The notes under the pieces: model-generated
Told to the model about the DNA's origin: nothing
Databases searched by the model: none
What the model saw: the letters and a program-made list of their open reading frames with translations, nothing else
Position numbers and translations under genes: made by a program
Shown: one piece after another, positions 1 to 64,000 of the stretch
How positions within the stretch are numbered: position 1 is the stretch's first letter
Layout of the letters: each line of letters starts with the position of its first letter
DNA from: Variovorax paradoxus
Lineage (GTDB): Bacteria; Pseudomonadota; Gammaproteobacteria; Burkholderiales; Burkholderiaceae_C
DNA: 64,000 bases
Direction of reading: 5' to 3'
Assembly: GCF_022009635.1 (NCBI RefSeq)
Contig: NZ_CP091716.1
Span: 2,619,001-2,683,000, forward strand

Positions 1-2
1 CC

Positions 3-578
3 GCAGAGGCCGAGCGCCGCGCGGCCACCGCCCAGCTCGAAGTCGCCAAGGCCCAGCGCTACCCCACCATCAGCCTCGATGCTTCCGTCAACCGGCCCAT
101 GGGCGGCATGAATTCCGGCGTTCCGGAGCGCAGCGGCGGCTCCCACTCGGTCATGCTGAATCTCTCCAGCGTGCTCTATCAGGGCGGTGCGCTCGAAGCC
201 CAGGTCAATACCGCCATCGCCGCCGAGCAGGCCGCGCGCATGCGCATCGAAACCGCTCGCCTCAATGCCGGCGACCAGGTACGCAACTTCCGCGAGCAGG
301 TCATCGGCGCGCAGGCGCGCCTGGGCGTGCTGGCCGACCGGCGCCGCAGCATCGTCGAGGCGCGCGACCTTTATCGCGAGCAGTACACGCTCGGCACCCG
401 CTCCATCCTCGATCTGCTCAATGCCGAGCAGGAGATCCACCAGGCCGCGGCCGACGAAGAGGCCGTGCTGCACGACCTCTGGGCCAGCCGCATCGGCTAC
501 ATCGGCGCCACCGGCCAGGCCCGCACGTATTACGGCCTGAACAACACCACCGTCCAAGGGATCGAGTTGCTTCCATGA
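3..578 (+). CDS. TolC-family outer membrane channel of a type I secretion system (3' part)
   Basis: Open at the left edge, so only the last 191 residues are visible. The reading frame runs from the first complete codon and is rich in Ala, Gln and Glu, as expected for the long alpha-barrel helices of a TolC protomer. It includes the usual tail pattern of a helix followed by YTLGTRSILDLLNAEQE, which is the conserved second-repeat signature of TolC/LapE proteins. The stop overlaps the start of the ABC exporter (ATGA), so the two are translationally coupled. The three genes in a row (channel, ATPase, adaptor) form a complete type I secretion system, probably for the giant adhesin encoded on the other strand. 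Confidence 0.88.
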   Translation, partial: AEAERRAATAQLEVAKAQRYPTISLDASVNRPMGGMNSGVPERSGGSHSVMLNLSSVLYQGGALEAQVNTAIAAEQAARMRIETARLNAGDQVRNFREQVIGAQARLGVLADRRRSIVEARDLYREQYTLGTRSILDLLNAEQEIHQAAADEEAVLHDLWASRIGYIGATGQARTYYGLNNTTVQGIELLP

Positions 579-2692
579 AGTTGTCTTCGCAGTACACGAG
601 CTGGCTCGACGCCATGCTCTTCGTCGCCCGCCACTACGGCATCGGCGCCTCCGAGGAGAGCGTGCGCGTCTCGCTGGCCTGGGAGCGTGGCGCGCCGCTG
701 GACACGCTGCTCGACCATATGGCGCGGCAGCTCGGCCTGACGGTGCGGCTGGGCGAGTTCTCCGATGCGATGCTCGACCCGTGGCGCCTGCCGCTGGTGG
801 TGGAGTTCGACAACGGCGAGGTCGGCGTCGTGCGCGCCTCCGACGGCCATGGCCAACTGGGCGTGCTGCTCGGCGGCGACCACGGGCTCGAGACGGCGCT
901 GCCGCTCGCCGAACTGCGCCTCCATGCGAAGCGCGTGGCCGTGCTGAGGCCCAACACGGCCGTGCCCGATGCGCGCGTGGACGACTACATCAAGCCCTAC
1001 AAGGCCAACTGGTTCTGGGCCATCGCGCTGCGCGACTGGCGGCGCTACGGCGACATCGTGCTGGCCTCCATGTTCGCAAACGTGCTGGCGCTCGCGTCGA
1101 TGATCTTCTCGATGCAGATCTACGACCGCGTGGTGCCGGCGCAGTCCGAGCCCACGCTGTGGGTGCTGTTCGGCGGCGTGATGCTGGCGGTGGTCTTCGA
1201 GTTCATGCTGCGCGTGTCTCGCACGCATATCTCCGACGTGATCGGCAAGCGCGCCGACCTCAAGGTGTCGGATGTCGTGTTCGGCCATGCGCTGCGCCTG
1301 CGCACCGACGCGCGCTCTAAATCCACGGGCTCCTTCATCGCCCAGGTGCGCGAGGTGGAGCAGGTGCGGGAGCTGCTCACTTCCACCACCATTTCCGCGG
1401 TAGCCGACTTGCCGTTCTTCCTGTTGTTCCTGGTCGTGCTCTGGCTGGTGGCCGGACCGCTCGCATTGGTGGCGCTGGCGGCGGTGCCATTGCTGGTCAT
1501 TCCGGGCCTGCTCATCCAGAAGCCGCTGGCGCGGCTGGCGAGCGAAGGCATGCGCGAATCGGCATTGCGCAATGCCTTGCTGGTCGAAGCCGTCGAAGGC
1601 ATCGAGGACATCAAGCTCATGCGCGCAGAACCGCGTTTCCAGAACCAGTGGAACCACGTCAACGACGTATCCGCCGGCGTGAGCATGCGGCAGCGCTTTC
1701 TCACGAGCCTGCTCATGACATGGACGCAGGAGGTGCAGACCATCGTGTATGCCGTGGTGCTGCTCGCGGGCTGCTTCCTCGTGATGCGGGGCGACATGAC
1801 GACGGGTGCGCTGGTGGGCTCTTCGATCCTGGCCTCGCGCATGATCTCGCCGCTGGCGCAGTTGTCGGGCGTGTTCGCGCGTTGGCAGCAGGCCAAGGTG
1901 GCGCGCGCGGGGCTCGACCAGCTCATGCAGCGCCCGGTCGACCAGGCCGACGGCGCGCGGCTGGTGCATGCCCCCGCGCTGCATGGAAACTACGCGCTGG
2001 CGGGTGTCGAGTTTCGCTACGGCAAGGAGGACAAGAGCCCGGCGCTCACGATTGCGCAGCTGCAGATCCAGGCCGGCGACAAGGTCGCATTGCTGGGCCG
2101 CATGGGCTCCGGCAAGTCGACGCTGCTGCAACTGCTGGCCGGCCTGCAGTCACCGCAGCAGGGCCATGTGGCGCTCGATGCGCTCGACCTCTCATTGATC
2201 GACCCGGCCGACCTGCGCCGCGACATGGGGCTGCTCACGCAGAACGCACGGCTCTTCCACGGCTCCATCCGTGAGAACGTGACCATGGGTATGCCGCTGG
2301 CCACCGACGACCAGGTGTTCGAGGCCGTCGCGATGGCGGGCGCCTTGTCTTTTCTTCAATCGCGCGCCGAGGGGCTCGACGAACTGATCCACGAAGGCGG
2401 CCTGGGCCTGTCCGGCGGGCAGCGGCAGGCGCTGCTGCTGGCGCGTACGCTGATCCGCCAGCCTTCGATCGTGCTGCTCGACGAGCCGACCGCGCATTTC
2501 GACGAAGTCACCGAGCGCCATGTGATCGACTCGATGGGCGCATGGCTGGGGCCGCGCACGCTGGTGGTGGCAACGCATCGCATGCCGGTGTTGCAGTGGG
2601 TGGACCGCATCGTCGTGATCGACGGCGGCCGCATCGTGATGGACGGTTCGAAGGACCAGGTTCTTGGAAGGCTCTCCCATGGCAACGCCTGA
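575..2692 (+). CDS. Type I secretion ABC transporter with degenerate C39-like domain (LapB-type)
   Basis: A 705-residue inner membrane ATPase that would drive export of a C-terminal-signal substrate through the TolC channel. The first ~130 residues form a C39-peptidase-like domain without the expected catalytic Cys, as in LapB/HlyB-type exporters that do not process a leader. A membrane domain follows at ~150-440. The nucleotide-binding domain has Walker A GRMGSGKST (~508-516), signature LSGGQ (~612-616) and Walker B IVLLDEP (~632-638). The start overlaps the TolC stop by four bases. It is a complete gene of normal length. The substrate is inferred from proximity to the 7143-residue adhesin. 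Confidence 0.93.
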   Translation: MKLSSQYTSWLDAMLFVARHYGIGASEESVRVSLAWERGAPLDTLLDHMARQLGLTVRLGEFSDAMLDPWRLPLVVEFDNGEVGVVRASDGHGQLGVLLGGDHGLETALPLAELRLHAKRVAVLRPNTAVPDARVDDYIKPYKANWFWAIALRDWRRYGDIVLASMFANVLALASMIFSMQIYDRVVPAQSEPTLWVLFGGVMLAVVFEFMLRVSRTHISDVIGKRADLKVSDVVFGHALRLRTDARSKSTGSFIAQVREVEQVRELLTSTTISAVADLPFFLLFLVVLWLVAGPLALVALAAVPLLVIPGLLIQKPLARLASEGMRESALRNALLVEAVEGIEDIKLMRAEPRFQNQWNHVNDVSAGVSMRQRFLTSLLMTWTQEVQTIVYAVVLLAGCFLVMRGDMTTGALVGSSILASRMISPLAQLSGVFARWQQAKVARAGLDQLMQRPVDQADGARLVHAPALHGNYALAGVEFRYGKEDKSPALTIAQLQIQAGDKVALLGRMGSGKSTLLQLLAGLQSPQQGHVALDALDLSLIDPADLRRDMGLLTQNARLFHGSIRENVTMGMPLATDDQVFEAVAMAGALSFLQSRAEGLDELIHEGGLGLSGGQRQALLLARTLIRQPSIVLLDEPTAHFDEVTERHVIDSMGAWLGPRTLVVATHRMPVLQWVDRIVVIDGGRIVMDGSKDQVLGRLSHGNA

Positions 2693-3977
2693 AAAAATAC
2701 GGGTGCGGGCGCCAGCCGCGGTCGGCATGGCCGTGCCGGCCGGTCTCGCGCCGGGCGCGCAGCCCCCACGTGGGAAATCTCCCGTCCAGAAGACAGGCCG
2801 CTCGAAGACAGCGCCCGCCGCCTACTATTCGCCGCCCGAGCCGCCGCTGCCGCGCGCATCGCTGCTCGTGTGGATCATCGCGGGGCTGCTGCTCGCGCTG
2901 CTGGCGTGGGCGTGGTCGTTCAAGCTCGACGAGGTGTCGACCGGCTCGGGCAAGGTGGTCCCTTCTTCCAGGGAGCAGATGATCCAATCGCTCGAAGGCG
3001 GCATCCTGGTGGACCTGAAGGTGCGCGAAGGCGACATCGTCGATGAGGGAGAGGTGCTCGCGCAACTGGACAGGACGAAGACCGAATCGACCGTGCAGGA
3101 GAGCGCTTCGCGCGTGCGTGCCGCGCTGGCGATGTCGGCGCGCCTCACGGCCGAAGTCGGCGGCACGCCGCTGGCGTTTCCGCCCGAAGTGAGCTCCGAC
3201 GCCGACCTCGTGCGCACCGAGACCGCGCTCTACCAGTCGCGCCGCGAGCAGCTCGCGAGCAGTCTTTCGGGCGTGACGCAGGCGCTGTCGCTGATGCGCC
3301 GCGAGCTCGCGTTGACCGAGCCGCTGGTGGCGCGCGGCGCAGCGAGCGACGTCGAAGTGCTGCGGCTGAAGCGCCAGATCAACGAGGCCGAGACCAAGGC
3401 GGCCGACCTCAAGAGCCAGTACTACGTGAAGGCGCGCGAAGACCTCGCCAAGGCGAATGCCGAGATCGAGGCCCAGCGCTCGGTCACGCGCGGGCGCTCC
3501 GACTCGCTGACACGGTTGACCTTTGCGTCGCCGGTGCGCGGCATCGTGAAGGACATCGCGGTGACGACGGTGGGGGGCGTACTGCCGCCGGGCGGCAAGC
3601 TCATGGTGATCGTGCCGCTGGACGAAAAGCTGCTGGTGGAAGCCCGCATTTCGCCCCGCGACGTCGCCTTCATCCATCCGGGCCAGGAGGCGGCCGTGAA
3701 GGTAACGGCCTACGACTACGCCATCTTCGGCGACCTGCCCGGCAAGGTGACGACGATCTCGCCCGACACCATCCAGGACGACGTGAAGCGCGACGTGTAC
3801 TACTACCGCGTCTACATCCGTACCGATGTCGACCACCTGAAGAACAAGAATGGGCAGAGCTTTCCGATCGTGCCCGGGATGATCGCCACGGTGGACATCC
3901 GCACGGGCAGCAAGTCGGTGCTGGACTATCTGCTCAAGCCGCTGAACAAGGCCGGCGAAGCCTTGCGTGAGCGCTGA
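2679..3977 (+). CDS. HlyD-family periplasmic adaptor (LapC-type membrane fusion protein)
   Basis: 432 residues. A proline-rich cytoplasmic head of ~60 residues is followed by one membrane helix (~61-79), a biotinyl-lipoyl-like half with EGGILVDLKVREGDIV, a coiled-coil hairpin, and the C-terminal beta-barrel region typical of type I secretion adaptors. I chose the ATG preceded by GGAAGG. An in-frame TTG 15 bases upstream is less likely. The gene starts inside the end of the ABC exporter gene, so the two are coupled. It would link the ABC exporter to the TolC channel across the periplasm. Confidence 0.92.
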   Translation: MATPEKIRVRAPAAVGMAVPAGLAPGAQPPRGKSPVQKTGRSKTAPAAYYSPPEPPLPRASLLVWIIAGLLLALLAWAWSFKLDEVSTGSGKVVPSSREQMIQSLEGGILVDLKVREGDIVDEGEVLAQLDRTKTESTVQESASRVRAALAMSARLTAEVGGTPLAFPPEVSSDADLVRTETALYQSRREQLASSLSGVTQALSLMRRELALTEPLVARGAASDVEVLRLKRQINEAETKAADLKSQYYVKAREDLAKANAEIEAQRSVTRGRSDSLTRLTFASPVRGIVKDIAVTTVGGVLPPGGKLMVIVPLDEKLLVEARISPRDVAFIHPGQEAAVKVTAYDYAIFGDLPGKVTTISPDTIQDDVKRDVYYYRVYIRTDVDHLKNKNGQSFPIVPGMIATVDIRTGSKSVLDYLLKPLNKAGEALRER

Positions 3978-3986
3978 GAGGCACAT

Positions 3987-5267
3987 GTGAACAGAGTGCC
4001 TATTCCGCGCCGCGGACCCGCCGTCACCCAGCAAGCCCTGGACATGCTGGGCCAACAATTCCGCGGCGCCTTCGAACAGGGTGACTTCATGCGGGCGCTG
4101 AAATTCGCGACCCAGGCCTGGGAGGCCACCCGCAGCCCGCAGCCGCTTGCCGACGTTGCGCTGTGCCACCTGCGCCTGGGCCGATCCATGCAGGCATACG
4201 ACATCTATCGCGGCGCAGCCGAATACCTGAAGACCGCGAACGTCTACGACGGCCTGGCGGAAGCGGCGGGGCAACTGGGCAAGTGGGGCGACGTGCGGGA
4301 GTACGGCACGATGTCCCTCCAGCTGAAACTGCTGGAGGCCGAACGGGAAACGCCGGCGGCCACCGCCGATTCGCCCGTGCTGCTGCGCTTCGACGAAAGA
4401 AACCGCGCGCGCAACGTCATCGCGTTCAGCCTGTTCGGCAGCGACCCGCGTTACTGCGAGATGGCGCTGCTCAACGTGCGGGCTGCGCACGAGTTCTTCC
4501 CGGCGTGGGTATGCCGTTTTTATGTGGATGGCTCGGTGCCCGCGGCGGTGTGCGAGCGCCTGGCGGCTGCTGGTGCATCGGTCATCGATGCGCATTCGGT
4601 TGGCGGCCAAGATCTGCCGGGCACGCTGTGGCGCTTTCTTGCGCTCGATGACGCCAGTGTCGACCGCGTGCAGTTCCGCGACGCCGACTCGCTTTTGTCC
4701 ACGCGCGACCAGGCGGCGGTGCGCGCATGGTGCGCGTCGGACCGCGCGTTTCATGTCATGCGCGACTACCACTCGCACACCGAACTGATCCTGGCCGGCA
4801 TGTGGGGCGCGTGCCGGTGTGTCTTCACGGACATGGCGGGCGATATCCGCGCGTATCTGAAGAGCCGGCCGTTCTCGTCGCGCTACGCCGACCAGCACTT
4901 CCTGCGTCATCGCGTCTGGAAGGTCGCCGCGCGCAACATGCTCGCCCACGACGAGTGGTTCGATCTGCCCGGCAACCAGCCCTTTCCGCCGCATGTGCCG
5001 ATGACGGTGGACGCGCGCTATGCCCACGTGGGCGCCAACATCGGCTCGCCTTCGATGGAAGTCGCACATGTGGCGCCCGATGGCACGCCCGTCCGCTGGA
5101 CGCTCCACGACGCCGGCGGCCGCGCTGTCTGCAGCTACGACGCCGTTGTCAGGAACAACAGCTACAGCGTCAGCATTCCCGTCCCTTATGCCGCAGAAAT
5201 TGCGGCCGCTCGTTGGAAGGTCGTATCGCGCGGCTTTCCGTCATCTGATCTGGAGGAAATTCGATGA
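3987..5267 (+). CDS. TPR-like N-terminus fused to glycosyltransferase-like domain
   Basis: 426 residues starting at GTG, with GAGAGG upstream. Residues ~10-110 are helical and TPR-like. The rest resembles GT-A-fold glycosyltransferases, with a beta-strand opening NVIAFSLFGSDPRY and a DXD-type motif in FRDADSLLSTRD (D232 and D234). A conserved-looking segment follows with HVMRDYHSH and ILAGMWG. The gene lies 9 bp after the adaptor and overlaps flhD by ATGA, so it is part of the secretion operon. A role in sugar modification of the adhesin or of surface polysaccharide is inference. The acceptor and donor are unknown. Confidence 0.72.
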   Translation: MNRVPIPRRGPAVTQQALDMLGQQFRGAFEQGDFMRALKFATQAWEATRSPQPLADVALCHLRLGRSMQAYDIYRGAAEYLKTANVYDGLAEAAGQLGKWGDVREYGTMSLQLKLLEAERETPAATADSPVLLRFDERNRARNVIAFSLFGSDPRYCEMALLNVRAAHEFFPAWVCRFYVDGSVPAAVCERLAAAGASVIDAHSVGGQDLPGTLWRFLALDDASVDRVQFRDADSLLSTRDQAAVRAWCASDRAFHVMRDYHSHTELILAGMWGACRCVFTDMAGDIRAYLKSRPFSSRYADQHFLRHRVWKVAARNMLAHDEWFDLPGNQPFPPHVPMTVDARYAHVGANIGSPSMEVAHVAPDGTPVRWTLHDAGGRAVCSYDAVVRNNSYSVSIPVPYAAEIAAARWKVVSRGFPSSDLEEIR

Positions 5268-5542
5268 CTCTTGAAAACCTGAGTGGTGTAGACAGCACGT
5301 TGCACAAAGAAATTGGCGACTTCAACCTGACGTACATGCTTCTGGCGCAGAAACTGGTGAAAGAGGATGGCGCGGTGGCCATGAGCCGCCTGGGCATCAG
5401 CAAAGATCTGGCGGCGCTCCTCTCCAACATGTCGTCCGCGCAGATCGTCAAGCTCGCTGAAACGAACCTGATGCTTTGCAGCTTCAGCCTGGAGAGCGCG
5501 ACGCTCGCGTCCGTGAGAGACATTCACTCAACCAGGAACTGA
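5264..5542 (+). CDS. flhD: Orphan FlhD-like transcriptional regulator, short C-terminus
   Basis: 92 residues that match FlhD along most of their length: FNLTYMLLAQKLVKEDGAVA, then RLGIS, then IVKLAETNLMLCSF. Cys72 sits where enterobacterial FlhD carries its inter-subunit disulfide Cys. FlhD normally pairs with FlhC as a heterohexameric activator of flagellar genes and, in some species, of other genes. Here no flhC or flagellar gene is in the window, and the protein ends ~15-25 residues earlier than usual. It is translationally coupled (ATGA) to the glycosyltransferase-like gene at the end of a type I secretion operon. Its 3' end overlaps the convergent halogenase gene by 15 bp. It may have a dedicated role in adhesin control. 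Confidence 0.8.
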   Translation: MTLENLSGVDSTLHKEIGDFNLTYMLLAQKLVKEDGAVAMSRLGISKDLAALLSNMSSAQIVKLAETNLMLCSFSLESATLASVRDIHSTRN

Positions 5543-7030
5543 GCTCTTTCGCAGCTCGGACACGCGAGTTGCCACGCGCCGACGGCTCACGGCCGGGAGG
5601 CTCGCCAGTTCGAAAGCGGCCGCTTCGGGTGGCACCACGCCCAACGGCGCCGCCACGAACAGCCAGTTGATGACGTGGAAGATGCCCTGCCATCCGTGCA
5701 TGGCGTAGTTCTCCACGTCGATGAGCCGAGGCGTGCGTTGCTGGAAGCACTGCTTGAGCTCGGCATAGCCGGGCGGCAAGGGCAGGGCGGCCACGTCACG
5801 CCAGAAGGCGGTGTCGCGGCGTGGGCAGTCGTAATGCATGCGCAGGAAGTCGCGGATGCCTGACCAGCAGCGCGCGTTGGCTTCGTTGAAGCCTTCGATC
5901 AGGTAGCCCGACACCACGCCGTTGCTGGCGGTGACGATGCGCTCGAAATTGCGCAGCTGCTCCAGCATCTGGCCGATGGAGGTTGCCTCGAGCGGCTCCA
6001 CGAAACCCGAGGCCAGCCCAATGGCCATGATGTTGCCGACCCACACCTGCTCGAAGTGGCCGGGCTCGAAGCGCAGCGTGCGCATCGGCTCGACCTTCGG
6101 GCCGATGCGGCGATGGATTTCGTCGATGACCTGGGTTTCGTCGGTGTGCGCGCTGCTGAAGACATAGCCCGCGCCGACACGCTCGACCAGTGGGATCTGC
6201 CACATCCAGCCTGCCGGCATCGCGATCGCGCGCGTAACCAGCGAAGGATTGGGCTGCGGATGCGGCATGTGAAAGGGTACGGCGCGGTCGAGCAGCAGGT
6301 GCTCGGAGAAAGAACGCCAGCGAACACCGAGCTTCTTGCCGATGCCCAGGCGCGCCAGGCCGGAAGCGTCGATCAGCAGGTCCAGGTCGATGCTTTCGCC
6401 GTTGTCGAGCCTCAGGCTGCGTGCCAGGCGCTGCTCGTCGCACACCAGTTCCTCGACCCGGGCTTGCTGGTGCACCACGCCGCGCGAGACGGCCACGCGA
6501 CGCAGATAGTCCGCCAGCTTGTGGCTGTCGAAATGAAAGGACGCCGACAGTCCCGAGACCGGCCCGTGCCGGAGCATGGCCGCCGCCTCTTGCTGGGTTG
6601 CGTTCGATGCAATCTCGGCAAAGCCGGGTATGTAGCGGTGCAGCTCGATGCCCTCGTGCACCATGCCGGAGAACAGCGGATGGAAGCCGCGCTCGACCCA
6701 ATCGGTTTCCGGCAGCCCGGGCCGACCGAAGAGGTGGTAATAACGGTCGTCCTCGGCGCCGGTGCGCCAGCCTTCGTAGGAAAAGCCCAGTTTGAAGGCC
6801 GCGCCGGTCTCCCGCACGAACTCGTCGAGGTCGATGCCATTGCGGCGCAGCGCGTCGACCAGATTGAGCAGGCCGCCTTCTCCCACACCGACGATGCCGA
6901 TGTCTGGCGACTCGATCACCCGGATCTCGACTTGCGACGAGAACATGCGGCGCAGGGTCAGGGCTGCGAACCAGCCTGCGGTTCCGCCGCCGATGACGAC
7001 GGCGCGCGAGATTCCTCGAAGATTGAGCAT
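5528..7030 (-). CDS. Flavin-dependent tryptophan halogenase family protein
   Basis: 500 residues, normal for the family. FAD-binding GGGTAGW lies at 14-20. The family signature WxWxIP is present as WMWQIP (275-280). The putative catalytic lysine is Lys80 in AFKLGF, at the position of PrnA Lys79. A PLE motif (346-348) may hold the partner glutamate. With these residues in place an active FADH2-dependent halogenase is plausible, but free tryptophan, indole, peptides or other aromatics cannot be told apart as substrate. No flavin reductase is nearby. The gene starts 29 bp after the stop of the giant adhesin on the same strand, with only a weak ribosome site, so cotranscription is likely. Confidence 0.9.
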   Translation of the reverse strand: MLNLRGISRAVVIGGGTAGWFAALTLRRMFSSQVEIRVIESPDIGIVGVGEGGLLNLVDALRRNGIDLDEFVRETGAAFKLGFSYEGWRTGAEDDRYYHLFGRPGLPETDWVERGFHPLFSGMVHEGIELHRYIPGFAEIASNATQQEAAAMLRHGPVSGLSASFHFDSHKLADYLRRVAVSRGVVHQQARVEELVCDEQRLARSLRLDNGESIDLDLLIDASGLARLGIGKKLGVRWRSFSEHLLLDRAVPFHMPHPQPNPSLVTRAIAMPAGWMWQIPLVERVGAGYVFSSAHTDETQVIDEIHRRIGPKVEPMRTLRFEPGHFEQVWVGNIMAIGLASGFVEPLEATSIGQMLEQLRNFERIVTASNGVVSGYLIEGFNEANARCWSGIRDFLRMHYDCPRRDTAFWRDVAALPLPPGYAELKQCFQQRTPRLIDVENYAMHGWQGIFHVINWLFVAAPLGVVPPEAAAFELASLPAVSRRRVATRVSELRKSSVPG

Positions 7031-7059
7031 AGGTATATGTCTTTTCGTCGGGACGCCCG

Positions 7060-10000
7060 TCAGACCAGCACGAGCTGGTGGTTGGCCAGCAGCGTGGCGA
7101 GGTCGGTGGTCACGCCATTGAGGGTGATAAGCGTCGTTGACGAATACGCACCGCCCGACCCGTCACGGTCGATGCTCAAAGTCGTGTTGCCGCCGCTGAC
7201 CGTCACGCTCAGGTAGTTGCCGATGGCATCCCCCGAATCGATGACGGCAACGCCGTTGATGTAGCGCGCGGCCCCGTCGGCGTCGGCGGTGTAGCCCACC
7301 AGCAGTTCCTTCAGATCGATGCGGTCCGCATTGGGCGTGGCCTCGACGGTTCCAACCTCGAACCCATTGACCGTGTCCGCGCCATTGCCGCCGGTGGCGT
7401 CGCTGGCCGAAAGCAGCTTGTAGAGCAGCGTGTCCCTGCCGCCACCCGTGAGGTTGAAGGTGTCGTTGCCGCCACGCCCCTCGAACTGGTTGTCCGCCGC
7501 GTTGTCGGTGAAGGTGTCCGCACCGTTACTACCCGCCAGGCCTTCGATGTTCCTGAAGGTCGCCGTGCCGAAGCCGGTGTTCTGCGCGCCGGTGTTGCTC
7601 AGGTCGATGGTGAGCGACGTGTTGTCGGCCAGTTTGTAGTCGACGATGTCCAGGCCGCCGGTATTGCTCCAGGCCTTGACGCCGGACACCATCACTGTGC
7701 CGCCGCCACCTTCGTACTTGTCATTGCCTTGGGTGGCGAAGAAGGTGTCGTTGTAGCCGGTGCCGACGATGCCGTTGGCGATGTTGGCATTGGCGACGTT
7801 GGTCCCGGATTCGGTGGTCAGCACAAAGGCGTGGTTCGCCTCGCCGGCCTTCAGGCCGGTCCATGCGGCATTGACCTGTTCGATGGCGTTGCCGCCGAGC
7901 TTGGCCAGACCACCCACATCGGCTGCCTGTCCGTTGGCAATGCGCAGGATTGCCAGCGTGTAAGTCTCTCTCGGATCGAGCCCGTAGAAGTCGACGATCG
8001 CGGAACTGTCGTTGGTCTGGTTGCCGGACTGCGGATTGATGATCTGGGTGGACACCAGCTTGCCCGACGAGTCGAACAGTTGCACGGTGTTGCCATACAG
8101 CGCGTTGATGCCTTCCGCATCGAGGATGCGGAAGTGCAGCGACGTGCCGTCTGCCACCGTGGTGGTATTGGTGATGAAGCGGGTGTTGCCTTTCTGGGTG
8201 AACGCCAGCAGGTCGCGGTCGCCGTCCCAGTCGATGTCGGCGGCAACGGCGCCGGTGACGGCATCGTCGGTCTCGAGGCGATGGTTCCAGACGCCGATCT
8301 CTTCCGTCCCCCCAAGCAGATTGGTCGTGACGAAATCGATATCAGTTCCCGAACTGTTGTTCGTGTAGAGGTTGATCGGTCCTCTATTGCCGTCTTTCGT
8401 CATGCCGCCGCCGGTGCCGAAACCTGGCAGCTCGATGACGTCCATCTTGCCGTCGCCGTTCCAGTCCACCGCGAGCGAGGCACCGCCTTGCAAAAGATCG
8501 CCAAGGAGGTACATGCCCGACGGCTTCTCTCCGACCGTTTGTTTGTCCTTCAGGCGAATCATCCCAAGACGACCGTGGCCATCGTTGAACAAGATACGGC
8601 TCTGATACTGCTCGTTGGGGGTTGCCCCGTAGCCGCGGCCCATGAACAGATCCATGTAGCCGTCGCCGTTGAAATCGGACCAGGTCATGGAGACGCCGTT
8701 GCCGGAGTACGGGTCATCGTCGAGGCGCTGGAAAGTCTTTTCTATGATCTGCGTGTTCTCCCAGGTACCGTCGCCCTTGTTGGTCGCGACGACCAGCCGA
8801 TACGCATCGCTGCTGTAGGGTTCGACAAAGGGTTTGTTGGCTGGACCTCCCATCTTCGTCAAACCCGCCGTCGCGTGATAGACGAGGTCGACCTTGCCGT
8901 CGTTATTCAGATCGACGCCTGACAGTTCCATGTCGAAAGTGGCATTGCCGGCGTTGGTTGGGGCCGATGCACCATAGGTCGCTGCCACGTCTTCCGTGTA
9001 GGCACCGTCCTTGACCATGCCGAGGATTTTTCCGTCCGTGTTGAGCACGATCTGGGAGTCGTATCCTCCTCCGCTTATGGCGTCGTTTGGCGTCTGGTCA
9101 CCATAGGCCAGGTCGACGAGGCCGTCGCCGGTCTTGTCGAAGGCCACCACGCCACCGAACCAGCTGTACGTGTTCGCGCTATCCGCCGTGAGCTTGTCTC
9201 CGTCCTCCTTGTCAGTGCCTCTGGTCACAGTCGATCCGCCAACCTGCACAGCCTTGTATTTGCTGCCATTGAAGAGGAAGGCCTGCTGGCCATCGTCGTA
9301 GGTGCTGTCTTCCGCGAACAGATCCATGTGCCCATCGCGGTTGAAGTCCATGAATGTGGCGTTCTGGACATAGTTAGGCCCCACGTATGCCGGATTGTCG
9401 GTAGGGGAATTGCTCGTCAGCTTGGTCTGCCCGAAGCTGCCCAGCGAGGCGCTGTCGGTTCCGTTGGCATCCAGCATCGTCTGGTTGGTGTGGATGCGCC
9501 ACATGCCGTTCTCACCGAGCGTGTAGGCGGTCGCCTTCTGGTTCGGATCGCTGGCGGCGGATCCGACCGTCACCGTCGGTGCCGCGGAGACGATCAGCTC
9601 GCCTGCGGTGTCGTCGGTTGACATCTGCACGCCGGCAGCATTCTTGACCACAGCCCTGACGTCGTAGGTCCCAAGGTCGACGGCTGACGGCACTTGCACA
9701 TACCAGGTGCTGTGCGTCGAATCGACGACCACCGCGCCATTGGCCGAGCTGTAGGTCTTGCCGGCGATGGTGACCTCGATGTACTGGCCGTTGGCCAGCT
9801 TGAAGGGCATGGAGCCGGTGACCAGCGGCGTGGTGTCGACGGTCGTCTGGCGGTTGACCGTGAGGGCGTAGTCGACGGTCAGGCTGAAGCTGCTCGACAT
9901 CGTGCCCTCGCTGCCCGCGGCACTGGCCACGGCGGCCCGATAGGTATGGGTCGAGCCGTCCGCGAGAACGCCGAGGTCGTAGGTCCAGGCAGTGCCGTTG

Positions 10001-13000
10001 ACCGTGGCGGTGCCCAGCAGCGTCGAGCCTTCATAGATGCGCACGACCTGGCCGAGGCTGAGCGGCGCTGTCAGTGAGCCGGCGAGCACCGGATCGGCGT
10101 CGTCAGTCGTGGTGCCGTTGCCGAAGGGCCCCTTGGCCGGGCCTGCATCGTCGATGTAGCCGGTGATGGCTGCGGTCATGCTGGGCATGGCGGTGTCGAC
10201 CTTGAAGGCCAGCGGGTTCGATTGCGGGCCTTCGTTGCCGGCCGCGTCGGCATTGCTCGCCGTCAGGCTGTGTGCGCCATTGGCCAGTTCCTTGCCGACC
10301 GGCGGTGTGAAGCTCCACTTGCCCGCGCTGTCGGCCGTCGCGGAGCCGATCAGCACGCCGTTGTCGTAGATCCTGACGGTGCCGTTCGGCTCCGCGCCGG
10401 AACCCGTGAAATCGGGGCGGGCATCGTTTGTCGTGCTGCCCGGCGTGATCGACCCGGTGATGGGCGCCACGTCGTCTATGGCACCATCGACCGAAGGCTG
10501 AGCGGTGGGCGCCGTCTGGTCGACAGTGAGCACCAAGGCGCCGGAAGTAGCACCCAGGTTGCCCCGCCCGTCTTCGACGCGGGCGGTATAGGCATAAGTG
10601 ATACCGTCGGCCAGACTCGCGTCCTGGAAGGTCCAGGTCGAAGCCCCGGTCATGGTGGCGGTGCCGAGGCGGATGTCGTCGCGATAGACCACTACGACCT
10701 CGCCCAAGCCCAGGGAGCCAGCGAGCGTACCGTTGAGCTGCGGCGTCGAGTCGTTGGTCATGGTGCCCGAAGCGAAGGTACCTTGCTGCGGGTCCTGGTT
10801 GTCGGTGTAGTTCGCGATCACCACCGTCTGGCTGAGCGTGGGCGCGGCCCGGTTGTCGCTCGAGTTCAACACGACCTTCACACCTTGCTGCACCCAGACG
10901 TCACCCAGCGTGTTGGTCGTCGGCAGCGCGCTGTTGTGATAGACGGTGTAGTTCACTCCGCCGATGCTCGTGGCTCCCGTGCTGCTCCAGCGGCCCGCTT
11001 CCTGGTGCAACTGCACCGTGTCGCCGGCGTCGCCGGTCACGCGCAGGTGGCCTTGGCCCGTGCCGTGGCCGGCGCCTGTGCTGCTCTGCTGGTTGAGAAC
11101 GTCGGAGAGTCGCAACTTCAGGACGTTGCCCGTGTTGCCGGCACCAGTGCCCAGGTCGAAGTTCTCGAAGCCCTGCACTTTAAGGCCGAGCCGCGGCAGG
11201 TCGAGCGTGATGTGCGAACCGTCGACCACCAGCGTGTCGATGCCCAGGCCACCATCCACGCGGACCACGCCCGTGATCTCGTTGATGCGGATGCTGTCGT
11301 TCCCCGCGCCGCCATACGCGCTGTCACCCGCCCGCACGCCGGTGATGGTGTCGTTGCCTGCGCCGCCGGAGAGCCTGTCCCTACCGGCCGTTGCCGCAAT
11401 GACGTCGTCGCCAACGGTCAGCAGGTTGGTGAAATTGAATGCGCTGGAATAGACCACCTCCAGGTAGCCCGCGGCCGGCGCTCCCGTCGTGCCGCGATAG
11501 GAGGAACCGAGTGCCAGGTCGGCTTGGCCGTCGCCGTTCAGGTCGGACAGCGCCACGTTCACGCCGAGCATCGATCCGGAGCTCGCGCTGCCGTTCTGGC
11601 CGTATGTCAGGTTGCCGCTGTTCGCCGACTTGTCGCCCCAGTAGGTGGCCGCGACACTCATGGTGCCGGAATAGCCGCCTTGCTGGCCGTACACGATATA
11701 GACCGCGCCGTTGTTCACCATGCCTTTCACATCGGCCAGCGGTGCGCCGATGGCGATGTCGTCGATGCCGTCGCCGTTGAAGTCGCCCACCGAGGTCCCG
11801 TTGCCGAACATTGCATCGGGCGTGCTGTCCGATGCGGTGATGACGAAGCCGTCGGAAGCCGAGAGGCTGGCGAGGTTGAGGTTGGAGGTCGCGCCGCCGA
11901 CCTTGCCGTAAACAACATAGACGCGGCCCGGTCCCTTCTGCTCTCCCGCGTCGGGCCCGAATTGCGGCGAACCGATGATCATGTCCGCGATGCCGTCCCC
12001 ATTGACGTCACCCGAGGAGATGGGCATGCCGGTATTCGACAGATACCCGTATGGCTCCGGGTCGATGTAGGTGCCCAGGTACTGGTTTCGCTCCTCGCCA
12101 TAGACGCGGAAGCCATTGGTGATGTTCACGTAGTCGGTCTGCAGGCTGTAGTCCTGCGGGAAACCTCTCGCCGTGCCGTAGATCACCTGGATGGCGCCAG
12201 CATTTTCGATGTTGCCGACGGGATTACGGGCGTTGTACATGCTGTAGGCGAAGTCGGAGTAGCCATCGCCGTTGATGTCCCCGATGTTCATCACGTTGTC
12301 GGGATAGCCGTTCGTGTTGTCGTTGTAGATGACTGTGTGTGGCCGTGAGCTTTCCACTGACGAGTTACGGCTGTCCGAGACATAGCTCGCCGGACTCGAT
12401 CCGGTGAAGCCGACGTAGTAGTTGCCCCAGTCTGCCGAGCCCGCCGCTCCGGCGTGGCCGTAGAGGATGGCCGTGCCCGAGGAGCCGGTGCCCCGCTGCC
12501 AGTCCTGCATGATGATGTCGGCATACCCGTCGCCGTTCACGTCCACGAGCGCGCCGCCCGCGCCGAACCAGGTCGATCCGCCCTCGCGCTGCACGATGGC
12601 AACGCCGTCGCTGTTACCGCCGGACGAAATGATGGTGCGGACATCCACGTTCACCGGCGCAGAACCGGCACTCTCGGAAGACCTCCCGAAGATGACCCAG
12701 GCGCTGTTGAGGTTGTCGTCGTAGAGGATCACGTCCGAGTAGCCATCGCCATTGACGTCACCATAGCCCTGGACGGCGGTCAGGATGTTGGAGTCGGAGA
12801 TATCCCCCGACGTGAATATCTTCAGTCCGTCGGTCCCGGGCAGGTTTGAAACATCGCTCAGGTCCGGCAACCCTTGCTTGCTGCCGTAAAGAATGTTGAC
12901 GCTCCATTTGTTCGCGGCGCGAGCGGCTGCCGAGCCATGTGGTGCCACGACCGCGAAATCGTTGTAGCCGTCGCCGTTGAAGTCGCCGATGGCCTGAACG

Positions 13001-16000
13001 TCATAGCCGAAGTTGTCATTGCTGGCGCTGCCGGAAATCTTGCTCGTGCCGCCGCCCACGGTCACTGTTGCCGGCGCCGAGCGGTTGCCGTTGTAGTCCT
13101 GAGCCACGGCGGTAACGATCGCGCCGATATTCACCGGAGCGGCCGACGCGTCGATGCTCCATGCACCGTCGGCGGTGACCGTGGCCGTGAACGGGAGCAC
13201 GTAGTCGATCACGCCGTCGGCGTTCTTGTCGACACTGAGCGTCACGGTGATCGGCTTCGTCGCGGTGGGCGAAACCATCGGCGTGTCGGCGTCCGAGGTC
13301 GTTCCCGAGAAGCGGTTGCCATCGGTCTTCTGGATGGTGACCACGGGTGGCGTCGTGTCGGCGGCTTGCGAACCCTTGCTTGACGCATTGCCGGCGAGGT
13401 CGTAGGCCACGGCGGAGACGGTCGTGTTGGCCGCAATGGGCGTTGACGGCGTCCAGGTCCAGTTGCCGTTGGCATCGGCGGTGACGCTTACCTCAATAGA
13501 TCCGTCGTTGCCCACGTCGATCGCGACCAGCGCTCCGGCTTCCGCCTTGCCTGCAACCAGCGAGCCGCCGACGCGCTGCAGATCGAGCGCGGGGCTGGTC
13601 CGGTCCACGGTCACCTCGATGACGTTGGCCGCGGCCGTGCTGTTGCCGGCCGCATCGGTGAGAGTCGCGCGGAAAAGGTATTTGCCGTCGGACAGGTTGC
13701 TTTGCGCGGCCGTCGTCGTCTTCCAGCTCGTCCCGCCGTCGGTCGACACCTCATAGCTTGCGGCAGAGGCATCGGCGCCGATCAACACGAGATCGAAAGT
13801 GTTGTCGGTGCTGTTGTGGTCGGACGACTGGTTGGCCGCCAACGTGCCCGCCGCGGGGAAGCTGTCCGAGTAGTTGCCCAGGCTCAGGGTGGCCACGGGC
13901 GGCGCCACGGTGTCGACCGTGAATGTCAGCGGTGTCGACTTCGGACCTTCGTTGCCGGCGGCGTCCACACTGCTCGTGGTCAGGCTGTGCGGGCCGTTGG
14001 CCAGCTCCTTGCCGGCCGTCGGCGTGAAGCTCCACTTGCCCGTACCGTCGGCGGTCGCGGAGCCGATCAGCGTGCCGTTGTCGTAGACCCTGACCGTGCC
14101 GTTGGGCTCCGCTCCCGCACCCTTCAGCGCGGGGCGGGTTTCGTTGGTCGTGCCGCCCGCGGTGATCGGACCGGTGACCGGTGCGGTCTCGTCCATGATG
14201 CTGTCGATGGACGGTGCCGTGGAGGGAGCCACGGTGTCGACCGTGAAGCTCAGGGGCGCCGATTGCGGCCCCTCGTTGCCGGCCGCGTCGAGGCTGCTCG
14301 CCGTCAGTCTGTGCGGGCCCTCGGCCAGTTCCTTGCCGGCTGCTGGCGTGAAGTTCCATTTGCCGGTGCTGTCCGCCGTCGTGGAGCCGATCAGCATGCT
14401 GTTGTCATAGATCCTGACGGTGCCGTTCGGCTCGGCTCCCGCGCCCTTCAGTTCGGGGCGGGCGTCGTTGGTCGTGCTGCCCGAGATGATGGGGCCGGTA
14501 ACCGGATCGACGTCGTCCATGGCGCCGTCGATCACCAGACCTGCCGGAGGCGAGGTCTGGTCGATGGTGAGCGTGAAGGCCGCCGAAGCGGCACCCCGGT
14601 TGCCCGCCGCATCCTCGACGCGGGCGGTGTAGCTGTAGCCGGTGCCGTTGACAAGGCCGGTGTCCTGGAAAGTCCACGTCGCGGCGCCCGTCATGGTGGC
14701 GGCGCCGAGGCGGACGCCGTCGCGGTACACCGCCACCACCTCGCCCGTGCCCAGCGTGCCGGCGAGCGTGCCGTTGAGCTGCGGCGTGGTGTCGTTGGTC
14801 GTGCTGCCGGACGTGAAGGTGCCTTGCTGCGGGTCCTGGTTGTCCAGGTAGCTCGTGATGGCCACGGTCTGCGTCGGCGCGGTCGTGTCGACCGTCAGTG
14901 TGAAGCGGGAGGAGGGCACGCCCTCGTTGCCGGCCGCGTCCGTGACCACTGCCGTGTAGGTGTGGGTGCTGCCGTCGGCCAGCGTGGGCGTGGCGAAGCT
15001 CCAGCGCGTGCCGGTCACCGTGGCGGTGCCCAGCAGCGTGGTGCCTTCGTAGATGCGCACCGTGTCGGCGGCTCCGATGGCCGCGCTCAGTTCTCCGCGA
15101 AGCACCGGCGTGGTGTCGTCCGTGCTCGTGCCGCTGGCGAAGTCGCCCTGGTTGGTGCCGACGTTGTCGGTGTATGCGGTGATGCTCGTCGTCTGTGCCG
15201 GTGCGGACGTGCTCACGGTCAGCGTGAATCCGCTCGAACTCGCACCCTGATTGCCCGCCGCATCGGCCACCACTGCGGTGTAGGTGTGGGTGCTGCCGCT
15301 GGACAGCGCCGGGGTGGCGAAGGTCCAGGTCGTGCCCGTCACCGTGGCGGTGCCGAGCAGCGTCGTGCCTTCGTAGATGCGCACCACGTCGGTCGCGCCG
15401 ATGGCTTCGCTCAGCGTGCCGCGGAGCACCGGCGTCGTGTCGTCGGTGGTGGTGCCGCTGGCAAAGTCGCCCCGGTTGGTGCCGACGTCGTCGGTGTATG
15501 CGGCGATGGTCACGTTCTGCGCCGGCGGCGTGGTGTCCACGGTCAGCGTGAAGACCGGAGAGGCTGCGCCGACGTTGCCCGCCGCGTCGGCGATTGCCGC
15601 CGTGTAGCCGTGGGTGCTGCCGCTGGCCAGTGCCGGTACTGCGAAGGTCCAGCTCGTGCCGGTGACGGTAGCGGTGCCCAGCAGCGTCGTGCCTTCGTAG
15701 ATACGCACCACGTCCGTCGCGCCGATGGCGGCGCTCAGCGTGCCGTTGAGTACAGGCGCCGTGTCGTCGGTGTTCGTGCCGCTGGCGAAGTCGCCCCGGT
15801 TCGTGCCGATGTCGTCGGTGTAGGAGGCGATGGTCACGGCCTGCGTCGGCGCGGTGGTGTCCACGGTCAGCGAGAAGGCCGCCGAGGCCGTGCCCTTGTT
15901 GCCCGCGGCGTCGGCGATCACCGCCGTGTAACTGTGTGCGCTGCCGTCGGTCAGTGCCGGCGTGGCGAAGGTCCAGGCCGAGCCGCTCACGGTGGCCGTG

Positions 16001-19000
16001 CCGAGCAACACGTTGCCTTCGTAGATCTGAACGACGTCGCCGGTCTTCAGGCCCGCGACGGTGCCCTTGAGCGTGGGCGTGGTGTCGTTCGTGCTGGTGC
16101 CGCTGCCGTATTCGCCGGTGTTGGGTGCAACGTCGTCGATGTAGGCGGTGATGGCCACGGCGTTTTCGGCGGTTGGCGCGCTGGTGTCGATGACCACGAC
16201 TTGCGAACTCGACGCACCCGCGTTGCCCGCGGCGTCCACTACGCGCGTCAGGACGGTATGGCTGCCGTCGGAGAGCGAGACAGCCGTGTTGTCGAACTGG
16301 TAAGTGTTGCCGCCGACCAGCGTGGCGTTGTTCCAGGTCTTGCCGCTGTCCAGCGAGATCTGCACCGTGGCGCCCGGCTCTATGGCCGCGTCGACCGTGA
16401 TCGTTGCCACGAGGGTGCGGTCGCTGGTGACGAAGTCGCTGTTGCTCGTGCCGGTGTCGGTGCCGATTGCGCTGAGCGTGGCCTTGTCGATGGGCGCCGT
16501 GGTGTCGATGTTGACGACGTAGGAGCCTGAGGGCTTGCTCTCGTTGCCCACGGGGTCGATGGCGGTGGCGGTGAGCTGGTGCGCGCCTTCCGCCAGCGGC
16601 GTGGTCGGCGTGAAGCTCCAGCTGCCGTCGGGCTGCACTGTCGTGCTGCCGATGGCACTGCCGTTGTCGTAGACCTTGATGACATCGCCGGGCGTTGCGC
16701 CGCTGCCGGAGAGGGTGGGGGTGGTGTCGTCGGTGGCGCTGCCGCTCGTGAGCGGGCCTTGCACCGAGCCGACGTCGTCCGTGGCCTTGGCGATGGTGGG
16801 CACGCTCGGCGCGGTCGTGTCGATGCTCAGGGCCAGAGTGGCTTCGCCTTTGGTGCCGGCCGCGTTCACCGCGGTGGCGGTGTACTTGTGCGCACCTTCT
16901 GCCTGCACGGGCGGCGTAAGGCTCCAGTTGCCGTTGGCGTCTGCTGTGGTCGAGCCCAGAACCGTCGAGTTCTCCGTGACGGTCACGATGGCGCCGGCCG
17001 TTGCGGTGCCCACGAGTGTGGGCGTGGTGTCGTCCGTGGCTGCCCCCGGAGCAAGGTTGCCTTGCTTGCTGCCCTGGTTGTCCACCGCGTGGCTGACGCT
17101 GACGACGACGCCGGAGGTGTCGACCGTGAAGGTCAGCGGTGCGCTGGCTGCGCTGGTGTTGCCTGCCGCGTCGGTGAGCGTGTGCGTGATGCTGTGCGCT
17201 CCCTGGACCAGAGGCTTCTCGGGCGTGAGGCTCCAGGTACCGTCGGCGTTGACCGCAGTGCTGCCGATGAGCGCGGCGCCGTCGTACAGCTTGACGACGT
17301 CTCCGGCCTTGGCGCCGCTGCCGCTGAAGGCGGGCGAGGCGTCGTCGGTGGAGCCGCCGGCCGGTATCGAGCCGGTCACAGCCCCTTGGTCGTCCGTGGC
17401 CACAACGGTGGCCGGTGTCGTCGGTGCCGTGGTGTCCAGCACGATCGGGTAGAGACCCGTGGCCGGGCTGGACTGGCCCGCGCCGTCGACTGCGATGGCC
17501 TTGAGGTTCTTGAGGCCGTCAGCGCCCAGAGGGCTGGTGGTGACGCTCCATGTGCCGTTGGCGGACACGCTGGTCGAGCCCACGGCCACGTCGTCGGCAT
17601 ACACGGTCACGACCGTGCCGACGGTCCCGGTGCCGCTGAGCGTGGGCGTGTTGTCGTCGGTGCTGGCGTTCTGGGCGATGCTGCCGGTCACGCTGCCCTT
17701 GTCGTCGCTCACACCAGTGATCGCCGGAGCTGCGGGCCGATCGCCTAGCAGGGTGAAAGTGGAGGCCGGCGTGATGGCGCTGACGTTGCCGGCCGCATCG
17801 ACGGCCTCCGCGGTGAGGCTGTGCGGACCGGTAGCCAGCGGCAGCGCCGGCGTGAAGCGCCACGTGCCGTCGGCGGCGACCGCCGTGCTGCCGATCAGCT
17901 TGCCGTTGTCGTAGACATTGACGCTGGCCACCTGCGCGGGATCGGCCTTGCCGACGTACTCCGGCTTGCTGTCGTCGGTTTGCGCACCGGAGGCGAGCTG
18001 GCCTTGCACGGCGCCTACGTCGTCCAGCACCTGAATCTTCGACGCGTCCAGCGCCGCGGGCGCCGTGGTGTCGACGCTGATCACCAGTGCGCCTGAATGA
18101 GCGCTTTCGTTGCCGGCCGCATCGGAGAGCGTATAGCTGATGCGATGGGTGCCTTCGGTCAGGGGCGCGTTCGGCGTCAACGTGCCGTTGAGCGTGTCGT
18201 AGGTCGCGGCAACCTTGACTCCGTCCACATACAGCGTCGGTCTCGAGCCGGGCTCCACCTTGCCGATGTTGATGCCGGGCGTGGCATCGTCCGTGATGGC
18301 TGCAGTGCTCGTCGTGCTCTGGATGGTGCCGGCGTTGTCGGCATAGCTCGTCGGAGTCGACGGTGCTGCCGGAGCGGTCTGGTCGACCGTCACGGTGAGT
18401 GCCGGAGTCTGCTTGCTCTCGTTGCCCGCCGCATCGGTCAGCGTGTAGCTGATCCGGTGCTCGCCCTCAGTCAGCGCGGTGGTCGGTGTCAGCGTGCTGG
18501 TGACGGGGTCATAGGTCGCTGCGACCTTGATGTCGTCCACATAAAGAGACGGCGTCAGGCCGCTCGGCACCTTTCCGATGTTGAAGCCCGGCGTGGCATC
18601 GTCGGTGGTCGACGCGGTACTGGCCGTGCTCTGAATCGTGCCGACGTTGTCGGCATAGCCCGTTGGCGCGGCAGGAGGCGGCACGGCGATCGTGTTGACG
18701 GTGACGGAGAGCGCGGGGGCCTGCTTGCTCTCGTTGCCGGCGGCGTCGGTCAGCGTGTAGCCGATCTGGTGCGCGCCTTCGGCCAGCGGCGTGTTCGGCG
18801 TCAGCGTGCCTGCGACCGGGTCATAGGTCGCGGCGACCTTGGTGCCATCGACATACAGCGAGGGCGTCAGGCCCGCGGGCACGGTGCCGATGTTGATGCC
18901 GGGTGTGGTGTCGTCGGTGACCTTGGCGGTGCTCGTCGGGCTCTGGACGGAGCCGACGTTATCGGCATAACCGGTTGCCGCGGTGGGGGTGGCTGGAGCG

Positions 19001-22000
19001 GTGGTGTCGACATTCACGACGAAGACGCCAGAACGCGGGCTTTCATTGCCCACGGGGTCGATGGCGGTGGCGGTGAGCTGGTGAGCGCCTTCGGCCAGCG
19101 GCGTGGTCGGCGTGAAGCTCCAGCTGCCGTCGGGCTTGACCGTGGTGCTGCCGATGGGGCTGGTGTTGTCGTAGACCTTGATGACATCGCCGGGCGTTGC
19201 GCCCTCACCGGAGAGTGTGGGCGTGGTGTCGTCGCTGGCGCCGCCGGTGGTGAGCGGGCCTTGCACCGAGCCGACGTCGTCCGTGGCCTTGCCAATGACG
19301 GGCACGTTCGGTGCGGTCGTGTCGACGGTCAGCGAGATCGAAGCCTCGCCCTTGGTGCCTGCCGCGTTCACCGCTGTGGCGGTGTACTTGTGTGCGCCTT
19401 CGGATTGCGCCGGCAGTGTGAGACTCCAGTTGCCGTTGGCGTCTGCCGTGGTGGAGCCCAGAACCGTCGAGTTCTCCGTGACGGTCACGATGGCGCCGGT
19501 CGTGGCCTTGCCTACGAGGGTCGGCGTGGTGTCGTCGGTGACGGCGCCCGGGGCGAGATTGCCTTGCTTGCTGCCCTGGTCGTCCACCGCATGGCCGACG
19601 CTGACGACGACGCCGGAGGTGTCGACCGTGAACGCAAGAGGCGCACTGGCTGCGCTGGTATTGCCTGCGGCGTCGGTGAGCGTGTGCGTGATGCTGTGTG
19701 CGCCATCGCCCAGCGGCGTGCTGAGAGCGAGGCTCCACTTGCCATCGCTCGTTACAGCAGCGCTGCCGACGAGGGTGGCGCCGTCGTACATCTTGACGAT
19801 GTCGCCCGCCTCGGCACCGCTGCCGCTGAAAGTGGGCGAGGCGTCGTCGGTGGAACCACCGGCCGGGATCGTGCCGGTAACGGCGCCCTGGTCGTCCGTG
19901 GCCACGACCGTGCCCGGCGTGGCCGGTGGCATGGTGTCGAGCACGATCGGATAGGCACCCGTGGCCGGGCTGGCCTGACCCGCGCCGTCGACTGCGATGG
20001 CGCTCAGGTTCTTGACGCCGTCGGCGCCCAGCGGGCTGGTGGTCACGCTCCATGTGCCGTTGGCGGCCACGCTGGTCGAACCGACGGCCACGCCGTCGGC
20101 GTACACGGTCACGACCGTGCCGACGGTGCCGGTACCACTGAGCGTGGGCGTGCTGTCGTCGGTGCTGGCGTTCTGGGCGATGCTGCCGGTCACGCTGCCC
20201 TTGTCATCGCTCACGCCGGTGATGGCGGGAGCCGCAGGTGCGTCACCCAGCAGGGTGAAGGTGGATGCCGGCGTGATGGCGCTGACGTTGCCGGCCGCAT
20301 CGACAGCCTGCGCGGTGAGGCTGTGCGGGCCGGTGGCCAGGGGCAGCGCGGGCGTGAAGCGCCACGTGCCGTCGGCGTTGACGGCCGTGCTGCCGATCAG
20401 TTTGCCGTTGTCGTAGACGTTGATGCTCGAGACTTGCGCGGGATCGGCCTTGCCGGTGTATTCCGGCTTGCTGTCGTCGGTCTGCGCGCCGGAAGCGATG
20501 GGGCCTTGCACTGTGCCCACGTCGTCGAGTACCTGGATCTTGGATGCGTCCAGGGCCGCGGGCGCCGTGGTGTCGACGTTGACCGTGAAGGCACCGGAGG
20601 GCGGGCTCTCGTTACCGGCCGGGTCGACGGCCGTGGTGGTGAGCCGATGCGAGCCTTCGGCCAGCGGCGTGGTCGGGGTGAAGCTCCAGGTGCCGTCTGG
20701 CTGCACCGTGGTGCTGCCGATGGGGCTGGCGTTGTCGTAGACCTTGATGACGTCGCCCGGCGTTGCGCCGCTGCCGGTCAGCGTGGGCGTGGTGTCGTCG
20801 GTGACACCACCGCTCGCAAGAGGGCCCTGCACCGAGCCCATGTTGTCGGATGCGGAGCCGATGGCCGGGACGGCCGGCGCGCTCTTGTCGACAATGACGG
20901 CGAGTGCCGGAGCCTGCTTGCTCTCGTTGCCCGCCGCGTCGGTCAGCGTGTAGCTGATCCGGTGCTTGCCTTCGGGCAATGCCGTGCTCGGCGTGAGCGT
21001 GCCGGTGGCCGGGTCATAGGTCGAGGCGATCTTGGCGCCGTCGACATACAGCGAAGGCGTGAGGCCGCTCGGTACCGTGCCGATGTTGATGCCTGGTGTG
21101 GTGTCGTCGGTCGTCGAGGCGCTGCTGTTCGGGCTCTGGATGGCGCCGACGTTGTCTGCGTAGCCAGTTGCCGCAGTCGGCGTGGATGGAGCGTTCGTGT
21201 TGATGGCGACGGCGAGCGCGGGCGCCTGCTTGCTTTCGTTGCCGGCGGTGTCGGTCAGCGTGTAGCCGATCTGGTGCGCGCCTTCGGCGAGCGGAACGTT
21301 GGGCGTCAGCGTGCCGGCGACCGGGTCATAGGTCGAGGCGACCTTGTTGCCATCGACATACAGCGATGGCGTGAGGCCAGCGGGTACCGCGCCGATATTC
21401 AGTGCTGGCGTGGTGTCGTCGGTGATCTTGGCGGTGCTCGTCGGGCTCTGGACGGAGCCGACGTTGTCGGCATAGCCCGTTGCAGCTGACGGAGTGGGTG
21501 GTGGTGTCGTGTCGACGTTGACGACGAAGGAGCCCGAGGGCTTGCTCTCGTTGCCCACGGGGTCGATGGCGGTGGCGGTGAGCTGGTGCGCACCTTCGGC
21601 CAGCGGCGTGGTCGGGGTGAAGCTCCAGGTGCCGTCGGGCTTGACCGTGGTGCTGCCGATGGGGCTGGCGTTGTCGTAGATCTTGATGACATCGCCGGGC
21701 GTTGCGCCTTCGCCGGAGAGGGTGGGCGTGGTGTCGTCGCTGGCGCCGCCGGTGGTGAGCGGGCCTTGCACCGAGCCGACGTCGTCCGTGGCTTTGCCGA
21801 TGGTAGGTACGTTCGGCGCGGTCGTGTCGACGATCATAGAGATCGAAGCTTCGCCCTTGGTGCCGGCCGCGTTCACCGCGGTGGCGGTGTACTTGTGCGC
21901 ACCTTCCGATTGCGCCGGCAGCATGAGGCTCCAGTTGCCGTTGGCGTCCGCTGTGGTGGAGCCCAGAACAGTCGAGTTCTCCGTGATGGTCACGACAGCA

Positions 22001-25000
22001 CCGGCCGTTGCCGTGCCTACGAGCGTGGGCGTGGTGTCGTCGGTGGCGGCGCCCGGAGCTAGGTTGCCTTGCTTGCCGCCCTGATCGTCCACCGCATGGC
22101 CGACGCTGACGACGACACCGGAGGTGTCGACCGAGAAGGCCAGCGGGGCGCTGGCTGCGCTGGTGTTGCCCGCCGCGTCGGTGAGCGTGTGCGTGATGCT
22201 GTGCGCACCCTGGGCCAGAGGCTTATTGGGCGTAAGGCTCCAGGTGCCGTCGGCGTTGACCGCGGTGCTGCCGATGAGCGCGGCGCCGTCGTACAGCTTG
22301 ACGACGTCTCCGGCCTTGGCGCCGCTGCCGCTGAAGGCGGGCGAGGCGTCGTCGGTGGAGCCGCCTGGGGCGATCGGCCCGGTCACAGCCCCTTGGTCAT
22401 CCGTGGCTGTCACGGTCGTGGGCGTAGCAGGTGCGGTGGTGTCCAGCACGATCGGGTAGTCACCGGTAGCGGGGCTGGCCTGGCCAGCGCCATCGACGGC
22501 AATGGCCTTGAGGTTCTTGACGCCATCACTGCCCAGCGGACTGGTGGTCACGCTCCAGGTGCCGTTGGCGGCCACGCTGGTCGAGCCCACGGCGACGCCG
22601 TCGGCGTACACGGTCACGACCGTGCCGACGGTCCCGGTGCCGCTGAGTGTGGGCGTGTTGTCGTCGGTGCTGGCGTTCTGGGCGATGCTGCCGGTCACGC
22701 TGCCCTTGTCGTCGCTCACGCCGGTGATGGCGGGGGCCGCAGGTGCGTCGCCTAGCAGTGTGAAGGTCGAGGCCGGCGTGATGGCGCTGACGTTGCCGGC
22801 CGCATCGACGGCCCGTGCGGTGAGGCTGTGCGTGCCCGTGGCCAGTGGCAGCATGGGCGTGAAGCGCCAGGTGCCGTCGGCATTGACCTCCGTGCTGCCC
22901 AGCAGCACGCCGCTGTCGTAGACATTCACACTCGCCACTTGCGCGGGGTCCGCCTTGCCTGCATAGGTCGGCTTGCTGTCGTCGGTCTGCGCGCCTGAAG
23001 CGAGAGGGCCCTGCGTCGCGCCCACGTCGTCCAGCACTTGCAGCGCGGAGGCGTCCAGCGCCGGGGGCGGCGTGGTGTCCATGTTGACTGCGAGCGCGCC
23101 CGAACGCGCGCTCTCGTTGCCGGCCGCATCGGTCAGCGTGTAGCTGAGCCGGTGCGAGCCTTCGGTCAGCGGTGCATTCGGCGTCAGCGTGCCGGCGACC
23201 GGGTCATAGGTTGCGGCGAACTTGATGCCGTCGACATACAGCGCGGGCGTCGTGCCTACGGGCACCGTGCCGATGTTGAGGCCGGGCATGGTGTCGTCGG
23301 TGGTCGGGGCGGTGCTGGCCGGGTTCCGGACGGTGCCGACGTTGTCGGCATAGCTCGTCGGTGCGGCTGGCGCGACCGGGGCAGTCTTGTCGACGGTGAC
23401 GGTGAGCGCCGGCGCCGGCTTGCTCTCGTTGCCGGCCGTGTCGGTCAGCGTGTAGCTGATGCGGTGCGTGCCTTCGGCGAGCGGAGCATCGGGCGTCAGC
23501 GTGCCGAGGGCCGGGTCATAGGTCGCGGCGACTTTGACGTCGTCCACATACAGAGACGGCGTCGAGCCGGCTGGCACCGTGCCGATGTTGAGTCCGGGTG
23601 TGGTGTCGTCCGTGGTCGGCTCGGTGCTCGTCTGGCTCTGGATGGTGCCGACATTGTCGGCATAGCCCGTCGGCGCGCCCGGCGGGGGCAGAGCGACCGT
23701 GTTGACGATGACGGAGAGTGCGGGGGCCTGCTTGCTCTCGTTGCCGGCGGCGTCGGTCAGCGTGTAGCCGATCTGGTGCGAGCCTTCGGCGAGCGGAACG
23801 TTGGGCGTCAGCGTGCCTGCGACCGGGTCATAGGTCGAGGCGACCTTGGTGCCATCGACATACAGCGATGGCGTCAGGCCCGTGGGCACCGTGCCGATGT
23901 TGATGCCGGGCGTGGTGTCGTCGGTGATCTTGGCGGTACTCGTCGGGCTCTGGACGGAGCCGACGTTGTCGGCATAGCCGGTTGCCGCCGCCGGCGTGGC
24001 CGGCGCGATGGTGTCCACGTTGATCACGAAGTCGCTCGACGGCTTGCTCTCGTTGCCCACGGGATCCATGGCCGTGGCGGTGAGCCTGTGCGTGCCTTCG
24101 GCCAGCGGCGTGGTCGGCGTGAAGCTCCAGCTGCCATCGGCCTTGACCGTGGTGCTGCCGATGGCGCTGTCGTTGTCGTAGATCTTGATGACATCGCCCG
24201 CCGTCGCGCCGTTGCCGGTGAGCGTGGGTGTGGTGTCGTCGCTTGCGCCTCCGTTCACCAATTGGCCCTGCACCGCACCCACGTCGTCCGTGGCGTTGCC
24301 GATGGCAGGAATTTTGGGCGGCGTCGTGTCGATGGTCAGGCCGAGAACGGCCTGACCGGTGGTGCCGGCGGCGTTTACCGCGGTGGCTTTGTATTCGTGC
24401 GCGCCCTCGGCCTGCTCCGAAAGCGTGAGGCTCCAGTTGCCGTTCGCGTCCGCCGTGGCGGAGCCGAGAACGGCAGCACCCTCGGTGACTGTCACGACCG
24501 CGCCGGCCGTGGCCTTGCCGGCGAGTGTTGGCGTGGTGTCGTTGGTGAGCCCGGCGATCTGCCTGGCCCCGCGTGCTGGCGGTCGTTCCAGGGATTGCCG
24601 GACGCTGACGATGACGTCGGAGGTGTCGATCGTGAAGGTCAGCGGTGCGCTGGCGGCGCTGGTGTTGCCGGCGGCGTCGGTGACCGTTTGCGTGATGCTG
24701 TGCGCCCCCGCGCCCAGCGGCGCGCCGGGTGTGACGCTCCAGCCGCCGTCGGTCGCGACCGTGGCGCTGCCGATGAGGGTGGCGCCGTCGTACAACCTGA
24801 CGGTGTCGCCGGCCTTGACGCCGCTGCCGCTGAAGGTGGGCGAGACATCGTCGGTGGTGTCGCCGGACACGATCGGGCCTTGCACCGCGCCGACCTTGTC
24901 CGCCGCCGCGATCATGCTCGGGGTGGAAGGTGGCGTGGTGTCGAGCACGATCGGGTAGATGCCCGTGGCGGCGCTGGTCTGGCCCGCGCCGTCGGCCGCG

Positions 25001-28000
25001 ACGGCGCTCAGGTTCTTGACGCCGTCGGCGCCCAACGGATTGGTTGTCACGCTCCAGGTGCCGTTGGCGGCCACGCTGGCCGAGCCGACGGCCACGCCGT
25101 CGGCATACACGGTCACGACCGTGCCGACGGTGCCGGTGCCGCTGAGCGTCGGCGTGTTGTCGTCGGTGCTGGCGTCCTTGGCGATGTTGCCGGTCACGCT
25201 GCCCCTGTTGTCGCTCACGCCGGTGATGGCCGGTGCAGCGGGCGCGGTGCCCAGCAGTGTGAAGGTCGAGGCGGGCGTGGTGGCACTGACGTTGCCGGCC
25301 GAATCGACGGCCTGCGCGGTGAGGCTGTGCGGGCCGGTGTCCAGAGGCAATGTGGGCTCGAAGCGCCAGGTGCCGTCGGCGTTGACGGCCGTGCTGCCGA
25401 TCAGTTTGCCGTTGTCGTAGACGTTGATGCTGGCCACCTGCGCGGGGTCGGCCTTCCCGGCGTATGTCGGCTTGCTGTCGTCGGTCTGCGCGCCGGAGGC
25501 GATGGGGCCTTGAATGGCGCCCACGTCGTCGAGCACCTGGATCAGCGAAGCGTTCAGCTGCGGGGGCGGCGTGATGTCCACGTTCACCGTGAAGTCGCCC
25601 GAACGCGGGCTTTCGTTGCCCGCCGCATCGACGGCCGACGTGCTGAGGCGATGGAGGCCTTCCGTCAGCGGTGTGGTCGGCGTGAAGCTCCAGCTGCCGT
25701 CGGGCTGCACCGTCGTGCTGCCGATCGGGCTGGCGTTGTCGTAGACCTTGATGACGTCGCCCGGCGTCGCGCCGCTGCCGGTCAGCGTGGGCGTGGTGTC
25801 GTCGGTGGCGCTGCCGCTCGTGAGCGGGCCTTGCACCGAACCGACGTCGTCAGTGGCCTTGCCGATGGCGGGAGCGTTAGGCGCCGTCGTGTCGATGGTC
25901 AACGAGAGGGAGGCTTCGCCCTTCGTGCCGGCCGCGTTGACCGCGGTGGCCGTGTACTTGTGCGCGCCTTCGGCCTGCGCTGGCAGCGTGAGGCTCCAGT
26001 TGCCGTTGGCATCCGCCGTGGTGGAGCCGACAACGGTCGAGTTTTCCGTGACGGTCACGATGGCCCCGGCCGTCGCCGTGCCCACGAGGGTCGGCGTGGT
26101 GTCGTCGGTGACTGCGCCCGAGGCGAGGTTGCCTTGCTTGCTGCCTTGGTCATCGACCGCATGGCCGACGCTGACGACGACATTCGATGTGTCGACCGTG
26201 AAGGTCAGGGGGGCGCTGGCGGCACTGGTGTTGCCCGCTGCATCGGTGAGCGTGTGCGTGATGCTGTGCGCGCCCTGGCCCAGCGGCTTCTCGGGCGAGA
26301 GGCTCCAGCTGCCGTCGGCATTGACTGCGGTGCTGCCGATGAGGGTGGCGCCGTCGTACAGCTTGACGGTGTCGCCGGCCTTGGCGCCACTGCCGCTGAA
26401 GGCGGGCGAGGCGTCGTCTGTGGAGCCTCCGGCGGCGATCGCGCCGGTGACTGCGCCCTGATCGTCCGTGGCCACGACGGTGGCCGGTTTCGTCGGCGCC
26501 GTGGTGTCCAACACGATCGGGTAGTCACCCGTGGCCGGGCTTGCCTGCCCCGCGCCGTCGACTGCGATGGCCTTGAGCTTCTTGACGCCATCGCCACTCA
26601 GCGGGCTGGTGGTCACGCTCCACGTGCCGTTGGCGGCGACGCTGGCCGAGCCGACGGCCACGTCGTCGGCGTACACCGTCACGACCGTGCCGACGGTACC
26701 GGTGCCGCTCAGCGTGGGGGTGTTGTCGTCGGTGCTGGCGTCCTTGGCGATGTTGCCGGTGATGCTGCCCTTGTTGTCGCTCACGCCGGTGATGGCCGGC
26801 GCGGCGGGGGCATCGCCCAGCAGCGTGAAGGTGGATGCGGGTGTGATCGCGCTGATGTTGCCGGCTGCATCGACGGCCTGCGCGGTGAAACTGTGCGCGC
26901 CCGTGGCCAGGGGCAGCGCGGGCGTGAAGCGCCAGCTGCCGTCGGCGTTCACTGCCGTGCTGCCGATCAGCTTGCCGTTGTCGTAGACGTTGATGCTCGA
27001 CACCTGGGCGGGGTCGGTCTTGCCGATGTATTCCGGCTTGCTGTCGTCGGTTTGTGCGCCAGCGGCAATGGGGCCTCGGACAGCGCCGATGTCGTCCAGC
27101 ACCTGGATGCTGGAGGCATCCAGCGCCGCAGGCGGCGTGGTGTCCACGTTGACCGTGAAGGCGGCCGAGGGCCTGCTTTCGTTGCCTGCCGGGTCGATGG
27201 CCGTGGTGGTGAGACGGTGCGCGCCCTCTGCCAGCGGCCTGGCTGGCGTGAAGCTCCAACTGCCGTCGGCCTTGACCGTCGTGCTGCCGATGGCACTGCC
27301 GTTGTCGTAGACCTTGATGACATCGCCCGCCGTCGCGCCGCTGCCGGTGAGCGTGGGCGTGGTGTCGTCGGTGACACCGCCACTGGCGAGCGGACCCTGC
27401 ACTGGGCCCATGTTGTCCGAAGCTGCGCCGATGGCCGGCGCGCCCGGTGCGGTCGTGTCGAGTCGGACGCTTCCGGTTGTCACTGGCATGGAGACGTTGC
27501 CGGCCAGGTCGCGGCTCGTCGCGCTGACATTGATCGCGCCGCCTTCCACCGGATTGGGAAACGATGCGTTGACAAAACCGTTGGCGACATCCGCCGCTGT
27601 CAGCGTGATGCTGGACGAGACCGTGCCGGCAGCCAGAGTGATGACGTCGCCCACAGCCGCACCCGACACGAGCGTGATCTTCGCGGTCACATCGGCGCCT
27701 TTCTCGCTGGCGTTGATGAAGCCGTCCTTGTTGGCGTCGTTGACGATGGCGATGCCGATGACAGGCGGCTTGCCGTCGACAGCGGCTGTGGTTTCAGGGC
27801 TCGTGTTGCCGGCTGCATCGGTGGCAACGACGTGCAGCACCGTGCCGTCCTTCGGCGGAGCCGTTGGCGTGATGCTGTACGCGCCGTCGGCCGCGACAGT
27901 GGCGCTGCCGATGACGTTGCCCGAGTCGTCCTTGATCGTGACCATGGAGCCGACTTCGGCCATGCCCGTGATCAGGCTGCCGTTGGTCGGATTGACGGTG

Positions 28001-28491
28001 GGGGCGGCTGGAGACGTCTTGTTGCTCGGCGTCTGCGGAGGGGGCGAGGAAAAGAGGAAGGACTGCAGGTTGTCGCCGCCGCCACCGCTGAAGGCCGCGC
28101 CTGCGGCCAAACCACCGCCGACGAGAAAAGGCAGCAAGCCGAGATCGAAGTCCTGGTGCAGCAGCAAGGGCTCGATGGAGTCGATATTCGAATATTCGAC
28201 GGCCAGATCGCCCTGGTTTTCACCGATTTCGGCCAGCCACAGACCCTCTTGGTTGTCGCTCAGTACAAGGTTGCTGCTGTGGCCATTGAAGGGCGTGAAG
28301 AAATCATGAACGGTGACGACCTCGCCTGAAACGGCGGTAATGATCAGGTCATTGCCGACGCGGCGCATGCCTTTGATCCGGTCATTCGACAGGCCGATGC
28401 GGATAACCGAGGCCGCCTTGAGTGAAATCTCGTTCACCAGGATTTGGCTGACTTTCCCACCACGCTTGGCAATTACTTCCAGCGAAAACAT
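7060..28491 (-). CDS. Giant BapA/LapA-like Ig-repeat adhesin, type I secreted
   Basis: 7143 residues in one uninterrupted frame. Order from the N-terminus: BapA-prefix-like domain (1-~120), Gly/Ala-rich stretch (~125-139), about 50 Ig-like modules of ~85-105 residues (~160-5150), seven FG-GAP repeats (~5151-5688), an RTX-like GGAGND patch (~5700-5740), further Ig-like modules, a second FG-GAP/VCBS region (~6318-6778), and a type I secretion C-terminus with RTX-like motifs from ~6904. There is no Sec signal, as expected for type I export. The start has AGGGA upstream. It is probably a surface adhesin for biofilm formation, exported by the system encoded at 3-3977. No LapD or LapG gene is in the window. 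The long open frames on the + strand here are composition shadows. Confidence 0.95.
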   Translation of the reverse strand: MFSLEVIAKRGGKVSQILVNEISLKAASVIRIGLSNDRIKGMRRVGNDLIITAVSGEVVTVHDFFTPFNGHSSNLVLSDNQEGLWLAEIGENQGDLAVEYSNIDSIEPLLLHQDFDLGLLPFLVGGGLAAGAAFSGGGGDNLQSFLFSSPPPQTPSNKTSPAAPTVNPTNGSLITGMAEVGSMVTIKDDSGNVIGSATVAADGAYSITPTAPPKDGTVLHVVATDAAGNTSPETTAAVDGKPPVIGIAIVNDANKDGFINASEKGADVTAKITLVSGAAVGDVITLAAGTVSSSITLTAADVANGFVNASFPNPVEGGAINVSATSRDLAGNVSMPVTTGSVRLDTTAPGAPAIGAASDNMGPVQGPLASGGVTDDTTPTLTGSGATAGDVIKVYDNGSAIGSTTVKADGSWSFTPARPLAEGAHRLTTTAIDPAGNESRPSAAFTVNVDTTPPAALDASSIQVLDDIGAVRGPIAAGAQTDDSKPEYIGKTDPAQVSSINVYDNGKLIGSTAVNADGSWRFTPALPLATGAHSFTAQAVDAAGNISAITPASTFTLLGDAPAAPAITGVSDNKGSITGNIAKDASTDDNTPTLSGTGTVGTVVTVYADDVAVGSASVAANGTWSVTTSPLSGDGVKKLKAIAVDGAGQASPATGDYPIVLDTTAPTKPATVVATDDQGAVTGAIAAGGSTDDASPAFSGSGAKAGDTVKLYDGATLIGSTAVNADGSWSLSPEKPLGQGAHSITHTLTDAAGNTSAASAPLTFTVDTSNVVVSVGHAVDDQGSKQGNLASGAVTDDTTPTLVGTATAGAIVTVTENSTVVGSTTADANGNWSLTLPAQAEGAHKYTATAVNAAGTKGEASLSLTIDTTAPNAPAIGKATDDVGSVQGPLTSGSATDDTTPTLTGSGATPGDVIKVYDNASPIGSTTVQPDGSWSFTPTTPLTEGLHRLSTSAVDAAGNESPRSGDFTVNVDITPPPQLNASLIQVLDDVGAIQGPIASGAQTDDSKPTYAGKADPAQVASINVYDNGKLIGSTAVNADGTWRFEPTLPLDTGPHSLTAQAVDSAGNVSATTPASTFTLLGTAPAAPAITGVSDNRGSVTGNIAKDASTDDNTPTLSGTGTVGTVVTVYADGVAVGSASVAANGTWSVTTNPLGADGVKNLSAVAADGAGQTSAATGIYPIVLDTTPPSTPSMIAAADKVGAVQGPIVSGDTTDDVSPTFSGSGVKAGDTVRLYDGATLIGSATVATDGGWSVTPGAPLGAGAHSITQTVTDAAGNTSAASAPLTFTIDTSDVIVSVRQSLERPPARGARQIAGLTNDTTPTLAGKATAGAVVTVTEGAAVLGSATADANGNWSLTLSEQAEGAHEYKATAVNAAGTTGQAVLGLTIDTTPPKIPAIGNATDDVGAVQGQLVNGGASDDTTPTLTGNGATAGDVIKIYDNDSAIGSTTVKADGSWSFTPTTPLAEGTHRLTATAMDPVGNESKPSSDFVINVDTIAPATPAAATGYADNVGSVQSPTSTAKITDDTTPGINIGTVPTGLTPSLYVDGTKVASTYDPVAGTLTPNVPLAEGSHQIGYTLTDAAGNESKQAPALSVIVNTVALPPPGAPTGYADNVGTIQSQTSTEPTTDDTTPGLNIGTVPAGSTPSLYVDDVKVAATYDPALGTLTPDAPLAEGTHRISYTLTDTAGNESKPAPALTVTVDKTAPVAPAAPTSYADNVGTVRNPASTAPTTDDTMPGLNIGTVPVGTTPALYVDGIKFAATYDPVAGTLTPNAPLTEGSHRLSYTLTDAAGNESARSGALAVNMDTTPPPALDASALQVLDDVGATQGPLASGAQTDDSKPTYAGKADPAQVASVNVYDSGVLLGSTEVNADGTWRFTPMLPLATGTHSLTARAVDAAGNVSAITPASTFTLLGDAPAAPAITGVSDDKGSVTGSIAQNASTDDNTPTLSGTGTVGTVVTVYADGVAVGSTSVAANGTWSVTTSPLGSDGVKNLKAIAVDGAGQASPATGDYPIVLDTTAPATPTTVTATDDQGAVTGPIAPGGSTDDASPAFSGSGAKAGDVVKLYDGAALIGSTAVNADGTWSLTPNKPLAQGAHSITHTLTDAAGNTSAASAPLAFSVDTSGVVVSVGHAVDDQGGKQGNLAPGAATDDTTPTLVGTATAGAVVTITENSTVLGSTTADANGNWSLMLPAQSEGAHKYTATAVNAAGTKGEASISMIVDTTAPNVPTIGKATDDVGSVQGPLTTGGASDDTTPTLSGEGATPGDVIKIYDNASPIGSTTVKPDGTWSFTPTTPLAEGAHQLTATAIDPVGNESKPSGSFVVNVDTTPPPTPSAATGYADNVGSVQSPTSTAKITDDTTPALNIGAVPAGLTPSLYVDGNKVASTYDPVAGTLTPNVPLAEGAHQIGYTLTDTAGNESKQAPALAVAINTNAPSTPTAATGYADNVGAIQSPNSSASTTDDTTPGINIGTVPSGLTPSLYVDGAKIASTYDPATGTLTPSTALPEGKHRISYTLTDAAGNESKQAPALAVIVDKSAPAVPAIGSASDNMGSVQGPLASGGVTDDTTPTLTGSGATPGDVIKVYDNASPIGSTTVQPDGTWSFTPTTPLAEGSHRLTTTAVDPAGNESPPSGAFTVNVDTTAPAALDASKIQVLDDVGTVQGPIASGAQTDDSKPEYTGKADPAQVSSINVYDNGKLIGSTAVNADGTWRFTPALPLATGPHSLTAQAVDAAGNVSAITPASTFTLLGDAPAAPAITGVSDDKGSVTGSIAQNASTDDSTPTLSGTGTVGTVVTVYADGVAVGSTSVAANGTWSVTTSPLGADGVKNLSAIAVDGAGQASPATGAYPIVLDTMPPATPGTVVATDDQGAVTGTIPAGGSTDDASPTFSGSGAEAGDIVKMYDGATLVGSAAVTSDGKWSLALSTPLGDGAHSITHTLTDAAGNTSAASAPLAFTVDTSGVVVSVGHAVDDQGSKQGNLAPGAVTDDTTPTLVGKATTGAIVTVTENSTVLGSTTADANGNWSLTLPAQSEGAHKYTATAVNAAGTKGEASISLTVDTTAPNVPVIGKATDDVGSVQGPLTTGGASDDTTPTLSGEGATPGDVIKVYDNTSPIGSTTVKPDGSWSFTPTTPLAEGAHQLTATAIDPVGNESPRSGVFVVNVDTTAPATPTAATGYADNVGSVQSPTSTAKVTDDTTPGINIGTVPAGLTPSLYVDGTKVAATYDPVAGTLTPNTPLAEGAHQIGYTLTDAAGNESKQAPALSVTVNTIAVPPPAAPTGYADNVGTIQSTASTASTTDDATPGFNIGKVPSGLTPSLYVDDIKVAATYDPVTSTLTPTTALTEGEHRISYTLTDAAGNESKQTPALTVTVDQTAPAAPSTPTSYADNAGTIQSTTSTAAITDDATPGINIGKVEPGSRPTLYVDGVKVAATYDTLNGTLTPNAPLTEGTHRISYTLSDAAGNESAHSGALVISVDTTAPAALDASKIQVLDDVGAVQGQLASGAQTDDSKPEYVGKADPAQVASVNVYDNGKLIGSTAVAADGTWRFTPALPLATGPHSLTAEAVDAAGNVSAITPASTFTLLGDRPAAPAITGVSDDKGSVTGSIAQNASTDDNTPTLSGTGTVGTVVTVYADDVAVGSTSVSANGTWSVTTSPLGADGLKNLKAIAVDGAGQSSPATGLYPIVLDTTAPTTPATVVATDDQGAVTGSIPAGGSTDDASPAFSGSGAKAGDVVKLYDGAALIGSTAVNADGTWSLTPEKPLVQGAHSITHTLTDAAGNTSAASAPLTFTVDTSGVVVSVSHAVDNQGSKQGNLAPGAATDDTTPTLVGTATAGAIVTVTENSTVLGSTTADANGNWSLTPPVQAEGAHKYTATAVNAAGTKGEATLALSIDTTAPSVPTIAKATDDVGSVQGPLTSGSATDDTTPTLSGSGATPGDVIKVYDNGSAIGSTTVQPDGSWSFTPTTPLAEGAHQLTATAIDPVGNESKPSGSYVVNIDTTAPIDKATLSAIGTDTGTSNSDFVTSDRTLVATITVDAAIEPGATVQISLDSGKTWNNATLVGGNTYQFDNTAVSLSDGSHTVLTRVVDAAGNAGASSSQVVVIDTSAPTAENAVAITAYIDDVAPNTGEYGSGTSTNDTTPTLKGTVAGLKTGDVVQIYEGNVLLGTATVSGSAWTFATPALTDGSAHSYTAVIADAAGNKGTASAAFSLTVDTTAPTQAVTIASYTDDIGTNRGDFASGTNTDDTAPVLNGTLSAAIGATDVVRIYEGTTLLGTATVTGTSWTFAVPALASGSTHGYTAAIADAAGNVGAASPVFTLTVDTTPPAQNVTIAAYTDDVGTNRGDFASGTTTDDTTPVLRGTLSEAIGATDVVRIYEGTTLLGTATVTGTTWTFATPALSSGSTHTYTAVVADAAGNQGASSSGFTLTVSTSAPAQTTSITAYTDNVGTNQGDFASGTSTDDTTPVLRGELSAAIGAADTVRIYEGTTLLGTATVTGTRWSFATPTLADGSTHTYTAVVTDAAGNEGVPSSRFTLTVDTTAPTQTVAITSYLDNQDPQQGTFTSGSTTNDTTPQLNGTLAGTLGTGEVVAVYRDGVRLGAATMTGAATWTFQDTGLVNGTGYSYTARVEDAAGNRGAASAAFTLTIDQTSPPAGLVIDGAMDDVDPVTGPIISGSTTNDARPELKGAGAEPNGTVRIYDNSMLIGSTTADSTGKWNFTPAAGKELAEGPHRLTASSLDAAGNEGPQSAPLSFTVDTVAPSTAPSIDSIMDETAPVTGPITAGGTTNETRPALKGAGAEPNGTVRVYDNGTLIGSATADGTGKWSFTPTAGKELANGPHSLTTSSVDAAGNEGPKSTPLTFTVDTVAPPVATLSLGNYSDSFPAAGTLAANQSSDHNSTDNTFDLVLIGADASAASYEVSTDGGTSWKTTTAAQSNLSDGKYLFRATLTDAAGNSTAAANVIEVTVDRTSPALDLQRVGGSLVAGKAEAGALVAIDVGNDGSIEVSVTADANGNWTWTPSTPIAANTTVSAVAYDLAGNASSKGSQAADTTPPVVTIQKTDGNRFSGTTSDADTPMVSPTATKPITVTLSVDKNADGVIDYVLPFTATVTADGAWSIDASAAPVNIGAIVTAVAQDYNGNRSAPATVTVGGGTSKISGSASNDNFGYDVQAIGDFNGDGYNDFAVVAPHGSAAARAANKWSVNILYGSKQGLPDLSDVSNLPGTDGLKIFTSGDISDSNILTAVQGYGDVNGDGYSDVILYDDNLNSAWVIFGRSSESAGSAPVNVDVRTIISSGGNSDGVAIVQREGGSTWFGAGGALVDVNGDGYADIIMQDWQRGTGSSGTAILYGHAGAAGSADWGNYYVGFTGSSPASYVSDSRNSSVESSRPHTVIYNDNTNGYPDNVMNIGDINGDGYSDFAYSMYNARNPVGNIENAGAIQVIYGTARGFPQDYSLQTDYVNITNGFRVYGEERNQYLGTYIDPEPYGYLSNTGMPISSGDVNGDGIADMIIGSPQFGPDAGEQKGPGRVYVVYGKVGGATSNLNLASLSASDGFVITASDSTPDAMFGNGTSVGDFNGDGIDDIAIGAPLADVKGMVNNGAVYIVYGQQGGYSGTMSVAATYWGDKSANSGNLTYGQNGSASSGSMLGVNVALSDLNGDGQADLALGSSYRGTTGAPAAGYLEVVYSSAFNFTNLLTVGDDVIAATAGRDRLSGGAGNDTITGVRAGDSAYGGAGNDSIRINEITGVVRVDGGLGIDTLVVDGSHITLDLPRLGLKVQGFENFDLGTGAGNTGNVLKLRLSDVLNQQSSTGAGHGTGQGHLRVTGDAGDTVQLHQEAGRWSSTGATSIGGVNYTVYHNSALPTTNTLGDVWVQQGVKVVLNSSDNRAAPTLSQTVVIANYTDNQDPQQGTFASGTMTNDSTPQLNGTLAGSLGLGEVVVVYRDDIRLGTATMTGASTWTFQDASLADGITYAYTARVEDGRGNLGATSGALVLTVDQTAPTAQPSVDGAIDDVAPITGSITPGSTTNDARPDFTGSGAEPNGTVRIYDNGVLIGSATADSAGKWSFTPPVGKELANGAHSLTASNADAAGNEGPQSNPLAFKVDTAMPSMTAAITGYIDDAGPAKGPFGNGTTTDDADPVLAGSLTAPLSLGQVVRIYEGSTLLGTATVNGTAWTYDLGVLADGSTHTYRAAVASAAGSEGTMSSSFSLTVDYALTVNRQTTVDTTPLVTGSMPFKLANGQYIEVTIAGKTYSSANGAVVVDSTHSTWYVQVPSAVDLGTYDVRAVVKNAAGVQMSTDDTAGELIVSAAPTVTVGSAASDPNQKATAYTLGENGMWRIHTNQTMLDANGTDSASLGSFGQTKLTSNSPTDNPAYVGPNYVQNATFMDFNRDGHMDLFAEDSTYDDGQQAFLFNGSKYKAVQVGGSTVTRGTDKEDGDKLTADSANTYSWFGGVVAFDKTGDGLVDLAYGDQTPNDAISGGGYDSQIVLNTDGKILGMVKDGAYTEDVAATYGASAPTNAGNATFDMELSGVDLNNDGKVDLVYHATAGLTKMGGPANKPFVEPYSSDAYRLVVATNKGDGTWENTQIIEKTFQRLDDDPYSGNGVSMTWSDFNGDGYMDLFMGRGYGATPNEQYQSRILFNDGHGRLGMIRLKDKQTVGEKPSGMYLLGDLLQGGASLAVDWNGDGKMDVIELPGFGTGGGMTKDGNRGPINLYTNNSSGTDIDFVTTNLLGGTEEIGVWNHRLETDDAVTGAVAADIDWDGDRDLLAFTQKGNTRFITNTTTVADGTSLHFRILDAEGINALYGNTVQLFDSSGKLVSTQIINPQSGNQTNDSSAIVDFYGLDPRETYTLAILRIANGQAADVGGLAKLGGNAIEQVNAAWTGLKAGEANHAFVLTTESGTNVANANIANGIVGTGYNDTFFATQGNDKYEGGGGTVMVSGVKAWSNTGGLDIVDYKLADNTSLTIDLSNTGAQNTGFGTATFRNIEGLAGSNGADTFTDNAADNQFEGRGGNDTFNLTGGGRDTLLYKLLSASDATGGNGADTVNGFEVGTVEATPNADRIDLKELLVGYTADADGAARYINGVAVIDSGDAIGNYLSVTVSGGNTTLSIDRDGSGGAYSSTTLITLNGVTTDLATLLANHQLVLV
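8160..9540 (-). other. Second FG-GAP/VCBS-like region of the adhesin
   Basis: Six D-x-x-x-D-G-x-x-D loops are visible (DFNRDGHMD, DKTGDGLVD, DLNNDGKVD, DFNGDGYMD, DWNGDGKMD, DIDWDGDRD). They are more divergent than those of the first propeller. The segment sits between the last Ig-like modules and the type I secretion C-terminus, so it is near the end that leaves the cell first. Confidence 0.8.
11430..13040 (-). other. FG-GAP / integrin-alpha-like seven-blade propeller segment of the adhesin
   Basis: Seven calcium-loop motifs of the form D-x-N-G-D-G-x-x-D are seen in order: DFNGDGYND, DVNGDGYSD, DVNGDGYAD, DINGDGYSD, DVNGDGIAD, DFNGDGIDD and DLNGDGQAD. Seven repeats is the number for a closed beta-propeller of the integrin alpha type. 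The RTX-like patch GGAGNDTITG ... GGAGNDSI follows directly (DNA ~11270-11400). Confidence 0.85.
16790..27450 (-). repeat. Higher-order tandem array of Ig-like modules inside the adhesin
   Basis: Six module types recur in fixed order. By their first motif they are A (ATDDVGSVQG), B (IQVLDDVGAVQG), C (ITGVSDDKGS), D (VVATDDQGAVTG), E (VSVGHAVDDQGS) and F (GYADNVGSVQS). Reading from the N-terminus gives two blocks of A-B-C-D-E (~1565 bp each), then three eight-module blocks of ~2510 bp: A-F-F-F-B-C-D-E, A-F-F-A-B-C-D-E and A-F-F-F-B-C-D-E. The copies are very similar, especially C and E. Most non-F modules carry one Trp in a G-x-W motif. Confidence 0.9.
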
Positions 28492-28610
28492 CTTTTATTC
28501 CCTGATTTTTAATTGATTGAGGCTTCGGGATTTATTGAAATCCAGAAATCAATATGGATAAATTTGTCGACTCTTGGATTTGTCGATCTGATTTTTTGAA
28601 TTGATAATTT

Positions 28611-28625
28611 ATTGGCGCTGCCAAT
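28611..28625. promoter_or_regulatory. Dyad ATTGGC-N3-GCCAAT upstream of the adhesin
   Basis: A perfect 6+3+6 inverted repeat that lies within the possible promoter ~120 bp upstream of the adhesin start. It could be an operator. The direct repeat ATTTGTCGA (28562 and 28578, spaced 16 bp) lies between it and the start codon. Confidence 0.35.
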
Positions 28626-28862
28626 GGCTCCAATTGCACACGCCATCCGATCCACGTCTGGCCTGAACGGAGGGGGCTCGAAGCGCTGGGCACAGGGCGT
28701 GCAATGGCCGCCGCGCAGTTCTCGAGCTCTTTCCTTGTGTCGTACTTTCGTAGCGCAATACACGGCCGCAAGAATTTGACGAAGGCACTTCAACCTCGCT
28801 GTTTCATCAATGGGATGCCAGTGGAGGTGCCGCGGCACACCCCATCAGGATCATTCGGACAG

Positions 28863-28886
28863 CGCAATGTAATGGTTTACATTGCG
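28863..28886. promoter_or_regulatory. Perfect 10-bp-arm dyad, candidate operator
   Basis: Arms CGCAATGTAA and TTACATTGCG are separated by TGGT. This is the strongest dyad in the adhesin upstream region, ~370 bp from the adhesin start. The short spacing suits a dimeric DNA-binding protein. The regulator is unknown. Confidence 0.45.
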
Positions 28887-28965
28887 TTTGGAATATTTCA
28901 TCGACCAAAGGCTGATGAAAATTTCTACTGCTCGAATTGCTCTTTCGGGTGTTTATTTTTAAATG

Positions 28966-28985
28966 TTCGTGAAAAAGTTCACGAA
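28966..28985. promoter_or_regulatory. Perfect 8-bp-arm dyad, candidate operator
   Basis: Arms TTCGTGAA and TTCACGAA are separated by AAAG, in the AT-rich region upstream of the adhesin gene. It has the same four-base spacing as the dyad at 28863 but a different arm sequence. Confidence 0.4.
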
Positions 28986-29018
28986 ATTTGGGAGGCTGTG
29001 TGTGCGCCCCTGATTATT

Positions 29019-29039
29019 AATTGCATGTTTATTGCAATT
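29019..29039. promoter_or_regulatory. Dyad AATTGCA-N7-TGCAATT
   Basis: A perfect 7+7+7 inverted repeat in the AT-rich region upstream of the adhesin gene. AT richness makes chance dyads more likely here, so confidence is lower. Confidence 0.3.
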
Positions 29040-29133
29040 GATGGCAATTATTTGAAAATGCCCTGAAAAGTTGACGCGATCAATTTCAAAGGTAGATGCG
29101 AAAAACTTCACGGCATATCAGAAGCGCCTTGAG

Positions 29134-29158
29134 CATTCCGGGCCGTTTTCCCGGAATG
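29134..29158. other. Hairpin with 9-bp stem
   Basis: Arms CATTCCGGG and CCCGGAATG with a 7-base loop. It could be a transcript-end structure or part of an untranslated RNA. No U-tract follows on either strand. Confidence 0.35.
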
Positions 29159-29413
29159 AAAGGCCGGTACCAGGAGATGGGGAGGGGGCGAAAGTCCGCG
29201 TAAGCGGTCTTTGTTTACTGTTGTTTCAGTTGCGGGCCGCATGGAGATCCAGGGGCCGAAATGAAAAGCACGGTCGAACGAAAGCCCGTTCAGGGCACGC
29301 TCTGCTTGAATCCTTGGAGATGTGCCTTCTCTGCGGATTTGGACGAGGTCAGGTGATGGGATGCGACGCGCAACAGAAGGCGCGTCGGCGAGGAGGGCGC
29401 TTGAAGGTCGCGA

Positions 29414-29439
29414 AAGGCAGCGCTCATGGGCGCTGCCTT
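29414..29439 (-). terminator. Probable terminator of the 69-residue hypothetical gene
   Basis: A perfect 10-bp stem (AAGGCAGCGC and GCGCTGCCTT) with a 6-base loop, 14 bp after the stop of the - strand gene at 29453. Only a short T run follows on the - strand. Confidence 0.55.
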
Positions 29440-29452
29440 ACATAGGCTTAGC

Positions 29453-29662
29453 TCAATCGGGCTCGATCACGCCTTCGTCCAGATAGCGCTGGTACTCGGC
29501 AATCGGAATCGCCGTGGTCTGGGCGCTACCGCCGTCGCCCCAGCTCAGCACAGCGCTGTCGGGCGCCAGCAGGACCTCGATCGGCCCCTGGGGAATCAGG
29601 ATCAAGGGTCCGTCGCCGGCCCTGTATTCGACATCTCCGGTGACTTTCGCGTTCGCTGGCAT
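29453..29662 (-). CDS. Small conserved hypothetical protein (69 aa)
   Basis: 69 residues starting at ATG, with GAGGAA a suitable distance upstream. The protein is acidic, has no membrane segment or Cys, and contains GPLILIPQGPIEVLLAPDSA then LSWGDG. From memory it resembles short uncharacterised proteins of Burkholderiales that end in a Tyr/Leu/Glu-rich helix, but no function is known. A stem-loop follows the stop, which supports a real transcription unit. Confidence 0.7.
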   Translation of the reverse strand: MPANAKVTGDVEYRAGDGPLILIPQGPIEVLLAPDSAVLSWGDGGSAQTTAIPIAEYQRYLDEGVIEPD

Positions 29663-29858
29663 GTGGGCATTCCTCGGGCTAGGGTGGCGGATTTGCCAGC
29701 TTACAGCGCTTGCGTCGCGGCGGGGTCATCGCAGCGCGGCGAATCTTGTAGGCCTGACTGCCGTTTGCACAACTGGTCATATCGGCGTCATGCGCCGCAT
29801 GGCACGCTCGCGCCCGTTTTCCAAATTTTCTTGTTGATAGAAGAGTCGAGAAAGTGCG

Positions 29859-30332
29859 ATGAAGCCACTTCGTATCGTCGCAGTGCTGACCGCCGGGCTG
29901 CTGGCTGCCGCAGCGGTCGTGTTTGTCGCGTGGAACCCCGCAACCGAAAAAACTGTTGGCGCAAGCGAGGCCGCATCCGCACCGCTGCTCGAAATCCGCT
30001 GGCACGGCGGCGGCATCGTGCTGCAGGGCAAGGTGCGCGACGTGGCCACGCAGCAAGCGTTGGCGCAAGGTGCGGCCGCGCGACTGGGCGGCGAAACCGA
30101 TCAGGTGACCGACTGGCTCGACATCACGCCCACCGGACTGGTCGTGGCCGACCCGGCGGCGCTCGCGCAACTCATCCGCTTAGGGCAGGAAGGCTGGCAC
30201 CTGCAGCGGCGTCCTGCCGAGGCACGGCTCGCGGTGCAGTCACTCGCCGATGCGCGCAGCGCGCAGGCCCTGTCGCTGTTGCAAGCGGCCTTTGGCCCAG
30301 GCGTTCCGGCTCGCTTGATTCAGTTGCCCTGA
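29859..30332 (+). CDS. Membrane-anchored hypothetical protein with BON-like segment
   Basis: 157 residues. The N-terminal ~25 residues form a membrane anchor or signal (AVLTAGLLAAAAVVFVAW). The remainder is periplasmic, with EIRWHGGGIVLQGKVRD followed by an Ala-rich helix, a pattern seen in BON or OmpA-associated domains that bind phospholipid. The start is ATG with GAGAAAG upstream. The next gene, a 5'-nucleotidase, begins 94 bp downstream on the same strand. The function is unknown. Confidence 0.65.
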   Translation: MKPLRIVAVLTAGLLAAAAVVFVAWNPATEKTVGASEAASAPLLEIRWHGGGIVLQGKVRDVATQQALAQGAAARLGGETDQVTDWLDITPTGLVVADPAALAQLIRLGQEGWHLQRRPAEARLAVQSLADARSAQALSLLQAAFGPGVPARLIQLP

Positions 30333-30426
30333 TTCATTTCGAAACCTTAACGAGACCGAAGGGATTCACGGCGCCGTCATGCGCCTTGCCCAGCATCCGC
30401 TGCATTCAAAACAGAGGAGAGGTGCC

Positions 30427-32256
30427 ATGCAACCATCATTGAAACAGCTCGCCTTGGCGAGCGTCGTTCTTGCCACGCTGACCGCCTGCGGCGGCAGCAA
30501 CAATTCGAACAGCGTCCTGCCGCTGCCCCCGCCCACGGCGTCCAACCCTCCGGCTCCCGCACCTGCCGTGCCCGGCACGGTGGACGTCAAGCTCATTGCC
30601 TTCAACGACCTGCACGGCAACCTCGAGCCGCCGAAGCTGACGATCTCAGCGCCCGCCAAGGGCGGCGGCACGGTGGCGGTGCCCGCCGGCGGCGCTGCCT
30701 ACATGGCCTCGGCCATCGCCGCGCTCAAGGAGAAGAACCCGAACAACGCGGTGGTGTCGGCCGGCGACATGATCGGCGCGTCGCCGCTGGTGTCGGCGCT
30801 GTTCCTCGACGAGTCGACCATCGAAGCCGTGAACGCCATGAAGATCGACTTCAACGCGGTCGGCAACCACGAGTTCGACAAGGGCCAGACCGAGCTGCTG
30901 CGCATGAAGAACGGCGGCTGCGCGAAGAACACCGCGCTCGAGCCGTGCCGCGTCAACAAGAACTTTCCGGGCGCGAACTTCGGCTTCCTGGCGGCCAACA
31001 CCGTGAAGAGCGACGGCAACACGCTGTTTCCCGCCACCGGCATGAAGACTTTCACCAAGGATGGCGCCACGGTCAAGGTGGCGTTCATCGGCATGACGCT
31101 CAAGGGCACGCCCAGCATCGTGACGCCAGCCGGCGTCGCGGGCCTGAGCTTCAAGGACGAGGCGGACACCGCCAACGCGCTGATTCCGCAGCTGAAGGCG
31201 CAGGGAGCCGATGCCATCGTGGTCGTGGTCCACGAGGGTGGCACCACCGGCGTGGGCTACAACGACAAGAGTTGCACGGGCCTGAACGGCGACATCCTGC
31301 CGATCCTCAACAAGCTCGATGCCGCGGTCGACGTAGTGATCTCGGGTCACACGCACCGTTCCTATGTGTGCGACTACAGCAAGACCAACCCAGCCAAGCC
31401 CTTCCTGCTGACCAGCGCCGGCCAGTACGGCACGCTGCTCACCGACATCAACCTGACGATCGACACCCGCACTCGCAAGGTCACGGCCAAGGCCGCCGAC
31501 AACGTGATCGTGCAGGGCGAGGCGTACACCAGCGGCGCCACCACCTATGCGGTGACCGACCAGTACCCGGTGTTCGGCAAGAACCAGCAGGTGGCCGCGC
31601 TCATCAGCCAGTACCTCAGCATCGCTGCGCCGCTGGTGCAGCGCGTGGTGGGGCAACTCACGGCCACGGCCAATCGCACGCAGTCGCCATCGAAGGAAAA
31701 CGTGCTGGGCAACATGATCGCCGACGCGCAACTGGCCGCGACCAAGGACGCCGGCAAGGGTGGCGCGCAGATCGCCTTCATGAATCCGGGCGGCGTGCGC
31801 GCCGACCTCGTGCCTGCCGCCGACAACAGCGTGACCTACGGCCAGATCTTCGCGGTGCAGCCCTTCGGCAACGGGCTGGTAGTGAAGACGATGACCGGCG
31901 CCCAGATTAGGGCAGTGCTGGAGCAGCAGTTCAACAGCGGTGCCAACACGACCGCCACGCCGAAGGTGCTGCTGCCGTCCGCCAGCTTCTCCTACACCTA
32001 CAACCTCATCCAGCCCGCTGGATCGCGCATCACCAACATGGCACTCAACGGCACCGCGATGGCCGATGCCGCCACCTACCGTGTCACGATGAACAGCTTC
32101 CTGGCCACAGGCGGTGACAACTTCACAGCGTTCAACGAGGGCACGAATGCGCTCGGCGGCGACCAGGACGTGGACGCTCTCGAGGCCTACATCAAGGCCG
32201 GCAGCCCGTTGACGCCGCCAAGCGTTGGCCGCATTACCAACGCCACGCCTCCCTGA
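30427..32256 (+). CDS. Lipoprotein bifunctional metallophosphatase / 5'-nucleotidase
   Basis: 609 residues starting at ATG behind AGGAGAGG. A lipobox LTAC (Cys21) gives an outer or periplasmic lipoprotein. The calcineurin-like domain has DLHGN (61-65), GDMIG (113-117), GNHEFD (146-151) and GHTH (307-310), the metal-binding set of UshA-type nucleotidases. The C-terminal 5'-nucleotidase substrate domain follows from ~410, with NMIADAQLAAT and NPGGVRADL. It would hydrolyse extracellular or periplasmic nucleotides for phosphate and nucleoside salvage. An in-frame ATG 48 bases upstream lacks a ribosome site. Confidence 0.92.
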   Translation: MQPSLKQLALASVVLATLTACGGSNNSNSVLPLPPPTASNPPAPAPAVPGTVDVKLIAFNDLHGNLEPPKLTISAPAKGGGTVAVPAGGAAYMASAIAALKEKNPNNAVVSAGDMIGASPLVSALFLDESTIEAVNAMKIDFNAVGNHEFDKGQTELLRMKNGGCAKNTALEPCRVNKNFPGANFGFLAANTVKSDGNTLFPATGMKTFTKDGATVKVAFIGMTLKGTPSIVTPAGVAGLSFKDEADTANALIPQLKAQGADAIVVVVHEGGTTGVGYNDKSCTGLNGDILPILNKLDAAVDVVISGHTHRSYVCDYSKTNPAKPFLLTSAGQYGTLLTDINLTIDTRTRKVTAKAADNVIVQGEAYTSGATTYAVTDQYPVFGKNQQVAALISQYLSIAAPLVQRVVGQLTATANRTQSPSKENVLGNMIADAQLAATKDAGKGGAQIAFMNPGGVRADLVPAADNSVTYGQIFAVQPFGNGLVVKTMTGAQIRAVLEQQFNSGANTTATPKVLLPSASFSYTYNLIQPAGSRITNMALNGTAMADAATYRVTMNSFLATGGDNFTAFNEGTNALGGDQDVDALEAYIKAGSPLTPPSVGRITNATPP

Positions 32257-32299
32257 CAGGTCCGCCCGCCGGGATAGATATCCCGTCAACGCATCGACG

Positions 32300-32322
32300 A
32301 TCGCCGCCTCGATGGCGGCGGT
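32300..32322. terminator. Likely bidirectional terminator between convergent genes
   Basis: A GC stem (CGCCGCC and GGCGGCG, extendable with a wobble pair) with loop TCGAT, between the convergent 5'-nucleotidase and DUF418 genes. A second small palindrome (GGGATA and TATCCC) lies just before it. There is no clear U-tract. Confidence 0.4.
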
Positions 32323-32340
32323 CTCGATTGGCGAACGGCC

Positions 32341-33642
32341 TCAGGCCGTCGCGCACAGCCGCATCGGCTGCGGCTTGCCGTAGACCAGACTGCGCCACAC
32401 CCACTCAGCAGGCCCGAAGCGGAAGCGGCCCAGCCACCAGCAACTGAACAGCGCCTGCAGCCCGAAGATCGCAAGACCTGCGAGCGCGACGCCCGCGAGT
32501 CCGAACTGCGGCCCCAGGCCCAGTCCGATGCCGTAGAACAGGCCAAGGCCGAGCAGCGTTTGCGCGAGGTAGTTGGTCAGTGCCATGCGTCCCATCGGTG
32601 CCAGCTTGCGCAGCCAGTGGCGCCACGCGGCCTGCTGGAAGAGCAGCACGAAGCCCGCCATGTAGAACACGCCCTGTGCCAGCGGCGCGATTTCCCGCAG
32701 CAGGCGCGTCGCGACGAGCCCCGCGCCATCTTGCAGCCATACGGCGACCACGCCCGTGCTGTTGTAGTCCCGCAGCACCAGCAGCACGCTCGCCACCACG
32801 CTCACACCGAAGCTGGCGCGCAGCAGCCGGACCCAGAACCGCCGGTGCGCCACCGATTCCTGCAGTACTCGCGTGCGGCCGATCGCCATGCCGATCAGCA
32901 GCCGGCCGAACACGAACAGCGGCAGCGACCACACGGCGATTCGCATGCGGATGTCGCGCGTCAGGTTGCCTTGCAGCATCGTTGCCCAGTCGCCGCTGAC
33001 GAAGGCCGTCCACGCGGCGGCCGAAGCCTGCGGCCTGCTGAGTTGCTGCGGCAGCAGCCCCGGCAACACAGGCTGAAGCAACACGGGCAGCACCACCGCC
33101 ACGCACACGCCGAGCACGGTCAGCGTGCGCGTCGACATCTTCGTGAATGCGAGCAGCAGCAGGCCGAACACCGCGTAGTAGCGCAGGATGTCGCCCCACC
33201 AGAAGAGATAGGCGTGCACGAGGCCGATCGCCAGCAGCACCAGCATGCGGCGCACGTACAGGCGCGTGCCGTCGGCCTTGTCCGCGAGCCGGCGGGTCTG
33301 CATCGCGAAGCCGACGCCGAAGAGCAGCGTGAACAGGGTGATCGACTTCGCGTCGACCAGCAGCTCCATCGCCAGTGCGATGGCGCGGTCCCATGCCGCG
33401 GTGGGTAGCGCGCCGCGTTGCGACTGGGTAATGAACTCGTACAGCGAGAAGCTGCGCAGGTTGACCAGCAGCACGCCGAAGAGCGCGAAGCCGCGCAGCG
33501 CGTCGAGCAGTTCAAGGCGCCGCGTGAGGGGCGCGGGCGCAGGTGCGTATGAGGTTCGCGCGCGCGCGGCGGCGGTGTTCGAATGGCTCAGGGAGCCGCC
33601 CGCGGCTGAATAGCGCGGCAGCCTTGCAGGATCGAATGTCAT
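32341..33642 (-). CDS. DUF418 (YeiB-like) polytopic membrane protein
   Basis: 433 residues. After a basic, Ala-rich N-terminal tail of ~40 residues comes RLELLDALRGFALFGVLLVN, the first membrane helix typical of the DUF418/YeiB family. About ten further hydrophobic segments follow, and the C-terminal DUF418 part contains GRMALTNYLAQT. The family is related to acyltransferase-3-like membrane proteins, but no reaction is established. It stands alone between the convergent nucleotidase gene and the GTPase/Roadblock cluster. Confidence 0.85.
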   Translation of the reverse strand: MTFDPARLPRYSAAGGSLSHSNTAAARARTSYAPAPAPLTRRLELLDALRGFALFGVLLVNLRSFSLYEFITQSQRGALPTAAWDRAIALAMELLVDAKSITLFTLLFGVGFAMQTRRLADKADGTRLYVRRMLVLLAIGLVHAYLFWWGDILRYYAVFGLLLLAFTKMSTRTLTVLGVCVAVVLPVLLQPVLPGLLPQQLSRPQASAAAWTAFVSGDWATMLQGNLTRDIRMRIAVWSLPLFVFGRLLIGMAIGRTRVLQESVAHRRFWVRLLRASFGVSVVASVLLVLRDYNSTGVVAVWLQDGAGLVATRLLREIAPLAQGVFYMAGFVLLFQQAAWRHWLRKLAPMGRMALTNYLAQTLLGLGLFYGIGLGLGPQFGLAGVALAGLAIFGLQALFSCWWLGRFRFGPAEWVWRSLVYGKPQPMRLCATA

Positions 33643-33771
33643 CGGAGTTCGCAGGGTCGGGTCGGGTGCCGGATGTCGGGCAGCCGCAATGAGCCGCCCG
33701 TGCCAGACCTGCGATGCTATGAATCAGCATTGCGCGAACATTGCGTGGTTCGGCGCATGCATGCGCCGCGC

Positions 33772-34131
33772 TCAGATGACGATGTTCTGCTCCACGTCCA
33801 GCGTCTTGCGTCGCGCCAGCGCGAGGTTCGACTTGGCCTTGTCCAGCACGAGGTAGACGAATAGCCCTTCCTTCTTCTGCATCGGCCGGATGATGTGGTA
33901 CTGCCTGCCCAGCGTGATGAGGATGTCCTCGATGACGTCGTTCAAGCCCAGGTCGCGCATGGTGCGCAGCTTGGCGCGAACCACTTCGGTGTTGCCCGCC
34001 GCCGCCACTTCCAGGTCGACGCCCGAGCCGATCTGGCCCAGGATCATGCCGCTGCTGGAGTCGACCAGCGCCGCGCACAGCGCGCCGTCGCAGGTCATCA
34101 GGTCGTCCATGGATTGCTTGATATTTGCCAT
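33772..34131 (-). CDS. Roadblock/LC7-like protein 2 of GTPase cluster
   Basis: 119 residues with the alpha-beta pattern of Roadblock/LC7 domains: ALCAALVDSSSGMILGQIG, a helix around VVRAKL, then DILITLGRQYHIIRP and a final strand FVYLVLDK. It is the last gene of a four-gene - strand cluster with a second Roadblock protein, a small GTPase and a hypothetical protein. Roadblock proteins commonly act as GTPase partners (as MglB does for MglA), so a regulatory role for the neighbouring GTPase is likely. A 100-bp gap with a hairpin separates it from Roadblock 1. Confidence 0.8.
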   Translation of the reverse strand: MANIKQSMDDLMTCDGALCAALVDSSSGMILGQIGSGVDLEVAAAGNTEVVRAKLRTMRDLGLNDVIEDILITLGRQYHIIRPMQKKEGLFVYLVLDKAKSNLALARRKTLDVEQNIVI

Positions 34132-34164
34132 CGGAATCTTTCCTAGTACCTCGCCCCTGAAAGT

Positions 34165-34200
34165 CGGCAGCCACCCGGGCGAAGAGGTGGGCGGCTGCCG
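34165..34200 (-). other. Intercistronic hairpin between two Roadblock genes
   Basis: Arms CGGCAGCC and GGCTGCCG with a 20-base interior that can pair further (CACC with GGTG). It could attenuate or stabilise the polycistronic message before the last gene. No U-tract is present. Confidence 0.3.
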
Positions 34201-34231
34201 GAGTCGAACCGATGCGGCCGGACAGGGGCCC

Positions 34232-34615
34232 TCAGGCCTGTTGCAGCGACAGCGTTGCCTGCTTCGCGAAGTAGAGGACCTGGCCGATGATGGCGTCCTT
34301 GCCCGTGACGACGCTCACGATGAGCGCGATCTCCGGGTGGCGCGCCTGCAGCATCAGGATGTGGCCGTGCGTGGCTTCGATGGTCACGTTGTCGCAGGCG
34401 CCGAGGTTGCTTTCCTCGCCCGCAACGGCGCCCAGCGCCGCAAGCGAACTGGCAATGGCCGAGAGGCGGGCCACCTGCGCGGTGTTCTCCACGCGCGCGG
34501 CCAGCTCCATGCCGTCTTCGGTCGAGATCACCACCGCTTTCACGCCCTTGATCTCGCGCATCAGCGTGTCGATGGCGGATTCGGCGGCGAGCTTGATTCT
34601 TGGCGTTATTTGCAT
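34232..34615 (-). CDS. Roadblock/LC7 domain protein 1 of GTPase cluster
   Basis: 127 residues with a clear Roadblock/LC7 fold pattern: a first helix IDTLMREIKGVKAVVIST, then EDGMELAARVE, a central helix ARLSAIASSLAALGAVAGEE, and strands NVTIEATHGHILMLQAR and ALIVSVVTG. It lies 28 bp after the GTPase gene, so cotranscription is likely. It probably forms a homodimer, or a heterodimer with the other Roadblock protein, that modulates the GTPase. Confidence 0.88.
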   Translation of the reverse strand: MQITPRIKLAAESAIDTLMREIKGVKAVVISTEDGMELAARVENTAQVARLSAIASSLAALGAVAGEESNLGACDNVTIEATHGHILMLQARHPEIALIVSVVTGKDAIIGQVLYFAKQATLSLQQA

Positions 34616-34643
34616 GAGTGCTCAGAAGTGGGAAGACAGGGGC

Positions 34644-35168
34644 TCAGGTCTCGAGTTGAAGCAGCAGCAGCTCCAGCAGCTCGACGACCTGTCGCGCGTC
34701 GGTGACGTTGGCGGGCAGCACCGGGCACAGCACGCCGCGGGCTTCCATGCGCTGCGCAAAGGCGTCGATGTCGGGCTTGGGATGCGCTTCCATGCGGCCC
34801 ACCGCGACCACGCAGGCGGTCTTGGCGATCAGTTCGGCAAAGCCGTCGAGGTAGACGTCCAGGTCGGCCAGCGGATCGGGGCGGCTGTTGTCCACCAGGA
34901 TCACCAGGCCGAGCGCGCCGCGCCCCAGGATGCGCCACATGAAGTCGAAGCGCATCTGGCCGGGCGTGCCGTACAGGCGCAGCTTCTCGCCGTTGTCCAG
35001 CGTGAGTTCGCCGTAGTCCAGCCCGACGGTGGTGGTGGCCTTGGCCACGGAGGTGTCGCTGTTGCGCACGTCGGTGCTGACGGGGGGGATCTCGCTCACG
35101 GCGCCGATGGCGGTTGTCTTGCCGGCGCCCATGGTGCCGGTGAAGAGGATCTTGTGTTCGACGGTCAT
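34644..35168 (-). CDS. Small Ras-like GTPase (COG2229-type ATP/GTP-binding protein)
   Basis: 174 residues. P-loop GTMGAGKT lies at 11-18 and switch 1 Thr candidates at ~45-47. The G3 motif is written as TPGQ (68-71) instead of DxxG, as in MglA-like and COG2229 GTPases. The G4 motif appears as GRMEA where relatives have a T/N-x-x-D form, so the base-specifying Asp is replaced by Glu. The start overlaps the preceding gene stop by four bases. With two Roadblock neighbours it looks like a bacterial GTPase switch, perhaps for polarity, motility or surface behaviour. The output is unknown. Confidence 0.88.
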   Translation of the reverse strand: MTVEHKILFTGTMGAGKTTAIGAVSEIPPVSTDVRNSDTSVAKATTTVGLDYGELTLDNGEKLRLYGTPGQMRFDFMWRILGRGALGLVILVDNSRPDPLADLDVYLDGFAELIAKTACVVAVGRMEAHPKPDIDAFAQRMEARGVLCPVLPANVTDARQVVELLELLLLQLET

Positions 35169-35923
35169 TTGTGCCCGGTGGCGAGCAGGCCGAGGCGGCT
35201 GCGGATGCGTGCCAGCAGGCCGGGTTGCACGGTGTCGCGCGCCAGGGCCTGCGGGCGGCTGTCGACCGGCAGTACCGAATCGGGCGCGGACGGCGTGGAC
35301 AGCATGATCGGCGCCGCGCCGACCGCGATGGCCGGGGGCGCGGGCTGGCGAGCGCTTTCGAGCAGCTCGGCACGGCGCAGGTCGGCGAGGAAGTCGAGGC
35401 AGTCCTGCGGCGCGAGGCCCGAGCGTTGCCGCAGCAGCAGCAGGGAAGTCGGCCGGCCGGTCATCAGCGTGGCCAGTCGAACGCGCGCAGGCGTCTCGAG
35501 CAGGGCGGCGGGCGGCCAGCGCAGCAGGCGGAATTCTTCGTTTTCGGCGATATGGCCGTCGGACGCCGCAAGGCCCAGGCCGCGTGCGTGGACGACCAAT
35601 GCGCCGAGCCGGTTGAGCGTGTGCTCCAGCTCGTCCGCATGCAGCGGCAGCGGCAGGAAATGGCCGCCGCGCTGCGGGTCGGGCTGGCCGATGGCCAGGA
35701 CCGGCACGGCCGCCGCCGGGTCATCGGTTGCGGTGGAGGCTTGCCCGCCCACCACCCGGAGGTCGGCCTGCCCGGCCTTCCAGGCCCAGTGCTGGTGGGT
35801 GCGGTGGTCCAGCAGGCGGACCAGTGACTTGAGGAGCAGCTCTTCCCGGGGCGGCAACCCCTCGACGCTGAAGCTCAGCAAGGCGCGTTGGCCTTTGGTC
35901 GCGGGGTTGGCGGCGGTCGTCAT
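35165..35923 (-). CDS. Hypothetical protein, first gene of GTPase/Roadblock cluster
   Basis: 252 residues with no family I recognise. The first ~170 residues read as an alpha-beta domain (GQRALLSFSVEGLPPREELL, later HFLPLPLHADELEHTLNRLG). The region ~155-200 (RLATLMTGRPTSLLLLRQRSG then CLDFLADLRRAELL) resembles a winged-helix-like segment. A Pro/Ala-rich linker and basic tail follow. No membrane segment is present. It overlaps the GTPase start (ATGA) and so is translationally coupled to it. It may be the upstream sensor or the output partner of the switch. Confidence 0.75.
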   Translation of the reverse strand: MTTAANPATKGQRALLSFSVEGLPPREELLLKSLVRLLDHRTHQHWAWKAGQADLRVVGGQASTATDDPAAAVPVLAIGQPDPQRGGHFLPLPLHADELEHTLNRLGALVVHARGLGLAASDGHIAENEEFRLLRWPPAALLETPARVRLATLMTGRPTSLLLLRQRSGLAPQDCLDFLADLRRAELLESARQPAPPAIAVGAAPIMLSTPSAPDSVLPVDSRPQALARDTVQPGLLARIRSRLGLLATGHK

Positions 35924-36293
35924 GGCTGGTGTGCGTGACGGTTGGGCGCCTCGAAGGAGGGCACCAATATGGGGCGAATATGCCGATCTGAATGCAACTT
36001 AGGCTCTTTGAAAAATTTCAATGGATGGAGCGCTGAGGGCGCCGGCCAAACTGAAGTCCAAGGTTGTATCAATCTGTGTGACGCTAAAAATATAACACCT
36101 GTTGCAAATAAAAACACAACATTACGGCCGAAGTTTTCGGCCGACCGAGCGGTCGTTCATCGACGCCGTGTCTTCGCGTAGGCCGATTCCTCAAGCCGGA
36201 TTTGCCCCGGTTTTGCGGATTTAGCATGGGCGCACCTGCCGAGGGAGGCAGTGATTTCTTCGCAGATCCATGTTTTTTCCAAAGGAAGACGCC
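35924..36293. other. Divergent intergenic region with AT-rich core and hairpins
   Basis: 370 bp between the GTPase cluster (- strand) and the SYLF lipoprotein (+ strand), AT-rich at ~36000-36125. It contains a perfect short dyad TTGAAA-AA-TTTCAA (36008-36021), a hairpin with arms CGGCCGAA and TTCGGCCG (36125-36143), and a second overlapping hairpin CGACCG-AG-CGGTCG (36142-36155). It presumably carries promoters for both directions. I could not assign convincing -35/-10 boxes. Confidence 0.45.
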
Positions 36294-36878
36294 ATGAACA
36301 CCCTGAATCTCCGCACGCTCGCCGTCTCGTCCGCGGTTGCCTTGTGCAGCATCGCGTTTGTGGGTTGCACCACCACTAAGCCGCAGGACCAGGCCAGCAG
36401 CGCGTCCTCGCGCGCTTCGGTCGACGCACAGGTCGACGCCTCGCTGTCCAAGCTGTATGACTCCGTGAAGGGCTCGCGCGAGCTGGTCGCGCGCTCGAGC
36501 GGTGTGCTGGTGTTCCCCGCCGTGGTGGGGGCCAGCATGGGCGTGGGCGCCGAATATGGCCGTGGCGCGCTGCGCGTGAACGGGCGCACCCAGTCGTACT
36601 ACAGCACGACCTCGGGCTCGCTCGGCTTCCAGGCCGGCGCGCAATCGAAGGCGGTGGTCTACGTGTTCACCACGCAGGCCGCGCTCGACAAGTTCCGCAA
36701 CAGCAAGGGCTGGACGGCTGGCGCCGACGCCACCGTGGCCGCCGCGACCGTCGGTGCCAACGGCAGCATCGACACCAACACGCTGCGCCAGCCGGTGGTG
36801 GGCTTCGTGATGACCAACGTGGGGCTGGAAGCCGGCGTCTCGCTCTCGGGCGCGAAGATCACCGAGATCCAGCTGTAA
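36294..36878 (+). CDS. SYLF/Ysc84-domain lipoprotein
   Basis: 194 residues from the ATG preceded by AAGGAAG. The in-frame ATG 24 bases earlier lacks a good ribosome site. The signal peptide ends in a lipobox FVGC, giving a lipoprotein. The mature part has SLSKLYDSVKGSRELVARS then GVLVFPAVVGASMGVGAEYG, the opening of SYLF/Ysc84 (PF04366) domains that bind lipids. This type is frequent in proteobacteria and often stress-induced. It is a monocistronic gene, convergent with the ParB-like gene (16-bp gap). Confidence 0.85.
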   Translation: MNTLNLRTLAVSSAVALCSIAFVGCTTTKPQDQASSASSRASVDAQVDASLSKLYDSVKGSRELVARSSGVLVFPAVVGASMGVGAEYGRGALRVNGRTQSYYSTTSGSLGFQAGAQSKAVVYVFTTQAALDKFRNSKGWTAGADATVAAATVGANGSIDTNTLRQPVVGFVMTNVGLEAGVSLSGAKITEIQL

Positions 36879-36894
36879 CCTGACCGCGCTCCGG

Positions 36895-37737
36895 TTACTG
36901 GCCGAGCCGCGCCTGCAGCTCGGCCACCTGCTTGCGCAGGGCGTCGTTCTCGGCGGTCAACTGCACGACGCGCTCCTTCAGCAGCTGCACCGTGTCGGCG
37001 TCGCTCGATGACTGATCGTCGCCGGCCGCGGCTTCCGCGGGCTCCTCGCGCGGTTTCTTTTTCGACTCTCGCACGCGTTTTGCCGCCTGCTTGAGTTCGT
37101 CCTTGCCGGCGTTCGCGGCGGACACCTGCTCTTCGGCCGGCAGGGTGGCCACTGCCGCGGCGGTGTTGATCGAAATCACGCCCGACTTCACCGCCGCCAC
37201 CAGTTCAGGCGCCGCCTGCTTCTGGATTTTCTCGATCATCACGACCTGACTGCTGCTCAGCCGCGCGGCCCTGGCAATGGCTTCCCGGCTGTTCAGCGGG
37301 GCTGGCGGGGGCAGCGGGACGGCGCCGTCTTCGGCACTCGCGCCGGTTGGCGAGTCGACATCGAAGGGAGGATCGTCCGCCGATGTCGGCGCGGCAGAAG
37401 CCGAACGGGCGCGCTGCACGTCCACGATGTCTTTCTTGCGCAATGCGAGCACGCCGCGCAAAAAGTCCGAAATGCTGCGCCGGCCCAGGTGCTGGTCGAT
37501 CATCCAGAGATGCACGTCGTCGATGGTCTTGAAGCGCGTGTTCTGCACCGTCTGGAACGGCAGGCCGTGCTTCTGGCAGATGCCGTAGCGGTTGTGGCCG
37601 TCGACCAGCACGTCACCCCACAGCACCAGCGCATCGCGGCAGCCCTCGGCCAGGATGCTTCGCTCCAGTGCTTCGTACTCCTCCGGCGTCAGTGGGTCGA
37701 TATAGGCTTTGAGTTCTTCGTTGACGACGATGTTCAT
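36895..37737 (-). CDS. Orphan ParB/Spo0J N-terminal-domain protein with coiled-coil tail
   Basis: 280 residues. The N-terminal ParB-like domain has LTPEEYEALERSI and the nucleotide-binding motif GHNR (47-50) in VDGHNRYGIC. The middle region (LSSSQVVMIEKIQKQA then VAAVKSGVISINTAAAVA) is the KorB/ParB-like helix-turn-helix type seen in plasmid and ICE proteins. The last ~40 residues form a leucine-zipper-like coiled coil (VQLLKERVVQLTAENDALRK). There is no parA or parS evidence nearby. It is more likely a DNA-binding regulator or a mobile-element relic than the chromosomal segregation protein. Confidence 0.78.
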   Translation of the reverse strand: MNIVVNEELKAYIDPLTPEEYEALERSILAEGCRDALVLWGDVLVDGHNRYGICQKHGLPFQTVQNTRFKTIDDVHLWMIDQHLGRRSISDFLRGVLALRKKDIVDVQRARSASAAPTSADDPPFDVDSPTGASAEDGAVPLPPPAPLNSREAIARAARLSSSQVVMIEKIQKQAAPELVAAVKSGVISINTAAAVATLPAEEQVSAANAGKDELKQAAKRVRESKKKPREEPAEAAAGDDQSSSDADTVQLLKERVVQLTAENDALRKQVAELQARLGQ

Positions 37738-37767
37738 GGGTGCGGAGTCGGGGAGAGGGGCGGGATT

Positions 37768-38583
37768 TTAGATGCCCGCCGATTCGCCGCTGCGCTCCGG
37801 GTGGATTTCCAGGGGCAGCTCCCACTGCAGCGGTGCGATGTCCCGGCACACGATCCGCATGCCGGCACCGTTGCCGCCGGTGGCGGCGCAGACGGCCACG
37901 AGATGCTCGGGCGTGGGCCTCAGTTGCCAGAAATGCCGGTGCGGCGCGTCGTCGCCATGCGCGTTGCTGAAAAGCGCGAATCCGATGCGGTCGTCCGCCT
38001 CGTCCAGCGCGAAGCCGAAGCTGTCGAGCGGGATCTGCAGGCCCATGCCGCGTGCCTTGATGTAGCTCTCCTTCAAGGTCCACAACTCGAAGAAGCGGTG
38101 CGCTCGCCTTGAAGGCGGCAACGCGGCCAGCGCCTTTGCCTCGGCCGGCGAGAAGAAGTGGTCGGCAAGCTCGAGCGACGCGTTGCGGCCGAGGTGCTCC
38201 GCGTCGACACCCATTTCGAGATTTCGCGCGAGCGCCAGCACGATCAGCCCATCGGTGTGGCTCAGGTTGAAATCCAGGCCTTGGATGGCCTGCGTCATCG
38301 GGCCTCCAATGCGGGGGCGGCCGAAGGGGCCCTCCGCAAACCGCCAGTCCTGCGGCCGCACCGGCGCATAGCGCGAGAGCGCCGTGCGTACCAGCACCCG
38401 CGTCAGCAGGTGGCGATGCCGGTCGCGCGCGAAGTGGAAGCGTGCGGTCCGCGCGAGTTCATGGGGCTCCAGCAGCGCGCGGCACGCCGCTTCCAGCGCG
38501 GGATCGCCGGACTCGCCGTGACGGCAGAACCAGAGATGGATTTCGCCCGAAGGCAGGGGGAGAAGGGCGTCGGCTGCGGGCAT
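37768..38583 (-). CDS. Sfp-type 4'-phosphopantetheinyl transferase
   Basis: 271 residues. It shows the family motifs in order: FNLSHTDG (mid-protein), GVDAEH (Mg-binding acid pair) and WTLKESYIKA with the catalytic Glu and Lys. It would transfer phosphopantetheine from CoA to carrier domains of polyketide, peptide or siderophore synthases. No such synthase is in the window, but a siderophore-interacting flavoprotein is divergently encoded 163 bp away. That fits an iron-related role, though loosely. Confidence 0.9.
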   Translation of the reverse strand: MPAADALLPLPSGEIHLWFCRHGESGDPALEAACRALLEPHELARTARFHFARDRHRHLLTRVLVRTALSRYAPVRPQDWRFAEGPFGRPRIGGPMTQAIQGLDFNLSHTDGLIVLALARNLEMGVDAEHLGRNASLELADHFFSPAEAKALAALPPSRRAHRFFELWTLKESYIKARGMGLQIPLDSFGFALDEADDRIGFALFSNAHGDDAPHRHFWQLRPTPEHLVAVCAATGGNGAGMRIVCRDIAPLQWELPLEIHPERSGESAGI

Positions 38584-38663
38584 GTGGGGGCCGATGATTG
38601 CATGAAGCGGACGAGCCCATCAGCATGGTCGCCCTGTCGGCGGGGTGGCTGCCTTCATGAAAG

Positions 38664-38678
38664 ACTAACGTTGTTAGT
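38664..38678. promoter_or_regulatory. Operator-like palindrome ACTAAC-GTT-GTTAGT
   Basis: A perfect 6+3+6 dyad ~70 bp upstream of the siderophore-interacting protein start. A second, imperfect copy with a TTGTTAG half and arms AACCTA/TAGGTT lies at 38693-38711. The same core recurs upstream of the nearby tetR gene (40227-40239), which makes a TetR operator likely. Confidence 0.5.
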
Positions 38679-38746
38679 TTATGATGAAGTTCAACCTACC
38701 ATTGTTAGGTTGTCCGTGGCTGCACTCCAAGTTCAGAGGGTTCCTC

Positions 38747-39523
38747 ATGTCTTCCTCCTTTGATTTCCAAGGGCCTGCCGGTGTCTCCGACACGCCGGTG
38801 GCCGACGCCGACCAGCCAGGCCTGGTCGAACGCGCTTTCACCCGCCTGTTTCTGCGCCCTGTGCGCGTCATCGCCAGCACCAGCCTTGCGACGCGCTTCC
38901 GGCTCATCGATCTTGAGTGCGTGGCGTTCGAGAGCCATCGCTGGTCGCCGGGCCAGAAGGTGCAGATCAAGATCGGCGGCGGCCTGGAGATGCGCACCTA
39001 CACCCCCGTGCGCTGGGATGCCGCGCGCGGCGTCACGCGCATCGTGGCGTTCGCGCATGGCGAGGGCCCGGGCAGCGAGTGGGTGCACCGCGCGCGGCCG
39101 GGCGACGAGCGGCAGGTCTTCGGGCCGCGCCGTTCGCTGGCGATGGAGCCGCTGGCGGCATCGACGATCGTCTTCGGCGACGAGACCTCGTTCGGGCTGG
39201 CTGCATCGCTGTGCGGAAGAGACGCCAGCGCGCAGGGCGTGCGCGCCGTGTTCGAAGTGGGTGCCATCGCCGAATCGCGGCGGGTGCTGGACGCGCTCGG
39301 CATCCGGCCGTTGGCGCTGATGGAGCGCCGCACCGACGACTCGCATCTGCTGGAGCTGCTGTCCGCGATGGTGCCGCCCATGGACGGCAGCACGCACTAC
39401 GTGCTGACGGGCAAGGCCTCGTCGATCAGGCAGATGAGCCGTGCGCTCAAGGCACAGGGCGTGGAGTCGAGGCGCATCAGGGCCAAGGCTTACTGGGCGC
39501 CCGGCAAGACCGGGCTGGACTGA
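38747..39523 (+). CDS. Siderophore-interacting FAD-binding protein (ferric reductase type)
   Basis: 258 residues from the ATG behind CAGAGGG. An earlier in-frame ATG would put 22 odd residues through the operator region. FAD-binding barrel motif RTYTPV follows the VQIKIGG strand. A SIP C-terminal domain follows, with FGDETSFGLAASL and, at the end, YWAPGKTGLD. The family reduces ferric siderophores in the cytoplasm using NAD(P)H. Likely control is by the TetR at 39546-40199, because operator-like palindromes sit in both promoters. Confidence 0.88.
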   Translation: MSSSFDFQGPAGVSDTPVADADQPGLVERAFTRLFLRPVRVIASTSLATRFRLIDLECVAFESHRWSPGQKVQIKIGGGLEMRTYTPVRWDAARGVTRIVAFAHGEGPGSEWVHRARPGDERQVFGPRRSLAMEPLAASTIVFGDETSFGLAASLCGRDASAQGVRAVFEVGAIAESRRVLDALGIRPLALMERRTDDSHLLELLSAMVPPMDGSTHYVLTGKASSIRQMSRALKAQGVESRRIRAKAYWAPGKTGLD

Positions 39524-39545
39524 AGAGCGGGCGCGGGCCCGGCTT

Positions 39546-40199
39546 TCATTTCTTCGGCTTCGCCGTCGCGGGCTCCGCCTCGATCTTCTTCGCCAGGCCG
39601 GCCACGATCACGTCGAGGCCGAGCGCGAAACGCTCTTCGAAGTCGGTGTTGAAGAGCGCCTCGGCGCAGGCGAAGACCGAAGGAAACTGCTGCTTCGTCT
39701 TCTCCAGCAGTTCGTCCTGGTTCTCCACCGCGTCGATGCCGGTGCCTGGGCCCAGTGCCTGCTCTTCCATCACGAAGCCCAGCACGTAATACATCATGCT
39801 GAATGAACCCCAGGCCGCCAGCTTGGGGCTCGCCCCCGCGCGCAGCAGCGGGCCGACCATCGCCTCGCCCACGCGCAGCGTGTTGTCGGAGGTGACGTAG
39901 GTGCCGCCGTAGACCCGCGCGCCGTCACGGTGCGAGAGCAGGCCCCGGCGCAGTTCCTGTCCCACGGTGCGCACGCACTCCTGCCAGGGCATGCCTTCGG
40001 TGGGGTTGCGCGCCACGCTTTCGACCAGCGCATCGGCCATGCCGTCGATCAGCGCCTTCTTGTTCGGGAAATGCCAGTAGAGGGAAGGGGCCTGCACCTG
40101 CAGCGCCTGGGCCAGCGCCCGCATCGTGAGGCCGTCGAGGCCGTTCTCGTCGAGCAGCACGAGGGCTGTCGCGATGATCTGGTCGCGCTGGAGTCGCAT
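39546..40199 (-). CDS. TetR-family regulator with TetR_C-type ligand domain
   Basis: 217 residues. N-terminal helix-turn-helix: IIATALVLLDENGLDGLTMR, then ALQVQAPSLYWHF with KKALIDGMADAL. This is the true TetR-type tetra-helical start, with a C-terminal TetR_C-like domain and a basic tail KPKK. It converges on the siderophore-interacting protein (23-bp gap). The palindrome at 40227 lies just upstream of its start, so autoregulation is likely. The ligand is unknown. Confidence 0.9.
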   Translation of the reverse strand: MRLQRDQIIATALVLLDENGLDGLTMRALAQALQVQAPSLYWHFPNKKALIDGMADALVESVARNPTEGMPWQECVRTVGQELRRGLLSHRDGARVYGGTYVTSDNTLRVGEAMVGPLLRAGASPKLAAWGSFSMMYYVLGFVMEEQALGPGTGIDAVENQDELLEKTKQQFPSVFACAEALFNTDFEERFALGLDVIVAGLAKKIEAEPATAKPKK

Positions 40200-40226
40200 T
40201 GTTCTGATTCATCCCGGGGCTTGAGG

Positions 40227-40239
40227 CTAACGCTGTCAG
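40227..40239. promoter_or_regulatory. Operator-like palindrome CTAACGCTGTCAG upstream of tetR
   Basis: Differs from the core CTAACGTTGTTAG upstream of the siderophore-interacting protein at only two positions. It is 28 bp upstream of the TetR start and nested in a wider GGCTA/TAGCC dyad. Confidence 0.5.
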
Positions 40240-40271
40240 TGTAGCCAGCCACCGGGAGCGCGCGGGCCGCT

Positions 40272-40976
40272 TCAGCCGCGCTTGGGAATGCCCAGTCCCT
40301 TGACGACGGCAGGCCTTGCGACGAAGGCTTCGAGCACGCGCGCGACGTTCGCGAAGTCCTTGAAGCCCACGAGCTCGCCGGCCTCGTAGAAGCCGACCAG
40401 ATTGCGGATCCACGGGAAGGTGGCGATGTCTGCGATGGTGTAGCTGTCGCCCATGATCCATTCGCGGTTGGCGAGGTGCTTGTCGAGCACGCCGAGCAGG
40501 CGCTTCGATTCGCCCACGTAGCGGTCGCGCGGGCGCTTGTCTTCGTAGTCCTTGCCGGCAAACTTGTTGAAGAAGCCGAGCTGGCCGAACATCGGGCCGA
40601 TGCCGCCCATCTGGAACATGACCCACTGCAGGGTCTGGTAGCGGCCGGCGGCGTCCTGCGGAATGAGCTTGCCGGTCTTCTCGGCCAGGTACACCAGGAT
40701 CGCGCCCGACTCGAACAGCGCCAGCGGCTTGCCGCCAGGGCCATCGGGGTCGAGGATGGCGGGAATCTTGTTGTTCGGGTTGAGCGAGAGGAACTCCGGC
40801 GACATCTGGTCATTGGTCTCGAAGCTCACGAGGTGCGGCTCGTAGGGCAGGCCGGTTTCCTCCAGCATGATCGACACCTTCACGCCGTTGGGCGTGGGCA
40901 GCGAATACAGCTGCAGCCGCTCGGGGTGCTGCGCGGGCCATTTCTTCGTGATGGGGAAGCTGGAGAGATCGGTCAT
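40272..40976 (-). CDS. Glutathione S-transferase, YghU/YfcG-like (Nu class)
   Basis: 234 residues. The thioredoxin-fold N-terminus has LYSLPTPNGVKVSIMLEE, in which the T-P-N pattern marks YfcG/YghU-like Nu-class GSTs. NNKIPAI gives the cis-Pro and ESGAILVYLA the glutathione-binding Glu-Ser. The helical C-terminal domain carries IADIATFPWI. Such enzymes show disulfide-bond reductase activity toward small disulfides. It reads away from the operator at 40227 and is followed after 51 bp by the start of an LLM monooxygenase region on the same strand order. Confidence 0.92.
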   Translation of the reverse strand: MTDLSSFPITKKWPAQHPERLQLYSLPTPNGVKVSIMLEETGLPYEPHLVSFETNDQMSPEFLSLNPNNKIPAILDPDGPGGKPLALFESGAILVYLAEKTGKLIPQDAAGRYQTLQWVMFQMGGIGPMFGQLGFFNKFAGKDYEDKRPRDRYVGESKRLLGVLDKHLANREWIMGDSYTIADIATFPWIRNLVGFYEAGELVGFKDFANVARVLEAFVARPAVVKGLGIPKRG

Positions 40977-41027
40977 GGGTGGTGTCCTCGGGTTCGCGGA
41001 AACTGCAAGCGCCGGATTCTGCCCGGG

Positions 41028-41987
41028 TCAGGCCGCCGGCGTGCGCGCATGGCCTTGCAGCCGCGGCAGCACCTCGCGCCCCAGTTCGTCGACCACCTCC
41101 GCGGCGGGCCGGGGGCCGCGCACCACGTTCATCAGCACATGCGCCACACCGGCGTCTTCCATGCGGTCGAGGTAAGCCACCAGCGCATCGCGCCCGGTGC
41201 GCAGGCCGAGTTCGATGGGTTCGGCCGGCGCGGCCGGGTTCTCGAGCAGGTCGATCTGCAGCGACTGGATGAAGGGCTTGGCCTCGCTGCCCGCGCGCTC
41301 GCGCAGCGCGGTCTGCCACAGGCCGATGCGGCCCTGCTGGCGGGCCTCGTCGCGGTGGTAGGTGGCCCAGCCGTCGGCATGGGCGGCGGTCCATTGCAGC
41401 GACTGGCGCGCCGAGCCCACCACCAGCATGCCGATGCGTTCTGCGGGCGGTGCCATCAGGTCGTGGCCGCCGGTGGCCTCGCGCAGCGCGGCGCGCCCGG
41501 CCGCGTCGGGCGAGAGCGCCGAGCGCACCAGGCTCCAGCGCTCGCGAAAGGCGTCGCCGCGCAGCGCGATGTCTTGCCTGAAGATGGCGAACTCCGCCTC
41601 GCGGTCGCCCGAGCCGAGCCCGAAGATGAAGCGCTCGCCCGACAGCCGGTTCACCGACAGCGCCGACTTGGCCACGTGCAGCGGATGGCGCAGCGGCAGC
41701 ACCGCCGCTGCCGTGCCCAGCGCGATGCGTCGCGTGGCGCCGGCCAGCATCGTGAGCCACGCGAAAGGCTCGTCGAGCACGGAGATCTCGTCGCCCTGCG
41801 GCACCATCACCGGCACGTCGCGCGTCCACAGCGCGGCGAAGCCGAGCCGGTCGGCGAGGGCGGCGATATCGCGCTCCGCCTCGGGGTCGGCCATCGCGCC
41901 GTTGGCACGGGCCACGGGCGTCATCAGGCCCAGGGTGAGTCGGCCGGCGAGCAGGGTCTGCCGGTAGGCGGCGTTGAAGGGAGGCAT
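41028..41987 (-). CDS. Luciferase-like (LLM class) flavin-dependent oxidoreductase
   Basis: 319 residues with a TIM-barrel LLM pattern: LTLGLMTPVAR, then DRLGFAALWTRDVPV, a central RHPLHVAKSALSVNRLSGER and FIFGLGSGDREAEF. This matches the BA3436-type subgroup of luciferase-like oxidoreductases, which use reduced flavin (F420 forms are unlikely in this host). The substrate cannot be read from sequence. The gene sits 51 bp before the GST on the same strand, so a shared transcript for detoxification or oxidation chemistry is possible. Confidence 0.88.
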   Translation of the reverse strand: MPPFNAAYRQTLLAGRLTLGLMTPVARANGAMADPEAERDIAALADRLGFAALWTRDVPVMVPQGDEISVLDEPFAWLTMLAGATRRIALGTAAAVLPLRHPLHVAKSALSVNRLSGERFIFGLGSGDREAEFAIFRQDIALRGDAFRERWSLVRSALSPDAAGRAALREATGGHDLMAPPAERIGMLVVGSARQSLQWTAAHADGWATYHRDEARQQGRIGLWQTALRERAGSEAKPFIQSLQIDLLENPAAPAEPIELGLRTGRDALVAYLDRMEDAGVAHVLMNVVRGPRPAAEVVDELGREVLPRLQGHARTPAA

Positions 41988-42178
41988 GGAGGGAAGACGC
42001 GAAGGCGCAGGTGAGGTTCTGAAAATGATCGCACGGGCAATCTCGTTCGGAGATGCGCCGATCTTTATTCCATATGAATCTTGCGCGTAAACCCGCTGCG
42101 GCGATGCTTGGGGCGCCCGCGACCATCGGCTGCAGGCAACACGAACGCAGACAGAAGCAAAGAAAGAGAGAAGCGCCC

Positions 42179-43498
42179 ATGAGTTCCACCTCCACCGCGG
42201 CCCAGCCCTACGGCGGACACTTCGACAGCACCGCCGACGCGGTCTACGGCAAGGTCGGCTGGCGGCTGATTCCGCTGCTCTTTCTCTGCTACATCGTGGC
42301 CTACCTGGACCGCGTGAACGTCGGCTTCGCCAAGCTGCAGATGCAGGGCGACCTGCAGTTCAGCGAGGCGGTGTACGGGCTGGGCGCGGGCATCTTCTTC
42401 ATCGGCTACTTCCTGTTCGAAGTGCCGAGCAACGTGGTGATGCACCGCGTGGGTGCGCGCCGCTGGATCGCCCGCATCATGATCACCTGGGGCGTACTGT
42501 CGGCCGCCACCATGTTCGTGAGCTCGCCGATGTCGTTCTACGTGATCCGCTTCCTGCTGGGCGCGGCCGAGGCGGGCTTCTTCCCCGGCATCATCATGTA
42601 CCTGACCTACTGGTACCCGGCCGCGCGTCGCGGCAAGGCGACATCGCTGTTCCTGGCGGCGATTCCGTTCGCGGGCATCCTGGGCGGGCCGCTTTCGGGC
42701 TGGATCCTGCAGGGCATGAACGGCGTGCACGGCTGGGCCGGCTGGCAATGGCTGTTCCTGCTGCAGGGCCTGCCGACCGTGGCACTGGGGCTGGTCGTGT
42801 GGCGCTACCTCGACGACCGCGTGAAAGACGTGCAGTGGCTCACGCCCGCCGAGCGCGAGCTCATCGCGCGCGACATCGCCAGGGAAGACGCCGCGAAGGC
42901 GCAGCCGCGCATCCTCGGCGTGCTGGGCAACGGCCGCGTCTGGCTGCTGGCGCTGGTGTACTTCGCCTATACCTCGGGGCTGTACGGCATCTCGTTCTGG
43001 CTGCCGAGCATCATCAAGGCCATCGGCGTGACGGGCGCGCTCGACATCGGGCTGCTCAGCGCCATTCCGTGGACCTTCGGCGTGATCGCGATGTACTTCA
43101 TGGCCCGCAGCGCCGACCGCCGGCTCGAATACCGCTGGCACAGCGCACTGGCGGCCGTCGTCGGCGCACTCGGCCTGGTGCTGAGCGTGATCTTCCACGG
43201 CAACACGACGCTCGCGATGGCCGGCCTCACGCTGGCCACCATGGGCATCATGTCGACCTTTCCGGTCTTCTGGGGCATGCCGACGGCGTTTCTGGGCGGT
43301 GCCGCCGCCGCGGCGGGCATCGCGCTCATCAACTCCTTCGGCAATCTCTCGGGCTTCAGCGCGCCGTTTCTCATCGGCCTGATCAAGGACGCGACGCGCA
43401 GCACCGATGCGGGGCTGTACATGCTCGCGGCGCTGCTGGTGACCGGCGCGGTGCTGGTGTTGTTCGTCAAGCCCGGCAGCGCTTCGGCGCGGCCCTGA
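42179..43498 (+). CDS. MFS transporter, ACS (anion:cation symporter) family
   Basis: 439 residues from the ATG with GAGAAG upstream; the longer frame lacks support. Twelve membrane helices. The opening LCYIVAYLDRVNVGFAKLQM is the ACS-family signature helix used by transporters of phthalate, tartrate, hexuronate and similar organic acids. The gene is followed after 10 bp by a D-lactate-dehydrogenase-type oxidase, so it probably imports the hydroxy acid that the oxidase uses. The LysR gene downstream is the likely regulator. Confidence 0.92.
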   Translation: MSSTSTAAQPYGGHFDSTADAVYGKVGWRLIPLLFLCYIVAYLDRVNVGFAKLQMQGDLQFSEAVYGLGAGIFFIGYFLFEVPSNVVMHRVGARRWIARIMITWGVLSAATMFVSSPMSFYVIRFLLGAAEAGFFPGIIMYLTYWYPAARRGKATSLFLAAIPFAGILGGPLSGWILQGMNGVHGWAGWQWLFLLQGLPTVALGLVVWRYLDDRVKDVQWLTPAERELIARDIAREDAAKAQPRILGVLGNGRVWLLALVYFAYTSGLYGISFWLPSIIKAIGVTGALDIGLLSAIPWTFGVIAMYFMARSADRRLEYRWHSALAAVVGALGLVLSVIFHGNTTLAMAGLTLATMGIMSTFPVFWGMPTAFLGGAAAAAGIALINSFGNLSGFSAPFLIGLIKDATRSTDAGLYMLAALLVTGAVLVLFVKPGSASARP

Positions 43499-43508
43499 AG
43501 GAGCCGGC

Positions 43509-44915
43509 ATGGACACGGTCGTGAGTTCCTCCACCCGACGTTCTCCGTCGCCCGAATTGCTCGCGCTGCTGGAGCGCGAGTTCGCGGAGCGCTTTTCCAT
43601 CAGCCGCGCCGTGCTGCAGCAGCACGGCACCGATGAATCGACCTACCCGCCGCAGCCGCCCGATGCGGTCGTGTTCGTCTGCAGCACCGAGGAAGCGGCC
43701 TTCGTGGTCCGGGCCTGCGCGAAGGAGCGCGTGCCGGTCATCGGCTTCGGCGTGGGCTCGTCGGTGGAGGGGCACCTGCTGGCGGTGCAGGGCGGCGTGT
43801 GCATCGACTTCTCGCGCATGAACAAAGTGCTGGCGATCCGTCCGGGCGACCTCACGGCCACGGTGGAAGCGGGTGTGACGCGCGGGCAGCTGAACGCGGC
43901 GCTGCAGGACACAGGCTTCTTCTTCTCGGTCGACCCCGGTGCCGATGCGTCCATCGGCGGCATGGTGGCCACGGCCGCGTCGGGCACCAACACCGTGCGC
44001 TACGGCACGATGCGCGACAACCTCGTGAGCCTCACGGTGATCACCGCCGACGGCAACGTGGTGCGCACCGCCTCGCGGGCGCGCAAGAGTTCGGCGGGCT
44101 ACAACCTCACGCAGCTGTATTGCGGCTCCGAGGGCACGCTGGGGCTCATCACCGAGGCTACCGTTCGGCTGCATCCGCACCCCGAGGCGTATGCCGCCGC
44201 GGCGGTGAACTTTCCGTCTGTGCGCGCGGCGGTCGATTGCGTGATCGAGTCGATCCAGATGGGCGTGCCGCTCGCGCGCGCCGAGATGCTGGATGCGCTG
44301 ACCATCCGCGCCGTGAATGCGCACAGCCACACCACGCTCGGCGAGAGCCCCACGCTGTTCCTGGAGTTCGGCGCGAGCCGCACGCAGATCGAGGAGCAGG
44401 CCGGCATCGTGCGCGAGATCGCGGCCGGCCACGGCGGCGGGGAGTTCCAGTGGGCCAACCGGCAGGAAGATCGCTCGCGCCTGTGGACGCCGCGCCACCA
44501 CGCCTACTTCGCCTGCCTGCAGCTGAAGGCGGGCAGCCGCAGCCTGACGACCGACGCCTGCGTGCCGCTGTCGGCGCTGGCGCAGTGCATCGACGAGACG
44601 CAGGCAGACATTGCCGAGCACGGGCTGCTCGCGCCGGTGTTCGGCCATGTCGGCGACGGCAACTTTCATTGCCTGGTGCTGGTCGATCCGAACAGCGCAG
44701 AAGAAAACGAAGCCGCCGAGGCCTTCAGCCACCGGCTGGTGCAGCGCGCGCTGCGCCACGGCGGCACCTGCACCGGGGAGCACGGCGTGGGCATGCACAA
44801 GATGAAGTACCTGGCCGAGGAACATGGCGAGCACGGCGTGGCGCTGATGCGCTCGGTCAAGCAGGCGCTCGATCCGCACGACATCTTCAATCCCGGCAAG
44901 GTCGTCGGCGTTTGA
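43509..44915 (+). CDS. FAD-binding D-2-hydroxyacid dehydrogenase (D-lactate dehydrogenase / GlcD type)
   Basis: 468 residues. The FAD-binding PCMH domain shows VPVIGFGVGSSVEGHLLAV and DPGADASIGGMVATAASGTN. The C-terminal FAD-linked oxidase domain has FGHVGDGNFHCLVLVD, with the His pair used in catalysis, and GEHGVGMHKMKYL. These are the hallmarks of D-lactate dehydrogenase (cytochrome) and the glycolate oxidase GlcD subunit. A single FAD subunit without GlcE/GlcF neighbours favours a D-lactate- or D-hydroxyacid-type enzyme. It is coupled to the MFS gene 10 bp upstream. Confidence 0.92.
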   Translation: MDTVVSSSTRRSPSPELLALLEREFAERFSISRAVLQQHGTDESTYPPQPPDAVVFVCSTEEAAFVVRACAKERVPVIGFGVGSSVEGHLLAVQGGVCIDFSRMNKVLAIRPGDLTATVEAGVTRGQLNAALQDTGFFFSVDPGADASIGGMVATAASGTNTVRYGTMRDNLVSLTVITADGNVVRTASRARKSSAGYNLTQLYCGSEGTLGLITEATVRLHPHPEAYAAAAVNFPSVRAAVDCVIESIQMGVPLARAEMLDALTIRAVNAHSHTTLGESPTLFLEFGASRTQIEEQAGIVREIAAGHGGGEFQWANRQEDRSRLWTPRHHAYFACLQLKAGSRSLTTDACVPLSALAQCIDETQADIAEHGLLAPVFGHVGDGNFHCLVLVDPNSAEENEAAEAFSHRLVQRALRHGGTCTGEHGVGMHKMKYLAEEHGEHGVALMRSVKQALDPHDIFNPGKVVGV

Positions 44916-45005
44916 GCGCGTGCGTCGCTGGGCCGGCGCATACCCCCGACCTAGAATGACCGGCCGCGCTCCGCATCTCCGCAGCGCGCGGCCGGAGATA
45001 TGCGG

Positions 45006-45980
45006 ATGGAATTGCGCCAGTTCAGGTATTTCGTTGCCATCGTGGACTGCGGCAGCCTGTCGCGCGCGGCGCAGCAACTCTTCATTGCACAGTCGGCCTT
45101 GAGCAAGCAGATGGCCGAGCTCGAATCGGAGCTGGGTACCCAGCTGCTGCTGCGCAGCCGCAACGGCGTGGCGATGACCGAGGCGGGCAAGGTGTTCTAC
45201 GAATATGCGCAGGGCATCACCAAGCAGGTGAGCGACGCCAAGGCCGCGGTGCATGTCGCGTCCGATTCGGTGGTGGGCTCGGTGGTGGCGGCGCTGCCGC
45301 AGAGCGTGTCGCCCATGATCGCGCTGCCGCTCATGCGCGCGGCTGCCCGGCGCTACCCCGACGTGGTGCTGCACCTCAACGAGGAACTCACCGGCAACAT
45401 GGCCGACCAGCTGCTGCGCGGGCGGGTCGACGTGGCGGTGTTCTCTCCGACCATGCCGGCGGAAGACATCGCCTTCACGCCGCTGGTGGAGGAAGACTTC
45501 GTGTTCCTCGAGTCGCCGCAGAGCCCGCACGCGCTGCCGCCCGGCGACGTGAGCATCGAGCAGGCCACGGCGCGTCCGCTGGTGTGGCCGGCCAATGCAC
45601 ACGGGCATTGCACGCGCTGGCTGGTGGACGGGGTGCTCGAGACGGCTGGTTATTCGCCGGCGCAGGTGGCGGCGGAGATCAATTCGGTCTACACGCTGAA
45701 GGCGGCGGTCGAGGCCGGGCTCGGGCCGACCATCATGCCGCTGGGCCTGGCGCAGCGCGAGGTGAAGGAGGGGCGGCTGGCGGCGCACCGCATCGCCTCG
45801 CCCGCGATGTTTCGCACACTGGGGCTGTGCGTGTCGGTGCACCTGCCGACGACCAACGCAAAGCGCGCGGTGTGCGCGCTGATCGCTGAGGTGATCCGCA
45901 CGCTGTGCGAGAGCGGCGAGTGGCAGGGCGCGCGCTTCGTGGCGGGCGCTGCCGCCGCCGTGAAAAAGCCGAAGCCCTAA
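45006..45980 (+). CDS. LysR-family transcriptional regulator
   Basis: 324 residues. The ATG at 45006 is preferred because GGAG lies 9 bases before it and family proteins start MELRQFRYFV; an ATG two codons earlier is too close to the ribosome site. The winged helix-turn-helix is CGSLSRAAQQLFIAQSALSK, followed by the co-inducer domain from ~90. It lies downstream of the MFS/oxidase pair on the same strand and converges with the TetR gene, overlapping by four bases. It is the likely activator of the transport operon. Confidence 0.9.
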   Translation: MELRQFRYFVAIVDCGSLSRAAQQLFIAQSALSKQMAELESELGTQLLLRSRNGVAMTEAGKVFYEYAQGITKQVSDAKAAVHVASDSVVGSVVAALPQSVSPMIALPLMRAAARRYPDVVLHLNEELTGNMADQLLRGRVDVAVFSPTMPAEDIAFTPLVEEDFVFLESPQSPHALPPGDVSIEQATARPLVWPANAHGHCTRWLVDGVLETAGYSPAQVAAEINSVYTLKAAVEAGLGPTIMPLGLAQREVKEGRLAAHRIASPAMFRTLGLCVSVHLPTTNAKRAVCALIAEVIRTLCESGEWQGARFVAGAAAAVKKPKP

Positions 45981-46693
45981 AGCGCCTTGGCGGTAGCGGC
46001 AGCGCGCTTGCGTGCCGCCGGCGCGGCCTTGGCGGGCAGCGAGAACAGCCGCACGATGGACTGCCGCACGTCGGCCTGCATCGCGGCCACGGCGCCGGCG
46101 TCGCCCGACAGGTGCTTGAGCAGCGCCTGCTGGAACAGCCCGTCGAACAGCGCATAGGTGGCCGAGGGCGTCATGCCGGGGTCTTCGCCCGACAGCTCCG
46201 CGAAGCGGCTCATGATGCGCCAGATCATGTCTTCCAGGCTCTTGTCGATCTGCACGACGTCGGAGCGGAATGCTTCCTCGAACAGCGCCTGCGAGCGCAG
46301 GTCATACCAGAGGCGGTGCACGTGCCCTTCGTCGCGCAGCGTGTCGGCCAGGCTCTGCAGGAAGCCTTCCATCAGCTCGTCGCAGGTGGTTGCGCTGTCG
46401 ACCGCGTGGTCGTAGCGAGTGACGCAGCGCGCCTTGTACTGCTTGACGCTGCAGATGATCAGGTCGATCTTGTCGGTGAAGTAGTAGTGCAGCACGCCGT
46501 GCGAGAACTCGGAGTTCTGCGCGATCTCCCGCAGGCTGGTGCGCGCATAGCCCAGCGCCGCCAAGGTGGTGAGCGCGGCCTCGCCCAGTTCCGCGCGCCG
46601 CTCGGAGAACTTGTCGACCCTGGCCTTCGGCACCCGCTCCGTTTGCTTCTTTGTGCGTTGTTCTGTCGTCATTTCAAAACGGGCCGCATGCAT
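45977..46693 (-). CDS. TetR/AcrR-family regulator of the SDR operon
   Basis: 238 residues from an ATG preceded by AGGGGG. An ATG 21 bases further in is an alternative, without a visible ribosome site. Helix-turn-helix region: GEAALTTLAALGYARTSLRE, IAQNSEFSHGVLHYYFTDK. The C-terminal ligand domain is followed by an Ala/Lys-rich tail. It is divergent to the SDR gene, with two identical-type palindromes TTGAC-N4-GTCAA between them. It probably represses the neighbouring catabolic operon and itself until an acyl-CoA or related ligand binds. Confidence 0.88.
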   Translation of the reverse strand: MHAARFEMTTEQRTKKQTERVPKARVDKFSERRAELGEAALTTLAALGYARTSLREIAQNSEFSHGVLHYYFTDKIDLIICSVKQYKARCVTRYDHAVDSATTCDELMEGFLQSLADTLRDEGHVHRLWYDLRSQALFEEAFRSDVVQIDKSLEDMIWRIMSRFAELSGEDPGMTPSATYALFDGLFQQALLKHLSGDAGAVAAMQADVRQSIVRLFSLPAKAAPAARKRAAATAKAL

Positions 46694-46785
46694 GCCGGCC
46701 CCCTGTACCCGTGTTGATCGCAAACCATAGCACGCAAGCGGGAGAACCCGCATCCGGCGTGTCACGCATGCCATTCTATGGATTC

Positions 46786-46821
46786 TTGACACTCGTCAAA
46801 TAAATCCTTGACATGCGTCAA
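46786..46821. promoter_or_regulatory. Tandem TetR operators TTGAC-N4-GTCAA
   Basis: Two copies of the same 14-bp palindrome at 46786-46799 and 46808-46821, 22 bp apart start to start, which is two helical turns. The second is extended to CTTGAC/GTCAAG. They lie in the divergent promoter between the TetR and SDR genes. Confidence 0.65.
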
Positions 46822-46876
46822 GTCGATTTCTAGCATGGCCGCTCCATCTCACAAACATATCCACAGGAGACAAGTG

Positions 46877-47680
46877 ATGGCCAAGTTCGACTTGAAAGGG
46901 CGCCGTGCGCTCGTGACGGGCGGTGCGCGCGGCATTGGCGCGAGCATTGCCGAAGCTCTGGCCGCGGCCGGGGCGTCCGTGATGATCGGCGACGTGCTCG
47001 CCGACCTGGGGCGAGAGACCGCCACCCGGCTTTCTTCCTCGGGCGCGACGGTGGGCTTCGTCCCGCTCGACGTCACGAAGGACGCCGACTGGGCCTCGGC
47101 CGCCGAGACCACGGTGAAGGAGCTGGGTGGCTTCGACATCCTCGTCAACAACGCGGGCATCGAGATCACCTCGCTGGTGGTCGACGTCGACGGCGACGAC
47201 CTGCGCCGCATGCTCGACGTGAACGTGGCCGGCACGCTGCTCGGCATGAAGCACGCGTTCCGCGCGATGCGCCCCGGCGGCAGCGCGGGCGGCGGCGGGG
47301 CGGTGGTCAACATCGCTTCGGTCGCGGCGACCATCGCCTTTCCGGCCATCGCGGGCTACTCGGCCACCAAGTCGGCGGTCGACCGCGCCACCCGCGTGGC
47401 GGCCATGGAGTCCGGCAAGCTGGGCTACGGCGTGCGCGTGAACTGCATCTACCCCGGACTGGTGCCCACCGACATGGGCATGAAGCTGGCCCACGACATC
47501 GTCGCCGCCGGGCTCGCGCCCAGCGTCGAGGCGGCGGTGGGCGACGTGGTCGGCCAGACGCCGCTCGGGCGCCTGGGCGAAGTCGGCGACATGGCCGACG
47601 TGGTGGTCTTCCTCTGCTCCGACGCGGCCCGGTTCATCACCGGCGCCGGCATCGCGGTGGACGGCGGCATGGGCATGTGA
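46877..47680 (+). CDS. Short-chain dehydrogenase/reductase (SDR)
   Basis: 267 residues from the ATG behind AGGAGA. Rossmann motif TGGARGIG (14-21), NNAG (91-94), and catalytic Ser148, Tyr161 and Lys165 (YSATK) are all present, so an active NAD(P)-dependent oxidoreductase is expected. Asp at the end of the second strand (around residue 39) suggests NAD preference. It is the first gene of an operon with a saccharopine-dehydrogenase-like protein and an acyl-CoA synthetase. Beta-oxidation-like processing of an alicyclic or branched acid is one reading. The substrate is unknown. Confidence 0.92.
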   Translation: MAKFDLKGRRALVTGGARGIGASIAEALAAAGASVMIGDVLADLGRETATRLSSSGATVGFVPLDVTKDADWASAAETTVKELGGFDILVNNAGIEITSLVVDVDGDDLRRMLDVNVAGTLLGMKHAFRAMRPGGSAGGGGAVVNIASVAATIAFPAIAGYSATKSAVDRATRVAAMESGKLGYGVRVNCIYPGLVPTDMGMKLAHDIVAAGLAPSVEAAVGDVVGQTPLGRLGEVGDMADVVVFLCSDAARFITGAGIAVDGGMGM

Positions 47681-47706
47681 ACGGCACGACCTCAAGGAGA
47701 CAAGAC

Positions 47707-48843
47707 ATGAGCAGCAGCAAGAAGAAACCCGTCGTCGTCTACGGCGCCTCCGGCTACACCGGCCGCCTGGTCTGCGAGTACCTGCGCGAGTACAACATCC
47801 CCTTCATCGCCGCGGGCCGCAGCGCGCAGAAGGTGGAAGAGGCGATGAAGTCCAACGTGCCCGGCATCGAGACCGCGAAGTACGAGGTGGTGGAAGTGGG
47901 GCATTCGGTGGGCGCGCTCACCGAACTCTTCACCGGTGCCTCGGTGGTGCTGAACACCGTGGGGCCGTTCGCCAAGTTCGGCCCCGAGGTCGTCCAAGCC
48001 TGCCTGGCCGCCGGATGCCACTACACCGACACAACCGGCGAACAGGACTGGCTCATCACGCTCGAGCGCGAATGGGGCGACAAGTTCGCCAAGGCCGGCC
48101 TGCTGCTCTCGCCCGGCCTCGCGCACATGTACACCACCGGCGAGATCGCGGCGCAGCTGTGCCTGGAGACCCCCGGGCTCGACACGCTGGACATCGCCGT
48201 GTTCTGGGGCGGCAGCCCGACCATCGCGTCCACCCAGACCATCCTGGTCAACGCCGCCACGTCCAAGGCCTACTACCTGGAGCAGAACGAGTACGTCGAA
48301 TGGCAACCCGACGCGGGCCTGTACCACCTGTCGATTCCCGGCCAGCACGAGGCGGCGCTCGCGCTGCCCTGGGGCGGCACTTCGCACCCGGTGTGGTTCA
48401 AGCGCGACCCGCGCGTGGCCAACGTGAAAGTGCTCGGCGGTGTCTTCAACAAGGCGCTGATGCAGGGCGTGCCGCAGATCGTGGCCGCCGCGCTCAAGGC
48501 CACCGAAGGCATGAACGACGAAGACCGCTATGCCGCCCTGGCCCAGACGGCGGCGGGCGTGATGAACACCATGCCTCCGCGCGAGAACCCGCGCATCAAC
48601 AAGTCCGTCGATTCGGTGCATGCCTCCGGTCCGCTGGGCCGCGTGCACTGCGTGATCTTCGGCAACTGCAACTACAAGCAGACGGGCCTGCTGCAGGCCT
48701 ATGCGGCGGCATCGCTGCTGCAGCAGCCGCCGCGGCGCGCCGGCTTCGCCTCGGGCTGCCAAGCCTTCGGGCATCACGAGCTGCTGGGCGCGCTGCGCGG
48801 CTTCGGGCTGGTGCAGGAGCCCTTGATCACCCGGATGGGCTGA
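47707..48843 (+). CDS. Saccharopine dehydrogenase-like NAD(P)-binding protein
   Basis: 378 residues from the ATG with AAGGAGA upstream, 26 bp after the SDR gene. N-terminal Rossmann motif VVVYGASGYTGRLVCEYL, then FIAAGRSAQK and LNTVGPFAKFG, as in saccharopine-dehydrogenase-like and trans-acting enoyl reductase proteins. The C-terminal half has no recognised catalytic signature. Homologues act in lipid and polyketide reduction in actinobacteria, but the reaction here is open. It may be an enoyl or acyl reductase in the same pathway as the SDR and ligase. Confidence 0.82.
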   Translation: MSSSKKKPVVVYGASGYTGRLVCEYLREYNIPFIAAGRSAQKVEEAMKSNVPGIETAKYEVVEVGHSVGALTELFTGASVVLNTVGPFAKFGPEVVQACLAAGCHYTDTTGEQDWLITLEREWGDKFAKAGLLLSPGLAHMYTTGEIAAQLCLETPGLDTLDIAVFWGGSPTIASTQTILVNAATSKAYYLEQNEYVEWQPDAGLYHLSIPGQHEAALALPWGGTSHPVWFKRDPRVANVKVLGGVFNKALMQGVPQIVAAALKATEGMNDEDRYAALAQTAAGVMNTMPPRENPRINKSVDSVHASGPLGRVHCVIFGNCNYKQTGLLQAYAAASLLQQPPRRAGFASGCQAFGHHELLGALRGFGLVQEPLITRMG

Positions 48844-48847
48844 TTCC

Positions 48848-50398
48848 ATGCGCCTCGTCGATTACCTCGACAAGGGCGCCCAGCTGGGCGCCCATTCTCC
48901 TTGCCTGACTCTGGGCGACACCGACCTGAGTTACGCCCAGGTGCAGCGCATCAGCTGGCGCGTGGCTCGCGGCCTGCGGCGCGCCGGCGTGCGGCCGGGG
49001 GACAAGGTGGCCGTGCTTTCGAGCAACGATGCAATGGCGTTCGCCACGGTGTTCGGCATCTCGCGCGCTGGCTGCGTATGGTGCCCGATCAACCCGCGCA
49101 ACGAGGCGAGCGAGAACGCCTTCGTGCTCGACGCCTTCGACTGCGCGTGTTTGCTCTTCCACGGCAACTACGCCGACATGGTCGACCAGATGCGCACGCG
49201 GCTGCCCAAGCTGCGCGCACTGGTCTGCCTCGACGCCCGGCAGCTCTTCGCGCCTTCGCTGGACGAGTGGCTGGAAGGACTGGACGATTCGCCCCTGGAC
49301 ATCACGCCGCCCGACGACGTGGCGATGATCGCCGGCACCGGCGGCACCACCGGCCAGCCCAAGGGCGTGATGCTCTCGGGCCGCAACCTCGAGGCGATGT
49401 CGGCGCTGACGCTCATGGGCTATCCCTTCGAGGGCCGGCCCGCGTACCTGGCACTCGCGCCGCTCACGCATGCGGCCGGCGTGCTGTGCCTGCCGGTGAT
49501 GGCGCTCGGCGGGCGGGTGGTGATCATGCCCAAGCCCGACCTGGGCGAGTTCCTCGGGCTCATCGAGGCGCGCCGCATCACCCACACCTTCCTGCCGCCC
49601 ACGCTCATCTACATGCTGTTGCAGCATCCGCAGCTTGCGTCGACGCAACTCGATTCGCTGCAATGCTTCTGGTATGGCGCCGCGCCCATGTCGGCCACGC
49701 GGCTGGAGGAAGCGCTGCAGAAAATCGGCCCCGTCATGGCGCAACTCTTCGGCCAGACCGAGGCGCCGATGATGATCTCGATGATGTCGCCGCGCGAGCA
49801 CTTCAACGCCGACGGCACCGTTGCGCGCCATCGCCTCTCGTCCGCCGGGCGGCCGGGCCCGCTGGTGCAGGTGGGCGTGATGAACGGCGACGGCGCGCTG
49901 CTGCCCGCCGGCGAGAACGGCGAGATCGTGGTGCGCGGATCGCTCGTGATGCAGGGCTACTACAAGGACGCGCGCGCCACCGAAGAGGCGCGCCGCTTCG
50001 GCTGGCACCACACGGGCGACATCGGCTACCTGGATGCCGACGGCTACCTGTACATCGTCGACCGCGCCAAGGACATGATCATCTCGGGCGGCTTCAACGT
50101 CTACTCCGCCGAGGTCGAGCAGGCGCTGATGCAGCACCCCGACGTGCAGGACAGCGCCGTCGTCGGCCTGCCCGACGAGAAGTGGGGCGAGCGCGTGGTG
50201 GCCGTGCTGCAGCTTCAGGCGGGTCGGCAGGTCGATCCGGAGGAGATCAAGGCCTTCGTCAAGTCGCGCATCGGCAGCGTGAAGGCGCCCAAGCAGATCG
50301 AGGTGTGGCTCGACCTGCCGCGCTCCAAGGTGGGCAAGGTGCTGAAGAAGGACGTGCGCTCGACCCTGCTGCAGCGAAGCGCCGATCAGCCGCGCTGA
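48848..50398 (+). CDS. Acyl-CoA synthetase (AMP-dependent ligase)
   Basis: 516 residues of the ANL superfamily: P-loop-like GTGGTTGQPKG (~160-170), LFGQTEAP core, YYKD and HTGDIGYLD hinge, and the C-terminal Lys in RSKVGKVLKKDVR. It would activate a carboxylic acid as its CoA thioester. It starts 4 bp after the saccharopine-dehydrogenase-like gene, so it belongs to the same operon. It ends overlapping the convergent second ligase gene by 13 bp. The substrate is probably a medium-chain, aromatic or alicyclic acid and cannot be read from the sequence. Confidence 0.92.
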   Translation: MRLVDYLDKGAQLGAHSPCLTLGDTDLSYAQVQRISWRVARGLRRAGVRPGDKVAVLSSNDAMAFATVFGISRAGCVWCPINPRNEASENAFVLDAFDCACLLFHGNYADMVDQMRTRLPKLRALVCLDARQLFAPSLDEWLEGLDDSPLDITPPDDVAMIAGTGGTTGQPKGVMLSGRNLEAMSALTLMGYPFEGRPAYLALAPLTHAAGVLCLPVMALGGRVVIMPKPDLGEFLGLIEARRITHTFLPPTLIYMLLQHPQLASTQLDSLQCFWYGAAPMSATRLEEALQKIGPVMAQLFGQTEAPMMISMMSPREHFNADGTVARHRLSSAGRPGPLVQVGVMNGDGALLPAGENGEIVVRGSLVMQGYYKDARATEEARRFGWHHTGDIGYLDADGYLYIVDRAKDMIISGGFNVYSAEVEQALMQHPDVQDSAVVGLPDEKWGERVVAVLQLQAGRQVDPEEIKAFVKSRIGSVKAPKQIEVWLDLPRSKVGKVLKKDVRSTLLQRSADQPR

Positions 50399-52014
50399 TA
50401 GTGGTCGTGGTGCGCCTTGCGCAGCTCGAACTTCTGGATCTTGCCGGTCGAGGTCATCGGCAGTGCAGGCAGGAAGATGATCTGCTTGGGCACCTCGAAG
50501 CCTCCGAGGTGCTCCTTGCAGTGCGCGGTGAGCACCGCTTCGGTGAAGTCGGCGGGCGCATCGGGCCTGCGCGTGACGAAGGCGGTGATGGCCTCGCCCC
50601 AGTGCTCGTGCGGCAGGCCCACCACGGCGGCGTTCATCACGCCCGGGTGGCGCAGCAGTACTTCCTCGACCTTGATCGACGGCACGTTCTCGCCGCCCGA
50701 CTTGACCATGTCCTTCAGGCGGTCGAGGAAGATGAGCTGCCCGTCTTCGTCCATCCTGCCCAGGTCGCCTGAGTGGTGCCAGCCGAAGCGCTGCGCATGG
50801 GCGGTGGCTTCCGGGTCCTTGTAGTAGCCGAGCATCACGTTGGGTCCGCGAAAGACGATCTCGCCGACCTGGTCGGTGCCCAGCAGTTCGCCGTCGTCGC
50901 CCATCACCGCGACTTCGTTCACCAGCGTGCCCACGCCCCAGTAGGAGCCGAAGCGCCTGCGCTGCTCGTGCGCCTCGAAGATGGTGGCGCCCGGGTACAT
51001 CTCGGTCTGGCCCGAGACCAGCGCGAAGTTGGGGCAGAACTCGTCGAGCAGGCGCAGCAGCAGCGTGCGCGACATCGGCGCCATCGCATACACGCACAGC
51101 CGCAGGCTCGAGAGGTCGCGCGCCGCGCGCTGCGGATGGGCCAGCAGCGCGCCGTACATCATCGGCAGGCCCACCATCACGGTGATCTTGTGGCGCTCGA
51201 TGGCCGCGAGCACCGCGCCGGGGTCGAAGCCGCGCAGCACGACCAGCGCGCCGCCCACCGCCAGCGCCGACATCAGCACCGTGTGCTGGCCGCAGTGGAA
51301 GAGCGGCAGCACGCTGCTCCACACGTCGGCGCGCTCCGGGCTGCTGCCCCATTCGACCATGTTGCTCAGCAGCACAGAGTGCACCGAGGCGTGCGAATGC
51401 ATCACGCCCTTCTGGCGGCCGGTGGTGCCGCTGGTGTACATGATGAGCGCGAGGTCCGCGCTGTCGATGGCCACGTCGGGCAGCGTCTCCGGGCCCTGGG
51501 CGATGGCCTGGGGCACTGTAGCAATGCCGGGCGGCGGCGCATCGCCGTCGAGCACGCACAGCAGGGGCGACACGCCAGTGGCCTGCAGCAGTTCGCGCAG
51601 CTCGGGCTTCGCATGCAGCGCGGTGTCAATCACCACGTGCCGCACTTCGGCGTGCGAGAGGATGTAGCCGATGGCCTCCACCCCCAGCGCGGTGTTGATC
51701 GGCACCCACACCAGCCCTGCCTTCTGGATGCCCAGCATGGCGACGACCATCTGGATGGAGTTGTTGCACAGCATGCCCACGCGCTCGCCTTTTTCGAGGC
51801 CCAGGTCCAGCAGGTGATGCGCGAAGCGGTTCGATGCGGCGTCGAGCGCGCGGTAGGAAAGGCGGTGCTCGCCCTCGATCAGCGCCGTGCGCTCGCCGAA
51901 GCGGCGCGCGGAGCGGTGGATCACGTCGCCCAGCGCGACGCGTGAAATGCGCTCATGAAAGCGCGGGCTCGAGGGCGCGAGGCCGGTGACGGCCGCGGTG
52001 GTGGCTGCAGGCAT
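50386..52014 (-). CDS. Second acyl-CoA synthetase, convergent paralogue-type ligase
   Basis: 542 residues. P-loop YTSGTTGRQKG, the SGQTEMYPG core, WHHSGDLGRMDEDGQ and the C-terminal Lys motif TSTGKIQKFELRK are all intact. It resembles long- and medium-chain fatty-acyl or crotonobetaine/cyclohexanecarboxylate-type ligases. It stands alone on the - strand, overlapping the 3' end of the first ligase. The two proteins are clearly different (no shared long stretches), so this is not a recent duplication. Confidence 0.92.
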   Translation of the reverse strand: MPAATTAAVTGLAPSSPRFHERISRVALGDVIHRSARRFGERTALIEGEHRLSYRALDAASNRFAHHLLDLGLEKGERVGMLCNNSIQMVVAMLGIQKAGLVWVPINTALGVEAIGYILSHAEVRHVVIDTALHAKPELRELLQATGVSPLLCVLDGDAPPPGIATVPQAIAQGPETLPDVAIDSADLALIMYTSGTTGRQKGVMHSHASVHSVLLSNMVEWGSSPERADVWSSVLPLFHCGQHTVLMSALAVGGALVVLRGFDPGAVLAAIERHKITVMVGLPMMYGALLAHPQRAARDLSSLRLCVYAMAPMSRTLLLRLLDEFCPNFALVSGQTEMYPGATIFEAHEQRRRFGSYWGVGTLVNEVAVMGDDGELLGTDQVGEIVFRGPNVMLGYYKDPEATAHAQRFGWHHSGDLGRMDEDGQLIFLDRLKDMVKSGGENVPSIKVEEVLLRHPGVMNAAVVGLPHEHWGEAITAFVTRRPDAPADFTEAVLTAHCKEHLGGFEVPKQIIFLPALPMTSTGKIQKFELRKAHHDHYQRG

Positions 52015-52114
52015 GCTCTTTGTCTCCGTTCTTCGGTTCGTTGGGGCGCAGCCTAAGGCTGGCCCCGACGACGCGTCTTGCGAAGACTGGCTGCGCGCAA
52101 CCGTGCTCGGAAGC

Positions 52115-52954
52115 CTAGAAGCGGGCCTTCAGGAAGGCCGACGGGCCTTGCAGGCGCACCTTCAGCCGGGTGTCGGCAAAGTCGGCGTCGCGAGTCAGGT
52201 CGATGTTGGTCACGTTGTACGCGAGCACCACGCCGACGTTCTTCACCGGGAACCACTCCACGCCGGCGGAGGCGTTGTAGATGTTGCCGTGGAAGCGGCC
52301 GCCGTTCTTCCACACGCCCGAGGCGTCGGCGAAGAGGCGCAGGTCGGGGGTGATGGCATGGCGCACGCCGATTTCAAGCAGCGGCGCGATCGCGTTGTCG
52401 CTCGAGCTCTGGCTGTAGGTGCCGACCTGTCCGTTGACGATGGCATTGGCGCTCGCGCCCAGCGTCGCGCGGTAATAGGCCGCGCCGGCGCCCAGGCCCA
52501 GCACCGTGTTGCCCGTGCCGATCCACCACTTGTACGACAGCTTGGCGAAGTCGAGCTTGGTGCTGATGTTGGCGTTGCCAAAGGTGTTGAGCGAACCGAA
52601 GCCGCCGAAGCTGTTGTTGCTCGCGATGCCGCCCGAGTAGTCGCGCTTGTATTGGTAGTAGTCGAACGAAATGCCCTGGCTGTCGCCGATCAGCATGTCG
52701 GCGCTGATGCGCGGCATGGTCACGCGGCCGGGCTTGATGTCGCCCGATTGCAGCGAGCCGTAGAGCGTGTTGACGGAGGCGTTGAACTTGGGATCGGCGT
52801 TGTAGCCCCCCACGGAGAAACTGAAGCGGTCCAGCGCCGGCGACGGATCGGCGAGCGCGGGCGTGGCGGCAAACAGGAAGCCGGTGCCGACCAGGGCGCC
52901 GATGGCACCGAAACGAACGGTCCAGTCGAAAGGACGGGAGTGAGTCTGCAACAT
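52115..52954 (-). CDS. Outer membrane beta-barrel protein, OmpW-like or porin-like
   Basis: 279 residues from the ATG with AAGGA upstream. The signal peptide (FGAIGALVGTGFLFAATPALA) ends in an AxA site. The rest alternates polar and apolar residues as in an outer membrane barrel (FDYYQYKRDYSGG, GLGAGAAYYRATLG, NVGVVLAYNVTNIDLTRD) and ends in ...KARF, with the C-terminal Phe used by the BAM machinery. The family is uncertain. No operon partner; the preceding 5' region of ~230 bp separates it from the divergent membrane gene. Confidence 0.75.
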   Translation of the reverse strand: MLQTHSRPFDWTVRFGAIGALVGTGFLFAATPALADPSPALDRFSFSVGGYNADPKFNASVNTLYGSLQSGDIKPGRVTMPRISADMLIGDSQGISFDYYQYKRDYSGGIASNNSFGGFGSLNTFGNANISTKLDFAKLSYKWWIGTGNTVLGLGAGAAYYRATLGASANAIVNGQVGTYSQSSSDNAIAPLLEIGVRHAITPDLRLFADASGVWKNGGRFHGNIYNASAGVEWFPVKNVGVVLAYNVTNIDLTRDADFADTRLKVRLQGPSAFLKARF

Positions 52955-53188
52955 GAAATGGATCCTTCGGATGGAAAAGATAAGCCTCGGCCACATGCGC
53001 GTTGGCGCGTGTTTCTTCTGACGCATGTGGCTTCCTGGCACGGCTCCCTTGGGTCGACCGACAAATTAATAGCGGCGCGCCCCTGATTACATGCGTGCGG
53101 CGCGGCTGTGCGTGTAGGACTTTCTCGACGTTGGCTTAACGCGCTTTTTTTGCCGGCACGTGCCCGCGCGCGGCGCTACAGTGCCCGC

Positions 53189-53848
53189 ATGCAAGAACAC
53201 CTCTCCACCACCACCGGCCCGCAGCGGCTTCTGTACGGCGGCCTGGTGGGCGCCGCGGTCGCGATGGTGCCCTGGTCCATGAGCGGCATGGCGCGCGGGC
53301 TGGCCGGCTGGTGCGCCGGCGTGCTGGTCTACCAGGTGCTCACCTGGTGGCTGGCCGACACCTTCGACGCGCGCCGCACGCGCGAGCGCGCGCAGTCGCT
53401 GGACCAGCCTAACGTGGTGATCCTGGTGTCGATGCTGGTGGCGGTGGGCGTGAGCGTGGTGGCCATCGCCATGCTGCTGCAGCAGGTCAAGCAGCTGAAC
53501 GGCTGGGAGCGCATCGCGCATGTCGCGCTCGGGCTGGTGGCGCTGGCGGGGTCGTGGCTGATGATGCATTCGATCTACGCGTTCCACTACGCGCACCGCT
53601 ACTACATCGACCAGAAGGGCGGCAGGCCCGACGGCGGCCTCGACTTTCCGGGCAAGGACGACGCCCCCGACTACTTCGACTTTCTCTACTACTCCTACGT
53701 GATCGGCATGACCTCTCAGGTCTCCGACGTGCAGGCCACGTCCAAGGAGATGCGGCGCATCACGCTGATCCACAGCGTGCTGTCGTTCACCTTCAACATG
53801 ATGGTGCTGGCGCTTTCGGTCAACGTGGTGGCCGGCGCCTTTTCCTGA
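53189..53848 (+). CDS. DUF1345 integral membrane protein
   Basis: 219 residues from the inner ATG; the longer frame starts in unlikely sequence. Five hydrophobic segments with YYSYVIGMTSQVSDVQ and FTFNMMVLALSVNVVAG, the pattern of DUF1345 proteins. The function is unknown. It converges on the EamA transporter gene (13-bp gap) and is divergent from the outer membrane protein gene, with a short shared upstream region. Confidence 0.8.
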   Translation: MQEHLSTTTGPQRLLYGGLVGAAVAMVPWSMSGMARGLAGWCAGVLVYQVLTWWLADTFDARRTRERAQSLDQPNVVILVSMLVAVGVSVVAIAMLLQQVKQLNGWERIAHVALGLVALAGSWLMMHSIYAFHYAHRYYIDQKGGRPDGGLDFPGKDDAPDYFDFLYYSYVIGMTSQVSDVQATSKEMRRITLIHSVLSFTFNMMVLALSVNVVAGAFS

Positions 53849-53861
53849 GCGCGCTTGGCGT

Positions 53862-54821
53862 TCAGGCAGCGGCCTTGCGCGGCCAGCCGAACTTGACGAC
53901 ACCGGTGGACAGCGCCACGCCGCACACGATGACGGCCGCGCAGATCAGCATCCACTGCGTGATGTGCTCGTCGAGGAACACCGCGCCGTAGAAGAGCGCG
54001 AATACGGGCACCAGGAAGGTCACTGTCAGCGCGCGCGCGGGGCCGGCGCGCTCGATCAGCCGGAAGAACAAGATGTAGGCGATGCCCGTGCAGGCGATGC
54101 CCAGCGCCAGCAGCGCGAGCCAGGCGCGCAGGCTCGGCATCTGCGTGGGCCACAGCATGAATGCGGGAATGGCCAGGAACAGCGTGGCGCCGATCTGGCT
54201 GCCGGTGGCCGTGGTCAGGGCCGGCACGCCGCCCAGGTGGCGGCGCGTGGCGCTGGCCGAGATGCCGTAGCACAGGCATGCGCCAAGGCAGGCCAGCACG
54301 GCCCACAGCGCCGCATGACCGGTGGCGCCGGCATGCACGCCGGCGCTGCGGCTCGCGAGCATCGCGACGCCGGCAAAGCCGATCACCAGGCCCACGATGC
54401 GCGAGCCCGCCGGGCGTTCGCGGAACCAGGCCCAGGCCACCAGTGCGCCGAACATCGGCGTGGTGGCGTTGAGCACCGCGGCCAGGCCGCTGTTGATGCT
54501 CAGCAGAGCGAAGCAGAAGAGCGCGAACGGCAGGCCCGAGTTGAAGACGCCGACCGCGAAGCTGGCCTTCCAATGCTTCGCGATGGTCGGGCCCTGGCCG
54601 CGCAGCAGCGCGATGGGCAACAGGAACAGCGAGGCGATGGCCACCCGAACGGCGGCCGCAGGCAGGGCCCCGAACTCGGCCGCGCCGATGCGCATGAAGA
54701 GAAAGGACGCGCCCCAGAGCGCGCCCAGCAGCACCAGGTCGACGAGCCAGGCGGCGGAGGCCGAGGCGGGAGCGGCCGGTGCGATGGCCGTGGCCGGGAT
54801 GTTGTTGTTCGTTGTGCTCAT
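53862..54821 (-). CDS. EamA/DMT-family exporter
   Basis: 319 residues with ten membrane helices in two EamA halves, the first starting LVDLVLLGALWGASFLFMRIG and the second from ~180 with HAALWAVLACLGACLCYG. DMT exporters of this type export amino acids or metabolites. It lies 39 bp after ogt on the same strand, so it may be cotranscribed with the alkylation-repair genes. The substrate is unknown. Confidence 0.9.
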   Translation of the reverse strand: MSTTNNNIPATAIAPAAPASASAAWLVDLVLLGALWGASFLFMRIGAAEFGALPAAAVRVAIASLFLLPIALLRGQGPTIAKHWKASFAVGVFNSGLPFALFCFALLSINSGLAAVLNATTPMFGALVAWAWFRERPAGSRIVGLVIGFAGVAMLASRSAGVHAGATGHAALWAVLACLGACLCYGISASATRRHLGGVPALTTATGSQIGATLFLAIPAFMLWPTQMPSLRAWLALLALGIACTGIAYILFFRLIERAGPARALTVTFLVPVFALFYGAVFLDEHITQWMLICAAVIVCGVALSTGVVKFGWPRKAAA

Positions 54822-54860
54822 GCGTCCCTCGTTCTTCTCTGCGGTTGTTCCGCGGTTGTC

Positions 54861-55358
54861 TTACAGCGCGCCTTCCAGCTCCAGAAGGGCGGTCTTGCGA
54901 TCCAGCCCGCCAGCGTAACCGGTCAGCGAACCGTCGGCGCCCAGCACGCGGTGGCAGGGCACGATCACGCTGATCGGGTTGCGCCCCACGGCCGCGCCCA
55001 CCGCGCGCACCGCGGCCGGGTTGCCCAGGTTGGCGCTCAGCGCGCCATAGGTCAGCGTGGCGCCGGCCGGAATGGCCAGCAGCTGCTGCCACACGCTCTG
55101 CTGGAACGCGGTGCCGTGCGAGAGGTCGAGCTTCATGTCGAAGTGGTCGCGCTTGCCGGCGAAATAGTCGCGCAGCTGCGCGGCCGCCTCGACCAGCGCG
55201 GGGTGGTCGTCCTTGGCGATCCAGCCGGTGGTGTCGGGCCAGTGGCGCTGCTGGTCGAACCAGACGCCCGCCAGGCCTTGGTCGGTGGCCGCCATCGTGA
55301 TGCCGCCGAGTGGCGAGTCGATGTGCGATGTGTAGATGAGCTTGCTCTTGAACTTCAT
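54861..55358 (-). CDS. ogt: Methylated-DNA--protein-cysteine methyltransferase
   Basis: 165 residues. The acceptor motif PCHR (Cys135) with flanking ISVIVPCHRVLG and the C-terminal GYAGGLDRKTALLELE are the Ogt/MGMT signature. It repairs O6-methylguanine and O4-methylthymine by suicidal methyl transfer. It starts 6 bp after the Ada-AlkA stop, so both are in one operon. As it is a separate small protein, it complements the N-terminal Ada domain, which handles phosphotriesters only. Confidence 0.95.
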   Translation of the reverse strand: MKFKSKLIYTSHIDSPLGGITMAATDQGLAGVWFDQQRHWPDTTGWIAKDDHPALVEAAAQLRDYFAGKRDHFDMKLDLSHGTAFQQSVWQQLLAIPAGATLTYGALSANLGNPAAVRAVGAAVGRNPISVIVPCHRVLGADGSLTGYAGGLDRKTALLELEGAL

Positions 55359-55364
55359 GACATT

Positions 55365-56951
55365 TCAGGCGGTAAGGCCTGCCGTGGTGATGAGGGGAGA
55401 TGCAGCCGTGGCTGCGGTAGCGGGAGCGGAAGGCGCATGCCAAGCGCGCAGCACCGCATAGCTGCGCCAGGGGCGCCAGGCCTGCGAGGCTTCGCTGGCG
55501 GCGCGCGCGGTGGTCACGCCCAGCGCCTTCTGCAACGCGACGTCTCCCGCAGGGAAGGCGTCGGGCCAGCGCAGCGCGCGCATCGCGATGTATTGCGCGG
55601 TCCAGGCGCCGATGCCGGGCAGCTCTTGCAGCGCCGCGATGGTCGAGGGCACGTCGGCCCCCGCATGCAGCGCCAGCCGGCCTTCAGCGACCTCGCGGGC
55701 GATGGCCTGCAGCGCGGCCTGTCGTTGTCGCACGATGCCGAGCTGGCCCAGCGCGTCGCCGCTCGCCTGCGCGATGGCGGCCGGCGTGGGAAACAACCGG
55801 TCCAGGCCTTCGATGGGCGTGGCGATGGTTTCGCCGAATGCCGCCACCAGCCGCGAGCCCAGCGTGCGCGCCGCGGCCACCGTGATCTGCTGGCCCAGCA
55901 CCGCCCGCACCGCCAGCTCGAAACCGTCGACCGCGCCGGGCACGCGCAGACCGTCGCCGTGCGGGAAGGCGGCATGCAGCGCGGTATTGATGGCCATCGG
56001 CTCTGCGTCGAGGTCGAACAGGGCGCGGGCGCGGCTGATGACGATGGGCAGCACAGCGGCCAGCGAGTCGCTGACCGACAGCAGCACCTGTTCGCGCTCG
56101 AGGTCGAAGCGCAGCTGCAGCCAGCCGGCATGCGCCTGGTTGCCCTGCTGGATGCGCAGCGTGCGTGCCAGCTTCACATAGGCGGCCGTGCTGCCCTTGG
56201 CCGGCTCCTTGCCGTCGGCCGTGGCCACTACTTCGATGCCGCGCAGCGCGCGGCGCGCGAAGAAGCCGAGCATGGCGTTGTCGTCGTAGGGTGGCCGAAA
56301 GCCCAGCCGCACTTCGATGGCCCGGCTTTCACCGCCCTCGACGGCCTCGCCGCCGGCGCGGCGCAGCGCGCTCGGATTGAGGCCGTAGTGCTCGACGAAC
56401 GCGGCGTTGAAGCGGCGCACGCTCGCAAAGCCGCTGGCCAGCGCGACCTGCGTCATGGGCAGGCGGGTGTCGGCGATCAACTGCTTGGCGGCCAGCAGGC
56501 GGCGCGTCTGCAGGTATTGCAGGGGCGACACGCCGAACTGCGCCTCGAAGATTCGGCGCAGGTGGCGGTCGCTCACGCCCAGGCGGGCCGCGATCTGCGC
56601 CGCGCCGGGGCCGTCTTCCGACCATGCGTCGGGCTCGTCGATCAGCCGCGCGGCCTGCAGCGCGAGGATGCGCGAGGCGTCTTCGGTCGACCAGCTGGCC
56701 GCGCGCGGTGCCAGCTCCGGCCGGCAGCGCAGGCAGGGGCGAAAGCCCGCGGCCTCGGCCTGTGCCGCGTGTCGGAAGAACCGGCAGTTCTCGCGCCGCG
56801 GCAGCTTGACGCGGCAGACCGGGCGGCAATAGATGCCGGTGGAAGTGACCGCGGTGAAGAACGACCCGTCGAAGCGCGCGTCGTGCGTCTTCATCGCCAG
56901 GTAGCAGGCGTCGCTCTCGAGCGCTTCGGTGGGTGTGTGGCTGGTAGGCAT
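55365..56951 (-). CDS. Ada regulator domain fused to AlkA DNA-3-methyladenine glycosylase
   Basis: 528 residues. The N-terminal Ada zinc domain has Cys42, Cys46, Cys73 and Cys76, with Cys42 the methylphosphotriester acceptor. An AraC-type helix-turn-helix follows (~110-200, with VALASGFASVRRFNAAF). The C-terminal AlkA glycosylase has a helix-hairpin-helix LPGIGAWTAQYIAMRA and a catalytic Asp in FPAGD. Methylation of Ada would turn the protein into an activator of its own operon, which also includes ogt and perhaps the EamA exporter. Such Ada-AlkA fusions are known in proteobacteria. Confidence 0.93.
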   Translation of the reverse strand: MPTSHTPTEALESDACYLAMKTHDARFDGSFFTAVTSTGIYCRPVCRVKLPRRENCRFFRHAAQAEAAGFRPCLRCRPELAPRAASWSTEDASRILALQAARLIDEPDAWSEDGPGAAQIAARLGVSDRHLRRIFEAQFGVSPLQYLQTRRLLAAKQLIADTRLPMTQVALASGFASVRRFNAAFVEHYGLNPSALRRAGGEAVEGGESRAIEVRLGFRPPYDDNAMLGFFARRALRGIEVVATADGKEPAKGSTAAYVKLARTLRIQQGNQAHAGWLQLRFDLEREQVLLSVSDSLAAVLPIVISRARALFDLDAEPMAINTALHAAFPHGDGLRVPGAVDGFELAVRAVLGQQITVAAARTLGSRLVAAFGETIATPIEGLDRLFPTPAAIAQASGDALGQLGIVRQRQAALQAIAREVAEGRLALHAGADVPSTIAALQELPGIGAWTAQYIAMRALRWPDAFPAGDVALQKALGVTTARAASEASQAWRPWRSYAVLRAWHAPSAPATAATAASPLITTAGLTA

Positions 56952-57062
56952 GGGGAAATGATACGGTTTCGACTCGTTTCAACTGGCCGTTTTCGGACAT
57001 GTGGCACCCCGGGGCGTTGCCTACAATGGCCCGTTTACAAATCCAGCAGGGAAACGCCTTTC

Positions 57063-58445
57063 ATGCAGCTCAGCGCGTCGATCTTCAAGGCCTATGACAT
57101 TCGCGGCGTCGTGCCGGTCACTCTCGACGCCGAAGTGGCGGAAGCACTCGGGCGGGCCTTCGGCAGCGCCGCCCGCGCCGCGGGCGAGAAGTCGGTGGCC
57201 GTGGGACGCGATGGCCGCCTGTCCGGCCCGATGCTGGTCGAGGCGCTGATCAAGGGCCTGGTGGCCACTGGCATCGAGGTGATCGACGTGGGCGCCGTCA
57301 CCACGCCCATGCTGTACTTCGCGGCCCACACGCTGGCTTCCAGCGGCATCCAGGTCACGGGCAGCCACAACCCCAAGGACTACAACGGTTTCAAGATGGT
57401 GCTGGCCGGCCGCGCCATCTACGGCGACGAGATCCAGGGCCTGCGCAAGACCATCGAAGCGGGCTCCGCGCAACTCGCCCCCGGCGGCAGCGTGCGCAAG
57501 GTCGACGTGACCGAGGCCTACGTGAAACGCATCGTCGGCGACATCAAGCTGGCGCGGCCCATGAAGATCGTGGTCGACTCCGGCAACGGCATCGCGGGCG
57601 CTTCCGCCCCCGCCATCTTCCGCGCCATCGGCTGCGAAGTGACGGAGCTGTTCAGCGCGGTGGACGGCGACTTCCCCAACCACCACCCCGACCCGAGCAA
57701 GCCCGAGAACCTCAAGGACCTGATGGCCGCACTGGCTTCGGGCGATGCCGAACTGGGCCTGGCCTTCGACGGCGATGGCGACCGCCTGGGCATCGTCACC
57801 AAGGACGGGCAGAACATCTTCCCCGACCGCCAGATGCAGCTGTTCGCGCAGGACGTGCTGTCGCGCGTGCCGGGCGGCACCATCCTCTTCGACGTGAAGT
57901 GCTCGCAGCGTTTGGCGCCGGCCATCGAGGCCGCGGGCGGCAAGCCCATGATCTACAAGACCGGCCACTCGCTCATCAAGGCGAAGATGAAGGAAATCGA
58001 TTCGCCGCTGGGCGGAGAGATGAGCGGCCACATCTTCTTCAAGGAGCGCTGGTTCGGCTTCGACGACGGCACCTACGCGGGCTGCCGCCTGCTCGAAATC
58101 CTGAGCAAGAGCCCTGACGCGAGCGCGGTGCTGAACGCGCTGCCCACGAGCTTCTCGACGCCCGAGCTGAACGTGGCCTGCGCCGAGGGCGAGCCGCATG
58201 CGGTGGTCGACAAGCTCGTGAAGGGCGCGGACTTCGCGGCGCCGGCCAGGGTGTCGACCATCGACGGCCTGCGCGTCGACTGGCCCGACGGTTTCGGCCT
58301 GATCCGCGCGTCGAACACCACGCCCGTGCTGGTGCTGCGCTTCGAAGGCCAGACCGAAGACGCGCTCGAGCGCATCCAGGCCGAGATGCTGGCGCTGCTG
58401 CGCACCGCCAAGCCCGACGCCCAACTGGCCGCTGCTGCCCACTGA
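57063..58445 (+). CDS. Phosphomannomutase/phosphoglucomutase
   Basis: 460 residues from the ATG behind AGGGAAA. The phosphoserine loop TGSHNPKDYNG has Ser101, metal loop DGDGDR lies at 236-241, sugar-binding GEMSGH at 318-323 and the phosphate loop is RASNTTP. This is the complete alpha-D-phosphohexomutase set of AlgC-like enzymes, which make mannose-1-phosphate and glucose-1-phosphate for capsule, LPS and exopolysaccharide. It is followed 4 bp later by waaA, so the two probably form an LPS-related operon. Confidence 0.95.
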   Translation: MQLSASIFKAYDIRGVVPVTLDAEVAEALGRAFGSAARAAGEKSVAVGRDGRLSGPMLVEALIKGLVATGIEVIDVGAVTTPMLYFAAHTLASSGIQVTGSHNPKDYNGFKMVLAGRAIYGDEIQGLRKTIEAGSAQLAPGGSVRKVDVTEAYVKRIVGDIKLARPMKIVVDSGNGIAGASAPAIFRAIGCEVTELFSAVDGDFPNHHPDPSKPENLKDLMAALASGDAELGLAFDGDGDRLGIVTKDGQNIFPDRQMQLFAQDVLSRVPGGTILFDVKCSQRLAPAIEAAGGKPMIYKTGHSLIKAKMKEIDSPLGGEMSGHIFFKERWFGFDDGTYAGCRLLEILSKSPDASAVLNALPTSFSTPELNVACAEGEPHAVVDKLVKGADFAAPARVSTIDGLRVDWPDGFGLIRASNTTPVLVLRFEGQTEDALERIQAEMLALLRTAKPDAQLAAAAH

Positions 58446-58449
58446 GCCT

Positions 58450-59835
58450 GTGCGTTCGCTATTGCTGCGCCTCTACGGCGTTTTCACCACCGCCGTGCAA
58501 CCGCTGGTCCGCCGCAAGCTGCGGCGCCGTGCCGTGGCCGAGCCCGGCTACGGCGTGGCCGTCGAGGAGCGCTTCGGCCGCTACGACGAGTCCATCACCG
58601 GCCATGCCCAGTGCTGGGTGCACGCCGTCTCGCTCGGCGAAACGCGCGCGGCCGCCATCCTGATTGCCGAGTTGCGCCGCCAGTATCCGGGCGTGCCGAT
58701 CCTGCTCACGCACGGCACCGCCACCGGCCGCGAGGAGGGCGCCAAGCTGCTCGAGCCGGGCGACACGCAGGTCTGGCAGCCGTGGGACACACCGGGTGCC
58801 GTGGCGCGCTTTCTCGACAAGTTCCAGCCGCGCATCGGCGTGCTGATGGAAACCGAGGTCTGGCCCGAGATGGCCGCCGCCTGCGCCGAGCGCCGCATTC
58901 CGCTGGTGCTGGCCAATGCGCGCCTCAACGAAAAATCGCTGGCCGCGGCCGAACGCCTTGCCTGGCTCTCGCGGCCCGCCTACTCGGCCCTCACCGCGGT
59001 GTGGGCGCAGACCGAGGCCGATTCGCACCGTCTGGTGTCGCTCGGCGCCAAGGTGGCGGGCGTGTACGGAAACCTCAAGTTCGACGCCACGCCCGACGCG
59101 CGCCAGCTCGGCACGGCGATGTCGCTGCGCGAACACCTGCCGCGGCCGATGGTCGTGCTCGCGAGCTCGCGCGACGGCGAAGAGCGGCTGCTGCTCGAAG
59201 TGCTCAAGCGCTTCGGCGCGACCTCGCCGGTGCCGCCGGAGCAGGGCGCGGTGCGCTCGATTGCCAAGCGCGTGCATGACGTGCAATGGATGATCGTGCC
59301 GCGCCATCCGCAACGCTTCGACGAAGTGGCGGCGCTGATCGAGGCCGAAGGCTTCGCGGTGGCGCGTCGCAGCGCCGCCGGGCAGCCGGCCGAATCGGAG
59401 ATCTGGCTCGGTGACTCGCTGGGCGAGATGGCGCTTTACTACGGCCTGGCCGACGTGGCGCTGCTCGGCGGCAGCTTCGAGCCGCTGGGCGGGCAGAACC
59501 TCATCGAGCCGGCGGCCTGCGGCTGCCCGGTGATCATGGGACCGTCGACCTTCAACTTCGCGGAAGCGGCGCAACTGTCGCTGGCCGCGGGCGCGTCGCT
59601 GCGCGTCGAGGGCATGGAGCAGGCGGTGACGGCGGCGCTGAAGCTGGTCGAGAACCCCGAGCGCCGCGCGGCGATGGCGCAGGCCGCGCAGGCTTTTGCG
59701 TCGTCGAACCGGGGAGCGGCGGAGCGCACGGCGGCGGCGGTGCTGGCGATTGCGCAGGCGGCCGAGCCGGTGGATACGGTGAACGCGCCGCTGGAAGAAG
59801 ATCAACCGCCGCGCGCGGAACCCACGCTGGACTGA
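58450..59835 (+). CDS. waaA: 3-deoxy-D-manno-octulosonic acid transferase
   Basis: 461 residues starting at GTG, 4 bp after the phosphomutase. VHAVSLGET holds Glu64 in the place of the catalytic Glu60 of E. coli WaaA. The Kdo-binding part has HGTATGREEG, and the C-terminal GT-B half has the E/S/N-rich GGSFEPLGGQNLIEP motif. It is an inner-membrane-associated enzyme that adds Kdo to lipid A precursor with CMP-Kdo. The ~30-residue C-terminal tail is longer than usual. Confidence 0.95.
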   Translation: MRSLLLRLYGVFTTAVQPLVRRKLRRRAVAEPGYGVAVEERFGRYDESITGHAQCWVHAVSLGETRAAAILIAELRRQYPGVPILLTHGTATGREEGAKLLEPGDTQVWQPWDTPGAVARFLDKFQPRIGVLMETEVWPEMAAACAERRIPLVLANARLNEKSLAAAERLAWLSRPAYSALTAVWAQTEADSHRLVSLGAKVAGVYGNLKFDATPDARQLGTAMSLREHLPRPMVVLASSRDGEERLLLEVLKRFGATSPVPPEQGAVRSIAKRVHDVQWMIVPRHPQRFDEVAALIEAEGFAVARRSAAGQPAESEIWLGDSLGEMALYYGLADVALLGGSFEPLGGQNLIEPAACGCPVIMGPSTFNFAEAAQLSLAAGASLRVEGMEQAVTAALKLVENPERRAAMAQAAQAFASSNRGAAERTAAAVLAIAQAAEPVDTVNAPLEEDQPPRAEPTLD

Positions 59836-59848
59836 AGAACCTGCATTG

Positions 59849-59960
59849 CTCCTTCCCCCTCTGGGGGAAGGCTGGGATGGGGGCTCGCGCCCAATGAGCG
59901 TTGCAGATGGGTGAAGGCCGTCGTGCCCCCACCCCGGCCCTCCCCCGGAAGGGGAGGGAG
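59849..59960. repeat. REP/BIME-like palindromic repeat between convergent genes
   Basis: Two 36-base arms (59849-59884 and 59925-59960) are inverted copies differing mainly by transitions. The left arm can itself form CCTTCCCCC-TCT-GGGGGAAGG and the right arm CCCTCCCC-N5-GGGGAGGG. The centre is ~40 bases. It lies exactly in the gap between the stops of convergent waaA and the tolC-like gene, so it can also serve as a transcription barrier for both. Confidence 0.7.
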
Positions 59961-59973
59961 AAAGACGAGCGCC

Positions 59974-61527
59974 TCAGCGCACCGGCGGATTCAGGATCAC
60001 CGGAGGCACGGGCGGCGTCGGCATCGTCGGCGCGGGCGGATTGAACGGCTGCACCGGCACCGGCGGAATCACCGGGATGCTCGGCGGCGTCACCGGCACC
60101 ACGGGCGTCTGTTGCTGTTGCGGCGTGCGGTCCGGCGCGGTGGCCGCGGGCACGGCCGGCACGCTGCCGTTGCTTGCCAGCGTGGCGTTGATCGCGTGCA
60201 TGTCGTCGGTGGTCAGCGTGCCGTTGGCCTGGCGCAGCTTCAGGTTGCCCAGCAGCACGTTGTAGCGCGCCTGCGCGAGGTCGCGCTTGGTCTGGAACAG
60301 CTGGCTCTGCGAGTTCAGCACGTCGATGTTGATGCGCACGCCCACCTGGTAACCGAGCCGGTTGGCATCGAGCGCGCTCTGGCTCGACGATTCGGCCGCT
60401 TCGAGCGCCTTCACCTGACCCGCACCCGAGACGAGCCCGAGGTACGCGGAGCGCGTGGCCTGCGCCACGTTGCGGCGGGTGCCTTCGAGCACGCTGCGCG
60501 ACTGGTCTTCGAGCGCCAGCGTTTCCTTGATGCGGTTCTCGGTCGCGAAGCCGGCGAACAGCGGCAGGTTGAAGGTGACGCCGACCGTGGTCGCATTGGC
60601 GCGCGTGCCCACCGCGCTGGTGGTGGTGCCGGTCGGATTGCGCGTGACGTTGTAGCCAAGGTTGGCGTCCAGCGTGGGCTTGTGGCCGGCCTTGGCCTTT
60701 TCCACTTCGAGCCCGGCCACGTCGACGCCCAGGCGCGCCTGCTGGATCGCCGGATGCACCTCGTCGGCCTGCGCGACCCAGGCATTGATGTCCGCGGGCA
60801 GGGCGGTGGGCAGCACCACCGGCACCGCGAGCGGCACCGGAACGCTACCGGGGCGGCCGACCAGCTGGTCGAGCACCACCTTCTTGACCTGCAGGTCGTT
60901 CTCGGCGGCGATTTCCTGCGCGGTCACCAGGTCGTAGCGGGCCTGCGCTTCGCGCGAATCGGTGATGGTCGAGGTGCCGACCTCGAAGTTGCGCTTGGCC
61001 GACGCCAGCTGTTCGGCCACGGCCACCTTCTGCGCGCGCACCAGCGCCAGGCTGTCCTGGCTGGCGAGCACGTCGAAGTAGGCCTGGCTCACGCGCACGA
61101 TCAGGTCCTGCTCCGCGATGGTGAACACCGCTCGCGCGATGTCGGCCTGGCGCTTGCCCTGTTCGTAGGTGGCCCAGTTGGCGGGCCGGTACAGCGGCTG
61201 CGTGGCGTTGATGCCGACGTTCTGCGTGTTGAAGTCGCGCGGGGTGGTGGTGCCGCGGCCGGTGCCCGTGAGGGTGTCGATCTCGATGTCGCTGCGCGTC
61301 ACGCCGGCCGTGAGGCCGACCGCCGGCAGGATGCCGGCCTTGGCCTGCGCGGCGCGCGCCACGTTGGCGTCGTACTGGGCCCGCGCGCCCTGGTAGGTGG
61401 CGTCGTAGCTGCGGGCGGCGTCATACAGTTCGTTCAGTGTCTGGCCCTGGGCCGGCAATGCGAGCAGTGCTGCGAAAGTGCTTGCGAGCGCTGCGGAAAG
61501 TGGCGAAAGCCGGGGCCTGGAAGGCAT
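59974..61527 (-). CDS. TolC-family outer membrane efflux/secretion channel
   Basis: 517 residues. The signal peptide ends at AQGQ/T. Two TolC repeats of helical barrel are present: TLNELYDAARSYDATYQGAR, and in the second repeat GYQVGVRINIDVLNSQSQLF, the usual second-repeat signature. An unusual Pro-rich tail of ~45 residues (PVVPVTPPSIPVIPPV and following) extends past the normal end. It is a second copy distinct from the TolC fragment at 3-578, and the order PCMT-like, rhodanese, TolC, waaA suggests the housekeeping TolC. It is the last gene of its operon. Confidence 0.93.
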   Translation of the reverse strand: MPSRPRLSPLSAALASTFAALLALPAQGQTLNELYDAARSYDATYQGARAQYDANVARAAQAKAGILPAVGLTAGVTRSDIEIDTLTGTGRGTTTPRDFNTQNVGINATQPLYRPANWATYEQGKRQADIARAVFTIAEQDLIVRVSQAYFDVLASQDSLALVRAQKVAVAEQLASAKRNFEVGTSTITDSREAQARYDLVTAQEIAAENDLQVKKVVLDQLVGRPGSVPVPLAVPVVLPTALPADINAWVAQADEVHPAIQQARLGVDVAGLEVEKAKAGHKPTLDANLGYNVTRNPTGTTTSAVGTRANATTVGVTFNLPLFAGFATENRIKETLALEDQSRSVLEGTRRNVAQATRSAYLGLVSGAGQVKALEAAESSSQSALDANRLGYQVGVRINIDVLNSQSQLFQTKRDLAQARYNVLLGNLKLRQANGTLTTDDMHAINATLASNGSVPAVPAATAPDRTPQQQQTPVVPVTPPSIPVIPPVPVQPFNPPAPTMPTPPVPPVILNPPVR

Positions 61528-61548
61528 TGAACGTCCTTGAAGAAAGAA

Positions 61549-61884
61549 TCAGTAGCGCGGGATAGACGCGTCGTGCGAGGACCAGGCGTCGATGCCGCCG
61601 GCCACGTTGGCCAGGTCGGCAAAGCCGTTCTGGCTCAGGAAGGCGGCCACGCGCTGGCTGCGCGCGCCGTGGTGGCAGAGGCAGGCGATGCGCCGGCCTT
61701 CGCCCAGCTCGGCCAGGCGCCCGGGGATCTCGTTCATCGGGATCGCGACCAGGGTGAAGCCCTGGGGCACGACGCTCGCCGTCTGCAGCTCCCAGGGCTC
61801 GCGCACGTCGAGCAGCACCGGGGCCGCGTCGGCGTCCTGGGCGAACCAGGCGGCGAGGTCGGCGGGGCGGACTTGGTCGATCAT
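61549..61884 (-). CDS. Rhodanese-like sulfurtransferase domain protein
   Basis: 111 residues, a single rhodanese domain. LLDVREPWELQTA gives the conserved first part. The catalytic loop is CHHGARS with Cys70, so it should be active in sulfur transfer. It starts 13 bp after the PCMT-like gene and ends 21 bp before the TolC start. This small protein is cytoplasmic, without a signal peptide. Confidence 0.93.
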   Translation of the reverse strand: MIDQVRPADLAAWFAQDADAAPVLLDVREPWELQTASVVPQGFTLVAIPMNEIPGRLAELGEGRRIACLCHHGARSQRVAAFLSQNGFADLANVAGGIDAWSSHDASIPRY

Positions 61885-61897
61885 GGTTGCCGTCCGC

Positions 61898-62575
61898 TCA
61901 GAACGAGAAGCGCGAGGGCTCGGGGAAGTTCAGCAGGCGCGGGGCCACGGTGTCCCAAGGCTGGGTGGTGTCCCACTTGCTTTCGCTGGTGCGGGTGACG
62001 AAGTGGGCGCGCATCATGGGTTCGTCGCCCACGATGGCCGACAGGCGGCCGCCGACCTTGAGCGAGCCCAGCAGGTTCTGCGGAATGCGCGCGACCGAGC
62101 CGCTGAGCACGATCACGTCGAAGCTCGGGCCGCTGGCCAGGGGCACGGAACCGTCGGCGTGGCGCACTTCGACGTTGGTCACGCCGTTCTGGCGCAGCGT
62201 CTCGGCGGCGCGGGCGGCCAGCACGGGGTTGATTTCCAGCGACAGCACCTGGGCGGCGCGGGCGCCGAGCAGGGCGGCCATGAAGCCGGAACCGGTGCCG
62301 ATCTCGAGCACGGATTCGTGCTTCTGGATGTGCAGGTCCTGCAGGGTGCGGGCCTCGACCTTGGGCGACAGCATGAATTCGCCGGGCACGGAGCCGTCCA
62401 GCAGCGGCAGTTCCATGTCGAAGAACGACAGGGTGCGGTGCTCGTCGGGCACGTAGTCCTCGCGGTGGATTTCAGCCAGCAGTTCGAGGATGTCGGTCTC
62501 CAGCACATCCCAGGGGCGGATCTGCTGTTCGATCATGTTGAAGCGCAAGCGCTCGAGGGTGGGAGTGGGGTTCAT
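61898..62575 (-). CDS. Protein-L-isoaspartate O-methyltransferase-like protein
   Basis: 225 residues. SAM-binding motif I is LEIGTGSG (90-97), with SLEIN as the second acidic motif. The N-terminus has MIEQQIRPWDV, as in the beta-proteobacterial PCMT-like group. The substrate-binding stretch here reads FMLSPKVEART, unlike the classical PCMT sequence, so true isoaspartate repair is not certain. The gene leads the operon with rhodanese and TolC. Homologous gene sets with this order are found widely in Comamonadaceae and Burkholderiales. Confidence 0.85.
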   Translation of the reverse strand: MNPTPTLERLRFNMIEQQIRPWDVLETDILELLAEIHREDYVPDEHRTLSFFDMELPLLDGSVPGEFMLSPKVEARTLQDLHIQKHESVLEIGTGSGFMAALLGARAAQVLSLEINPVLAARAAETLRQNGVTNVEVRHADGSVPLASGPSFDVIVLSGSVARIPQNLLGSLKVGGRLSAIVGDEPMMRAHFVTRTSESKWDTTQPWDTVAPRLLNFPEPSRFSF

Positions 62576-62664
62576 GGCGTGGCTTTCCTTGTGGGCTCAG
62601 GACAAACCTTCAATTTTAGGTGGCGCCGATGACACCCGCGGCCCGGTCGGCCTTCCGCGACGCT

Positions 62665-63342
62665 TCATGCCTTGTCTCCGGGGCGGACTGTGAGGCCGTA
62701 AAGCACTGTTTCTGCCTGCGTCGCGAGGTATTTCTCGGGGTCGAGCGTGGATGCGCCGTCGACGCAGACCATGGCCGAATGCTTCCAGAGCATGAGGAAG
62801 ACCATGGGCGCGACCACCGAGTAGATGGCGTGGTCGATGTCGACCTGGGCGAATTCGCCGCGGTCGATGCCGCGCTGCAGAATGCGCCGCAGCAGGTCGT
62901 GGCCGGGGCGCACCACCTCGCGGCGGTAGAACTCCGCGAGCTCGGGGAAGTTGGAGCCCTCGCACATCATCAACTTGGTCAGGCCCGAGGCCTTGGTCAT
63001 GCCGACGCGTTCCCACCACACGTTCATGCAGTAGCGCAGCATTTCGGCCGAGGTGCCCTCGAAAGCCTCGAATTCGGCGTTCCACTCGGTAAACCGGCCG
63101 CCCAGGCTTTCCATGACCACGGCCTTGAACAGCTCTTCCTTGCTCGGGAAGTACAGGAAGAGCGTGCCCTTGGAAACGCCGGCCCGCGCCGCCACTTCTT
63201 CGGAGCGGGTGGCGGCGAAGCCTTTTTCCACGAACAGGTCGAGCGCGGCCGCCAGCAATTCGCCGGGGCGCGCCTCCTTGCGGCGCTCGCGCTTGGCGCG
63301 GACCGTGCAGATCTTGTCGACGAAGGAGCGGGGCGTGGGCAT
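62665..63342 (-). CDS. TetR-family regulator
   Basis: 225 residues from the ATG at the start of MPTPRSFVDKI; a longer frame has no support. Helix-turn-helix: LLAAALDLFVEKGFAATRSE, then VSKGTLFLYFPSKEELF. The C-terminal ligand domain is present. It lies upstream of the PCMT-like operon (89-bp gap) and is divergent from msrA. It may regulate either neighbour or the TolC operon, but no clear palindrome was found in the shared gap. Confidence 0.88.
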   Translation of the reverse strand: MPTPRSFVDKICTVRAKRERRKEARPGELLAAALDLFVEKGFAATRSEEVAARAGVSKGTLFLYFPSKEELFKAVVMESLGGRFTEWNAEFEAFEGTSAEMLRYCMNVWWERVGMTKASGLTKLMMCEGSNFPELAEFYRREVVRPGHDLLRRILQRGIDRGEFAQVDIDHAIYSVVAPMVFLMLWKHSAMVCVDGASTLDPEKYLATQAETVLYGLTVRPGDKA

Positions 63343-63444
63343 GATTTTAATGACTCGCGGGTTAGTAATGTAGTGAGCGGCATCTGTCACGTCAAGCCGC
63401 GACAATATCGGGTTCGTCTTTTTCCAACCTGCCGGAGCAGTGCC

Positions 63445-63996
63445 ATGACCTCTTCATCGTCGCCCACAGAAACCATCGTGCTCGGTGGCGGCTGCTTCTG
63501 GTGCACCGAGGCGGTGTTCGACCGGGTGCAGGGCGTGCTCGACGTGGAGTCGGGTTATTGCAACGGCCAGACCGTCAAGCCGACCTACGAACAGGTCTGC
63601 ACCGGCCGCACCGGCCACGCCGAGGTGGTGAAGCTCGAATTCGACCCGGCGCAGATCAGCCTGCGCGAAGTCCTCGAGATCTTCTTCGTGGTGCACGACC
63701 CGACCACGCTCAACCGCCAGGGCAACGATGTCGGCACGCAGTACCGCAGCGGCATCTACTACACCGACGACGCGCAGAAGCAGGTGGCTGAAGAAGTCAT
63801 CCGCGACATCGAGGCCAGCAAGACCTACGGCTCGCCGGTCGTCACCGAAGTGGCCAGGCTCGCCAACTACTCGGCGGCCGAGGCCTACCACCAGGACTAC
63901 TTCCTGAACAACCCGAACCAGGGCTACTGCGCATTCGTCGTGGGCCCGAAGGTCGAGAAGTTCCAGAAGACCTTCGCCTCGCGCCTGAAGGCCTGA
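63445..63996 (+). CDS. msrA: Peptide-methionine (S)-S-oxide reductase
   Basis: 183 residues. GGGCFWC gives catalytic Cys17, with Cys20 as possible recycling Cys. The domain continues with GYCNGQT, GTQYRSGIYY and AAEAYHQDYF, all typical of MsrA. It reduces methionine-S-sulfoxide in oxidised proteins. The start is ATG with GGAG a suitable distance before it. The gene is complete, ending 4 bases before the window edge. Confidence 0.95.
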   Translation: MTSSSSPTETIVLGGGCFWCTEAVFDRVQGVLDVESGYCNGQTVKPTYEQVCTGRTGHAEVVKLEFDPAQISLREVLEIFFVVHDPTTLNRQGNDVGTQYRSGIYYTDDAQKQVAEEVIRDIEASKTYGSPVVTEVARLANYSAAEAYHQDYFLNNPNQGYCAFVVGPKVEKFQKTFASRLKA

Positions 63997-64000
63997 CCTC

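Follow-up and report, generated by a model that had tools for sequence, protein, structure and literature searches.

The window analysed here, a stretch of 64,000 nucleotides from Variovorax paradoxus, contains the genes of a type I secretion system (T1SS) and, on the opposite strand, a giant adhesin gene followed by a gene of the flavin-dependent halogenase family (HAL). Its features are the following.

2..578, plus strand: C-terminal part of a TolC-like outer-membrane protein whose gene enters from upstream of the window (named from its sequence and its position before the ABC and HlyD genes)
575..2692, plus strand: T1SS permease/ATPase, LssB type (TIGR03375, 822.9 bits)
2664..3977, plus strand: T1SS periplasmic adaptor, HlyD type (TIGR01843, 324.2 bits)
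3987..5267, plus strand: GT426, a TPR and GT-A-like protein, found in adhesin loci with and without halogenase
5264..5542, plus strand: FlhD-like regulator (PF05247, 87.8 bits), convergent, overlapping the 3' end of HAL by 15 bp
5528..7030, minus strand: HAL, flavin-dependent (Trp) halogenase family protein, open reading frame of 500 aa, ATG start
7031..7059, minus strand: 29-bp gap between adhesin stop and HAL start; the strong hairpin of relatives is absent here
7060..28491, minus strand: BapA-type Ig-like/FG-GAP adhesin, 7143 aa, ATG start, with T1SS C-terminal target domain
7063..10074, minus strand: last 1004 aa of the adhesin, forming the C-terminal module whose occurrence tracks HAL
7072..7377, minus strand: T1SS C-terminal target domain of the adhesin (TIGR03661, 37.3 bits)
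28126..28491, minus strand: BapA_N prefix-like domain of the adhesin (PF22783)

The protein immediately before HAL is the adhesin. An earlier note on this DNA had described an intact FAD motif, a WMWQIP motif and Lys80 in a gene starting 29 bp after the adhesin stop on the same strand. This description was confirmed: the frames 5528-7030 and 7060-28491 are open, the gap spans 7031-7059 and the motifs are present.

The FlhD-like regulator gene (5264-5542) also overlaps the stop of GT426; no such regulator was found within 10-12 kb past GT426 in three relatives. GT426, with TPR and a glycogenin-like GT-A domain, lies after the T1SS genes in Variovorax adhesin loci with or without a halogenase. 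It has no match in Pfam or NCBIfam, homologues are present in Acinetobacter, Pseudomonas and Burkholderia, and it is possibly an adhesin glycosyltransferase. The 19 proteins scanned between 29 and 62 kb comprise a phosphopantetheinyl transferase (37.8 kb), MFS, FAD oxidase, AMP-binding enzyme, KDO transferase and Ada/AlkA proteins, or match no family. HAL as part of a natural-product cluster in the window was rejected, there being no NRPS or PKS among these 19 proteins. RiPP-modifying enzymes were not found among the window proteins scanned with Pfam (other loci were scanned in part).

The adhesin

The BapA-type assignment follows from a BapA_N prefix (PF22783, 91.4 bits; NF033677, 51.6 bits), tandem Ig-like repeats with a T1SS target domain, and linked T1SS genes at 575-3977. 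The family scan covered the two end pieces of the adhesin and detected Big_13, Big_6, FG-GAP repeats and the target domain, the last well above its cut-off of 17.6.

The adhesin contains 61 tryptophans, and 35 of 60 successive spacings measure 95-115 residues. One conserved Trp per Ig-like module had been taken as a pointer to the adhesin as substrate. This argument did not hold, nor did the idea that Trp-rich repeats are a special trait of HAL-linked adhesins, since adhesins of the same genus without HAL are alike: they too have the spacing of about 100 residues, and three of them (full-length or nearly) have a Trp density of 0.92-0.97% versus 0.85% in the window adhesin. Other HAL-linked sequences have 0.96-1.69%, but these are mostly C-terminal parts, which are Trp-richer. 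The density in a 3568-aa adhesin of the window's genome is 0.48%.

The halogenase

HAL matches PF04820 with 376.3 bits (cut-off 21) and carries the motifs GGGTAG (14-19), K80, GWMWQIP (274-280), E345 and E348, in which we take the FAD, WxWxIP, catalytic Lys and catalytic Glu positions to be those of PrnA and RebH. In an alignment of 43 sequences, K80 is Lys in 42, W275 and W277 are Trp in all 43 and E348 is Glu in 40. The WxWxIP motif suppresses monooxygenation in flavin-dependent halogenases. The overall fold is that of flavin-dependent tryptophan halogenases, with 25-30% identity to known members in structural alignments. H99, F101 and F451 of HAL align to H109, F111 and W466 of RebH. The aromatic-cage positions are partially kept (H99, F101, Y442, F451), and the part that holds the Trp backbone in RebH is less alike by eye.

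At E<=1e-20, 2665 proteins match HAL. The dN/dS ratio is 0.06-0.19 among five copies and 0.22-0.28 in comparisons involving Variovorax sp. 679; HAL is under purifying selection. Among copies of the same subfamily, P0013 has a broken GxGxxG FAD motif and P0010 (Variovorax sp. 375MFSha3.1) has Asp in place of Glu345.

Transcription of the pair

Between 5000 and 7400 of the window no promoter-like site was found, and the single terminator-like site lies inside the HAL gene. The 29-bp gap holds a 4-bp stem only (z -0.4). All 11 other adjacent loci tested, of which five come from Variovorax, have a strong hairpin after the adhesin stop (z -2.3 to -5.5; L113, L119 and L120, with an intervening gene or another orientation, were omitted). 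The hairpin tail is clearly T-rich in the enterobacterial and Stenoxybacter loci and in the relative G089, and is a weaker pyrimidine-rich stretch elsewhere. Because the hairpin is absent in the window strain, adhesin and HAL are, judging by the sequence, probably more tightly cotranscribed there than usual. The adhesin-hairpin-HAL arrangement of the relatives resembles that of hlyA-hlyB, where a leaky terminator lets the substrate exceed the accessory gene products. The single transcript proposed in the earlier note is thus plausible in this strain, with neither a promoter-like site nor a gap hairpin, and doubtful as a general rule, given the hairpin in all 11 other loci.

Conservation within Variovorax

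HAL orthologues of 79-90% identity occur in six other genomes, all of the same genus, among 150 genomes including the window's own; this count omits full-length matches of 30-37% in two other genera and short matches elsewhere. An adhesin C-terminus lies immediately before HAL on the same strand in five of the six, and the contig of the sixth ends inside HAL. Downstream of HAL, TolC-like and ABC genes follow on the same strand in all six. The usual gene order is adhesin-HAL-TolC-ABC-HlyD-GT426.

The window's genome departs from this order: its secretion block runs opposite to adhesin-HAL and comes after a second adhesin (3568 aa) that starts outside the window. This second adhesin (L087, G000:C1:2605500-2619200) is 74% identical over the last ~1000 residues and occupies the place of adhesin-HAL in relatives. 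Its position before the inverted T1SS block is a rearrangement absent from the six relatives. A third adhesin of this genome (6613 aa) has its own TolC-ABC-HlyD-GT426 genes and no HAL.

Occurrence beyond the genus

A scan of genome contigs for HAL found 40 loci, of which 35 reach at least 46% identity. Annotation of the flanks of these 35 by open reading frames and BLAST placed a related adhesin beside HAL in 13, nine of which are outside Variovorax; several of the other 22 stretches are cut by contig ends. The 13 loci belong to four Variovorax, a Bartonella MAG, Enterobacillus, an Enterobacteriaceae MAG, strain LSJC7, Acinetobacter populi, Ca. A. avistercoris, Stenoxybacter, Pluralibacter and Tenebrionibacter. 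The two Acinetobacter loci differ in the orientation of the pair. An OmpA-family gene lies between adhesin and HAL in Enterobacillus and between HAL and the ABC gene in LSJC7; in Pluralibacter and Tenebrionibacter a gene of similar size, known by size alone, takes the latter place. The adjacency needs five changes on the HAL tree, with taxa mixed.

The few neighbours scanned in the other 22 stretches encode mostly ordinary proteins (topoisomerase, UbiA, porin, two-component genes, RecQ, UPRTase). Polyketide-type genes adjoin one Paraburkholderia copy (L127), and rhizobial HAL relatives (48-50%) lie between nif genes and nodD2 (NGR234) or between nif genes and an IS element (S. numidicum). The halogenase relatives beside nif genes on Sinorhizobium symbiosis plasmids are L142 and L143 (48-50%); in four further Sinorhizobium plasmid records the HAL match spans an IS5-family transposase gene. 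A partial scan of neighbours in the adhesin-linked loci revealed no biosynthetic partner.

The names of several bacteria that carry HAL refer to insects (Trabulsiella odontotermitis, Enterobacillus tribolii, Tenebrionibacter intestinalis, Limnobaculum allomyrinae), hinting at gut attachment; the ant-gut Tokpelaia (PMC5156944) is a further insect-related case.

A C-terminal adhesin module tracks HAL

Over their last 1000 residues, HAL-linked adhesins share 49-60% identity with the window adhesin across Beta-, Gamma- and Alphaproteobacteria, versus 38-39% for three adhesins of the same genus without HAL, one of which is encoded in the window's own genome. Two HAL-linked sequences fall below this range: that of strain 679 (28%, the end alone conserved) and, at the A. 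populi locus, the second adhesin (36%). Among the 150 relatives, the 1004-aa module is present at 77% or more in five genomes (the window's own, G089, G060, G049 and G009), all with HAL; the HAL genomes that lack the full module are strain 679 (G016, last 132 residues only) and the fragmented G010.

The module was also searched in 22 genomes, mostly with non-adjacent HAL loci. It is present at 50% or more in nine: G151, G152, G153, G155, G161, G537 (partial), G538 (in pieces), G539 and G540, with G161 and G540 representing adjacent loci. The others hold a 44% module (G162), end pieces only (G536, G541, G164), a marginal match (G165) or none (eight genomes). Away from HAL, the module is also found in Diaphorobacter, Comamonas, Limnobaculum and Trabulsiella.

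In Enterobacterales, HAL (45% identity or more) and module were sought in the same 198 genomes. HAL is present in ten; two more genomes have homologues of 34-35%, which were not counted, and no module. Some match to the module occurs in 48 genomes, a near-full-length match (39% or more) in 27 and a match of at least 50% in 13. All ten HAL genomes carry the module, nine of them at 50% or more, versus 27 of 198 overall (hypergeometric 4e-10, Fisher 6.5e-12, p-values that ignore relatedness). The six genomes with non-adjacent genes all carry it as well (p 1.5e-6, again ignoring relatedness); the two genes lie on different contigs in five of these and about 2.5 Mb or more apart in G567. The module is found at 50% or more without HAL in four Enterobacterales genomes (G657 at 60%, G671, G663, G696) and in three of Acinetobacter (G779, G820, G763).

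Eight of 175 Acinetobacter genomes have the module (E<=1e-30). It accompanies both HAL genes of core type (55% identity) and one of eight of the 45-48% type, but was found with neither of the two 40-41% homologues, nor with any of three that are broken, partial or at 30%; taken together, 3 of 12 near-complete homologues (40% or more) co-occur with it. Since the module tracks core-type HAL and rarely the more distant types, the coupling belongs to the core HAL clade and fails for more distant homologues.

On the HAL tree with 34 labelled rows, the module label needs three changes versus 9.6 in shuffles, although near relatives alone can cluster in this way; three changes fit one gain and two losses of the module. 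The label of L114 was taken from its adjacent adhesin without a module search and those of L102-L104 from matching genomes, and strain 679 was left unlabelled. All 23 rows labelled with the module keep the equivalents of Lys80 and Glu348. The catalytic Lys and Glu are also kept in 10 of 11 rows labelled without it, the exception being Ensifer 6670 with Arg and Gln. In a copy on a rhizobial plasmid, Asp replaces the catalytic Glu.

BapA_N exceeds its cut-off in 11 of 19 HAL genomes, four of them chosen as adjacent, versus 1 of 369 class genomes (the window's own), eight of which have any match at E<=0.001. The domain is common in some genera (25 of the 150 relatives), so the module was preferred as genome control. 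HAL follows one adhesin subtype: adhesins without HAL, with similar T1SS and GT426 neighbours, are found in the window's genome, G046 and G017.

Strain 679 is a single same-genus case in which the module is gone: of its adhesin 1065 residues are visible, with likeness to the module confined to the last ~130. There the enzyme looks inactivated, because catalytic Lys80 is replaced by Asn, in an ungapped and unambiguous stretch of the alignment, and dN/dS is raised. This natural loss supports coupling; as it says nothing on the substrate, it left our estimate of the adhesin as substrate unchanged.

The adjacency was thus searched in other genomes, as the earlier note had advised, and is conserved in five of six same-genus genomes and nine loci of other taxa. 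Chance neighbourhood, which that note had named as the alternative, is ruled out by the adjacency in the genus and well outside close relatives, together with the co-occurrence of the genes when apart. The association is a real, widely conserved partnership between a HAL subfamily and one adhesin module.

Relation to known systems

Trp and indole halogenases of known role sit in natural-product clusters. PrnA, RebH, PyrH, BrvH, Xcc4156 and AbeH share with HAL the Pfam family, the fold, the FAD motif, WxWxIP and the catalytic Lys/Glu; they differ in sequence (25-30% identity), and the core of the HAL subfamily sits with adhesins. Giant adhesins of the BapA/SiiE/Blp type share with the window adhesin BapA_N, Ig-like repeats, the T1SS target domain and the T1SS genes; we know of no halogenase in SiiE or BapA operons.

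A locus like that of the window, with a Trp halogenase gene directly downstream of an Ig-like T1SS-type protein of >6000 aa, was described in 2016 for Ca. Tokpelaia hoelldoblerii, a member of the ant-gut Rhizobiales; the gene organisation is conserved in Bartonella tamiae, and the pair was interpreted as possible antibiotic chemistry (PMC5156944). In the portion of that report available to us, the account concerns Rhizobiales only, with no module coupling and no wider survey. The statement in the earlier note that no such system had been described was therefore nearly right, the adjacency alone having been reported for two Rhizobiales (PMC5156944). No other description of it was found in the literature searched, which includes few subscription papers, and terms for adhesins or large proteins were not found in the available part of PMC12615548.

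Within RiPPs, SrpI halogenates Trp in leader-guided peptides and proteins, and MibH also acts on peptidyl Trp (PMC10286304, as far as available); peptidyl-Trp halogenation is likewise described for ChlH in the excerpts available. MibH, SrpI and ChlH belong to the enzyme family of HAL. Their substrates are short precursor peptides, whereas the candidate of HAL is a giant secreted adhesin.

What HAL may act on

An intact enzyme, purifying selection, a conserved neighbourhood and genome-wide coupling to the module are observed, and we consider it very likely that HAL and this class of adhesin are functionally coupled. That the adhesin itself is the substrate we hold at slightly less than an even chance. 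The core idea of the earlier note, a halogenase acting on the adhesin, is still the leading hypothesis; the note's Trp argument and its single transcript are weakened.

T1SS substrates are unfolded in the cytosol and exported C-terminus first. On the leading hypothesis, HAL would be an active flavin-dependent halogenase at the service of one class of BapA-type adhesins. It would dock on the C-terminal module, which may be a docking site by analogy to the SrpI leader, and would halogenate aromatic Trp or Tyr side chains while the adhesin is in the cytosol, its Ca2+-stabilised repeats still unfolded and accessible. The modified adhesin would then leave through the neighbouring T1SS, C-terminus first, and might be stickier or more resistant to oxidation or proteolysis. 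Catalysis, substrate, docking, timing and benefit are all steps that we infer.

In favour of this reading, besides the intact enzyme and the coupling to the module, peptidyl-Trp halogenation by the enzyme family of HAL is established for RiPPs. Several points speak against it. The C-terminus leaves first in type I secretion, with less time for modification; the module occurs without HAL in the seven Enterobacterales and Acinetobacter genomes named above; module-less homologues mostly keep the catalytic residues, with rhizobial ones in nif/nod regions; and, besides the like density and spacing of Trp in adhesins without HAL, no Trp or Tyr column is exclusive to HAL. In detail, 28 Trp/Tyr columns are conserved in 80% or more of the 21 modules from HAL genomes, and none of them is exclusive versus 20 modules of HAL-less adhesins. 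The comparison set includes the third adhesin of the window's genome and excludes the close HAL-less Acinetobacter modules G779, G820 and G763; the counts omit seven secondary or weaker modules of HAL genomes (including G162 and G683) and the 3568-aa adhesin. The best columns, Y6477 (19/21 versus 3/20) and Y7067 (20/21 versus 5/20), are both confounded with relatedness. W6263, W6444, Y6398, Y6463, Y6477 and others had appeared as HAL-specific targets with four comparison rows and were dropped with 20 modules; W6263 proved to be an alignment artefact. Sequence conservation does not reveal the target, if this is the adhesin.

Rather unlikely in our view, though the main competitor to be weighed, is that HAL produces a small halogenated compound (halo-tryptophan, halo-indole or a derivative) that the cell needs in the life phase in which it needs the adhesin (attachment, biofilm, host gut), the genes being kept together without contact of their products. 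The closest solved relatives, among them RebH, PrnA and BrvH, act on free Trp or indoles; these structural matches and the alignment of the RebH residues H109, F111 and W466 to HAL H99, F101 and F451 favour this view, as do the distant homologues that live without the module, near polyketide-type genes (L127) or nif/nod genes. It fits poorly with HAL following one adhesin subtype and not adhesins or T1SS generally, and with the lack of a biosynthetic partner in the partial neighbour scan of the adhesin-linked loci. Improbable, too, is a HAL that does not halogenate and is a flavin monooxygenase or redox relative, oxidising aromatic residues or controlling redox during adhesin export. To our knowledge no activity has been measured for the HAL subfamily, the position after the catalytic Glu is Ala349 in 40 of 43 aligned sequences where RebH and PrnA have Ser, and a copy with a broken FAD motif (P0013) exists; yet the equivalents of the catalytic Lys and Glu and the WxWxIP motif are nearly invariant. 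Hitch-hiking of a functionless association in one transferred operon is very improbable. The five changes of adjacency on a tree of mixed taxa fit transfer, but HAL is under purifying selection, the coupling persists where the genes are apart, and the module label needs 3 changes rather than the 9.6 of shuffles, a figure that clustering of near relatives alone can lower.

Natural-product pathways and, more recently, short peptides have been the known settings of halogenases with this fold, and very many homologues named tryptophan halogenase have no known substrate. Genome evidence links the HAL subfamily to a defined adhesin module, so that a single mass-spectrometry experiment could address the substrate question. 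We tentatively propose, as a possibility still short of probable, a so far unrecognised post-translational modification system in which the C-terminal module guides a flavin-dependent halogenase that adds chlorine or bromine to aromatic residues of a giant bacterial adhesin ahead of its type I export. The system would operate in alpha-, beta- and gammaproteobacterial lineages, of which several are associated with insect guts. Animals have halogenated structural proteins. If the adhesin is indeed modified, we would know of no earlier bacterial surface adhesin halogenated by an enzyme, and this one would be a bacterial counterpart of those animal proteins.
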